DNA of 64,000 bases from NCBI GenBank assembly GCA_964035545.1, contig OZ037767.1, positions 22,797,128-22,861,127 on the forward strand. Reading direction: 5' to 3'. A model generated the notes under the pieces. The model did no database searches. It worked only from the letters and a program-made list of their open reading frames with translations, and was not told the DNA's origin. The translations under genes were made by a program, and so were the position numbers. Positions within the stretch are counted from its first letter, which is position 1; every line of letters starts with the position of its first letter. The DNA comes from Bugula neritina (Eukaryota; Bryozoa; Gymnolaemata; Cheilostomatida; Bugulidae). Below, piece after piece: positions 1 through 64,000 of the stretch.

Positions 1-1004
1 TTACTCAGTGCAACTTCTATGATTGTGACTGAATACACAATGTGTTTGGAGATGACTAACCCCAATACAAGATGTCCTTGTATTAATTCACGAACGAGGT
101 GAAGAGGTGAAAGTTGATGACAATCATTTTGACAAACATTAACTTTATCTGGGTATGCTTGTACCAAAGATAACATGAAATAAATGAAAAGACATGTAAA
201 ATAGATGTGTGTCAAAGGACATGCAAAATGGCCATGTAAAACTGTGTCCTGGGTGTGATGACTAACTAGTCAGCACTTCTTGGAGAGTTAAGTTCTGTCA
301 AGTAACCATCTTTCACTTATATCTGGAGCAGTGCACGTGTTTTATATAAAACTTTAACTCTATGATGGTATATTCATTATAAACCGCTGTGACTGTCGTA
401 TTTGCTGTAGCTATCGTATTTACGCCTACATAGCCCGCATAGTTAATAATGGTTTTGATACACCCTACATACCATTCATTTTTGGATGAAAGTAACTGTT
501 CTACCTCATGTTCTAGTTGTCTTTTCTCTGATTTGTGAGCTTCAGGGTTGTGATATCATCTAAATTCTAAACCAAATACTTCTCACATCTACACTCTCAG
601 TGATGAACTGTGAAATGTATTCAATTCACAGCATCCTTAGGCACAATGCACCATCAGTTCGGAAGTTTCCAGTTTCCCAGTGGTTAATTAGAGTGGAACT
701 TAACACCACTGTGGTTCTACTTTGATTGATAGTCTTAAATTCTGACTCGGTAGGGTCCAGATTGGCTCAATCTCAATCTATCCTTTGACCCTTGTTAAGA
801 AATTCATTCACTCAGTTGATAAATGGAAAGGATTATGAGTAAAGAATGGAATTATGATTAAGCTCTGATATAACTACTACACTCCAACTCAAGGGATTAC
901 CATGATTCTTGTCATCCTAATCTTTGTCTTCACTAGTTTTGTCTGCCTACCAGTCTAATTTTAATGCAAGGAATTCCAGATTAACTTCCTAAGAACTTTT
1001 CTCT

Positions 1005-1276
1005 CCCCCTCCCTCTCTCTCCCTATCCCCCCCTCTCTCCCTCTCCCCCCTCTCTCCCTCTCCTCCTCTCTCTCTCCCCCTCCCTCTCTCTCCCCCTCCC
1101 TCTCTCTCCCCCCTCTCTCTCTCCCCCTCCCTCTCTCCCTCTCTTTCTTTCCCTCTCTCCCCCCTCTCCTCTCTCTCTCTCCCCTCCACCTTTCACCCCT
1201 CTCCCTCTACCTCTTTTCTCCTCTCCCTCTCTCCCCCCCTCTCTCTCTCTCTCTCCCTCTCCCTCCCTCTCCCTGT
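1005..1276. repeat. CT-rich polypyrimidine microsatellite
   Basis: An almost pure C/T strand made of CCCTCTCT-like runs. On the other strand it is polypurine and gives spurious Glu/Arg/Gly open frames that are not genes. Long homopurine/homopyrimidine tracts of this kind can adopt triplex DNA. Confidence 0.9.
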
Positions 1277-1952
1277 TGTCCTCTGTAGAGGGTAGAGACA
1301 GGCCCTGACTGACTGCATGTGATGAGTGGCCCAAGAGAACCCCATAGATTCTCTTGCACACTGTTACCAAGATTTCAGTGTTCAAGAGGCACTAACCTTC
1401 CATAATACACTATAATTATAGTCTGTGTCAGTTTGAATAAGTCATTCCAGGCTGATTGACATGTTTTCACAATCATAATATTGATGAAGCAATGCATCGA
1501 GTCAGATTGATTTATTTAAATAAAAGTTAAACGATTTTAAAGAGATTTGGTCAGGCTGTTTTTAGAAATGCTCTCACTATAATAGGCTACTTCCCTTTCC
1601 TCATTGTGCAGTACTTCATAGCAGTAATTGCTCGCCAACCACTACCCTGCAGTTGTCTAATGTGTACAAGGGGCACACACCAGTGTACAAGGTAGCCACT
1701 GCTGCCCTCACTCCCTTCAAGCTAGTATTATAGGGGGTATAGTGTGTCTATCAATTAAAGCCTCCTCATTCTACTCGCATTCCAATCTACTGCCATCACA
1801 ACTATACATGTCAACGCTAGTAGAATACCTCCAGTGTTGGTAATAAATCACCCACTGCAAGTATTTGTGTCACAATGTTGTTTTAGTAAAGCCAGTTGGT
1901 TTCCTTTCACCTACAACCTGGTCAGCTTAGCCATCACACCTGTTTCGGGGTG

Positions 1953-2062
1953 GTAGTAGTAGTAGTTGTGATAGTTGTAGGTCTAATAGTAGTAGAAGTA
2001 GTAATAATACTAATAATAGTAGTAGTTATAATAGTAGCAGTTGTAATAGTAGTAAAGCTGCT
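1953..2062. repeat. degenerate TAG/TAA trinucleotide repeat
   Basis: About 110 bp dominated by TAG, TAA and TTG triplets with interruptions, so it is an old, decayed microsatellite. Confidence 0.75.
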
Positions 2063-4303
2063 GTGATAGTCCTACACTAGTAATACTTGAGCGCTGAACA
2101 TAAGTTTGTGTGTCACTTGAACACTAAATAGCTATATTAGTATTCCTAACTTAGGCATGTTTAACCTGCATGTAAATTAATCTACTTCAATTGAGCCTTT
2201 GTCCCACCAGACAAGACTGTGTCCCATATTTGTTGCTATCTTTAGAGTTGCAGGCTACATGCAGCAAGATCAGCTGTTCATTTCTTCCATAATGGGTGAA
2301 ACAAAAAATGTATAATATAATTAGTTCAACTGATTTATTAATTACCATTCTTACCCAACACTCTAAATATAAACCGGGATACTGTTTTCATTCCATGTTG
2401 TGGTTTTTGAAAATAAAAAACCAAAAGAATTTGGAGACAGAGATGTTCTTAGCAATACATGTAACAGGCTAGTTATGAACAACGTTGCTTTAATTTTTAT
2501 TGCTGTCTCTGTGGCTGACTTATAAGGAATGTTGCTACCTCTCTCAGCATCAAAATCTTGTCTTGTGACCATTTTCTCTCAATTTATTCAGAACTTGCAT
2601 TATCAGTGCGCAACTCAAACTAATATGCATACATGCCTTTCCTTTGGTAGTAAAAATACTTTAAAATTAACATTTCACCGGCGATTGTGACTTGCAACTG
2701 TCTGTAGTGACCCAATTAATTACCTGACATTGCTCTACCTCGTCTGACATTCCATTCAAATAAATTACCCCACCACTACCTATTATGTTGTAGGCTTGTT
2801 CTCGTACCTTTGCCATGTATTTTATCACAATGATATCTCTATTGAAACCACTAATGGGCTATTATGGTTTACTCTAAGAATCCTGTAGACCTGGGAATAC
2901 TTGCTTCTTCAGGGTCACTTGCACTTATTGCTATATAAACATCAAACTTTGGGTTGAAAAGAGAAAAGAGATCTGTTCCTAGGAGTTGACTTGCAGTTCC
3001 TTTGATACCTGATTGATGTTTTGATATGGAGTAATGGGTGAATCAGTTTATCAGCTTCGGCTTGTCATATCACTAATGGTTAGATGTCGAGCATGTTGAA
3101 ATTTTTGAACAAGTGCCAGTAAAGTGGCATCATTTGATCTGGTGGGTTGGACAGATTGAGTAGCAGAGAGTTATAGTGGAAGCATAAGCTTACTAGCTCC
3201 AGTATAGCCTTCTCACTTACTTTTCTCATCTTGGAGTGGACACAGCATGTCCCACAAATCCCCCTTCCTTCCTGTGCTCTAGCTCAAAATTCTAACTGAA
3301 ATGGCTTGTTGGGGGAAATAAAGAAATTGCTCCTTATTACACCAGTGGTTGGTTTTCTTGCTGTGTGGTCCATGTTGTGTAGCTGTAGTTACACAACCTG
3401 TGAATAATGCTGGTACTAGTCATTAAACCATCATCTTAGGTGACTTACACCATGAGTCATACCTGTATGCTGACTAATAGATGAGTAAGCTGATGGTGGA
3501 AGACATCATGGTGCAGTATTGAACTCATAGCTAATCTAGCTTTCTCCTATATCCTAACACCTACTCACAAAAAGTGAAAAAGTTAATGAGAACTAGTTGA
3601 GGTGCAGGTGATGTTAGGAGCACATGTAGGTGTAGTAATAGAAAAATTGATAAAAACCTGTATTCTAGATTATAAATATAGCAAAAGGAATGATCTTATC
3701 GATAGAGTATTTCAACCCACTTCCCAAACCAAAATTTATTAAAAAAATTAAAGAGTTTAAGCTATTCTTCTTTTGTTCACCTAAATGAAATACCATTATT
3801 TGCTGCTCGTAAAGCCTTAATTTCAAAACTGCCCAGCCAGCCAGATAACCCAGGTTTCAAAACACTGTACAGTACTGTAGAGTCTACACTGTGCTATGTC
3901 ACGTGGCTGTTGAGTATGCTGTACAGTCACCCCATAGGATTAGCTAACTATGATTCACTCTGCATGATTGTTTTATATGATCTCATCATATTTTAATCTC
4001 TTTATTTGCTTAAATGTTTGTACAGGTCTGTTAATGCATTGATTTATTAACCTGCACACAGTCTGTTGCAGTTTCTTACGGCACTAACACAGCTGAAAGT
4101 TCAGATTCACATGTGGTTAATCGTAGCACCTAATAATACAGTTAGTGTGTAGTTGCAACTCACTGGTGTTTGTAGTTATAGAAATTAGTCTAATGAGAAG
4201 CAAATGTGTAGCGCATTGGCCAATTACTACTGAATTCTTTCCCAGCCCTTGACTTAAAGTGCCTGCCTTTGGACTAAGTGTGTCACTCTTACCTGCTGTA
4301 CAC

Positions 4304-4440
4304 CCTCCCTACCTGCAGCACACTTCTACCTGCAGTACACTTCTACCTGCAGTACACTCCTACCTGCAGTACACTCCTACCTGCAGTACACTCCTACCTG
4401 CAGTACACTTCTACCTGCAGCACACTTCTACCTGCAGCCC
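4304..4440. repeat. 17-bp minisatellite
   Basis: About eight copies of a unit close to CTACCTGCAGTACACTC, each with a PstI site. It is open in several frames and produces Thr/Cys/Ser-rich translations that are artefacts. Confidence 0.9.
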
Positions 4441-5035
4441 TATCACCACCTGCAGTAACTGCTGCAACTGTTACAAGCTGATCAAACACAGCATGTATAT
4501 ACAGACTACTTGACTGAATAGTTCACATACTTCAAGTGCATCCTTCATGTGTTGCTTAGCATTCCTCCATCTTTTCTTCTATATTACCAGCTTTCCTGTT
4601 ACTGTAATATATAACTTACTATACCAGTAGTACTATAACCTGCTATACTAGTAGTACTTTAACCTACTTACTATATCAGTAGTACTATAACTTATTATAT
4701 CAGTAGTCCTATAACCTTCTGTGTGAGTAAAAAGTTACAAGAAAACAGAGTCAACCCCTAGCTGGGAGTCACCAAGACTTATACTAAAGTTTAGGCAAAG
4801 TTTTTTCAAGAAGCAAATTTTTGGCTCAAGCTTTTTGCAATAAATTCCTTTGCATAATAAAAGTTATATAAACCTATTATTATATGCTACAAAAAGGAGT
4901 TTTTATGGTTTACAAACACAAAAGACAAGATAAAACATTTTTAGTTAGATGAGTGATGCTATTCAAGTTGAAGGTTGGAATTGTTTCAAAGGGTATCATA
5001 TAGCTTTCTATATAAACTGTTGACATTCTCTACCC

Positions 5036-5190
5036 ACTTATGTACCTACATATCTATCTACCTACCTGCCTACGTACCTACATATATACCTACGTACCTA
5101 CCTATGTACCTACCTACCTACATACCTACATATATACCTATGTACCTTCATATCTATCTACCTACGTATCTACCTATGTACCTACATATT
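5036..5190. repeat. TACC/TACA/TATG tetranucleotide repeat just before an afadin exon
   Basis: Imperfect four-base repeats on the CTAC/CATA theme. It ends about 24 bp before the first recognised afadin exon, where it supplies the pyrimidine-rich sequence upstream of the splice acceptor. Confidence 0.85.
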
Positions 5191-5213
5191 CATATCAAAT
5201 CGTCTGATTTCAG

Positions 5214-8200
5214 AACCTGGAGTACCATGGGGTGATGAGGTTTCTGTTCCAAGACGCTGGAGCCAAGCTGGCCACAAAGTGTATCAGAGTGGCCAGTTCA
5301 GCCAACACTCAGAACGTGATTGAGACGCTGGTGGAGAAGTTCCGACCAGACATGAAGATGCTCACAACTCCCATATACCACCTGTATGAGGTCGACTCAA
5401 ATGGAGGTAGGGGTGTTTCTCTTTGCACTTAGCCACATGTCTGTATGCCTTGACCAGTGTATTTATTTGCCACTGGATCACATAGCAGTTGTGTAAGGAT
5501 TCACTTCACACCACGTTTACTTTTATTCACTGCCTGCTGCTAGAACTTGTTTGGTTTATTTTAGCTGAACGTCGACTTGATCTAAGCGAGTACCCATTGG
5601 AGGTCCAACTCAACTGGACTCGTGACGAAAAGGAAGGAAAGTTTGTACTCAGGAATGCAGCTCACAAGCCAATCAATGTACAGAAGGTAGGCCACGCCCT
5701 CTCCCGTGTTTATATACATGTGTGTAGTGTTGATAATATTTCAATTGTTTGTGATTTCGCCGGCTGCTTTGACGAAGTAAATTGTGCCAAATGGGATACT
5801 TTGACCACCCAGTTTTTCTTATGCAAGCAATTCTTGATTTTACTGTTGGGATACTGAAAATATTTTAATCTCATGAAATGCTTGTCATTCTGCTTTTAAT
5901 AACCAGAGTTTAGTCTCTGATAAGAGAAATAGTTTCCCACCTGCAATATAATGTTAAGGTTTATAATATAATGAAATAACCTGCACGGCATGACATTCCG
6001 TGAGGATTTAAGTACAAAAGTCTACCCACTTCAGCTAAGATGTCTAATAACCAGCTATTTACTTTCTACTGTATTTTATTTACGCTTCGAGTAGAAATCA
6101 ATGGGAGGTCTGTGCTGAATAGCAAACTAGTAACACATAAGGTAACTTTTTGCAGGCGGATAAAAATGAAAGCAGCTTTAAAAGAAAACTGAGCAAACGT
6201 GAGAAGAAAGAGCAAAAGAAGAGACAGGAGAAAGGGGGAGACGAAGACAAAGAAAATGATGTGAGTTTATAACCTTTTACTAACAGTATATACTCTTCAC
6301 TAACAGTGCATATGTGTACTGTATAGTATATACTCATCACTAACAGTGTATGTGTGTACTGTATAGTATATACTCATCACTAACAGTGTATGTGTGTACT
6401 GTATAGTATATACTCTTCACTAACAGTGTCTGTGTGTACTGTATAGTATATACTCTTCACTAACAGTGTCTGTGTGTACTGTATAGTATATACTCTTCAC
6501 TAACAGTGTATGTGTGTGCTGTACAGTATATACTCTTCACTAACAGTCTCTGTGTGTACTGTATAGTATATACTCTTCACTAACAGTGTATGTTTGTACT
6601 GTATAGTATATACTCTTCACTAATCATACTATTATGAGGTCAACTTAGTGTCAAATTTACTTCCTTTATGTGCTTCAAGAGCACACAACTCCTTACATCC
6701 TGCTTATTGCTGTTTTCCAGGAAGAACCTTCCGGAGTTTTTGTGAGAACCAAGTCCAACTCTGAGGCAGTTATGAAGCGGAGAAGAGAGCTGAAGGTGCA
6801 GAAGAAACTGGACGAGATCCAGAAGGAGGGGGACCACGGTGGTCTGCTCAAGATCCATGGTGACAGCTTGAACCCCGGTGTGCCGTACAAATCGCTGCTG
6901 CTCAGTGCCACAGACAGTGCTGCCTACGTTGTCAAGGAGATGCTGGATAAATATGGACTCAACAAGGCAGCCTCTGCAGATTACTGTCTAGTTCAGGTGT
7001 TCAACGCGAACGCTGGTGAAATTGGGGGTGGGCTCCGGCCCCAGGAGCACATCCTTCAGGACGATGAGTGCCCCCTGGCTATTCTTCAGCATCAAGTGAA
7101 TAGAGGTGACTGCTTGTTCCCATTTACTACTCTGCAACTTTCAGACAGCGTTTGTTTTATTCTAAGTTTGCTGTGGTTTAGGAGCATTCTATGTAAGTTT
7201 GCCATAGATTAGGCTTTCACAGTTAAATTTGGCCCATTTTGATATTCATATGTGACGGAAACCTGTTTTGATATTTATTTGTGAGGAAACTCACAAGGAA
7301 AAACAGTATCTTATTATTATATAAACTTTTCATCTTATTATAATATATAATTATCCACACACTTCCCATCTAGTTCCTTCTAAACTGTGTTGCTATGTGT
7401 TAAATGTATGTATTCAAGAAACTAGGTTCCAATACTGATGTAGTGATTATACCAAGACTCAGTGAATGCTGTATCCCTTCTCTCACCACTCCTCTCACTA
7501 CATCCCTTTTCCCAACACCCCTCTCACTACACCCCTTCTCCCAACACCCCTCTCCTAACACCCCTTCTCCCACTACCTCTCTCACTACTCCCCTTCTCCC
7601 ACCACCCCTCTCACTACACTCCTTCTCTCACTGCACCACTTCTCTCAAGACCTATTTTCACAAGGCCATGTTTAACCATTAGTCTTACTCTATCTGTTTA
7701 GGCAACGTGACGTTTGATGTGAGAAGAAGAGATGGAAAGAGGACAACTTCTGAAGACAAAGGAATTCCTTTTCTCTTGGAGCTTAATTTAGATGGCAGTG
7801 ATATCATGAAGCCTATGAAACATTTATTACACACAAACCTTACAGAAGTCGGCAGCATTGCCCAGCCTAGCAGCGGTCAACATCTAAGGGTAAGACTCCC
7901 CCCTTGCTAGTCAGAAAGATAAACTTATCTGTTTCAACTTGTCAGGGTTTGTCACTGACTGATATAGCAGGTCATATTCATGCCTCGCTGACTTTGCTCT
8001 GAGTTAAAAGGGTTGTGTAAACTTTGCAGTTGTTAATACAAAGAAGTTTAAGTGGAACCGTTAGCAGTCGGCTGCATCGTGAGAAGACCTCAAACCGCCA
8101 TCTAGTGGTATATTTGGAATGCAGTGAATTTGGCTTGCCTCAGAGATGCAAATTGATCTCTTACAGTTCTAGGTGTTGTAGACGTTGTTTTTCTATATTG

Positions 8201-11200
8201 CCTGCATGGAGTTTTCCTTGTTCTCAATGTTAAAGTATTGTAATATGCAAGTGCTGTTGAGGCGATTTGGAGTTGTTATCTCTGTATACATTAGTTGTAA
8301 TGAGGTGTGCTACCTGGTACGGTGCAGTGTGTAACTATAACGTGGCATGAGTTTGTAAAAAGCCTTTTACCTTTTTATATAGAAGACTGTATCCCATGTC
8401 ATTACTGGGCCACTTGCAGTATCCGGAGTTGTCTGCTATACCTTGAAATCTCTCTCTTGAAATAGTTTGCTATAATTTACAATTTTAGCTTCCAATCAGT
8501 AAAAAGCGTAGCTTTATATATAAAAGAGTTTTATGAGCTTCCGTGTCTTGTCAACTTGTAGCACCTTGTGTAGGTTGTCAAGATAGCAGCTGTATCTCAA
8601 AACAGTTGGATAGCGCAGAGGTTGATTATTAAGAGCATTGCAAGTGTTTATGTTGATTAGTAGTATTGTACTGATTTTTGGGTTGAATGATCATTAAATG
8701 TCGCGTATTTCCAGAATGGCTTGTATGAGGTGAATAGTTTGTTATAAGACCTTTAGTGAACTTTTGGAATGTGTTGAAATTGTATGATTCTACCAGATGG
8801 AAGGCTATAATGTTATTAGCAATATTCTAATACACACCAAGTATACAGCATGCATATATATATATATATATAGGCTTGCTGTGTGTTACAGTTATAGTTT
8901 GTTCTGACTTTTAAACTGTTGATTGTTAAAATGTAGATGATTGGCCCCACCATTGAGCCCCACCACGCAGTTATAGCCAACATTGAGGGCGTGGTCACAG
9001 TGACACCAATTGCACCCGAAGCCGAATGCTACGTAGAAGGGAAGCGTATCTTTGAGACTACGGTACTCAAACATGGCAAGGTTGTTAGGTTCGGCCACCA
9101 CCATGCATTCAGGTTCTTTGATCCATCGGAAGATGAGGTAAGAGCTTATGGTGAAGGAGATTAAAATAAATTGTGTGCGAAAGGTTCGGGCAGAACTCTT
9201 GGGCTAAGTCGTATTGTTGTTACTTGCAGGTGAGAAAGAGGAATATGCCTGAAGGTGTTGATGGCGTAGAGAATGGTCCCTTAGGCTACAGTCCTCGTAT
9301 GGATGACGTCCTGCCAGCTGGTTTAGAGTTCAGAGATGAAGGTGAGCTACACATCTTACTAGTAGATGCTGCAAAACTGTGTTAACTTTGCTACAATCAA
9401 CATACATTGCCAACATTACTACTTGCTATATGTGTAAATTCCCACTAAAATGACAAAACACTTTGAACACATAGGCCCGTTCATTCCCTATGCTTTCCAT
9501 GTACTAACTTGTTGTAATGTGTGACAGGGGAAGACGGCTTTCTATTCTCTGTCATAACTGAAGTAACGGAAGGGATCTGCCAGTTCAAGTTGGCCCCGTG
9601 CTACACGGTGTATTTAGCCTGCAGGTACAGAGTAGATAGACTACAACAGGGCATGTCTCTTGACGAACACCTACATAAACTGCTCATGTTCTGTAACAAG
9701 GTACGTCAGTTTACATCCTCTTGCAGTACATTCTATATTGTGCTACAGCATATTCGGTAAAAACCTTCTTATATATCGTGATACACCATTATATATGATA
9801 ATACACTTTCTTATATGATAATGCACCAACATATATTGTATATCATGATACATCATTATATATCGTAATACACCATCATATATTGTGATAGGTGAGTTAT
9901 TTGATCAGAGACTGCGTGAACCGATATAAAGGCTCACCGCAAGAGCTTGCCTTCTGGATGGCAAACATGTCTGAACTTCTGCACTTCTTCAAGATGGACA
10001 AAGATCTCCAAAAACAGTCTCAGCAAGCTCAAGTTAGTTTCTCTTCTACACTAAGTTATACTTTCTTATCTGTAAAGTTGGTCTAGAATCATATTCACTA
10101 TTATATTCCCCTACAATAAGTACCCTGGTAATGCTAATCTTACTCTAGTATTGGTCAACGTAGTAAGGTCATGTTGATTGAAAAATATTGTGTGGACACA
10201 ACTCCTTTGAAAGGAAATATGATCATGCAATAAAATATTCTGGAATTATGGATACAATCAGAAGTTGTTTAAATCTTTTCTCAAATGCTTTTCAACCTTT
10301 TCAACTCGTTTAACTTACATCTATTGATTGATTATTGGATTGGCTGAAGAATTTTGGTCAGAAAATTGAAATAACGTGGCTTTTTATATTGCTGTGTTTT
10401 GAAGCCAACACCAGAAGCAATGATTTGAAGCATGTTGTGTGTTTTGTAGAATGTGTTAGCTAGCACAGTGCAAGATGCGTTCAAAGAGCTGGTGTATATT
10501 ATGCAAGGTGATCTCTACTCCAGTATGCCAGCCTTCCTTGCAGAAGGCGACAGTGACGTTGAAGCAGGTGTGTATATGTCGTAGTAACTTGAGGTATAGT
10601 GTATGGTGACAAGTGGTGATGTTATCTCTTGTCCTTTCTGTGTTCTCTTAATTTTTCAGATTCTACAAGTTTATATCACAAACATATTTTAGTATAATAT
10701 GATTATATACAGTATATACTATACATACACTATCTGCTGTACATAATGTACATGTACATAAAGTATGTATATTAGAGACAGTATGTACTGTACATAATGA
10801 ACTCACTGTATATACAGTACATCCTGAGTGGTCTGTTAATACTCTGTATTATATTTTGTTCAGAGAGACATGGGGTGGAAGCTGGACGTCCTAGTATAGG
10901 TATATCATGGTACTATGTAGTGATACCAACATATCTAGTAGAACGTATCTAGTAGAACGTATCTAGTAGTATGTCTGTAGTATGTAGTATCCTGCTTTAT
11001 TTAGAAGACATTGTCTACTAAACCAGCCATCTTCCTGCAAGTTATTGAAGCCGTTAATGCTGTTGTAGAACCTTATATTGTATTGTACGTTGTACAGTGT
11101 TTCCAGAACATTCTTTCATCCCCTCCTCAATCCTCCCCAGCGTGTCTGCTGCTCTCTCCTTTCCGTACTTTCTTAGTCATCACAACTCTCTGATTCGTCG

Positions 11201-14200
11201 GTACATTCTTGTTAATGTACCTCGTGTGGGTGAAGCTTCCCTCCTCTAACCCATACATGTAGTTGTTCAAAGAAGTAAATTTTGTATTCCCAAGAATTGT
11301 CTTGCCTTGATTTCCCTGGAATCCCACCATCCTCAAACATGTGTCCTTAAACTAAGAGTTCAGATAATTTATTGAGTGGTATTATAGCTGAATTGGTTGT
11401 GTGAATAGCATTTCCTGTGATCTTTCTTTAGTGATACGGTAATAATTCAACCCTCGAAATTCTGTACTAGTGTTAGACCAACCATTTCTTTCATTTGGGT
11501 AAATATCATTCTCGCTCATGTCTTGCTATTCTATCTAGCTGTAGAACAGGCCTATTAGGTTGTTGATTTCACGTTTCAGCTAAATTCTATAAATTTCTAC
11601 TTTGTCTTTCTAATAACAAACCATTGCTAGAACTATAATGTACTAATACTCCTGCTATTTTCTTCTCTTCTCAGATGATAATACTAATGATTTAATACTG
11701 TTTCTCCTTCAGGGGAAGTACTTCATGTGCTGTCATCTGCCATGTCGCTTCTCAGACGCTGCCGTGTCAATGCTGCCCTCACTATTCAACTCTTCTCACA
11801 GCTGTTCCACTTTATCAACATGTGGCTGTTCAACAAGCTAGTGATGGAGCCCCATCTGGGACTCATCACCAGACAGTGGGGCGTACGGCTCAAAAGGAGG
11901 CTGCACCGAGTGGAGGCTTGGGCCGAGAAACAGGGTCTCGAGCTAGCCGCAGATTGCCATTTGTGTCGTATCAGTCAGGTGCAGTATATAACTGTGTAAT
12001 ATACATATAATATGTTGCTCTAACATATATCATCAGTTGCACACCATGTCTGCACATACTAAGTGTTGATAGGGGAGACTCACACTATAGCCATCTGTGC
12101 AATTATAAGTGGACTGGACACTGTGAATACACCTCCATGTTGATTCTGTTGCAGGCAGCGCACCTGCTCCAGGCACCGAAGCATAGTGCTGACGACATCG
12201 CCTCCATCAGCTCTCTCTGCTTCAAACTCAACTCAGTGCAGCTGAGAGCTTTATTAGAGCAGTATAAGCCAGAGCCTGGGGAGATGCCACAAGTACCTCA
12301 GGTATAGCATGTTGTCTCACTGTAGTGTATACTGTCACTACTGTAGTGTATACTGTCACTACTGTAGTGTGTACTGTTACTCTGTAGTGTATACTGTTAC
12401 TATGTAGTGTGTACTGTTACTGCTGTAGTGTGTACTGTCACTACTGTAGTGTGTACTGTTACTCTGTAGTGTGTACTGTTACTATGTAGTGTGTACTGTT
12501 ACTGCTGTAGTGTGTACTGTTACTCTGTAGTGTATACTGTTACTGCTGTAGTGTATACTGTTACTGCTGTAGTGTGTACTGTTACTATGTAGTGTATACT
12601 GTTACTGCTGTAGTGTGTACTATTACTGCTGTAGTGTGTACTTTTACTCTGTAGTGTAAGCTGTTACTACTGTAGTGTGTACTGTTACTCTGTAGTGTGT
12701 ACTGTTACTCTGTAGTGTATACTGTTACTCTGTAGAATGTGATAGAGAGTGTAGTCAGCGTAGCACGTAGCACTGCTGATGACCTCACCAGATCTGAAGG
12801 CAGAGAGGTCACTCTCAATGAAGACGCTGACTTACAGCTGCCTTTCCTACTTCCTGAAGACGGATACAGCTCTGACATCATCAAGGGAGTGCCTCAAGGT
12901 GTGTGGAGTTGTCTCTCTCTTGTGTTACACTGTAATATTCTACCTACGCTGTAATACTCTACTTACGCTGTAATACTCTACCTACGCTGTAATATTCTAC
13001 CTACCCTGTAATATTCCACCTATGCTGTAATACTCTACTTACGCTGTAATACTCTACCTACACTGTAATACTCTACCTGCTCTGTAATACTCTACCTACT
13101 CTGTAATACTCTACCTACACTGTAATACTCTACCTACTCTGTAATACTCTATCTACACTGTAATACTCTACCTACACTGTAATACTCTACCTACACTGTA
13201 ATACTCTACCTATCTGTTTATCGGCCATTAGTCATGACTCTGAATTCAATGTAATGTATTTCTTGGTAGTTAAAGTGTCATATTTGGAGGTGAAAGAAGT
13301 TAGTTCAGTTGTATTTGTATATTTATATGTCGTGCATTGCTCGTTCCTGCAGGTCTAGCCGATTTCCTAGAGCCTGCGATGGGAGACGGGCTGTGTAGAC
13401 TAACCCCCCTTCCCACTCCCACTGGTAGTTGGCAAGTCTTCATGAACGAGCTGGACGAAGACAGTCAAGAGGATGACGCAATGTTGCCACCTGGCCAGCC
13501 GGGCGTACCGAATGTTCCCGATAGTCACGGAGATGGAAGACAACCACCGCTGGTGGATGTTGACGGACACATGCATCTGCCTGCTGAGCCCGAGATTATA
13601 CACATACAGTTGCACAAGGTGAAGGGCAGCATGGGACTGAGCATTGTGGCTGCTAAGGTGAGCTTGATTTTTCCAGCGGCATCTGCCATCCCTGCAGACG
13701 CAGTAAACTGACACGTCTGCGTTAATCAGAAATTATTTCGCTTGTCTTTCTTACATGCACTGCAATGCAGGTACTGTTGGGAATATAATAGCACAGCAAG
13801 TATACTTTATATACCTTGTAGGGCGAGTCTCAGGTAGAGAAAGGTATTTACGTGAAATCAGTGGTGACAGGGGGCGCTGCTGATCAGGATGGTAACTTGA
13901 AGGCGGGCGACCAGCTGCTGGAGGTCGACAGCAAGAGTCTAGTGGGGCTGACGCAGGAACGAGCGGCTGACCTCATGAAGGATACTGGCCAAGTGGTGGA
14001 CCTAGTTGTTGTAAAGCAGGGGGCCATCTATCATGGCCTGGCTACACTCCTTAATCAGCCCACCCCGCCTATGTCAAGGCCAGGTGGCCATCCACTCCCT
14101 GCTCAAGATAATCCGTCATACATGGTGCAGAGCAAGTCAACACCAATGCTAAACGGTGAGATTTCCTGTAACTATACTGTAGTAATTGTATATTATATGT

Positions 14201-17200
14201 ATATTACTATATCTACTGTACATGTGTATTATATATAATACTGTATATGTCTACTGTACCTGTGTATATGTAACGTATGCAGACGACAGCTATGACCAAA
14301 GTTTGCCCAGATTCGGAGGAGGTGCAGCAGAGGACATGAGATCAAAATCTCAGGGTAACCTGATGAGAGAAGATGAGAGAGGGAGGTGGCAGCAACAGCC
14401 TACCATATCTCCTCCGGGAGACAACAGGTCTGTCTACAAGTATCTCTACAGTATATTACTACTAGTATCTCTACAGTGTATTACTACAAGTATCTCTACA
14501 GTATATTACTACAACTATCTCTAGAGTGTATTACTACAAGTATATCTACAGTGTATTATTACAAGTATCATGTGTGTTGTTTGTTTCAGAGCCGATGCTG
14601 ATAGTCCAAATTATCAAAATCTTCCAGAAAACTTGGCACCCGGCCAGAGATCTGCCCCACACTACAGAGATGGTGGGAGCGGTCCTGGCCCCGTGCCTGC
14701 TGGCCAGATGACAAACAGACCTCGGTCTGAGTTTGTTGACCCCAACTGGTATCCTCCACCTCCAGATGATCGTCACCAGCCGATATACCAGAACCACCAG
14801 ATTGGTAAACCGCGGCCAGGGTAAGTGTTGTAGTGTGTTTGCAGTGTGACCTAGCTTATCTGTGGGTATTTAGCTCCAAGTAGAGTATAAGTTATGGTCT
14901 AACCAACTGTAGATATGACGATAGAGAATTACCTTCACCTCCTGGCAACGAGAGACCCCCACCTGTACCGCCTCACCCATCTGAGGAGGACCAACTCCCC
15001 CTACCACCCCCTCCCTCTAGTGACTACATGAACTATCACATAGGCAGTGCTCCTCCCCCCAAGCCTAGCCAACCGAGCATGTCACAGCAGAGACCCAGGT
15101 GTGTATTCTCTTCTGTTTTACCAGAATTCCATATTCCAACCGCTAATAGGCCCAGCTACTTGCTTTCTTACATTAATATTTCCAGTCAATCAATATGTGA
15201 ATATCTAGTAAGAAGCTCCGGTGTATTTCTGTAGAATGGATGCACCTTCAGATCCCAGATATAGCAGACCAGACCAGAGAGGACCTCCAGAGGCCCCGAG
15301 GGCAGCTGCAGAGCTTCCTCCATGGGCCAGAGGCGCTCAGAGGCCTCCTGGCCCTGTCCCGAGTGCTGGGCCAGTTCGAGGGGGTCCACCATCCCCCCGC
15401 AGTCCAACTAGTCAGCAGCCCGCTCGGCCAGGTTTTCATCCTCAAGGTTCACGACCCTTGCAGCCGGGTGACCTGATGAGAGGACCTCCAGTCATCCAGC
15501 CCTACAGACCACCAGTCCCCGGGGACTCATATAGGGGACCCCCAGTCAGGGGCCCCCAACCCATGGACCCATATCGGGCACCAGGTCCCAGGCAACCCAT
15601 AAGGCCAGTGAGTAATCAAGTCTATCAGAGTCAGCCAATGAGAATGCAGAGACCACCAGCAAATCAACAAATGCCACCCAATCAGATGAATCACAACACG
15701 ATGAGTAAAGATGGCGACTCTAGAAGGTGAGACTCTAGCAGTAAACCCAGTAGTGTGTGTATGGTGTGTGTATAGTGTATATAGTGTGTGTATGATTTTT
15801 GTATAGTGTGCGTATAGTGAATGTATAGTATGTGTATAGTGTGTGTATGGTGTAAGTATAGTGTGTGTATAGTGTGTATAGTGTATGTATGATGTATGTA
15901 TAGTGTATGTATAGTGTGTATAGTGTATGTATGATGTATGTATGATGTATGTATAGTATCTTTATAATGTAGTATTCTACAAGGCGGTATGCTACTAACA
16001 TATGTACACATGACGTCTTCACTCACGGTGTCTGTTGTTACAGGATGTCAGATGACAGACGGATGGCGCGGGAAGATAGTATCAGAGACTTGGAGTCTAA
16101 ACCGTACCGCTCTACGGAGGAGGAGGAGCGTCTGGGTCGTCTCCGCTTAGACTCAGAGTTTGAGAGGAGAGCCGAGATGGCCAGAAATGAGTCAGAGGAT
16201 GATGGCTCTATGGTGAGTCATAGTTAATGATTCATCCGTCTGGTGTAATAGAGATGATATAGTTCAGTTCATTACTTTGTTTTCAACTCATTTTTTCTCC
16301 ATGCTGAATCTTTCCTAAGACAGCTGACTTGAGTTCACCCTGTTTTTAGAATCGCCCATATGCCAGTGGACCAATGCTTCCCAATAGGGGGTACCAGCAG
16401 CCTCCCCCACCCCAGCTGCAAGGTATTCGCAGGTAGGAATTTCTCTTATATGTTCACATAACCTGTTTGTAGGTTGATCACAATGTTGTGCTATATCCAC
16501 CATTTTATACACATGTTCACCTCCGCTACTCAACACACAGTTTCTTCTGCTAGTAACTCTTGTGATCTTCTCTCTTTGCTCCGATTCATGCTCAAACCTT
16601 GTTCTGGTGTCCGGCTTTTGGCAACTAAAATTTAGGCAATTTGTAACTTTGTTGTATTTAGTTCGGTGAAATGTTCCTCCATGCTTCATACACTGAATTA
16701 ATTTTTATGTAGCTGATGCTTCACTGTTTGGCATCATATTTTATGTAAGACAGGGTGTGAGGGTCATTTCATATGCAGGCTTATAAAGAGCTGTTGCACT
16801 TAAACTATTCGCTTACGACTACTGGTTGCATATTTCAATGTCAGTGTTTCTCTTTAGGGCTGGGCTGCCCGCCCACTCGCAGGCTCCACCCACCTCACAG
16901 GTAGATTCCGCCTCCTCAGTCAAACGGGACATGCTTCAGAGTAAGACTGTAACGTTTAAACCTGCATACCGGGGCGATGAAACCATACGACCAGGAGATT
17001 TCTCTAAACACACTCTGAAACAGGATGACAACAGGTAACTTAGTGGTAGCCGTGCCACACTGCAGTACTCTGGCTCATCTCTCGTGTCTGTCTAATGTAA
17101 CAAACTAACGACAGTACTGTATTATATTGTATTATACTGTATTATACTGTATACTCGACATTCAGTATTAAATGTTCTCTTATTATTGCAGAGCACCCGA

Positions 17201-20200
17201 TTTCCAGCGGAACCAAAGGGTGAGTCACCCAACTCTGTGATCCCACAATATTACTACTACTATATATGTATATGTATATACGTATATGTGTATATCCGTA
17301 TATATGTATATGTGTATATGTATATGCATATATGCGTATATGTGTATATGTATATCCATATATGTATATATGTATAAATGTGTATCCGTATATGTGAACT
17401 GTAGTATAACTATATAACTGTCAGCCCTTAGATTGGCTAATCACTGCTTTTCCATTGCTTCGAACGGATCTGCACGGATGGATTTGTGGTTGCGGTTTTC
17501 ATTAACTTGTGATTTCATTCGATGCAACTGTTTCCAAACCCTGAATGAAAAATCCATTCGGGTAATGTGAAGCAATGGAAACGCAGTGTATGTCCGTCTC
17601 GTATATTCCTTTACTCTGTAAAACCACTGTTTGATTTCTGTTAGCTGTGTGCACACTGTTGCTATGTTTCCACTTCCTGTGTGATGTCAAAGGTTCCGAG
17701 ACGCTTGCAATATGGTCGCATGATTTTCAACGGCATTTTCTCAAACTGTAATGTCACAATATTTCTAATTGACGTTTAATTTCTTGGAACATTTGAGTAT
17801 CATGCTTATAAATCTGTACGAGTGTCACGGAGCGCTTGAGTTGTAACACATTAGAATATTTTGGGTTTACAGTATGTAGTCAATATGTGCATGCAGTCCT
17901 TCTTAGCTGCTCTTGGGTATATTTACTAGTATGTACTCGCATATACACTTAAATGACTAGTATATACACTTACACTACTAGTATATACACTTACACGACT
18001 ATATATACACTTACACGACCAGTATATACACTTACATGACTAGCATATACACTCACATGACTAGTAGATACACTTACATAATTAGTATATACACTTACAC
18101 CTCTAGTATATATACTTACACGACTAGTATATACACTTACACTACTAGTTTATACACTTACACTACTAGTATATACACTTACATGACTAGTATATACACT
18201 AACACGACTAGTATATACACTTACATGACTATATATACACTTACATGACTATATATACACTTACACGACTAGTATATACACTTACTCGACTGGTAGATAC
18301 CCGAGTATCACCTGCTATTGGTTCTGTTATTATTTGGTGCATGCTCACTGCTGCTTCTAGGACCAGTCTTCCTATTCGCTAAGCACAACCGACAGAGAGG
18401 TTCTCAGGTCACGTCTGGAAGAGGTAGGACCTCCATCTCTACCTTACACCTTGTCCCAGTACTACACTGCATGCACACTTCCACTTATGTATTGATATGT
18501 GTTTCGTTTCCACTCCTACCACTTTCTTTTTTCCGTGATTGTCTTCTATTTGAATACATGTGGCGGCTAAGTGTGTTCTAGCGAGCACACTCACACAACT
18601 CTGTTACATACAGTAGTAACTGCAGCATTACACCAGCCAATTGTTTGTGTTTAGGAGCTGCGAGAGAAACAAAGGAGAGATGCTCAAGATTCTAGACGGC
18701 CGTTTCACCATCAAGACTCTGTAAGCACCAATTTGTAGTTTGTAACGCTGCCATCCCAGACTCTGTAGTCTCACCACTCATATTTTTCTTCCTCTCAACG
18801 CATTGGGTGACAAGTTTAGTTGGTGATTGGTTTATTTGTCGTTGAAGGATCGAATGATGAACCAAGGGCGTTACGGAGCTGAGCCTGGACCTATGCCTGC
18901 ACAACCAGTGCAACACCGACCTCCTGGGCCTCCAGGTCCAGCCTATGGGCCTGGAGGTCTAGCTCCTGCTGGACCACCTGGACCACAAAGAGGTAAACAG
19001 CTTATAGTCCATAGTTATTAGTCACTACACAATAGTATATAGTCACTACTCACTAGTGTGTAGTCACTACTCACTAGTATATAGTCACTAATTACTAGTG
19101 TATAGTCACTACTCACTAGTATATAATCACTACTCACTAGTGTATAGTCACTACTCACTAGTATATAGTCACTACTCACTAGTATATAGTCACTACTCAC
19201 TAGTGTATAGTCACTACTCACTAGTGTATAGTCACTACTCACTAGTGTATAGTCACTACTCACTACTATGTAGCGTGTGCTCTACTATAGGTTGTATTAG
19301 CTACTCACTCATCACCTGTGCTGTATTTAAATACAATGTTAGTCTACCATCAGCACAATACATACTCTACTATGTCATTGAAACATCTGCTACTTTAGGG
19401 TAGACTTTTGCCTTCCTTTTGCAAAACTGAATGATCACTTCAATATAATATGATTTAATAAATAGAAATGGGGAATATATTGTGTATTTATGGTGTTGAC
19501 AACTCCTACTTAATATGAAGCAAAGCTAGTTAGTTTCTACAGCTGGTTAAAGCACTGTCTCTACTGAACTTAAGTGTAGTTTTTACAAATACAGCTGAGA
19601 AAAACTGTTGAAATTTTAAGTCCACTCTGCGGGGATCAAAGAGCTTACTTAATAAGCACCGAAAGTGCATTTCTAGTGACTGCATCTTTCCTAGCCATAA
19701 CACGGTTTTATGAAATAGGTTATGCGGTGTTGTAAACCCTGAGGTTTGGTTATCTATCAGACAGGGAAACTCAGCTAAGTTACCTAAGTTTCCCTGTTAA
19801 AATATTAAAAATACTTCTAAAAACTTCCCTAAATCAGCAGCTCGCGTGCAAAAATAGGTTCGAAATATGAATGTAACTACTAACTTGACATCTGAAATTG
19901 GTATAACTGGTGTAAATCATAGATGGGTGCTATAACTTGTAGTTGTCAATTCAAATTCACTTTGATTTGCTACACTGGTGAAACACATTTCAGCTGCTAG
20001 CAACTTCTAACACAGCTCTTTGCTGCTCTAATTAGTTTAAAGTCAGCTTCTGCTTTTTCTTAGCCCAAGTTTTTTTTATTTTTATATTATAGCCTACTAT
20101 TACCATTGATGAGGCCTGGCTAATATATAACCACAAAGAGTAAGTGTTTGAATTGTCTGCTCCATCAGCCTTGCGTTACTTAAAAACCTTGACCTGTTTG

Positions 20201-22324
20201 CTCGTGCTTGTGAATGAAAAATATGGCCTGCATTATTCTTTTGTACACTTAAGGTTTCACAATGACTAGAAGAACTATGTACAAGTGCACTCTGTTTAGT
20301 ATAGCTATACTAATAAGTAAATTATATACTATATTTATACACTATTAGCTAGTAATTACTTCATTGCGAACTTATGTTACAGTTAAATATTGTACAAGTG
20401 ATAGAAACCAAATATCCTTCACGTTTTAAAAATGTGTGTGCATAAATATCTAATCTGGTTTGGGTGAATTAATCATTGCTAACTTTTTATCTAACTACAT
20501 GGAAAGTGAAAATACTGACTGCGTTGGTTTCTAATAGGTCTGCACCACTTTTTATGATGGAATACAATAAATGGACTCGTTAGCTTTCAGCATTTCTTGT
20601 GGGTTCTTGTCCGATACGTGTAAAGCTCTAATATACCTAGCAACTAGGCTGAACCTTTTTCTCTTGGGAAGTTTGCTATGGCTTCTAGCAACGGAAAATT
20701 ACCCTCTACTAGTTTTTATTATCAACCATTCTTGGAATATGACTTAACAAATCTCGTAAATTCATAAACTGGTGTTTTTTGTATTCCACCATAAACATTG
20801 TGGCTCAACGATAATAAATTTATATTACCGGAAGCTTCCTCATTTTTATAATTAATGTGGCTATTATATTTTATATTACTATGTTATCATGTATAGTGTT
20901 GTTTTTCTATTATGCATTATATCACTATATTCCTATATAATGTATTTCTATTCTATTATATATTATATTACTATATTGCTATATTACTTTTTCTGAGTTA
21001 CATAAGCCATTTTCCTCTTTTAATTTGTTTCACTGTGAACGGGAATAAGTATTACACCATCTTAATGTGCTGTGTCGAATGGTAAGGGGGTTATAAGAGT
21101 AGGAATCTACCTATACGTTTACTAGTGCTAGTAGCTTGTTACATTTCTCATACTATTTTACTTCACTCTGCTGCATGCCCAGATTCTTATTCATCTGTTT
21201 TGTTACAACTTCTGAACCGAAACTTTTCTTTTAGTTTGCTTGTTTGTACATGCACATATTGGGCAGGAATTTGGTGCATTTTTGGTGTTGTATATCACAG
21301 GCTGACAAATAATATTATTTTAATGGCCATGTTTAATTTATATTTTGAGTAAACTAGAATTTTCCACGCACGACCCTTTGATGTATCTAATTGAACTATT
21401 TGCATTGCAGGTTAATTGCTGTATTGCTTTTAGTATAGGAATTTAACTAAATTACTAAACATCCACTAGTCTCTTTGTTTCTACCTATTTCTGCATATGG
21501 GGCTGGGCACTTTACCATAGCATGAGTTAGAGGTATTCTGCTAGATTTGTAGATATTCTAGTTAGCCAATTCATTGACGTTCTGTGTGCCTTTTTAATTT
21601 TCAAATGTAAATTTATTTTTCTCTCGATGCTAAATATTATTTTATGATTTTTTTATATTGAATTATTGACCTGGCTGGTCAAATCTTTTTCCAAATTCTG
21701 CTTGGAGTAGAAGTTACTAGAAATCTCTCATTTTCTGCCTTGGTCTTTGCAGATTATCAACCTTCTTATGACAGAAATGTGCGAATCAGTCAGAGTAATA
21801 TGTATCGTCCTGATGACGTGGGAAACAGAGCTTCATACACTCCGCCACAGCCTGCTCAGCCACCCCCACAATCCAACAGGTTCTCACAATATAACAATTC
21901 ATCCTTTTCGGGGCCACAACCCTACCGCCCCACCTCTGAGGTATTTAGTAACTACCGCAGTTCTTCCCCACCCAACAGCTATGCTGCTAGTAACGCCAGC
22001 TATGGGAACTCTCAGCTAATACAGCAACAGCACACGCCAGCGCAAGAACCTAGTATGCTGGCCGACACAGAACTCTCCTCTGGAAACACGCCTGGTGTGA
22101 TTGGAGCTCAGGAAGTCTATCGCGATCCTCGATCTCGAATTGAGGCTGAACAAAGGTCACAGAAGCCTAAAGGCGAAGCTGGAGATAGGCTGAGTTTCCG
22201 AGATAAGATGAAGATGTTTGCTGCAGAAGCTGGTGAAAACACTCCTATTCAGAGGCCCAAGTTGAGCAAGTCACAACGTGCTCTAGAGGAGTCTTTAGCA
22301 TATGGCAACGGGCATATTCCCTAA
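5214..22324 (+). CDS. AFDN: afadin (junctional actin-binding scaffold), 28 exons, N-terminal exon missing
   Basis: Afadin links nectins and other junction proteins to F-actin at adherens junctions and is a Ras/Rap effector. Exons: 5214-5406, 5565-5686, 6156-6260, 6721-7105, 7702-7889, 8937-9137, 9230-9341, 9528-9700, 9892-10032, 10450-10567, 10864-10899, 11713-11978, 12155-12301, 12736-12898, 13353-13657, 13822-14155, 14283-14427, 14590-14820, 14913-15098, 15235-15726, 16044-16212, 16350-16432, 16858-17034, 17192-17219, 18361-18423, 18655-18720, 18848-18992, 21753-22324. The joined frame is open: 1,781 codons plus TAA (human about 1,824 aa). Domains, numbered from the first exon here: RA1 about 5-100 (FATKCIRV-like, ERRLDLSEYPLEVQLNW), basic KRKLSKREKKEQKKRQ linker about 115-130, RA2 about 165-280, FHA about 300-395 (GVVTVTP, CYVEGKRI), DIL about 430-770 (RRCRVNAALTIQLFSQLFHF, EAWAEKQGLELAADCHL), PDZ about 865-955 (MGLSIVAAK, KAGDQLLEVD, LVGLTQERAADLM) followed by QGAIYHGLATLLNQP. 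The rest is a Pro/Arg-rich tail with a conserved C-terminal block (RLSFRDKMKMFA). The initiator exon was not found. Confidence 0.96.
6262..6622. repeat. 40-bp minisatellite in afadin intron 3
   Basis: About nine copies of a 40-bp unit containing TATACTCTTCACTAACAGTG and TGTGTGTACTGTATAG. The array begins almost at the splice donor of the exon ending at 6260 and ends about 100 bp before the next exon. Each unit contains an AACAG|TG acceptor-like motif. Confidence 0.92.
7468..7650. repeat. pyrimidine-rich minisatellite in afadin intron 4
   Basis: Repeats of CACCCCTCTCACTACACCCC and related units. It lies about 50 bp before the next splice acceptor and may act as an extended polypyrimidine tract. 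Confidence 0.85.
9768..9891. repeat. about 20-bp minisatellite ending in the intron 8 acceptor of afadin
   Basis: Five or six units of the form ATATATCGTGATACACCATT. The last unit reads TATTGTGATAG and its terminal AG is the splice acceptor used in my model (exon from 9892). Earlier units have ATAC at the matching place. Confidence 0.8.
10864..10899 (+). other. AFDN: 36-bp microexon of afadin inside the DIL region
   Basis: The exon is flanked by TTTGTTCAG and GTATAT. It joins the phase-1 end of the previous exon (GAAGCA G) to the next exon (GG GAA GTA) without breaking the frame and encodes ERHGVEAGRPSI. It falls where vertebrate afadins have a variable linker, so it could be optional: 36 nt is divisible by three, so skipping keeps the frame. 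Confidence 0.8.
12302..12735. repeat. 18-21-bp minisatellite filling afadin intron 13 and supplying its acceptor
   Basis: The whole 434-bp intron is an array of units such as GTGTACTGTTACTCTGTAGT. The final unit ends CTCTGTAG and that AG is the splice acceptor for the exon starting at 12736 (AATGTGATAGAG). Nearly every earlier unit carries the same TGTAG, so some twenty near-identical acceptor candidates stand in a row. Confidence 0.93.
12925..13214. repeat. 19-bp minisatellite in afadin intron 14
   Basis: About 15 copies of CTGTAATACTCTACCTACA with a few substitutions. It starts about 30 bp after the splice donor at 12899. Confidence 0.93.
14436..14572. repeat. about 24-bp minisatellite in afadin intron 17
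   Basis: Repeats of AGTATCTCTACAGTATATTA with CTAC. It occupies nearly all of a 162-bp intron. The units contain CTCTACAG acceptor-like strings; the acceptor in my model is the TTTGTTTCAG that follows the array. Confidence 0.88.
15735..15962. repeat. GTGTATAGT-type minisatellite in afadin intron 20
   Basis: Units of TGTATAGTGTGTGTATAGTG and GTATGATGTAT type. On the reverse strand they give His/Ile/Thr/Tyr-rich open frames that are not genes. Confidence 0.88.
17250..17398. repeat. TATATG/TATACG-type microsatellite in afadin intron 24
   Basis: Alternating TATGTA, TGTGTA and CGTATA units, just after the 28-bp exon 24. Confidence 0.88.
17442..17588. mobile_element. MITE-like element, copy 1 (CACTG termini)
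   Basis: A 147-bp element whose ends are inverted repeats: CACTGCTTTTCCATTGCTTC at the left and GAAGCAATGGAAACGCAGTG at the right. A second internal inverted pair is GGATGGATTTGTGG-like and AAAATCCATTC. A related copy lies at 49584-49751. Flanks are AAT and TAT, an imperfect 3-bp target duplication. No coding capacity. CACTG ends with a 3-bp duplication recall CACTA/EnSpm-type elements; this is inference. Confidence 0.8.
17928..18300. repeat. 21-bp minisatellite in afadin intron 24
   Basis: About 17 copies of ACTTACACGACTAGTATATAC. The units contain donor-like and SpeI (ACTAGT) strings. The open frames of Thr/Ser/Ile/Tyr repeats in it are artefacts. Confidence 0.93.
19012..19270. repeat. 21-bp minisatellite in afadin intron 27
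   Basis: About 12 copies of CACTAGTGTATAGTCACTACT. It begins about 20 bp after the splice donor at 18993. Confidence 0.93.
19271..21752. other. rest of the 2.76-kb afadin intron 27
   Basis: The largest afadin intron seen. After the minisatellite the sequence is unique, AT-rich and without exon-like open frames. No recognisable mobile element was found. Intron length alone raises the possibility of regulatory sequence. Confidence 0.5.
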
Positions 22325-23010
22325 AGCTAATAAACCAAATATTTATCTGATGGTTTTAATTTAAAATTTTGGGTGTAGATTTTGTATTATGTTGATGTGT
22401 GCAATGTACAGGTATTATAAAATTTATTTAAGTTATATTACTTGACCATACAATCGATTGGAACTGTACTTGTCCATATATCCTTTAGTAGTAGAGTCTA
22501 ATATTTATCTTTCTTAATTTGAAATGAATAGCTATGAGTTACAAGGTTTTTAAACTAGAATATCAAATTATCAATTTTTAAACTTAGATATTAGTTTCTA
22601 GTAGTGATTTTACTATTTGTATATCTGTTATGTACATAATCACAATATGCATCAACTAGTGGCAGGCTTTGTTTCTCATATCTACTAATTATTGCCAATA
22701 GTTCTTTTTCTTGCAACACAACTTATGCAACTAGGTTTAGGACATTTTATGTGTTGATTTTCTACTTTTGCAGTGTACAATTAATATTCACAAAGCTTAT
22801 ATATGCTGCCTGGTAGTGGACATTTCTAAGTTTTATAACATATTAATCAATAAATATTTGTTTAATATAAAATTCATAAGTAAAATATTTAGTACTACTA
22901 CTACTACTACTTAGTACAAACTACAGTAACATTAAAAAAAGAAATTCAGTTTTATTTGGTGTAAGTCACCACAGTAAAAGCATAAATAATGTACATACAA
23001 CACCAATAAA
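22325..23010. other. convergent 3' ends of afadin (+) and SCAP (-)
   Basis: The two stop codons lie 686 bp apart. A + strand AATAAA stands at 22849-22854, and another sits five bases after the afadin stop at 22329-22334. A - strand AATAAA (TTTATT on the + strand) stands at 22951-22956, about 55 bp after the SCAP stop. The 3' untranslated regions may therefore nearly touch. Confidence 0.65.
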
Positions 23011-26000
23011 TCACAATATTCGTTCAGCAATCTTTCTGAATGTAATGGTGTGGACCTGAGACCCTACAGTGGCCACCAATGTACAAGAGTTCATCACAGT
23101 TAACTTATTTATGCCATCCATACAATTAGTTGTGGGAAGTTTTATGGAGTAGATGAGACTACCACTTTCTAGGTCCCAGAAATAGAGAGTGTCTCTGCCC
23201 CCACTAACCAGTAACGTGTCCACTAGCACAGTGATGGCTCCAGAGTAGCTACAGTTATTTTTGTGTATGGAATGTACGAGGCGACCCGAAGATTTGTCCC
23301 AGATACACATCAGAGATTCCAGACTAGATGCTATGACGTAATTGCTAGATATTTGGAGATTGAGAACGGGGCCTATGAGACCAGTTAGTTTATGAATACA
23401 GGCACCGGTTAGCAGATCCCACAACCTTATGACCCCGTCTTCAGAGGCCGTCTGAGCTGTGGCTGTTTGCTCATCGGCTTGCAGCAGTATTATAGTGTCA
23501 TTATGTCCACGCAGAGTGTAGAGCAGATTAGCATCATCTGACCTGTACACATTGATTATCTTGTCTTCACAGGCTGTTAGACAGCGGCCACCTACATAGA
23601 GAGGACAATTTCCGTCAGCAAACAACTATAGAAATATATTCGATTGTAACTAGTAAAGCAATAACATTGAATATAACATAATATTTGCTATGGCCAGCAT
23701 TAGCAAATCAATAAAATTGAATATAACATACAAGGCTATGGCTAGTAAACCAATAAGATTGAATATAACATACTTGTTATGGCCATTAAATCAATAAGAT
23801 AGAATATAACATACTTGCTATGGCTAGTAAACCAATAGTACTTTGATGGGCTTTTACACTATGCAAAGTGTTGCAATGCATATCCATGTGTCGCCAACTT
23901 GGGTTAGTGCCCAGTGATCTTATACGCCTATGGCCTCGGTATGGGCCGGGATGAACGCCCCCCTCTTCAGTCTTGGTCATAGAAAGTGAGTAGCAAATCT
24001 CTATAAAATCTAGATATCCATCGGTGCGACCAGCTATCACTCTGAAAAGTAAGAAAAAGAGGCTTTGCTATGAACTTTTAGATTTGAAGATTGTTTCCAA
24101 TAGCAGAGTAGAAAACCATAAGTACTGTATATACATGAGGGAAATTTATATGCAGCCGAATAAGTTAGTTTTTAAACTTGAAAAGACTCTTTGAATTTAA
24201 TCGATACCTGACCTTTTTCTGGAGGAAATTCTACCTTGTCTGTCATAGTGGGGGTGCCAACATGCAAAAATGGGCAGGTGGAGCACATCAATACTAACCT
24301 TTGTTGCTATATATCACTGCAAAGCCAACATTCTACTGATCTCAGATCTACGAGTACCTTTTTTGTATCTGGGGGGGTTCTCTCGTGAGAGGGGTGGATA
24401 TACAGGGGTTCAGCATTTTTCAAGGGGGGACTATGGAACTCTAAATATTTAATTTTCTGAGTAGTTTAAGTTTGACATTAAAAATATTTTCAAGGAATGT
24501 TGTACACATATGAAACTTTTTCTAACAAAAGTTTTGACCAAAAATAAAAAAGTGGGCGGAGCCTATAATACGACAAACTACTTTTTTGCATATACCGGAT
24601 ATTCTCTAAACTGCTACTTTTCTGTTCTAGCATTTAGAATGTTGATTTTTGGTATGAAAATACTCTATTGTGTTCTAATAATGCTCTCCGGTTTTCATTA
24701 CATTCTGAACTATATAACATCTTTCCCAACCATGACAAATAAAAAACATAAAACGGGAGTTATCTCCTCTGTTATAAATTATTGCATTTCTACCCAATTA
24801 TATTGCTCTTTGTTGATAGGAACAACATCAGCACGATGAAAATGTATTCTTAGTGTATTTATATTAGCTTATTGACTTATTTTGAATAATTGATTACGAT
24901 CAATACTATTAAGTATTAATATTCAATATTTACTGTATAAATTGAGTGTCAGCAATAATTAACAGACCACTAATATTCGATTTTTTTATCCATAAGTATA
25001 GTAACATAAAATATAGTTCATAAAAAAGTAATATTATGATTTCAGCATCACAAGCAATTACTATGCTCTTTTATATCAGATATTGGTAGACATTTGTAAT
25101 TGTATTTATTTATAAATAAGATAGTATTTAAAATTTTAATTTACAATAGATCAAGCTTTATTGCAAAGTTTTGTTATCTCTAGCGTTTATATACCAAATG
25201 AAATATATTATAATTCTTCATCAGAACTGTGTCTGTTGCCATCATCATCATAATCAGGCTCTCTGTTTGAAAAAGAAGACTGGCCACTTTTGTTGTCGCA
25301 ATCGAAACATTCACATAAACCACAGCATTTCATCATCAGGCTCTTGCATTTGCATGCTTTACTCTTACAGCCTGCTTTTTTGCATTTACATGCTGTTAAA
25401 ATCACATCTGCGTTGCTCTCAAAATCATATTTTATTGGAGTCAAGTTAGTATCCCAACCATGGTCAAAAATTGGCTGATGAAGTAAAATAGGTGTAAAAG
25501 CAAGTTGCCAAAGTGTAACTTGATAATTGGCTCGTTTCACGTGATATTCTAGGGAAATCCTACTAGGTGGTAGCTGTGCTTCACTGGAGACATTTTTAAA
25601 GCCAATATTTTATATCTTGCTTCAGTGATATCATCATAGGCACCATATAGGTTGGAGACAAATCATTCACACTCTAAGTATGTTTTTTCTGATACTGGGG
25701 ACCAATCATCAGAACCTAAAGACAGATTATAGCTTTCCTTTTCAAGTACCTCTAAAGCACGCTTTTTAGATATTCGGAAGATAAAACTTACTGAGTCACA
25801 ACCTGTAAGTGCGTAGAGTGATAACAGATTCTTGAGAAATTTTTGTAGATTTTTTTGGCTAATTCAAAAAGAGATATATATCTTCTGTGACTCCCCATTC
25901 CAACGAAGATTACTAAATCTTTATTAGCCTGCTCAGTTAAAACATTACTAAGATGATGTTAAGCGCAATAATAGCAACATCGGTATCTACTGATCTTATT

Positions 26001-29000
26001 ACTACCAAATCGTAATCACTCAGTGCATCAGCTGCGTGAAGGATTAATCTCGTGTCTGCTTCATCATGATTGGATTTCAATTTGTTACAATTGTAACGGT
26101 AATGGTTTTGCAGAACACAGACTTCTTTGACACTACACACTAAAAATGTACCAGCTGGAATTTCCTCAATATGTCTACTCCATGCACCTTCACTATGTAA
26201 TCTACCAACTCATTTTTGTTGTGAATATTGCTCAGAAAAGCACTCCAGTTTTTAGGAACAGGCAGGTTGTTATGAATAATGGAAATAGAGCACATCTATT
26301 GGGCACCCCGTCTAATACGCTCTTGTGCTTTAATTGATGTTTCAGAATACACGTCAAACACTACATCAACCCTTGTATATCCTTTGCCACATTCAAGAAA
26401 TATTTCCAACATCTTCAGAGCATATAGCTATAAAAAGTGCCTGATGTTTTTGTCGAGTGAAGTATGCACATACCATCAATAATGATCGATTTGTTGGTGG
26501 ACAGTTGACTATCATCATTGGAGACCCTGTTTCCAAGATATTTCTGTTCCAAAATATGCATTAGTTGCAATTTGCATGTTTTTCTCATCTGTTCGTTTTC
26601 AGAAAATAGAGCAAAAGGAATGGAACCAATTTCTTTCTCTAGAACTGTATGCAAATCTTTGGCACTTTTCGCACTTATGAGAAGTTTAGCAAATGATATT
26701 TTAGGAACGTTTGGTTTAATGGCCGGTTGAAATGATTTAGCCACAAAGTCAAAGGAAGGGATTTTAAGCCGGTGAATAGCAGTGTAAAATGGTTTTATTG
26801 TATTCAAAAGTCTATCTTGAAAAAACTTTTGAGCCATTTCTCCTCCCTGAGCCATAGCAGTCACTATTGACAAGGAGGTCTCCGCATCGGGACTTACTCC
26901 AGTAGCAATATTAATAAGTTCAGTTGAATTATTGCTAAACAACTTAACATCAAACTGCTGCAATGTAAAAAGAATTGCTTGTATATCAATCTCATCCGTC
27001 ATAGTTGTAATGATTGTGTCTTCCTTGTGTAGTGTTGATGACTGTGAGGCTATTTGGCAAAAATCCTTTTGCAAAGAAAGCAGTTGGGCTCTGATATGAC
27101 TAGTTAAAAACCATTTTGTCCGAGCTTCTTCATGGTTGCTAATGCCAATAATGCCTCCAGATGTTTTACTGTCTCGGTTCAAAGTTTGCTCCAAGACCTG
27201 ATCTGGAGCCATATCTGCAAATTTTTTTCCTGTCCTGTTTATGGTGAATGAGCCCTTCGCAAACATTCCATAAACTTCTGGAGCAGATTCAGGCAAATTT
27301 AGCATATCAATAAGGTATATAGGCAGCCACCTTGAGTAGTTTGTGCGATCATACACAAAAAATACTGGTAGCATTGCCTGCATACTGTCCAAATATAATT
27401 GCCAGTTGCCACTACGCTCAGCTCAAATAAATCCCAACATGGCTTCTACTGCATGAAGGTAGGAATTCCAGAACATTGAAAGGTTAGACTTTAATTTAGT
27501 ATCAGAATCAAGCTTTTTATAGCAGTAGCAACTTTATCTGCGACAGTGGTCCATTCCCGTAAGTTAGCAATAGAAATAGTATGAGAATCTAATGGGTCAA
27601 ACTGATCATTTTCTTGAAGCCATTCCGAAAGAGATTTTAGTTTCTGCCTTGATATTGCCTCATACAAAATCTTGTGCGCCCGTACACCCCTGTTATAATG
27701 CTTACCACATAGCACCTGTTTCACTGTAACTTCAGAATATATATCACTGTGTACAAGAACTTGGGCGAGGCCGCTTGATTTTACCATTTTGCCAAGTGCT
27801 GCGATGTAATTCATCAAGATATGAAAACCGCCCATTCGAATTATTGTGTTTGAAAATTCAGTTGGTTTGTTTCATTGAATCTCTTTGGCAATCTTGTAGA
27901 TAGCTTAGTCAAATGTAATTACTGAATGTTTCTGATTTAAAACTTTCATAGTTTTCTTTAGCTGCAGAAGGATTGTATAAATTGTTGATGGATCTGTTGA
28001 TGGTGCATTAATCATTGGGCAATACCCAATGACTGATCTTTTATTATCTTCTGTGGCAACCAATTTTCTTACATTAAAGCTACTCCAGCTGGGGCAGTTA
28101 TGTGTAGAAGGACTTATATCCAATTGAAATAGTTTGATTGGGGCAAGTCTTGCCAATAGCCATGCTGTATTTAGATTACATGAATCCTCAAGTGACTTTT
28201 TCATATTCAGCAATGTCTCTTGACTAAGTTTTGTGATATCATATAAAATATGATTTTGAGAGCAACGCAGATGTGATTTTAACAGCATGTAAATGCAAAA
28301 AAAGCAGGCTGTAAGAGTAAAGCATGCAAATGCAAGAGCCTGATGATGAAATGCTGTGGTTTATGTGAATGTTTCGATTGCGACAACAAAAGTGGCCAGT
28401 CTTCTTTTTCAAACAGAGAGCCTGATTATGATGATGATGGCAACAGACACAGTTCTGATGAAGAATTATAATATATTTCATTTGGTATATAAACGCTAGA
28501 GATAACAAAACTTTGCAATAAAGCTTGATCTATTGTAAATTAAAATTTTAAATACTATCTTATTTATAAATAAATACAATTACAAATGTCTACCAATATC
28601 TGATATAAAAGAGCATAGTAATTGCTTGTGATGCTGAAATCATAATATTACTTTTTTATGAACTATATTTTATGTTACTATACTTATGGATAAAAAAATC
28701 GAATATTAGTGGTCTGTTAATTATTGCTGACACTCAATTTATACAGTAAATATTGAATATTAATACTTAATAGTATTGATCGTAATCAATTATTCAAAAT
28801 AAGTCAATAAGCTAATATAAATACACTAAGAATACATTTTTATCGTGCTGATGTTGTTCCTATCAACAAAGAGCAATATAATTGGGTAGAAATGCAATAA
28901 TTTATAACGGAGGAGATAACTCCCGTTTTATGTTTTTTATTTGTCATGGTTGGGAAAGATGTTATATAGTTCAGAATGTAATGAAAACCGGAGAGCATTA

Positions 29001-31197
29001 TTAGAACACAATAGAGTATTTTCATACCAAAAATCAACATTCTAAATGCTAGAACAGAAAAGTAGCAGTTTAGAGAATATCCGGTATATGCAAAAAAGTA
29101 GTTTGTCGTATTATAGGCTCCGCCCACTTTTTTATTTTTGGTCAAAACTTTTGTTAGAAAAAGTTTCATATGTGTACAACATTCCTTGAAAATATTTTTA
29201 ATGTCAAACTTAAACTACTCAGAAAATTAAATATTTAGAGTTCCATAGTCCCCCCTTGAAAAATGCTGAACCCCTGTATATCCACCCCTCTCACGAGAGA
29301 ACCCCCCCAGATACAAAAAAGGTACTCGCAGATCTGAGATCAGCAGAATGTTGGCTTTGCAGTGATATATAGCAACAAAGGTTAGTATTGATGTGCTCCA
29401 CCCGCCCATTTTTGCATGTTGGCACCCCCACTATCAAATAACATTTAATTGACAACGCGGTTGTGTGGTGTAAGCATATTATAATACTATAATATAGTGT
29501 AGGTATATTATAATATAGCATAGTGTAGGTATATAGTACTATAGCATAGTGTAGGTATATAGTACTATAGCATAGTGTAAGTATATAGTACTATAGCATA
29601 GCGTAAGTATATAATACTATGATATAGTGTAGGTATATTATAATATAGCATAGTGTAGGTATATAATACTGTAGTATGGAGTATAAAACAATACAATACC
29701 TATTTCCAAAGGTCTTTATGCTGGCAATTCCACTATCAATATGACTGCTGGGATATCTGTGTTTAAGAACTCCGTTAGAACTGTCCCAGAATTCAATACT
29801 ACCGTCGCTACAGCCAGCTACTATTAGACCGTCGTTGAAATCCAGACACCAGATGTTTGGTGAAGAGTAGAAGTGAAGAGGTCCTTCACTATAAACAGTT
29901 TAACTGATGGTGTTGAACAGAGAAATAAAGGATTGATAATATAATAAATTATATTTACATAACTGGATGGTGAAAACTTAGCCAACTGCACGTCAAGTGA
30001 CTATACGCCATGTGACTACACATCATGTGACCACAAGCCATGTGACTACAGGTCATGTGACCACAAGCCATGTGACTACAGGTCATGTGACTCACCCCTG
30101 AGGAGAGAGAGACCTCCCTTTATAGTCAAGGTTTTCATGAGCTGACGCCATCATATTACACTGTAACACAGCATAATATTATATTACATCTATTATATAC
30201 TGTAGCACATTATATTACATATATCCTATACTGACGTATATTATGTTTCATACAACACTTTACTGTAGCATAAGATACGACATATACCACATACATGATC
30301 ATTACATTACAGCATATTAAATGACATATATCATATGATTATGCCGTATATGTATTACATATACCATGCAGGGATTACACAGGTGGATCTATTTAAACTT
30401 AAATTACATTGCAGCATATCTTATCACAGAGTAACATATCATTTTATACTTAATATATTATTTGGTACTGTAACAAATCATATTACCCTGCATTATAATA
30501 TTGTATTGTAGCATATAATCTTCGATTGTTAAGATGCTATACAATATAGAAACACATTATAGTATATCACCAGGAAAGGTGGATGAGGAGTTATAATACC
30601 TGATTAACTCTTTCCTGTTCAATATCTCTAAGGCATTCTGGGAAGCTTCTTTTCTGCATGCTAGTGAACTGCGTGGAGACAAATGGAGCCAAGTCAAACG
30701 ACGCCACATCACGAGACTTTCCCAAGAAACTACACTTATTATACTCCCCGTTTCTTGGCGAATCTCCCGACGACTGAAACACATGCAATAGGAAACAGCC
30801 TTCAGCCATGCAAGTTAATTCATTTTTATTCTATAACAATATTTGATAAAACTCGTGATTATACGAGTTGAAGAGAACTGAAGGCAAGTGAAATGCTGAC
30901 TAGAGCAATAATCGCAGAGACGTGATTATGGCAATGATGACTCACCTGCTGCCGGTACAGCTTGGAGTCATCGTCAGCGTTACTGCTGAACAGAGGCAGA
31001 CAACTCCTGTCAATCTGCGACAGCGTCTCTCCTGTGTCACAGTTCCACGTGATGATGTCTCCAGCGAGGTCAGAGCAGACGATGCTGTCGGAGGAGCAGA
31101 CGAGACATTCTATTGGCTGAGAGAGTCCACTCATGTAGAGACTCGTCTCGTCACTCAGTATTTCCTGGTACCTCGGCTGTGCAACAATTAGTGTGTC

Positions 31198-31244
<47 letters not shown>

Positions 31245-34200
31245 TATATAATATACAAGTAATTTTATCAATAATTATCCATAGTATTTTCATAGCAATT
31301 TAATGAACTCAACATACAATGTGTATACGAGATAAAACATGCACTTGAATAGAATTTATCAGTAGAGGTTGATTTCGTTTTCCTCAACAGATAACGAATT
31401 GGCAAACAGAGCAACTGGGTGATATTACTGTACGTGACAATGTCTAGTGTAACCAAAACTAGAATGTAACTACGCGTTCAGTTCACTGAATTCTACCATA
31501 AGCTGCAGCACAGGCCATGCTGCAGTATATTAACCTTACACTTACACATATATATACGTACTTTAATAATTAAAACAAAAAAATGACTGCTTTTTGTACA
31601 TTACTAGTAAAAATAACTTGCTTAGAACTTTAAGTAATTACTTTATTGGTTAGCATGTATTTCCAGTATAACAATTTTAGGCTCTTTCTTAACCCCTATC
31701 ATAGCTTTAACCCCCTCCTGCACATGCCCTGTAGGTGACTAAGTCTATTAGCGACACAGCTAAAGGATGGGAACCCACCAAACGGCTGGCCAGACTGTAT
31801 TTACTGGAGGACTTCCTCCACTTGGCATAATCTCTTCTACACATAATGCTGTAGAGATAGCTGATGAACCAGAACAAGAGAACGAGGGCGGTGAGTATGA
31901 CCAGCCCCAGTAATATCTTCTCTGTGCCACTCAGTGCTTGTAGAATAGCGGCTAAAAGGAAAGATGACACACAAGTTGGTTATTGCTACAGCAGTGGAAC
32001 TATTTAATGTGTATAGGCTAGTAAGTAAACTAGAGTCTAAAGTAGATAAGTGTATACCTATAACAGAGATGATAACTTACCTTTAGTGTAGATAAAGTGT
32101 AGAAATGAACTGTTGGAAGGAGATACAAGATCAAAATCTTCTGTGTCTTCTACTGCTGAATATTCATAGTTGGGGTCATCAAACATTTGACTTCTACAGC
32201 ATAAACGTGTGTAACTGCAGACTCTGGTGTGTATACATGTGTAACTGCAGACTCTGGTGTGTACACATGTGTGACTACAGACTCTGGCGTGTATAAACTA
32301 TAAATGTGTAACTACAGACCTTGGTGTGTATACATGTGTGACTACAGTGTGTAAATATGCATAACCAAAATTCTAATACAAATACAATGTCGGTAACTAT
32401 GATCAGCTGTGAACATACAGACACAAGAACTATGACTCAGGCATACAAACTCATGTATACAGGTGCACAAAATTCTTCCAAATTCACAGAATTCAGGTGA
32501 AAAATGTGTTTAATTTGTCACTTTGGGCCATTAACTGTTAATCAAACGTAACGAAGGCAGCAACTGTCACTTCAAATGATAACATATCAGCACACTAGAA
32601 GTAGTCATTGATTATAATTATATTCACTATACTGAAATTCTCAATTACTAGTTGAATTTTCAATAAACAAAGATTTAATTTTCCCCCAATTATAAATCAG
32701 TAACACGAGTAGACAACCAACACGGATATAAATATCTTTAGAGCGTTAACACTGGTAAACTGTATATTGTATAGGGAGTTACAAGAGAGCAAGTTGGTAG
32801 TAAAACATACTGGGACTTGAGGTGGCTGGCCTGTTCAGCTGTGATAATGAGAGAGAGTTTAATTGAGGGCAGGAAGGTGACGTATGTACCCACAATGCTC
32901 TTGTTGTACAGAGAGAAGACGGCAGGCCAGTGCATGAATGAAACCTTCTTCCAATTCTCTCCACCATTCATATCCTGGCAACCAAACACAGCCAATACTT
33001 AACATATTACAGCACCATTATAGTAAATATTATATAATATGTTATATAAATATTTGCTATATTACATATTATATAATATATTATACAAATATATATTACA
33101 ACACCATTATATTACATAATGTTTTATAAATATTCATTATATGATATATTATATTATATAATATGTTATATACATATATATTTATATAATATAATATATA
33201 TTACATAATATAATAAAAAGCACATTTATTTAATCTATATTATACAACATATATACTATAAATTGTTTATAAGTCCATATCACATTAATTGGCTGGTGAA
33301 ATTAATCTATAGCTCAGAATAACTTGATTGAGTTCATTTGAATTGACTTTTAATTCCTTGAACAGTTCAATTATAGTATCAATGCTCATTCAGCTATTGA
33401 ATCAGTCTCAAACTTGCCATTAATTTCAAAAATAAATATTACATTTTGAATTTTTTCCCCCAAATTTTTGACAATTTTCAACACTTGCAAAGCCATTTCA
33501 GATTTCCAAGTCAAATTAAATCAATGCTTGCAGCAGAGCAACTTAAATGAGGAATTTCAAGTATTTTTTCAGCTTTGATAAGAAATACGTTACAAATGAT
33601 TAGTTATGATTACAACAAATAAAAGTGTTGATAAAGAAAAGCTGTTGGCAAGTAATATCCATTTAACAATCATAACTGAATATGTCAGATATCATTTGCA
33701 GTAACCAAACACTAGTTCTCTTAGCACACTGTTGCCTGACCCCCCCCCCCCCCCACAGTATGTTACAGCCCCTTTGGACACACACTTACCTGGTCTATGA
33801 CTTTGGCAGCCAGTGGGCGCATGTCCGGGTTATTGAGGATATCCCTAACAGACTCGGGTAGCCTGGTGTGGTTGGTGTTGAAGTAGGGGGGCGGGGTGGG
33901 GGCGTCCTGACTGTACAGAGTCACCTGGGAGATGATGCTAGAGATGATGCCGGTCTTGTAGAGCACCAGACCGATCCATATGACCGTACAGAGCATCATA
34001 AGTCTCTGTACAACACGGAACTGGGCCACAAAGTTCATCACCTTTATTCTCTTGGGTATGTGAAACAGAGAGGCTACTATAAACGTGTCGCTCTCAGCTG
34101 GACTGGGATTGAGGTCAGGTTGAACTGTGGTACTGGCGTTGTCTGCCAGCACTCGACCTGTATCGCTCTAGAAAGTGAGAGAATAAGGCTACAGAACAAC

Positions 34201-37200
34201 TCATCTGTATAAAATAGGCCAACAACTATAATTTACCTACACATGTAGGTATGTATGACCTCTTCCAAGGTCACTGAGGTAGTTACCTGCACATGTAGGT
34301 ATGTGTGACCTCTTCCAAGGTCACTGAGTTCCAACCTCCTGATGTCTATACTCAGAACTGTAGCGAAGAAGAACATTTGAAGATAGAAGTCAACGAGCAG
34401 CCCAATGGAGGCAAAGAGGCAGAACTCCTGGATAGCCGGCACAAACGTCAGAAACCTGCGCGATAAGAAAAACAGCACCTCAACCTCGACATCTACAGTT
34501 TATTTCACAAAGGAGCAGTACAAGACGTAATCACAGGAAAGAGATGGTAAAGACGTACCCAAATGCCAGGATGACCAGTTCCGTCATCAGATGCTTTGTT
34601 ATGTTCCAACCTTCCATCCTTAGGCCTTCAGCAATCCTAAACTTCACCTGAAATGTAACGTGACGCAAGTGTGACACATGAAGAGCATGAAGCCAATATT
34701 AACTCCTGCAGAAACCCAACTACTACCATTATTATGTCTAGAAAGCTATTACTATTGATTAGAAATCTGTTAAATGTGATTTTATCTGTTGGGTTCAACT
34801 TAACACAAGAGAAGACAACATTGCACAAATAGCCACTGTTCCTACCTCAAGGTTGAGGGGCGTGCTGACCACCGACCTCGTGACTACAAGGACGTTCTCA
34901 AGGCCAACAATCACAACAAGGTAAGGGAATATTTCCCCACTGTTGACAGAGGGAGTAACTCCAAATACAGCGCAAATAGATATGCTCATCAACAGTGAAC
35001 AAACAACAGTAATCACAGCAGAAAATGCCAGACCCCATTTGGATTTAACCTAAAACAGTAGAAAACAATGCATGCTAATCATATTGCATAATTTCACTGG
35101 TGACACAGGTTTAATAATAGAGATACAAGAGCTAGTGATGATAGTAGTCATTAAGCACTACTGGTACTTGTAGAAGCAGAAAAAGTACAACTACTAGTAA
35201 CAGTAGTAGTAACAGTACTAGTACTGGTAGTAGTAGTAGTAACAGTACTAGTACCGGTAATAGTAATAGTAGCAGTACTAATACTAGTAACAGAATATTA
35301 AAAGTCTTGACATAGCGAACTTGATAAAACTATTCCATAACCTATTTGTGCAAAAAAAGACCATGAAAATATTCTCTAAAACAAGATCAAACTTTCTTAC
35401 TCCAAGAAAATGTCAGCTTGTCTTACCATTTCAATCTTCTGCACGGAGAAGTAAATATAAAGGAAGAGAATAAAATAGGCAGCAATCAGGGGAGTATAGT
35501 CAGCAATGTATGAAGTGGTGTGCTCCCTGTAACTGTAACAAACACATCAGATATACGCTAAAGTCCGTGTGAGAGAGTGCAAGCTGTGTGTATCACTCAA
35601 CCTGTATAACAACTTCTTCAAACTCATGGCCAAGTTATCAAATTCCTGAGGTTGTTTGGAATTATACTGAAATGTTTTAAAGATTTAATCCATCTCAACT
35701 GTAACTAACATCGATAAATCCAAATAATTTAGTAAGGCTGTCTTTGGCTACAAAACTATTTAAGTTGAGCAGCTATGAGAACTACAATGTTTGTCACAGT
35801 TTGCTACTTCTTAAATAATAACAGGATTTGGGGTTGTATATCTGGTCTAATGACAGTAAGTGTATACAGATGTGTAATGCACACTCCTATCAATTCCAAC
35901 ATACTGACAATATCCTACAACAAGGAATTGATTGTCACATTATTCTACACTCACAGTCACACTGAGTAGGACCCACACTCACCCTGAGTAGGACTCACAC
36001 TCACACTGAGTAGGACTCACACTCACACTGAGTTGTACTCACACTGAGTTGTACTGACAGTCACACTGAGTAGTACTGACAGTCACACTGAGTTGTACTG
36101 ACAGTCACACTGAGTTATACTCACACTCACACTGAGTTATACTCAGAATGAGTAGTACTCACAGCTACACTAAAAAGTACTCACAGTCACACTGAGTAGT
36201 ACTCAGTCACACTCAGTAGTATTCACAGTCACATTGAGCTCTCACCTGACGTGTGTGATTGTCTGTGAGACATTGGAGTTAACTAGACTGAGTGGGTAGA
36301 GAGACAGCAGTGTGTCTGTAAGCTGTTTGATATACTCCGGGTTATAAGTCTTGTATATTATAGTGATGGAGTACTGTACCGTCCTCTCTCGGTTTCTAAC
36401 AAAGTACTTGCTCATCCCTGGTTAACAGAGGTAAGTATACACTAGACAGGTAAGTATACATTAGAATGTTAAGTATACAGGTAAGACAGGTAAGTATACA
36501 TTCGACAGGTGAGTATAAACTAGACAGGTAAGTATACACTAGAATGTTAAGTATACAGGTAAGACAGGTAAGCACCTACCACTCTCCCTCCAAGGCACAC
36601 CAAATAGCAAGTCTCTCATGCGTGGAGATGCCTCATAGGAGTTCTGGGCCGAAGATTGAACAGTCTGTAGAATCTCCTTGTCATTCTCAAACACCTACAA
36701 AACCAACAGAGAGATACAGTGTTTACAGTGAGGTCATCAACGTTAATTGTAATATATGGACAGCAGAAATCCATATAATTTCGAACACACTTTGAACAGC
36801 TGCAATAAAGCATTGAGCTCCACACGCCCCTTTGAAGTCTAACATTAGATAAAAGTTGAATCCATAAAGCAGAGTAAATACTCACCTCTTTCTGGTTGTG
36901 CCAGAGGTTAGCTGGAGAGAGAATAAGACAATCAAACTGAGGGAGGAAGCGAGAGCCCTGCATGTTGGCGTCAGGCTCAGACACGTGGAGACAGACATCA
37001 GAGATGGTTAACTTCTTGCTTGATGTACCATCACCCACCTGTTCACAGTGTCACAGAGTCATTAATCAAAGGCATACAGTATATATAATCTAGCAGCTAG
37101 TCAAAACTAAGTCTGAGGACAAGCCCCTAGTTACAATAATTAATTTTATAAACAGAACTACAAACTATTTAAATTTATTCATGATTTAAAAACACAAATT

Positions 37201-39763
37201 GTGGTGTTGTTATCACAATGAATAGTTTAATAACAACTTTATCATGTAATGCTTCCAAGGATCTTACCAATAATGATAGAGTAACAAAGTTAATAACTAA
37301 AGTTAGTAATGTACTCATACTACAGTCAGTAATCTACTCATACTACAGTTAGTAATGTACTCATACTACAGTTAGTAATGTACTCATACTAAAGTCAGTA
37401 ATGTACTCATACTACAGTCAGTAATGTACTCATACTACAGTCAGTAATGTACTCATACAATAGTGAGTAATGTACTACTCACCTGTAACCGGTTGATTTG
37501 CTCTAAGATGGTGAATGAGGTGTGTAATGGTGCGGTATACAAATCAGCCAGAGTTGGGGCCTTGTAAGGGTGGGAAGGTGCCACTGTTGACTTGACCAAT
37601 ATTTGTTGAACATATCCTAGGAACACATAGTAGGCGATACAGTCACTGGATGTGCTATAAAGTGTTCATCATATACACCAGAAGTTTACTGTTCAGGCTG
37701 CTACTTTCAAAAGCATATTATTTATAGGTTTAGGCAGTGCTTATACTATATAAAATAGATGTGTACTTCGAAAAAAGAAATGAAAGGAAATAGAAGCTAT
37801 GTGCTGGTGGGATAGTATATGCTATGTCAGAACTGATTATAGATGTTAAAAAGAATGAGTGAAATGTCTATACACTATACACTGATATTTTAACTATAAC
37901 TGCATTCAACAATCTATTTGTAGAGAGACATCAAGCTTAAACTGCTCTTGACTAACAAAAATAGCATCTCCAGTACCACAGTGAAACTAGATAACTGCAA
38001 TATTAGCCAATTTCAGTCTTAACTTTGTTGGTTTTATCAACAATCATTATGCTAGGCACTTTAGTATCAGCTATAATTGCCATCTGATTCATAATACTTC
38101 ACACTGGTTAAAATGATTTCGATTAACTAAGCTTTAATGTCAACAGGTTTTAAAAATGGGAAAGAAGTTTTCTCTGTAGGGAGGGCTTTGAAAACCCTGA
38201 TAGCATATTACTCAGTGACACAGGTGTGCTTTTGGCTCTTTTCCATCAAACCAGCTTTCAAAAGCAATTTAATAAGTTGTCACCCAGTTAACACTTTCTT
38301 TGCTACAACCCATAACTGGATTATATTATATTCTATTAGATACAATTGATTGCACTAGTAGATATGCAAGTGTAAAATTTTACAGTCACAGAAATAGATA
38401 ACAGTGTACTCTTTGTGCTAAACAATGCAGTGTTCAGAGTTATCTCATTCTGTGTTATTCTGAAAGGTTTACATTTGGTTTAAATTAATAATGTTTACTG
38501 ATTTGATAATCAGAAAATAGAACTAGGCTTATTAGTATGTTTCGGTGACAAACCTAGGCCTATACTGTTTCACATCGAAAATATAAACTACAAAACTATT
38601 GAATATTAAATGCTATGTAGTCTTAACCAGTAGATATTGAAGACAATTTTCTTTCAAATGTTCAGTTTAAATGATACCTAGGCAAATGAATGTTTGTAAA
38701 TAAATTATGCAGTTTCTACATTCCTAATTCACTGGGTGCATTCAGCTTGTGTGCTGTTACCAACAGCTTGGTCAACGAATTTGGCATAACTTGAAACTTT
38801 CCCTTTAGTTCGCTACCAAAGTTCAGCCGTATGCATATTGTGGCTGAGGGTCACAATTAGTAGCTAAGATAGTCCCCAGCTAAGCTAAGCATGGGGCTGT
38901 AAAGTAAGAGATGTTGGGTGACAATAATAGACCAACCAAGAAAACCATCAAAACATTTTACTTGGAAATTAAAATAAATATGTTTGGTGGCTATATTTTA
39001 AACAGGCATCATTAGCAGTGGCACTTAGAACGGCAAATAGACAAACCCCTAGCTGACAGGAAGTCATCACTCACCTATGGGAGGTCCGGAGTACCACCTA
39101 GGTGATGCCGAGCTCTTCTCATCCACATTGTAGTCAGACAGCGGCATCTCATACATCTGTGAGGTGTTACCCAAGATAGGTATGTTTCTCAGTGGGTAGA
39201 TCACAAATAGAACTGAGATTACGGCAAACAGTATGGTACTGAGCTGTAAATATTAGAACTAGTGTCAGTGAGAGAGAGAGAGGGGGGGGGCAGAAGGAGA
39301 ATAAAAAGAAAGAAAAACATGAGAGAAAAGAGCCAAGAAAATTAAAAAAGAGAGAGAAGGGAGTCAAAATAGGAACCAAGGATGGTAATGCACAATTCAG
39401 TCAGTTGATACAATAATGCTGTAAACTAATTTCTTGTCACTATTAGCATAACTATAATACAGAAAGTTTATTACTTTTGCTGGGTCTATTCATGACTCAC
39501 ATTTTGGCAACAAAAACAGAAAACTATTTTCTATACTCTGACAATACAAATTCTTGCAAAGACAAACCTAATAACGAAAGCTAACAAAAATTAAACTTAG
39601 GATGTCCAATAAACTTGTTATTTCCCTTATTAAGAAGTACAATTTGCAGTTTAACATATAAAAAAATAATAATTATATTAATGGCCTAATGTCGCACTCT
39701 CACCTGATGAGTAGCGCAGAAGAGGCCATATGAATAAAATAGCGACTTCACTCTTTCTTGTAA
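23011..39763 (-). CDS. SCAP: SCAP, sterol-sensing escort protein of SREBP, 20 exons, initiator exon missing
   Basis: SCAP sits in the ER membrane, senses cholesterol and escorts SREBP to the Golgi in COPII vesicles. Exons in transcript order: 39704-39763, 39075-39243, 37483-37616, 36886-37038, 36580-36694, 36246-36417, 35427-35532, 34846-35049, 34559-34647, 34287-34455, 33790-34167, 32811-32974, 32081-32193, 31779-31951, 30946-31176, 30600-30773, 30096-30160, 29700-29888, 23819-24041, 23011-23625. The joined frame has 1,231 codons plus TGA (human 1,279). First exon [11 protein letters not shown] matches the start of human [16 protein letters not shown] and [12 protein letters not shown] lie in the first lumenal loop. 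Sterol-sensing domain about 280-455: [25 protein letters not shown]-like, [31 protein letters not shown]. The COPII-binding hexapeptide is [22 protein letters not shown] belongs to the second lumenal loop, and a last membrane segment lies about 680-705. Four or more WD40 repeats follow ([46 protein letters not shown]). The intron 23626-23818 is predicted to be GC-AG. The human start is Met-Thr just before the first exon found, so a short 5' exon is missing. Confidence 0.96.
23640..23840. repeat. about 41-bp decayed tandem repeat built from a SCAP exon end and donor
   Basis: Four to five degenerate copies containing ACATACTTGCTATGGCTAGT and AAACCAATAAGATTGAATAT. The rightmost copy is the real 3' end of the exon 23819-24041 with its donor; the others lie in the intron. 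Read on the - strand, the donor-position strings decay from GCAAGT through ACAAGT and CTTGTA. Confidence 0.8.
24246..25435. repeat. left terminal inverted repeat of the transposon (1,190 bp)
   Basis: It is the reverse complement of 28243-29433 with only about six visible substitutions and one missing base in an A/T run near 25380. It includes the transposase gene's 3' end with most of the C-terminal cysteine cluster, which is unusual for a terminal repeat. Confidence 0.93.
25208..28242 (-). pseudogene. decayed transposase-like gene: XPG/PIN-like nuclease with C-terminal CXC cysteine cluster
   Basis: Fragments in order on the - strand: 28242-27905 ([26 protein letters not shown]), 27870-27491 ([34 protein letters not shown]), 27470-26415 ([52 protein letters not shown]), 26410-26150 ([20 protein letters not shown]), 26140-25937 ([30 protein letters not shown]) and 25540-25208 ([30 protein letters not shown]). 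VFDxY...K..ER.RR and EADTR...DTDV resemble the N and I blocks of XPG/FEN nucleases. The pieces match, from memory, a protein family common in cnidarian and mollusc genomes. Lesions: in-frame TAA and TGA just after SVITFD, a TGA near 27425, a frameshift near 27490, a TAG near 26300 and shifts around 26145 and 25940. The 5' third of the usual gene is absent. Not functional. Confidence 0.85.
28243..29433. repeat. right terminal inverted repeat of the transposon (1,191 bp)
   Basis: Inverted copy of 24246-25435, so it carries a second copy of the cysteine-cluster coding end on the + strand. Here an extra A in a seven-A run near 28298 shifts the frame, so ACKCKK is followed by a stop after a few codons. 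The repeat joins directly to the middle of the transposase gene at 28242/28243. Confidence 0.93.
29478..29665. repeat. about 26-bp minisatellite in a SCAP intron
   Basis: Units of TAGTGTAGGTATATAGTACT plus ATAGCA, about seven copies, lying about 35 bp downstream (- strand) of the donor of the exon 29700-29888 and next to the transposon's right end. Confidence 0.88.
30003..30095. repeat. 15/30-bp minisatellite abutting a SCAP splice donor
   Basis: Alternating units CATGTGACTACAGGT and CATGTGACCACAAGC. On the - strand the first unit overlaps the donor itself: the exon ending at 30096 continues GTGAGTCACATGAC, and GTCACATGAC is the repeat core. Confidence 0.85.
31198..31254. repeat. (TA)n microsatellite
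   Basis: Almost pure alternating TA/AT with one G, about 20 bp upstream (- strand) of a SCAP splice acceptor. Confidence 0.95.
32200..32352. repeat. 30-bp minisatellite next to a SCAP splice acceptor
   Basis: Four to five units of GTGTAACTGCAGACTCTGGT plus GTGTATACAT. On the - strand the array runs up to a few bases before the acceptor TTATGCTGTAG of the exon 32081-32193, and its units contain CTGCAG. Confidence 0.88.
33000..33240. repeat. AT-rich TATATAATAT low-complexity block in a SCAP intron
   Basis: Imperfect repeats of TATATAATATATTA and related strings, a decayed microsatellite. Confidence 0.7.
33740..33756. repeat. C homopolymer in a SCAP intron
   Basis: About 16 consecutive C, hence poly-G on the transcribed - strand, about 33 nt after a SCAP splice donor. 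Prone to slippage and sequencing error. Confidence 0.9.
34236..34336. repeat. 50-bp duplication of a SCAP exon end and its donor
   Basis: Two copies, 50 bp apart, of CATGTAGGTATGTNTGACCT plus CTTCCAAGGTCACTGAG. The right copy is coding ([13 protein letters not shown]) and donates at CAG|GTAACT; the left copy lies in the intron with TAG|GTAAAT. Only the first donor is in phase with the next exon. Confidence 0.9.
35935..36240. repeat. about 22-bp minisatellite in a SCAP intron
   Basis: Units of CACACTGAGTAGTACTCACAG type. It starts about 12 bp (- strand) after the donor of the exon 36246-36417. Confidence 0.9.
36425..36578. repeat. AGACAGGTAAGTATACA-type repeat between two SCAP exons
   Basis: The intron 36418-36579 is mostly copies of ACAGGTAAGTATACACTAG. 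On the + strand each copy looks like a perfect donor (CAG|GTAAGTA), but SCAP is transcribed from the other strand, so these are antisense donors. Confidence 0.88.
37315..37482. repeat. 23-bp minisatellite starting at a SCAP splice donor
   Basis: Units of AGTAATGTACTCATACTACAG. On the - strand the donor region of the exon 37483-37616, GTGAGTAGTACATTACTCAC, is itself a diverged unit of the array. Confidence 0.88.
37617..39074. other. 1.46-kb SCAP intron, no recognised element
   Basis: AT-rich unique sequence. The 70-residue open frame near 38137 shows no family resemblance and poor composition. Confidence 0.5.
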
Positions 39764-42700
39764 CTGTACAAAACGTGGAAAGGCCGGCCTAAACATCCCT
39801 ACTTTTTCTGTCACAGCTGTATATAACTTCTACTTGTCCATATGCTATTTCTATCCTGTAACAAGTCACCATGTAGTGTTCCATCACTTATCCTAGTGAA
39901 ACTAATGCATGAAACCCTGTAGCTAACCTTCAGCATAACAGCTATGATCAAGTAGCAGGCTTTATATATAATAAATTCAAAGCAGCTTAATTATGACATG
40001 AAATCAAATTAGTAAAGAGAAACTAAATTTAGAAACAAACAATTCAAATTATCATAAAATTTACATCCACTTCCTTTTATGACGCAATAAGCACATTTAG
40101 CTAATCATTAAAATATTTTTCAGGACTATGACTAAAATTCATAATTATTATCCCCGATGTTATGATATTTGAATAGTTTAAAAAGGCGGGTGACTCATCG
40201 CAAAGTATGGGTTAGTCCAATCAAACAGAACTCCCAGTAAGCTGTTCAGGAGAAAACCAAATTACTTGCAAAAGCAAAATATGCTTTGCTATTCAAATGG
40301 GACACAGTGTTATAGATGTTTGGTAGCTCAGGTTGTAAGGCACATCTTTTGTAAATGAAGCCAGCAAAAATATGTATTTTTGTGATTATCAATAACTTTG
40401 AAATGCTTAGCACTTGCAACTTCGAACTTGCATCTTCTTAAGAGCTTAGTTTTAACCAATGTGCCATTTAATTTCATTTTATTCATGAAAAAAATTTTTT
40501 AGGCCAAGACTTAGATTTACAATCTTACTTAAAATAATTACGTTTATTGACTAGACACTAGTAATACCGTGCAAAATAGTATTATGTTTTGAGTACAATT
40601 CTACTCTTACTCAGTCACTGAGGTTAGAACTACTATGACTATGAATACATTTAAGAGGATTGCCACTGTCACTAGTTATAGCAGAAGCAAGTATACTAGT
40701 GCTAAGTATTATGTTCACATTAGCACTAGACACAATGGAACTAAACAGTATAGTTGCAGAGTAAAGCAGCAAAAGCCAAAATTAAATTTAAATTTTAAAA
40801 CACTATCTTCCAATGACACTCACAGAATCACTGTGTAACTGTGAGTGTCACAATTCGTTTGCAAGATGATCATATTTAGGATAATTAATGTGACTGTGAG
40901 TTTAATAGTGACCAACCCAAATGTAAGTTCATTTAAAATTAATTTAAAAATTTTTTTGTTGAACTGTTTGTGCTTTGAAAACAGAGTGAGTTTAAGATTA
41001 AATTCACTTTCAGAGACTTATACAGAAAAAAATTCAAGTTTTTACTATCATTGTTGCCATTGGTATTGCTGAATACTCAACATAGACTGATGGAGAAGTA
41101 ATAAATACAACAATATGAATAACTTATATGTAATCAAAATAATTTTGGCTAAACTTTAAGTTTAAACTAAGTGTTAGCATGAGACTAGCTTAGAGTTTGA
41201 GTTAGTCTTACTCTTACAGTTATACTTTTTACGTTTATAACTAAAAAGACCTTATTACTATTAGTATAATATTAGTACTACTAGTTAATATTAATATTGA
41301 TATTGATGATAGGAGTACACTGTACAATTAGTATTACAACTATAAGTATAAGCAATACAAATGCTAAGCCCGATTAATGATTAGGTTAGCTTAAAGTTGA
41401 TAAGTTAGCTGTTAGACTTACTCTTACTCTTAGTATTCAACTTAATCACAATAAAATGTTCTAAACTTGTTAGAAGTTAAACTAAAAGTAAATGATGAAA
41501 TACTAAATATTCATTTAAAATTTATTTTTAGCCATTATCATTATGATTAGATTTAGATTTAGTGCGACTTGAACACGGCTTTAGGTGGCAAATTTCAATG
41601 CAAAAGTTATTCAAGCGTTTTATTTTATTAATTATTGTAAATATATTACTTATAATTATATAAAAAAAACAAAAATAATTATATTACTAATTTAAACTCA
41701 ACGTGACGGTGAACGTGAAATTATTTGGAAATCACGGTCACCAGAAAATGAAAATTCAAATTGAAATGAGTCATAGAAAATACTAAATATTCATATTGAC
41801 AACATGCTACATTTATATTACATAGTACTGTGTATTATATTAATCAAACAAACCGAGGTAAATGTTGACAGAAAGACGATTTGTAAGTCTTTTAAGAATT
41901 ATTCAGATTGAACAAAGTTATTGCATAACACAGATTTTACAGCGGCTTCAGTTCATATGACCAGAATGAGCGATCCATTCTTGGCGAAATTGCTTTAGCA
42001 ACCCGTTGAGCTCCCGAGCAATGATGCTTTAGCTAAGTTAGATATTATTTTATATAGTTGGACTCTCACAGCTCTGCGCTTTCATCGCAAAAATATCGCC
42101 CAGTTGCACTTGCCAGTAAGAAGACAACTTTGCAACCAAGAGAGCATTGAGACGATAAATCTACAAATTCGCACCCACCAGTGGTCTCAACCACTGAATT
42201 AAAACTGGTTATATTTGGTTATAATATAATGGTCTCAATCTTGAAAGGTCAGCTTGATATCAAAGGCTTAAAGGTCATATATATCACTCTGCGTGACACA
42301 TGGCAAACTCCTTTATAATATACTTTTCCACAGCCAATAATAAAATTATAGCTTGCCTATATGGCATAATTTTTGATAACTGCGCAATATATGATATGCA
42401 ACTATACAAAAAATTTTGAAAAGAATGTATAGTGATTATTTTGGAATATCATTTTCAAACTTGTCAAAGCATTATATCATCTTGTACGAATGTAATTAAT
42501 ATTAAGAGCTTGCACGCAATAAATTATAATAAACTATTAATTTATTAAATGGATTTTGAATATTCTTTGTTCAGATAATTTTCCTAAAAACAAATCTTCC
42601 AGCTGTTATAGTTATAATAATTTTTTAACAGCACTCAATTGTAACTTAATTTAAATTTGCCTTAATTGTGGACTTTAACAGTGTTACAAATGTGTGTGGG

Positions 42701-43047
42701 GTATGTTTGTGTGTATGTTGTCTGTGGGTGTGTTGGTTGCGCATGCATGTCTGCATGTGTGCTAAGGTGTCAATTATTCCTTCATAATTAATTTATAACT
42801 ACAGTTATGCTTTTTGGTAAATTTTATCAAAAGTCTAATGCCAACAGTTAAGTTATACTTGGTATGCAAAATGTGGAATTTTTAGCATTCAAGAAAAATT
42901 TTAAAAATGGCTCAAACTTCTAATACTTATAGGTTTTTGAAGCAATTGATTATAAAATAATTGGAGGTAACAAATGGTATTCAGGTGTTGCTTTACACTT
43001 AGATATACCAGTGTCTATGGTCAACACTTTTAAATTCTCTGGTCGAC
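39764..43047. other. upstream region shared by SCAP (-) and the GLTP-fold gene (+)
   Basis: A head-to-head interval of about 3.3 kb. The SCAP initiator exon should lie here on the - strand: vertebrate SCAP begins Met-Thr directly before the first exon found, so the missing coding piece may be only a few codons and I could not place it with confidence. A GT-rich patch at 42694-42765 and very AT-rich sequence are the only other features. Confidence 0.55.
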
Positions 43048-46000
43048 ATGACTACAAAGGTTACAGTTAAATCGCCAGCAAAGAACAATGCAAAACCTCA
43101 TAATTCAAGTGGAGACCGAAAATTGAGCAAAGCTGCTGCAGAGCAAGAGATGTTCAGCATAGATGAGATCATCAAGTGCTATCATCTGTCTTATCCTTCT
43201 AAACACAAGCCACCTCCTGAAACCACCTCTCCTAAAACTACAGAAAAACAGGGTGAGCGGCTGTTTTGAATTTCATCACATAATGCACACAAGCACACAT
43301 GCACAGGCACAGATAAAGGCACATGCACACGCACACACTCACACAGTTACAATAACATACCTACAGTGGAGAAACAAATCTAAGTAGTGAAACATATTGA
43401 AGTTAACTATGTGCCTGTTGCATTATTAGGCACTGTGGGTTTTTATCAAAATATTCATGTGTTGCTAAATTATAAGAAGTTCCCATCCTACTTCTCAACT
43501 GCAGCTATCTTTCATTTTACTTCAGTGTTCTCCACTGATACATAACACAAGTTCAGTGCTTGATTTAAAGGTGATATTTGATTTCAGCTAAATACATACA
43601 TAACCTATAACTTTCAATTTTTTGCAACAAAATATTTTTAGTTATATTATTTAAAGCTGTTACAATAAATTTTAACCAGTTTTTGATAAAATAAAAAGTT
43701 TATAGATTTGTTTTTATACTAATAACATGGTACATTCTTGCTGATTTAACTGCAACAATGTCTGAAACATGTAGTTGCTAATTTATAGGTTTGTTATAAT
43801 TTTAAACTGGTATGTGTATCTATTTATTGAGCATATTTCGTAAACAAATTCTAGGCAGTTATTTGAGAAAAGGGGGGGTCTGTCAAAAAGCTCATATTGT
43901 TTTAGCAAGAACATACATAATCATTGTAATTATCATACATAGAATGTTGTTTTATTACAAATCACTTTTATACAACTATTATTATATATAGATGAAAAAG
44001 CAGAAGTTATAGAAAGCCCTCCAGAATCTAGACGTAGTGCATGTACAGTGCTAAGTCAAGGTTCTACAGCTAAACCAAAGCCTAGACATATACACAGAAC
44101 TAGTATAGCGACAAGTAAAAATAGGAAGAATTCTTCTACATCATCTTTCCATCACAGACGTTCATCATGTGAGTATAATATAATACATCAGTTGTAAACA
44201 TGCATCGTGTTATGGGGTGGGGGGGGGGGAGGGGGGCGGTGGGGTGATACTGTGTGTGCTAAATTGCATGTGCAGCCTTTTGATGCTAGAATCACCAATA
44301 CTACTCTAAACTTTTACATGTGGCATTTAATTTCAAATTAGAGCAGAAGCCCGACATGATGCAAAGTAGTTTTAAATTGCAATCAGTTGCTGTATTTTTC
44401 ATTGTTGTAGCGGTAGTCATGGCGATGCAGAAAATGCTACAACCCACACAGAGAGTTTCAATTACAATGTGCACAGTGCCCTCATGTATAGGGAGGAAAC
44501 ATTCTCATTCCCACGACAAGGAAATGGGCGAAAGCAGTAGAAAACCGCAAGTATACACTTGATACCAATATTTACCGCACTATGTGTTCAGTTAAGGTGC
44601 CTATGAAGTTGACATATTGTATAGGTATATATGGTGTATATAGGTGTATATGGTCTATTGATCGCGTAAGGGTTAATGAACGGAATTAGGAAGATATACA
44701 CATGTAAACTATAGTCTATTTCTTAATGAAATAAAATGCCTTATGAAGCAAGAACATGTTATATTATATTGCTATAATATATAATATAAGAATCGTAATA
44801 CATTATGATATAATGAGACAACTCCTAATGTTACCCGCTTCCTACTCACTTTATGCTCAGCAATGATATTCAGTGACAGAGCCTCTAACCATGTTCACAA
44901 ACTCAAGCTGCTAGCATTTTGTAAGGATCATGACTGCTAGAGTCACTTGAGCTCTCTGCTTTAGTAGAAACATACGTTTCTACTATTGCGAAGATGTGGG
45001 CCATGGTACTCTGTTCTGTGCTGATGAGGGGACAAATCCCGAAACAGCTGCTGTCCACAGATTGAGATGTGTGTGTGTGTGTGTGTGCGTGCAAGCGTGT
45101 GTGCGTGAATGCGTGTGTGTTTCATATAAATATATATTACATATAAAAAATATATAATTAATATACACATAATATATATAATACACACACGCACACACGT
45201 ATATACAGTTTGAATTGCATTATAATTATCACTTTATTACTTAATCTCTGATTTCTCTAGATCGGAAACTCGAAGATTCTCAGCACAAGTTAGTGGGGTG
45301 ACCCTAGCACCGCCCCCTCCAGTAGGTTAATACAACTAATCATTTTAGTTAAACGAAATCATTGATGTTTTGTTTACATTCAACGCATTACAAATTAATG
45401 CAGAACAATAAGCAATTTGTAAAAGACATGTGGCATTGCTTGGCTTTGATTCTGACCCAGAGAATAAGAGGATAACAATTGCATCATACAACTCATGTAA
45501 TATTGTACAGAGTTCTACTTATAACATGGTTTTACAGGGTGTCATATATATAAGGTATTACCTTGATGCCTTCATAGAACTGTGTAAACTTTTGAGCCAG
45601 TTCGGATCAACATTATCTTTTGTCGTGGAGAACTTGATGCGAGTCATTGGCGATATAGATTTCCATATACAAAGTGACAAGGGAAGCAACTATGAGGATG
45701 TTGAACAAATGATCAAATACGAAACTAAAAGCAAATTGATACAACGAAAGGTGATTAAATTCTAAATGAAATACTGTATGTATTGAAATAAACAGCAATC
45801 AGTGTATACGGAGTTATATTCTCATGTTCTTATCTACTAGTATGCCTAATACAAGGCGGGGCGCATGCTGGTGCTAAAATATGCAGCTATAACTCTTCAT
45901 GAACCTTAGAAAATTCGCATTTATAATTTAAATATTATGTTATCTTTAAACTCATGATAGAATACAAAAATTGAAATTGCTGGAGTTGCATGCCCTTGTT

Positions 46001-46692
46001 TAGATTAAAGGCAAAGACTCAGGTACCAAGTCTCTTTTGCTACTACACAGGAGTCTGTCCTTTATATTAGAGTTTATTCTTGGACTAAAAAACAGTGGTG
46101 GGAAGGCTAAGACATCAGTGATAGCACAGCAAGCCTTTGATTCCACTATCGCCAAGTACTACAGCTGGTTAGTGAAACAGATGGTGAGCATGGCATTCGG
46201 CTCTCTTCCTTCAGTGCAGGTATGTTGTGTGTCAACCACTGAGTATTAGTTATCAGTCTATTCTAATACCTATTGACTGTTAAATTTGAAAGCTGCTAAC
46301 AACAGCCCAGAGTTGGGGGTGACTGAGTACAGTACTTTGAGGTTCTCGAGTTCAAAGGTTAAGAAGGTTGGAGCTTTGAACCAGTTTTACTGGCAACCAC
46401 ACTTCTGTCTTCTAAGTTCTCCTAAGAAAGCTTTAAATAAGCAGAGAATGTCCTATAAACTATCTGCATTGTAGTCTACCATTAAACATCATAGCTTATT
46501 CATACATCTACAATGTAGTCTACCATTAGACATCATGGTGTATTCATTTTTTAGGAGTGTTTCCAGCGAATCACAAAGGGGGATACTAAAAGCGCTATAA
46601 ACAACTTAAAGAGGTTATTGGAAGCAGCAGCGCCAGTGTATAACCGAGTGCATGACATCTACAGTAAATATCAGTTACTCCGATGTATCTAG
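43048..46692 (+). CDS. GLTP-fold lipid transfer protein, closest to CPTP/GLTPD family
   Basis: Best model: exons 43048-43252, 43992-44168, 44411-44550, 45538-45750, 46004-46219, 46555-46692, an open frame of 362 codons plus TAG. The last three exons form the GLTP domain: YYLDAFIELCKLLSQFGS, QMIKYETKSKLI, SLLLLHRSLSFILEF, AKYYSWLVKQMVSMAFGSLP, and a last helix (RLLEAAAPVYNRVHDIYSKY) that aligns, from memory, with the end of human CPTP. The first three exons encode a low-complexity basic/Ser-rich region and are less certain. An alternative uses exon 3 in another frame (44411-44536) plus a small exon 45261-45321 (TRRFSAQVSGVTLAPPPP); these fit each other but not exon 2, so the middle is unresolved. 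Lipid headgroup residues of CPTP appear substituted (see findings). Family members move ceramide-1-phosphate or glycolipids between membranes; the ligand here cannot be inferred. Polyadenylation signal AATAAA at 46734. Confidence 0.75.
44217..44247 (+). other. G-rich tract with quadruplex potential
   Basis: About 31 bp with several runs of four or more G separated by single A, C or T, in the second intron of the GLTP-fold gene on the sense strand, about 50 nt after the donor. It could fold as RNA or DNA G-quadruplex. Confidence 0.75.
45060..45200. repeat. GT/CA dinucleotide and TATATA repeats
   Basis: A TGTGTG run at about 45068-45120 is followed by AT-rich sequence and a CACACG run near 45180. 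The Thr/His open frames on the other strand are artefacts. Confidence 0.85.
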
Positions 46693-46733
46693 ATACTCGA
46701 CAAGTCCAATGAACATATGCCGGCAAGTTGGAG

Positions 46734-46739
46734 AATAAA
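46734..46739 (+). terminator. polyadenylation signal of the GLTP-fold gene
   Basis: AATAAA 42 bases after the stop codon TAG at 46690-46692. Confidence 0.6.
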
Positions 46740-47059
46740 TGACCAGATGATGACTGAACATGCAGTGTTACATACACAGCTACATTTTATGTAATATGAA
46801 ATTTTTTTCAATTAACTGCGGAATATGTGAACTGTTGAACTCAAATTATTACACTTATTACCCCTACATATCTTTTTATTAGCTATCATTATAACCAGAT
46901 TTGGAATACGATATTTTGAATTGTTAAACTTTGTTAAAATATTACATCTAAATGTATATATTCTCTTCTGCTTGACCCGTTGTAACATAAATTATACTGA
47001 AAGATTTGAAAGCTGCTAGATTATAACAACACTGTAGTGAGATTATGAACACATAGAAC

Positions 47060-47065
47060 TTTATT
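47060..47065 (-). terminator. MACO1: candidate polyadenylation signal of macoilin
   Basis: TTTATT on the + strand (AATAAA on -), about 640 bp after the macoilin stop. A second AATAAA overlaps the stop codon itself at 47701-47706, so the true end is unsure. Confidence 0.4.
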
Positions 47066-47701
47066 TCGAGTCTGGTGTATGTATATTGCTAGGTTTACTG
47101 AATACAGCCCACACTTGTTGATTTACAATGCATGATGCTACATCTAGATTCAACAGTTCGTATGGCTAGAGAGCCATCTTGTTTCACACGACAGTCTTTC
47201 CCCACCCATTTGTCCCGCCCAGCAGCTGCTCCACACTAAAGGTTCACTATGGGTCATGTGGCTTACTGAGCAATTACCAAATATTATAGAGATTTACAAC
47301 ACATTTACAATCACACACTAATATATCAACTCATAAGGAGCTGGGAACAGAAAACAAAACTGAGGGCAATAATATTATTACAACAGGGGGAGCCTTAATC
47401 TTATAGAACTGAGTCTAGAAACTACATTGGCCAGATGGATCCAACCAATAAAAAATTGTATAATAAACTTCACTAGAAAGAGACAGCTGACAAGCCCCGT
47501 TACTTGGTGACTGTAGTGTGAATCAGGATGGCTCTCTGCCACTCATATGTATATAAACCATAACCTGTCAAAAAGCATGACTGAATAGAAGCACATTGTT
47601 AGAATATAACATTAAGTTGTGGGTAGAGGCGCCCACGCTGTGGGTTACGCTACCCACGTGTGCCGTATAGACAACAAGTAGTCAAATATTGCCGATAGAG
47701 T

Positions 47702-50700
47702 TTATTGTGAAGCTGCCGGCTGGTGGTCTCCAACAGAGGTGGTGGGTGGGGTTTCCGATTCAGACTTGAGGGGTGAAGTCGGACTGTATCTAAAATGATG
47801 CGGAACTTCAATAGGAATTTATTATAAACACGAGAACAATGTCAAGAGTTGCTCAAACATGTGGGACTGAACTAGACATTTAGTAAGAGTGACCACGAGT
47901 CACGCCAGCAGAGACTAGTTACCTGGATGAGGTCAACACTGGGGCCGGTGGATGGGGTTTAGAGTCAAACACCTGGTCTTGTAGGATATAGACATGGTCA
48001 GGTCCAGATGTGATGGTAGGGCTGCCCAGTTTAGGTGTCGTATACTGCCCAGTGGCTGCAAACAGACAACCCCCAGTTACTCGCATAACTGAGAACAACT
48101 CAAGTAAACAAGATATAGAAGGAATAGTCACACAAAATTGCTGAGTTGCCACTAATATGATATTATAAGCATGTTATACGCCTCTAGTGCAGGTACATGA
48201 GGAAAGGGTTCAGTCATCTAAAGCCAAAATCAAATTAACCAGCCATGGAAATATTACGATGTAGGAAACGTTTTACTTGGAGCCAGATGACATAGTACCA
48301 GCTTACATACCAGATGGGACAACTTACCAACAGGGTGGTCTGTATACATGGAGGGTGACTTACCAACAGGGTGGTATGTATACATGAAAGAAGGACTTAC
48401 CAACAGGGTGGTCTGTATACATGGAGGATGGAACCAAGGCTAAAGAATCATTTATATGAGCACGGAGGCGCACTATTTCCATGTCTTTAGCACCCATTAG
48501 TTCTGTAACAGATACCAAACACAATTATTACACACCACAAAAGTAGTTATACAGCCTTACTGCAGTAAGTGTATGCCAGAAGATAGGATAGATCAAGAGT
48601 GAGATAGACTAGGAAAGGAGGGTTGACTAGGGGGTAAGGTAGACCAGAAGGCAAAGTAGAGCAGGTGGTTGGAGGTTGTGACTGGTAACGAAGAAACGCC
48701 ATAAAACTAGCGAGTAGCTTATTGACAAAGAGAAAGATTTTTAGTCGGTGCAAAATTTCAAGGATAAGGACAAAATACCAAAGAAATGACCACAAAAGTC
48801 AAACTATGTGCTAGACTAGGCTGGTCATATTTCATCTCTGCCCAACAACATTTAATATTTGCATCACAGGCTGGTATGTTTATTGACTAGTTTCGTATGG
48901 CAAAGTTGTTTTGTCTGGCAGTAATCTTACACACCTAGTGTTGGTTATAAACCAATTTATTTTTATTAGTTTTAAAGCAACATGAAAAAGGCTATTTCTC
49001 ACTTTTTCTAATTATTTTTAAATGCTGAAATCAATAGACAGGTTTTTAGCATTTTGTAGTAAGTTGAAGTGAAACAGAAAGTGTAAACAGCAGTGTAACA
49101 CTTGTACAATACAAGTCACCAATAATTGACTAAGAGAAGATAACTACCAGATAGGAAGCTTGCTATGACACATGCTGCCTAGGAGTTAGTAAATGAAGGG
49201 ATACACTAAAACACAACTTGGCGCCAATGCTATGTTTTTCACTTCCTCCCTGTGTGAATCAACCACTGTGTCAGTTTAGAAAAGTCAGGCAATCTCAACA
49301 CCAAGTGACCTGAGAATAGGCCACTGTAGTAGAAGAGTGAATGGATTATGGTTAATTGATAGAATTTACGGCACTCACGGGATTGTAAGTCAAGTTGCCG
49401 TTTATACTCATTGGCAGCACTATAGTAAGAGAGCTTAGCCCGGCTCTCCTCGCGCAGAGTGTTCTCCAGGTGAGTGTATCTGGCTTCCAGAACCTTAGTT
49501 CTTGATAGCAAAGTATTGTAGTCTATGTTAGGATCTCCCTGTAACAAAATGTTTATATTACATTCAATACACCTGCCTGGATACACTGCATTTCCATTGC
49601 TTTGAATGGATCCAAACGAATGGATTTGTGGTTGCAGTTTGCATCAACTAATGGTTGTGGTTTCATTTGATGTAACTGTTTTTATTAGGCGAATGAAAAA
49701 TCCATTCGAATCATGGAAATGTAGTGAATGAAAAGCAATGGGAATGTAGTGATAGTGCACATACACATTCTATACTACATAACTTTCAGCACAGAGCTCT
49801 TACCCTCTACCCCCCTCCCCGTACCCCCCTAAAGTTGTGACCACACTCACTTCGAATTTCCGTCTCCACTCCATATTCTCCGACTCTATTATTCGTATTC
49901 TCTCATCTTTTCGCCCAACAGCCCACTGCAGCTTAGAAATGTCTTCTTCCAGAGTATGCATCTTTGACTTGCATTCCCCCACACAGTCGACATTTCTAAA
50001 AGGAAAACATCATTCATATTCTTGTTTTGTGATACTCTTTCCCAGCCCAACTGCCAGCACTACTAACCCACCTGCCAGCACTACTAACACACCTGCCAGC
50101 ACTACAAACCCACCTGCCAGCACTACTAACCCACCTGCCAGCACTACTAACTCACCTGCCAGCACTACTAACTCATCTGCAAGCACTACTAACTCACCTG
50201 CCAGCACTACTAACTCACCTGCTAGCGTTGGCAAGGGCTACAGCTCTAGCTGCCACATGTTCCTCTTGTCTCTTGGTTTTCCTCTCACTGGCTAGCAGAC
50301 TGTCGCTCTTCTCTCGCAGTTTCTTCTCTTCTGCAAGTTTCTTCTCAGCGTTAGCTAAGTTCTGTTTATCCTGCTGACGACTCATAACGAGGTTGTGTAA
50401 CCTGTAAACCACCCAGGTATAGGTATTATATACAGAGCAGGTGCTGTAGGTATAAGTGTTATATACAGAGCAGGTGCTGTAGGTACTTGTCACTTTATAT
50501 ACAGAGCAGGTGCTGTAGGTACTTGTCAAGTTACATACAGAGCAGGTGCTGTAGGTACTTGTCAAGTTATATACAGAGAAGGTGCTGTAGGTACGTGTCA
50601 AGTTATATACAGAGCAGGTGCTGTAGGTACTTGTCAAGTTATATACAGAGCAGCATCATGATTATATCATACTATACACCTGCTCATCAAACTACAGAAC

Positions 50701-53700
50701 TGATAGCACCATGTAAGATAGACATGTTTCAACTACATAGATTCATGAAATCAGACCTATACTATACTTGTTCTGCAGACTATCGTTATTTTGCTGCAGA
50801 TATAACCTACTCGTTCTGCAGACTATCGTTATCTTGCTGCAGATATAACCCACTTGTTCTGCAGACTATCGTTATCTTGCTGCAGATATAACCTGCTTGT
50901 TCTGCAGACTATCGTTATCTTGCTGCAGATATAACCTACTTGTTCTGCAGACTATTGTTATCTTGCTGCAGATATAACCTACTTGTTCTGCAGACTATCG
51001 TTATCTTGCTGTAACTGCGCCAGACTCACGGCCTTCTGCCTGTCATCTTTTGACTTGCTGTTGAGTTGTGACCTCAGCTCACTCTCCGTGTTTCGACTAG
51101 ATTGCAGATCTGCCTTCAGTCTCTTCACGTCTGACTCGAGGCGACTGGAAAATTTAACACGAAGTCTGTCTGTTACTCTCCCATCCCTTATTTACATACA
51201 CTTTCATTTACGGCAAGTGACGCTAAATTAATCCCATGGAGTGAGTCAACGTAAATGTTATTCAACATAATGTAAATTTCCGCAACTGCTAAAGAAAACT
51301 ATTGTCACAATATAATACAAGGACTTGGCAATACTTTCAACTACAGATACTGGTACTAAAGAGGGCAATTCCAACATTGTAAGTGATGGCATATCAGTGC
51401 ACAATATTGTAATGACCATAATTGTATAAGCATCCAACGGAGTAGATTATACGCAGCACCAACCTTATACTATACTCCAGTTTAGTGACAGTATCCCCAG
51501 AAGAGTGCACAGTGTGTCCATTGCTAAGTGGGGTGGTGAAAGATATAGAGTTACCGCTGCCGTTCTGAGTGGAGGCGAGTGTGGCGGGAGAAGACGAAAT
51601 GTTCTTATTCTTTTTGCTGCCGAGTTTCCTGGGTTGGGCGGAGCTGCCGTCTCTATTGCTAACTTTATTGTTTTTGCTCTCATTAATCATATTCTCCGTG
51701 TCCTCGTTCACGTCGTTTACGTTACGCCGGTGCATTTGGTAAACTCCGTTCTCATTATCATTGTTGGAGTCAAAGTCCTCAATATACTGAAAACAGTAAC
51801 AAAACTCAACATAAACTCAAACAGCACGCTGTGTACTCTAAACAAAACTTCAGTACTCGTGGAATTTCACATAAAGTGAAGGCACGTGCAGTACACTGTC
51901 TTTCCACAAACTGGAGCAGGTCGTTGTGTCTTTCAATGAAGAAAATCAATACATAATTGGCTACACAGCAGCTATGATGTATGGAAATTATTCTAAATAG
52001 ATTCTTGACTTAATATTTTACACTTGGGGTTTAATGAAATACAGCAATTAAAGTAAAGTAGCAGTGAAACAGTCCATCAGTAAAGACTGGTGGCTTAACT
52101 TGATCCAATAAGATTCAGAAACATTTTCAGATCGAAGAAGTACATCATGTATTGTTACAGAGATCACATGTAGGTCTTCCAGCTCTGCTAGAAGCTAAGT
52201 GAGATGACACATGCAAACATAAAACCTTCAAACTGGCATGTCTAAATATAATATTTTGGGATCTAACAGCGGCTCAACACTTTTACCGGAAGTTTCTGAG
52301 AAAGATGGCCCTGAAGAAATGTCCCAACCAGACCATACAAAGCAGCCAACTGACACAAGCAGAAGAACACTTACCGCAGATTTATTGTTTTGGTTGCCAT
52401 GGCTAGTAGTAAACTTCTCCAGAAAGGAAGAGGCAAAGTTGGTTGTAGTCAATGAGATCGGGCTAGAAGTGTTTTGATTGGTCGAGCTGCTAACATCAGA
52501 CGACTCTGAGCCGTCGTCTGACACATCATCCAGTTTATCTGCAGCAGACGATCATACATACGTATAGTTATATGATATATTACAAATATATGTATAGTTG
52601 TATGATATATTACAAATACATGTATAGTTTGTATTATATATTACAAATATACGTATAGTTATATATTACAGATATACGCATAGTTATACGATATATTACA
52701 AATATACTAAAATAATATAATCATAAACATATATTTATATGATATATTATAGATATGCGCATAGTTATATGATATATTACAAATATATTAAAACAATATA
52801 ATGATATATTACAGATATACGCATACATATATAGCATATCACACTTACTGTCTTTTTTACTTTGGTCTTCAGAAGATCTCACATTTCCTTCATCGACATT
52901 TTCTGAATCCCTCAACTCCACGGGTAAAGCTTCCTGAACCAGGTTCTGTTTCCACCGGTTGCTCTGTTGCACCTTGTTTCTAGTGCGCTGCAAGTAGACA
53001 GACACATTGTAGTGCAGACTTCACATACACGCAATACATGTGACACACTAAAGGAAGCAACACCATGCGGTAATACACAGCACACAGTGTGAAAATAAAT
53101 ATTTATACATTACATTTTTTCAGTGTAAAGTAATAAACTCTTATATAGAGAAGAAAAAGCACCTTCCATCTAAATAAGTACTAGAGATGAAAATACTCAG
53201 TAACTAGTGAATTCATGCTAAGAAAAGACTATAGAGAAGCTCCTGGGACCATATTTCTACAGCTGAGTCGTTGAAATACAATAAACGTACATGTAAATAT
53301 ATCATAACAAAGAGAACAACTCCCGATTTCCACCCCTCTGCGACCAGATGACATTATTGCATTTATTGCCTAGCAGCAAGATGTTAATGAAGCCATGTAA
53401 AAGAATACAGATTTCACGACACAAACTATTATTAGAATGTGTCACAAATGTTTTTAGGAAATTACCTTTCGTATAGATTCACTAGCAGCAGTTTTTATAC
53501 CATATCCAAGTGTTACCACTGGGTATCCGATGCTGCAAAATGAATGGAAACAAAATACTAATAATCATACTTTTGTCTATATATTTATGTAGTTTATATA
53601 TTAATGTAGTGTATATATTAATGTATTGTATATACTGAAGTAGTGCATATACTGAAGTAGTGCATACACTGAAGTAGTGCATATACTGAAGTAGTGCATA

Positions 53701-56700
53701 CACTGAAGTAGTGCATACACTGAAGTAGTGCATATACTGAAGTAGTGCATACACTGAAGTAGTGCATATACCAAAGTAGTGCATATACTGAAGTAGTGCA
53801 TACACTGAAGTAGTGCATACACTGAAGTAGTGCATATACTGAAGTAGTGCATACACTGAAGTAGTGCATACACTGAAGTAGTGCATATACTGCAGTAGTG
53901 CATATACTGAAGTAGTGCAGAATAAGGCAGGGGGAAATAACTTACCAATGAGCAGCAAATGGTCTACAGAGATCCATGTTGAAAGGGAGGGACTTCTGAT
54001 CTTTCATTCTCAGTGCAGCTTCCACATAGACGAATAGGAGCCAAAGTAGTATAGATGAGGCACATATTCCCCTGTCTACAGCATAGTTAGTATTATAATA
54101 CACACTACTGTATAGTTAGTAGTATAATACACACTACTGTGTAGTTAGTAGTATAATACACACTACTGTATAGTTAGTAGTATAATACACACTACTGTAT
54201 AGTTAGTAGTATAATACACACTACTGTATAGTTAGTAGTATAATACACACTACTGTGTAGTTAGTATTGTAATACACACTACTGTGTAGTTAGTAGTGTA
54301 ATACACACTGCAGCATAGTTAGTAGTATAATACACACTACTGTATAGTTAGTAGTATAATACACACTACAGCATAGTTAACAGTATAATACACACTACAG
54401 TATAGTTAGTAGTATAATACACACTACAGTATAGTTAGTAGTATAATACACACTACTGCATAGTTAGTAGTATAATACACACTACTGTATAGTTAGTAGT
54501 ATAATACACACTACAGCATAGTTAACAGTATAATACACACTACAGTATAGTTAGTAGTATAATACACACTACTGTGTAGTTAGCAGTATAATACACACTA
54601 CTGTATAGTTAGTAGTATAATACACACTACTGTGTAGTTAGTAGTATAATACACACTACTGTATAGTTAGTAGTATAATACACACTACTGTATAGTTAGT
54701 AGTATAATACACACTACTGTATAGTTAGCAGTATAATACACACTACTGTATAGCTAGTAGTATAATACACACTACTGTATAGCTAGTAGTATAATACACA
54801 CTACTGTATAGCTAGTAGTATAATACACACTACAGTATAGTTAGTAGTATAATACACACTACTGTGTAGTTAGCAGTATAATACACACTACTGTATAGTT
54901 AGTAGTATAATACACACTACTGTATAGTTAGTAGTATAATACACACTACAGTATAGTTAGTAGTATAATACACACTACTGTATAGTTAGTAGTATAATAC
55001 ACACTACAGCATAGTTAACAGTATAATACACACTACTGTGTAGTTAGCAGTATAATACACACTACTGTATAGTTAGTAGTATAATACACAGTACAGCATA
55101 GTTAGTAGTATAATACACACTACAGTATAGTTAGTAGTATAATACACACTACAGTGTAGTTAGTAGTATAATACACACTACTGTGTAGTTAGTAGTATAA
55201 TACATACTACAGCGTAGTTAGCAGTATAATACACACTACTGTATAGCTAGTAGTATAATACACACTACTGTATAGTTAGTAGTATAATACACACTGCTGT
55301 GTAGTTAGTAGTATAATACACAGACATAATACAACAGCTGTAAACCAGCAAACAAATGCAAGAATACATCTTTACAGACTATGGAGGAGATGGGCTTGGC
55401 TGAAGGTTTGTGAATTAACAGTAGAAAATGATCAATAGGATGTTGACAGCTAGAAACAAAGGAAGCCTACCTACGGCCTGCAGGTGTGCTGGACTAACTA
55501 CTTTTGCAGCCAACAACCACCTATTATACATAACCAATATAGACTCCTTCTATTTATTACTTTGATGAAAATAAAAGACCTACATACATAACCAGGCTAG
55601 TAAAACACACGCCCACACGAATCATTGTTATATATCCAGATACTGATGCATCATATATTTATAATTAATTACAACAACACTGCTAACACCAATGGCTGGG
55701 TGCCCCTACCAAATATGCCCCTGAACCCCTCGTTCACACTTTGCCTTATCATATGTCGGAACAGCAAATATCAGCCATCTTTACACATGTCTGAGCTTTC
55801 TGTACGGCGTTGCCGTAGGTTAGGATCAAGCACTGCTTGATTCAAATGAGTTATTATTGGACAGAAAAACTTTTGCGGCAACTCATTGGATGTAATTGTC
55901 CCATGAAGTGTCATATATCGTACCTAGTAGCAGACATTGAAAACTTCAGCCTAGACACATTAAAAATGTCGGATATTTTACTTTATGGCGTACGTACGGC
56001 TAAGTGTGAATGAGGGATTATAATAGTTTTATTCATATCTACGTTTCAAAGTACACCTCAGAACTGACTCTTTCATTCAAAAGCTAAGCACTGAAATGTC
56101 TGTTACTCATCTCAGAAGATACATTATATAAGCTGCCATTCTCGACCTCTTGGAGGGGCAGCAGAGCCCAGAGTACTCTGAACTGCTAATACTGCAGGAC
56201 GGCAGCAAGCATATGACTCATAGGCAGCAGCTGCCGTAAGACTTTTGTCTACACATTAAGATAAAGTTCATGTAGTAGTCTACTGATGCTAACAGCTCAT
56301 GTCTGCATCCAATATTGCTATACATATATTTTATTATAAGCTGTTAGTTGAAATAGAGTAGCAGTACCTTGATATTGCTGCTGCAGCCTGCAGGGCATAA
56401 TAAGTGCAGGTGTAGTTTGTTAACTAGCTGTAGTGTAGATTGATTTGTAACTTACAGCATTACGTAGGAGCAGAGAGCAAGAGTGAGAGAAGCAAGGTGA
56501 AGCTGCTAAATCAATATCACAGCAGTTACAGGGTCAACAGACTGGAGACACTAGACATAGTAATCCCTAATACATGTTCTCTCCTAGCATGGCACCTCTT
56601 TGACACCATGTTCTCTCCTAGCATGGCCCCTCTTTGACACCATGCTCCCTCCTAGCATGGCCCCAACAACCCTTAAACAAAGTCCTCAAACAGGCCAAAC

Positions 56701-59700
56701 AATTTGCTAAATAACAGCACTTTGGGGCCCTTGTTGGTTGAATTCATGGACTGTAAAAGAGTGCCTTTCGTTGTTTGTTCTTTTATAAATATAAATTTAG
56801 GAAGATTGCAATTCCACCATAGTAAGAATTCTCTTTAGGAACAAAAGCAGTTTGAAAATGCTAAAATGGCATTACAGCTTTCACAGTTTTACCTGGTCAA
56901 CTCCGTCTGACAATCAACGCTTAGTTGCCTTAATTTCTCCTACATCTAATTGTTACACTTTACACAAACTATGAGGCATAGCCCAAAGCTGTTAGCTGTT
57001 CAAATCAACAAGTTTCATTCCACGACAAGAATTACTGAATCAGAGTAGTTAAATTTTAGTCCTCACAACAAAAAACAAACAACCTTGAACAAACAAATAG
57101 CTCTATACTCAGAGCTGGTTTCTCTTGACCACAAGTTCAACATGTATCAATGAGTGAGAGAAGTAGCAATTCAAAGGTGCTTCAATCTACACAAGGGTCT
57201 TCACTAGTTGCTAACTTGTAGCAGATTGAAGCAATTGGAGAGACTAGACCAGCAACTGTTGCTACAGGCATATCTGCAACTGAGTGACAGTGATGAATGA
57301 AAACAAGTGCAGGCAGAAAATAACTTTCTGCCAGATAAAAATACATGAAATGATGAAAGAACATGAATCTATGTTAATAGACCCTTTTCAAATGTCCCTC
57401 TAGGGGCTTTTATAATTTGAAGTTGTCTCCTCCCACCCGGTATATGGGGGAGTCTATATGATATATAGAAAGTCATAAAATCAGGAGAAATTTAAGGTTT
57501 GTGTGAGGACTATTGCTAGCATGAGTTTTTTCTTTTCTGAGATAAATATTTTGGCCTAAGCATACATAATAGCAGTTCCAGAAAATTTTTAAAAATTTTC
57601 TTTCTTGACAAATCTTGAGAAAAATAAACTTCAAAGCATGTTTGTGGTTTTGGTTACTGAGCAAGTTGAAGTGGTAACTATGATACAAGTCTCATTAATT
57701 ATTTGTTATACTGGCTGTCATGTTCAATTCATAGCTGTTGACCTTTCAACTTTTTGGTCAGAATCTGCTGTTAGCACAGTCTTAGAGCTCTGCTAGTGAA
57801 TGAGACAGCAGATTAGCTGTTAGCATTTTCAATTAATTATATACTTATGCACTTATGTTATGAGAATAGCTAAACTACCTACCTCAATACCCATCAATTT
57901 CAAGAAGCATTCTCACAAAACTATAGATAAATGATATATTATTAAATAGACTGGTTAAATTTGTATCATCAAACGAATATGAAATGTGGATTAATACATG
58001 CCGTTTAATTTTCTAGCAACAATTGTGCTCAAATAAATATATCTAGATAAACCCCGATAGCCTTTTAGCTGTTGGCATTCAGGTTTTTGTGTTACAGTTT
58101 TGTTATTTCTTAATATTATGCCTGTGGCTTGTAGTATAGGAACAGTAGTGAAGAAATTGAGATAGCCTAAGTTTTTTGAATTTCTTTATAAATTTTGGTG
58201 TTGCACATAACATAACTTCTTTTGCTACATTTCTAATCTAGAACAAAGGCTTTTCTCAATTTCTCCATTACTGCACCTACCCGTGTGTAGTAGTCATCTC
58301 TGTCAGCTGCAGTAGACTCAAGGTCCTAGTTAATGTAGGTGGTAGGTTAAAACATAGTTATATAATGAAATAGGTAAAAGGCCAACCTAAGCCAGCCATT
58401 ACTGAACCTGAAAACCCAAGTTTCTCAACTCATCAAATTGCAACATAGGTAAACTGAATTATCTGAAAACCGCTTCTGAAAGAATTTCTGGTTGAAAAGT
58501 ATGAAGCAAATTCTGATAAAGGAAGCAGTGAAAGTATGTTGAAAATATTGAGTTATTAACTTTTTGCTTGGGTTTTCAGTGAAACCATTTAATGTTATAG
58601 CTTCTCAACTTCTCATGCTCTAAATATCTACATCAGCTAGTCTTATTGAAACTTAGCTGTAGTTTTACAGCTGGCTTGGCTGATCCTGGGTCACAAAATG
58701 TTATGCATAATCGAGGATAAGTTCACCCCAAGTATAACATATCGATCAATTAGAACTTTCAAATAAAACTATTAGACCTGTTGTAAAACATGCAATAAAG
58801 ATATAGGGCAGACAAAATATTTCAAGATGATATTGAATTAAAAGATGTCTGCCTCTTGTAAATACTTTAAATGAGCTTCTATTTTAAATATTCCTACAGA
58901 GTTTTGACTTTTTTTTCATTCATTTTTGTTCATGCCTACTTATATTATAGCCAGTATTTACACTGAATTTCGCAACATGTTGTCGTGTCTGTGATATGCA
59001 ATAAATCAATCAACTATATAAAATATGTTAAATAAATTTTTGCCTAAACTGAGCTTTGCTTCTCTTAGTAATATTTTTCTTTTAAAAAAGTTTTGGCTAT
59101 AACATGAAACTATGTAAAGCATTGACGGTCCTTTGAACATAATGTAGTACAAACTCTTCAAAGTATAATTATGTGTACATGCTATAACACAGCTAAGCAG
59201 GCATGTGAGTAATTACATGTAACTAGCAGTGAAACTGGACCACTGCAGAGTTGAAAGGTCAATTCAGCTATAAATTGCATGGCCATAACAGACAGGACAA
59301 CAATAGATAGTCGAGACTTAATCATAGTTGCTATTTCTGCATTGCCCAGCAACGGAAACCACAAAAATGCGTTCAAGCATATTTTAGGCAACATTTTTGC
59401 ATGTTGGGAGGACACAACTCTTAATTTTAGCAGGACATTGGAGACCACTGAAAAGGGTCTATTAATAGTCTATCATTCTTCACTATGACATCACCAGAAT
59501 CACCAGTCTAGAACCTATAGACTGAGTACCAGTGATAGACTGAGTACCAGTGAGAGACTGAGTACCAGTGGTAGACTGAGTACCAGTGATAGACTGAGTA
59601 CTAGCAGTAGACAATTCATTCACTATTCGCCCAACTGTGATGACAAGTAAATACATTATCAGATTATGTTCTGCGTTGTATGACATCATAAGGGACAGAT

Positions 59701-62674
59701 ATGCAGGTTGACACATTGACACAGAAGTGATGGGAGACTTACCTGTATGCCACACGTACTGCACCCATACATAGCTGCTAGCTGCAAAGAATAACCACTG
59801 GACAGGTATCAGGATGTAACAGAGGACGTCAGTTCCTATGGCCGCAATCAGGAACAGCATAGTTAACAGCTGCAAATAACATACAATATAGCCTTTGTAC
59901 CTCAACATTGGCTCACAGCTGTTCACAGGATATAAAAGTGATAAAATGACTTAAAATTAAATTTCAATAATAAAAAGAATCTCCAGTTGCCCAGGTAAAG
60001 TTCTTATTCTTAGATACTACTCGACTTAAATTCAAAATTTTAGCTCATAAATTAAGACTGTTGGGGCTAATGCAGATAGAAGTATCAGTTTGCATTAGCG
60101 AACGTCAATATGAAAGATGTGTCAAAAATCAGGAAATGCGTTTACGATTCAGATAGAGGTAATAGGGTAATCCATCTACGAGCTTCCTATTTTCCAGTCA
60201 GTGACTGCCAACGTTACAGAAAGTAATACAGATAAATCCTATGTGCAGTATAACTGCTCTCCAAGATATCATCAATCAAATCCTTCAACTGTTTGACAGG
60301 AGTTTATAGCCACTTTCAGCTGGCGTCAAGCCTATGCAGTGCTGGCCAGCTCTCCATAAAGAAGTAGACCAAATTTTAGCAATATCTGCTAACTGATTGG
60401 GTTGTCATAACTCGGCACGTTTGAGAAAAATCAGTTTTTATTTTGAAAAACCTTAATATTTCAATTAATTTTCAAGCATTAAACAAACCACAAATCTTTC
60501 AACTGCTTTGCTTTCAAATTTATAGTTTATTCTGCATAATCCTATTGTATTGGTCAGACACTGCAGCTGTGAATGATATAAGGTTAATGTAATAACTATA
60601 CCTGCACTTGTATTTACATAGCATTTATTAGAATATAGTCTGCAAGCTACTTATAATTAACAGCTACTTACAAATCCCTGGTATTTATATGAATCTTGAA
60701 CGGATCGAAGTAGCAGCCACACCGGATACAAGTATTCAAACCGAAATTCCAATATAAAGTCAGCCAGCAGTACCAGAATCCAGATCGTGAGAAATTTTAA
60801 ACAAGCTAGAATACTAAAAATAAAACAAAACAAAACTAAGCCATGTGGTAATTGTGCTATATGTTCCTTCCCTCAACTAAAATCACTGCAGAACTTTGTT
60901 GAACTATTTTTATTTTAGCAATAGCAAAATGACATTTTTTAAAAATTTGTCAACTATTATTACTTATGAACTCCTATTTGAGAAAATTGCCCACAATTGT
61001 TTACAATATGGCAATTTAAAAGCACTGCAAGCCACTAATTTCCGTTAATATTAGACTATTAGGATTATTATAAAAACCAATCAAACAAAGTACAGTTTAT
61101 TTCAACTATTTGAGGCAGTTTATGAAAGCTGGCAGAGAGTTTATGACCACTTTCAGCCATTATTTAGAGTAACAGGAAGCAGATTATCTACAGCACCAAT
61201 CAATTTCACCCATTCTAAGTCTCCAGTTACACTCATTACTGTAAATTAAACTAAAACACCTCCCCCCTACTAATAATATGATCAACCATAGTTAAATTTC
61301 CATTTGCCTTTCGTCAAACCTGCAAGTACTTAAAATGATATTTATTGGTAACAATGTGAGCGTGTGTAAGACCAAAGTAAAACTTAAATTAGGAGTAAGT
61401 CAACATACCTTAGGCTTAATATTTACTATTTAGTCAGTTAAAAACAACTGAAAGAGTGACTGAAATTAAGTGCAAGTACCAGACTGCTTCGTGAAAATAT
61501 TGATAGAGATCACTACTGATTAGTACCGTTACCATAACAACTTTTAACAGTATCACAATGGCATAGTAGATCTAGAGCACTGTTACTTTAATTTCAGCAG
61601 TTGCTGATGGTTTTACTTTAGGTCCAACTATTACCATTGATTGTAGTGGTATCATTTTACAGATTTATAAACGCTAACAAGTTACTAATTGGATTTATTA
61701 TTTATTAAATACAAAAATATAATTATTATATTTGTCATGTTAACAGATAGCCTACTCTAAACCCATTTTAGCACAATGATATTATCATTTTAAAAATGGA
61801 TGATTGATGTTTATATCTATGACTATAACTACATTATTGACAGAATTATAATGCTAATTATCATAATACATTTGTTGTCATACTTAGCAACTCTTAGCCA
61901 TTAGTTTTGGTAATTAATAAGTACTATTTATTAGCCTTGCTTTGAAGTTTAGGCAGTGAAAATAAAATAGTAATACCACATTATGTAGTATACTGTATAT
62001 GTAGTATATACAAGTATTTGGACTAGTCTATCAACTTGGAGAAATGCTCACTTTAGATTTTAGTATATAATTTAGAATGAGAATCAGAATGACAGCCACA
62101 ATGAGTCTATGAGGATCAAACTTTGAATGAGGCTTAGAGTTAGTATTAGTATTAGTATATTAAAAAGAAATTGAAAGTTCTATTTACACAACTGATTACT
62201 TTGGCTTCAACTTTATAAGTTTAGAACTCAATATTTATTTTTATACTTTTAATTATAATTTTAGTTGTTCACTCTTCAGTCAAGTTTAGGTTAAATTCAT
62301 TATATTTAATCTCAAAGCTAATGATTTATAGTACTAATAATAATTTAATAATATCAAAGACAAAAGTAGTATAATTATTATTTAAGTTATGACAAGCCTA
62401 ACATTTACTTTTACTAGTACATAATAAAACTATAAGTAAACTTAAGTATAACTATTACTATAACATAAACTTGAAGCTAAACATAACACTAGCAGTAAAT
62501 TTATTATTTATCATTATATTAACTTCAAGTGAGTCAACAATTGAAGTTTTAAACAATTGCAAATTGAAATTATACTGAAATAGTATACCTGCTGTAACTA
62601 TAAACGCGTTCAGAAATCTTTTTTGATTTCATAGGACGCCGAAGTTTTCCAGATTCGACATTCCGCCTCTTCAT
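47702..62674 (-). CDS. MACO1: macoilin, ER membrane coiled-coil protein, complete in 15 exons
   Basis: Macoilin (TMEM57) is a conserved animal protein of the rough ER and nuclear membrane, needed for neuronal function in worms. Exons in order: 62589-62674, 60672-60813, 59743-59869, 53946-54075, 53466-53532, 52849-52987, 52375-52538, 51464-51786, 50983-51144, 50219-50401, 49851-49995, 49379-49538, 48401-48502, 47923-48055, 47702-47789. The frame is intact from ATG at 62674 to TAA: 716 residues (human 664). The start MKRRNVESGKLRRPMK matches the human start. Membrane segments: about 32-60 (ILVLLADFILEFRFEYLYP), 78-115 (IPVQWLFFAASSYVWVQYVW), then LLWLLFVYVEAALRMKDQK and DLCRPFAAHCIGYPVVTLGY. 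A Ser/Asn-rich low-complexity middle about 220-445 is followed by a long coiled coil (RLESDVKRLKADLQ, LQQDNDSLQNKLHN, DKQNLANAEKKLAEEKKLRE, AARAVALANAS) and a Ser/Pro C-terminus. Five introns carry arrays that include their own splice sites. Confidence 0.97.
48322..48432. repeat. triplicated exon end plus donor in macoilin intron 13
   Basis: Three copies, 36-37 bp apart, of TTACCAACAGGGTGGTNTGT plus ATACATG. The right copy is the real end of the exon 48401-48502 (SSMYTDHPV) with its donor; the two others, in the intron, keep complete donors at 48363/48364 and 48327/48328. Confidence 0.92.
49584..49751. mobile_element. MITE-like element, copy 2 (CACTG termini)
   Basis: A 168-bp relative of 17442-17588 with ends CACTGCATTTCCATTGCTTT and AAAGCAATGGGAATGTAGTG and inner inverted pair CGAATGGATTTGTGG / AAAAATCCATTCG. 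It is flanked on both sides by ATA, a perfect 3-bp target duplication. It lies in macoilin intron 11. Confidence 0.85.
50035..50218. repeat. 21-bp minisatellite of perfect splice donors in macoilin intron 10
   Basis: Nine units of CCAGCACTACTAACTCACCTG. On the - strand each unit reads GGCAGGTGAGTTAGTAGTGCT, so each holds a consensus donor CAG|GTGAGT identical to the genuine donor at the right edge (exon ends 50219 with GCTAGCAG|GTGAGTTAG). Four units are exact in the donor; others have GTGGGT or GTGTGT. Confidence 0.94.
50410..50652. repeat. 36-bp minisatellite in macoilin intron 9
   Basis: Six to seven units of GTGCTGTAGGTACTTGTCAA plus GTTATATACAGAGCAG. It ends about 10 bp before the splice acceptor at 50402. 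The Tyr/Ser/Thr/Cys open frames on both strands are artefacts. Confidence 0.92.
50772..51013. repeat. 43-bp repeat built from a macoilin exon end and its donor
   Basis: Five intronic copies plus the exon copy of CTGCAGACTATCGTTATCTT plus GCTGCAGATATAACCTACTTGTT. On the - strand each copy is about 29 nt of coding sequence (LQQDNDSLQNK) followed by the donor AA|GTAGGT. The real junction is 50982/50983. Confidence 0.93.
52555..52830. repeat. about 30-bp AT-rich minisatellite filling macoilin intron 6
   Basis: Units of TATAGTTATATGATATATTA plus CAAATATACG. It spans almost the whole intron between the exons 52849-52987 and 52375-52538. Confidence 0.88.
53595..53930. repeat. 17-bp minisatellite in macoilin intron 4
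   Basis: About 19 copies of TGAAGTAGTGCATATAC. Because 17 is not divisible by three, all three reverse frames cycle through the same residues, producing three overlapping long false open frames. Confidence 0.95.
54076..55332. repeat. 29-bp minisatellite of about 43 units carrying the macoilin intron 3 acceptor
   Basis: Unit close to TAGTTAGTAGTATAATACAC plus ACTACTGTA. On the - strand several units read AACTATGCTGTAG, identical to the sequence that forms the acceptor of the exon 53946-54075 (GCTGTAG|ACAGGGGAAT). The largest tandem array in the window, inside a 5.7-kb intron. Confidence 0.95.
55333..57377. other. macoilin intron 3, unique part
   Basis: AT-rich sequence with no recognised exon. 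A short near-duplicate at 56572-56660 repeats CTCCTAGCATGGC with CTTTGACACCATG three times. The open frame near 57182-57364 has no recognisable family. Confidence 0.5.
57378..59461. mobile_element. 2.08-kb element with inverted ends and TTAA target duplication
   Basis: The left end is TAGACCCTTTTCA and the right end TGAAAAGGGTCTA; TTAA flanks both (57374-57377 and 59462-59465). The similarity continues inward as a diverged inverted repeat: 57378-57800 on + resembles the complement of 59180-59461 (AGTTGTCTCCTCCCA against AGTTGTGTCCTCCCA, and ACCTTTCAACT against AGTTGAAAGGT). No transposase-like frame was found inside, so it is probably non-autonomous. TTAA sites are used by piggyBac and Kolobok elements; the assignment is inference. 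Confidence 0.72.
59516..59612. repeat. 18-bp minisatellite near macoilin exon 3
   Basis: Five units of TAGACTGAGTACCAGTGA, about 130 bp downstream (- strand) of the exon 59743-59869 and 50 bp from the TTAA element. Confidence 0.88.
59870..60671. other. macoilin intron 2
   Basis: About 800 bp of AT-rich unique sequence; nothing recognised beyond the splice sites. Confidence 0.6.
60814..62588. other. macoilin intron 1
   Basis: About 1.8 kb, very AT-rich, no repeats of note and no exon-like frame. A first intron of this size can hold regulatory sequence, but none is visible. Confidence 0.55.
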
Positions 62675-63238
62675 TCTAACATAACACACCCAAAGTATAA
62701 TTTTTTTTATGATTTGTAGGCATTCACACCAAAGTTAAGTATTTCGATTTGGCTGCTAAGCTATAGGCATATACAGAATTTTAGATTACTAAGAGTATTG
62801 TCGCTTTTGCGCAGTGATACTTCCGTCTAGCCACAGACCATAAAATATACAGTGCGGCCAACTCAATAAGCTTTGCTTAATCGAGGATGCAAAATATTAT
62901 ACGATACTCTATTGTTATTTTTAACCATAATCGTCACAGTTTTAGAACTATAGCTACTTTTGGTTTAAAACAAAATATTGAATCATATTGCTTAAAATTG
63001 AATGTTTCATTAAAGTTGGCTTCAGAAGTACCAGAGTTTTTGCTGTATTTTTGAAGGTTTGCGGAAATGTGCCTTTTAACTAATGCGTTTAGAGGGGCTT
63101 GTCGCCCCTACCCGATTGTTGATTTTGGCCTAACCATTCGCTCTCGGAAATTCCCGTTACAAGCATTTTTCTAGTTTTTTCTTTATCATTCATTTTGATT
63201 TTATTTCTAACTTGAACGAATTTAAAACTATCACCGCC
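62675..63238. promoter_or_regulatory. probable bidirectional promoter of macoilin (-) and CCT8 (+)
   Basis: Only 564 bp separate the two start codons. No TATA box in a convincing place. CCT8 has a strong start context (TCACCGCCATGGC). Confidence 0.55.
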
Positions 63239-64000
63239 ATGGCTATGCACATACCAAGAGCACCTGGGTTTTCTCAGATGATTAAAGATGGAGCAAAAGT
63301 AAGAATTTATAAATATAGTGATAACATCAACTTGAGACGACGAGGGCTCAAGCAGAGTAACTGTTAGTGTTACTGACTTACTCTTAGACGCAGACTGACT
63401 TACAATTACATTTGCTGACTTACAGTTAGTGTTACTCACTCTCAGTCGTTTAAATGCAGATCTAGCTTTAATTGAAATTCATGAAATAACTATATTATTT
63501 TAGATTTTTCTAGTCTTAAATGTTATTAAAATGTCAACGTGAAAATAATAATAATAATAATTATTAAATATTATTATTTATATTCGTATTGATATTGTAA
63601 TCATTTTTATTTTAGACATCATAATCATTCATTTATGAAAGTGCAGTAAAAATAATATTAGTATTACTATTGCCATTGGGCTTGGTATTACATTTACTAA
63701 TACTAATAGTGATAGTTATAGTAATACTATCACTATGTAGAGTACAGCTCAAATTGCGTAGTTTTTTTCCTTAAGCTTAGCATTAAATTTATATAGGAAT
63801 AATGTATTGTTTTATAATACATGTATGATGTATGCATGTAAATTTTGAAGATGTCTTTGCTGCTAACAATAACATCTCTATAATAAAATTGAAAGACTAA
63901 ACAAAAATGATAAAACTTATACAGTCTATGACAAGAATGAAATTTTAGACAACAACTAAGAACATGCTTTGTATTTCAGCATTTCTCTGGTTTGGACGAG
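63239..64000 (+). CDS. CCT8: T-complex protein 1 subunit theta (CCT8), first two exons, runs off the window
   Basis: CCT8 is one of the eight subunits of the cytosolic TRiC/CCT chaperonin that folds actin and tubulin. Exon 1 (63239-63298) encodes MAMHIPRAPGFSQMIKDGAK and ends at AAA|GTAAGA in phase 0. Exon 2 begins at 63980 after TTTGTATTTCAG and encodes HFSGLDE up to the window edge. Joined, this matches the start of human CCT8 almost residue for residue (from memory: MALHVPKAPGFAQM, then LKEGAKHFSGLEE). Only the N-terminal segment before the equatorial domain is present. The start has a near-ideal Kozak context. Confidence 0.9.
63299..63979. other. CCT8: CCT8 intron 1
   Basis: 681 bp, AT-rich, with an imperfect AATAAT/ATTATT palindrome at 63548-63585 that could form a hairpin. 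Otherwise nothing recognised. Confidence 0.7.

Follow-up and report, generated by a model that had tools for sequence, protein, structure and literature searches.

Minisatellite arrays at splice junctions in genes of Bugula neritina: counts consistent with border-blind growth and selection

Several genes of the bryozoan Bugula neritina carry minisatellites that end at a splice junction or run across it into the exon, in some cases copying coding bases together with the donor. We found such arrays in afadin, SCAP and macoilin and, as a sequence-only reading of these genes had led one to expect of a recurring process, again at and across junctions elsewhere in the genome; the targeting of exon-intron borders that the same reading proposed was unsupported. 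Arrays met junctions as often as would be expected if the duplications that founded them took no account of the border, and exon bases were copied at nine donors and one acceptor. On balance we favour fast minisatellite growth that would be blind to placement, with selection then deciding what persists.

Materials and methods

The window analysed is a stretch of 64,000 nucleotides (C3:22797128-22861127); all sequence read amounts to less than 0.2% of the 215.8-Mb, 295-contig assembly. Arrays were called with Tandem Repeats Finder (period of at least 10, score of at least 50), and the best one was kept where rows overlapped. Splice junctions are models obtained with a purpose-written spliced protein-to-DNA aligner that uses splice-site scores. 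Afadin was aligned against three deposited homologues (P0001, P0005, P0011) and, at its C-terminus, against the window's own peptides. The SCAP references were deposited proteins of B. neritina (P0121) and Watersipora subatra (P0122). For macoilin, the aligner was run with peptides read from the window DNA, which we take to be macoilin from their likeness to the human protein. CCT8 was presumptively assigned by alignment to the human sequence. Modelled introns in the window finally numbered 52.

Loci of PDS5, ORP8 and ZFAND were sampled solely for their resemblance to the array at macoilin acceptor 54076; their assignments, from alignments to the respective proteins, are presumptive. In the last PDS5 intron the PDS5A junction was used and not that of PDS5B, and the array covers the donor under both. 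Five dynein heavy chain loci, each a 40-kb stretch located by Pfam PF12774, provided a further sample. Its 244 introns were each agreed by at least three of four reference proteins (all four for locus D4), and others were left out. Dynein genes on contigs C35, C113, C149 and C176 have 10-14 in-frame TAA/TAG codons, as in the ciliate code, so that these contigs look like ciliate contamination.

Junction contact was defined as a distance of at most 10 bp and counted in a pool of 86 array-intron pairs (31 from the window, 25 from array-rich genes outside it and 30 from dynein). Fifteen of the 46 window arrays lie outside the modelled introns and were excluded from counts, the arrays that had led to loci L006 and L007 were left out of the pool, and that of L008 lies outside its modelled introns. 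Two nulls were compared: in one, arrays were confined within introns; in the other, the founding unit was placed at random and could overhang the exon. The sample comprises seven genes plus five dynein genes; arrays of one gene are not independent, and the P values for a donor preference stem from repeated looks at the same small data set. For the duplication test we used junction-centred 24-mers, a close copy being a match of at least 18/24 within 160 bp. The window coverage profile and 24-mer counts include one macoilin donor that was mis-set and has since been placed at 52848. At the window's five exon-spanning donors, we followed the reading frame for each array copy with a donor score above 1.5.

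Arrays in the window

The window contained 46 arrays covering 8152 bp, far above chance: 20 dinucleotide shuffles in 1-kb blocks averaged 3.1 arrays and 159 bp. Arrays were present in 26 of the 52 modelled introns, which together held 31 of them (Table 1). The sequence-only reading had named ten positions, in at least nine introns, as junctions that an array abuts or includes. All ten proved to be splice junctions in the gene models, in ten introns, and at each an array overlaps the junction or ends at most 8 bp away; nine positions were exact, and the donor given as 23818 lies 4 bp off, at 23814. Further arrays were found at 6-7 bp from donors 14428 (less certain), 36245 and 36579. Coding bases had been reported in four arrays. 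Their presence was borne out, in five arrays and not four, at donors 23814, 34286, 48400, 50218 and 50982, with 8-42 bp of exon included.

The copied coding sequence points to where the units came from. In the array at donor 50982, the 43-bp unit includes the exon end coding QQDNDSLQNK, a peptide which we take to resemble human macoilin. At donors 23814, 50218 and 50982 the copied exon ends encode residues that are presumably conserved in the human homologues, which argues that these units originated in the exon. The deposited Bugula SCAP is 98% identical to the window SCAP over 65% of the query (Watersipora SCAP, 62%), which points to that species or a near sibling as the host. SCAP introns 1-10 were the same under both references in spliced alignment. 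In macoilin, donor 52848 yields the peptide KKDNKLDD in the junction model.

Table 1. Gene models and arrays at or near splice junctions (positions in the window)
Feature	Position	Strand	Description
Afadin gene	5214..17034	+	21 modelled exons, possibly more upstream; homologues P0001/P0005/P0011 and window peptides
SCAP gene	23023..39796	-	20 modelled exons; spliced alignment of P0121 and P0122
Macoilin gene	47705..60779	-	14 modelled exons; window peptides, aligner junctions
CCT8 start	63239..64000	+	Gene continues in L010; 6/12 introns with arrays
Array	9769..9883	+	20 bp x 5.4; afadin acceptor 9891 at 8 bp
Array	12320..12735	+	41/62 bp; 416/434 bp of afadin intron, ends at AG of acceptor 12735
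Array	14434..14569	+	25 bp x 5.4; donor 14428 at 6 bp (junction less certain), acceptor at 20 bp
Array	23650..23837	-	41/92 bp; across SCAP donor 23814, exon part 23 bp
Array	29985..30091	-	15/30 bp; SCAP donor 30095 at 4 bp
Array	34233..34328	-	50 bp x 1.9; across SCAP donor 34286, exon part 42 bp
Array	35949..36238	-	22/104 bp; SCAP donor 36245 at 7 bp
Array	36429..36572	-	19/78 bp; 144/162 bp of SCAP intron; 6-7 bp from donor 36579
Array	37296..37476	-	23 bp x 7.9; SCAP donor 37482 at 6 bp
Array	48322..48428	-	36 bp x 2.9; across macoilin donor 48400, exon part 28 bp; GTAAGT three times
Array	50046..50226	-	21 bp x 8.6; across macoilin donor 50218, exon part 8 bp; CAG|GTGAGT and variants repeated
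Array	50765..51011	-	43 bp x 5.7; across macoilin donor 50982, exon part 29 bp
Array	54076..55322	-	29 bp x 43; ends at AG of macoilin acceptor 54076; unit contains TACTAAC and, after it, AG

The unit of the 54076 array contains TACTAAC and, after it, an AG. We considered TACTAAC as the branch consensus of the species and rejected it: among 251 introns it occurs only three times within the final 30 bases, which means that the unit does not represent the usual branch site. The array at 36429..36572 has, in sense, the unit TATACTTACCTGTC, the complement of a strong donor, which we take to resemble the 5' end of U1 snRNA. A general asymmetry of sense and antisense splice motifs among window arrays was rejected, being carried by one or two arrays.

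Other repeats were observed in the same region. The SCAP intron 24042-29699 contains, at 24245-29434, two inverted arms of 1137 nt and a further 60-nt pair, 100% complementary and about 2.8 kb apart. A 335-aa frame between the arms gave no Pfam family match. The structure is probably a mobile element of the foldback or terminal-inverted-repeat kind and of very recent origin. At 2.8-6.4 kb upstream of the window (L009 3609-7223, minus strand) lies a Ty3-like retrotransposon whose open frame includes domains for reverse transcriptase, RNase H and integrase. Short frames with HKSIR.DPF.AME, alike at 17444-17686 and 49556-49769 (minus strand), suggest a dispersed repeat.

Arrays outside the window

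Arrays were present in 29 of the 244 dynein introns, as compared with half of those in the window, and by bases the window genes exceeded the dynein loci roughly two- to tenfold; array density thus varies strongly between genes. In CCT8, which adjoins the window, a 19-bp unit with AGGTGAGC, repeated 18.8 times, makes up most of a 394-bp intron at 67466-67859, and all six arrays of the gene begin within 42 bp of donors. In PDS5 (L040 and L007, contig C2) most of a 437-bp intron at 9794-10230 is taken up by a 22-bp unit with GTAAGT, which runs from the donor onward in 18.8 copies. A second intron opens with 9.4 copies of GTTAGT (the array through which the locus was found), a third repeats the exon end plus GTAAGT six times and a fourth has GTCAGT 3.5 times. 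Altogether 5 of 16 PDS5 arrays, one of them that through which the locus was found, start at most 3 bp from a donor or cross into the exon. PDS5 also has an array across an acceptor (36 bp x 3.2, exon part 15 bp), and the ZFAND-like gene has two copies of a 37-bp acceptor segment, ending exactly at the AG.

The idea that introns grow stepwise by such arrays, put forward from the window sequence, found a weak hint there: introns with arrays had a median length of 424, against 238 for those without (P=0.22). Dynein introns with arrays were longer (P=0.0007), though much of the excess was not array.

Junction contact compared with chance

We found junction contact in 29 of the 86 pairs, at 19 donors and 10 acceptors. 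When arrays were confined within introns, 15.4 contacts were expected (P<0.0001 in 40,000 simulations), whereas 28.4 were expected when the founding unit could overhang the exon (P=0.48). By subset, the second null predicted 11.6 contacts against 13 observed in the window, 10.6 against 10 in array-rich genes outside it and 6.2 against 6 in dynein. The prediction that array-to-junction distances would depart from random placement was thus upheld in the sample genes only for placement inside introns, and the proposed border-targeting process or hotspot was not supported, since only the null that forbids exon overhang was rejected. Taken alone, the window had 13 of 31 arrays at most 10 bp from a junction against 6.5 expected inside introns (P=0.0006), a value that is post hoc as the window was chosen for showing the pattern.

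Coverage profiles had no peak at junctions. At window donors, coverage rose from 0.16 in the first 10 bp to about 0.36 deeper in the intron, and at acceptors it started at 0.04 and reached the interior level by about 90 bp. For CCT8 and PDS5 together, donor coverage climbed from 0.16 to about 0.4-0.56 inside the intron; it stood at 0.52 by 40 bp and formed a slight hump (0.56) between 50 and 60 bp. Acceptor coverage rose from 0.11 to about 0.5 only near 170 bp. The 24-mer test gave a similar picture. In the window, close copies were found for 5 of 51 donors (one mis-set), 0 of 51 acceptors and 326 of 2029 interior intron positions; in dynein, for 1 of 241 donors, 0 of 241 acceptors and 136 of 4659 interior positions.

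Donors and acceptors did differ in some of the comparisons. Among strong arrays (score of at least 100, n=56), the overhang null predicted 10.95 contacts at either end; 17 were observed at donors (P=0.026) and 6 at acceptors (P=0.046, a deficit). In the window, donor contacts numbered 10 against 5.8 expected under the same null (P=0.037). Arrays lay nearer donors than uniform placement inside introns would give (Kolmogorov-Smirnov P=0.011 in the window, 0.012 in array-rich genes outside it and 0.0004 for all strong arrays). The shift was largely gone once 40-60 bp at the acceptor were set off limits, and the window enrichment of 10 donor contacts against 3.9 became only 10 against 6.0 or 7.5 with acceptor bases off limits. 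Donor-specific enrichment was weak in the overall pool and not significant in the five dynein genes, which had no donor bias (mean relative array position 0.55, if anything nearer acceptors). A test for repeated donor words was set aside; outside the window its result was carried by one CCT8 array.

Exon overhang at donors and acceptors

Of 88 pairs, nine had exon bases inside the array at the donor and one at the acceptor (binomial P=0.021). At two of the nine donors the overhang is no more than 1-2 bp, and the counts without these are 7 and 1 (P=0.07). Competing splice sites, which had been suggested as a consequence, are present as sequence. However, at each of the five exon-spanning window donors the donor-like array copies shift the frame or meet a stop, so that only the exon-proximal copy would preserve the protein. 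The deposited Bugula SCAP protein, probably a gene prediction, joins exons at 34286 and 37482 as modelled; together with homology it is consistent with the use of exon-proximal donors in SCAP.

Discussion

The explanation that we favour runs as follows. In array-rich genes, short tandem duplications of about 15-90 bp would arise frequently and expand into minisatellites, and the position of the founding duplication would be blind to the exon-intron border, as the contact counts suggest. Nearly all duplications in coding exons would be removed by selection. Those across a donor may be tolerated because the exon-proximal donor stays in use and the extra copies of exon end plus GT turn intronic, where they would be neutral. 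Those across an acceptor would seldom be tolerated, since the order of branch point, pyrimidine tract and first AG has to be kept. The 3' splice site is picked by scanning from the branch point, and a duplication across an acceptor sets a new AG upstream, so that the mRNA would change. The outcome would be introns that mainly repeat their own 5' end. We read the donor excess as tolerance, a reading that leaves room for a mild donor preference.

A hotspot at the border, where R-loops, paused polymerase or nicks at intron 5' ends favour duplications born at donors, would account for the donor share of contacts, the excess among strong arrays and the donor-near arrays of PDS5 and CCT8. We nevertheless regard it as doubtful: total contact equals the border-blind expectation, donors have no coverage peak, and duplicated donors are few in the window and in dynein next to interior positions (16% and 2.9%). 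A related view, in which the 5' splice site is the privileged birthplace and introns are rebuilt stepwise outward from their own donor, up to about 19 donor-like units, appears unlikely to us. Repeated donors might also be kept by selection, as decoys or as length-dependent regulators of splicing. Downstream of macoilin donor 50218 come six CAG|GTGNGT sites, of which two score as high as the true donor, and a 38-bp intron minisatellite is reported to affect splicing of human TERT (PMC3948165). Against this, the examined copies give a frameshift or a stop, array sequences and positions vary from intron to intron, and 8 of 11 donor-near window arrays are without another donor scoring at least 4, which makes such selection quite improbable.

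Insertion of a single dispersed or introner-like element with splice-like repeats into many introns is, in our view, very unlikely. The 54076 array does have 91 DNA matches in the genome, five within itself and 86 elsewhere at 64-79% identity. However, as the sequence-only reading had held and as was confirmed in the sample, units vary in length and sequence and several contain coding bases of the local exon; the genome-wide search covered the 54076 array only. Near-identical introns scattered over the genome, the mark of introner-like elements, were likewise absent from the sample. The least probable explanation is an artefact of assembly or gene models. One macoilin donor was at first mis-set, and junctions and arrays were read from one assembly, but dynein junctions were agreed by three or four of four references, the deposited SCAP protein joins the same exons and array copies differ by point changes.

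The way in which the spliceosome chooses among identical sites, and intron lengthening without a change of mRNA, can be put to a natural test in introns that contain 3 to about 19 near-identical tandem modules, donor or 3' splice. The donor/acceptor asymmetry amounts to a simple rule, open to a genome-wide test.

Parts of this picture are known from other systems. Where introns are gained because an AGGT segment has been tandemly duplicated (Rogers 1989 and Hellsten 2011, cited after PMC4974935), the duplicated AG|GT segment likewise gives a unit that starts with GT and ends with AG; the Bugula copies, in contrast, sit in existing introns at an existing junction. The VNTR in intron 6 of human TERT, a 38-bp minisatellite (PMC3948165), is similar in lying within an intron. 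The closest likeness is to the amphioxus 'mirages', minisatellites across exon-intron boundaries of Branchiostoma Adh3 and the globins BflGb6 and BflGb9 (PMC3087553). Both 5' and 3' boundaries are affected there, RT-PCR suggests that splicing is undisturbed, and two haplotypes have 6 and 3 units (PMC3087553); length polymorphism and somatic instability are further traits of the amphioxus type.

The Bugula repeats also span the boundary and include exon bases, and besides 5' boundaries a 3' boundary is hit, in PDS5. Many carry AG/GT signals, yet most donor-near window arrays lack a further donor of the score given above. They differ from mirages in that donor cases outnumber acceptor cases in our sample and the host is a bryozoan; a bryozoan report of such arrays was not found among the matches listed, most subscription journals being outside their coverage. 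In some genes the arrays of Bugula may also be denser, repeated donors opening at least four introns of PDS5. The phenomenon is thus known from amphioxus, and is found here in another phylum, dense in some genes and with a testable donor/acceptor asymmetry. With this extension to another phylum, mirages may prove to arise generally wherever minisatellites in introns turn over at a high rate.
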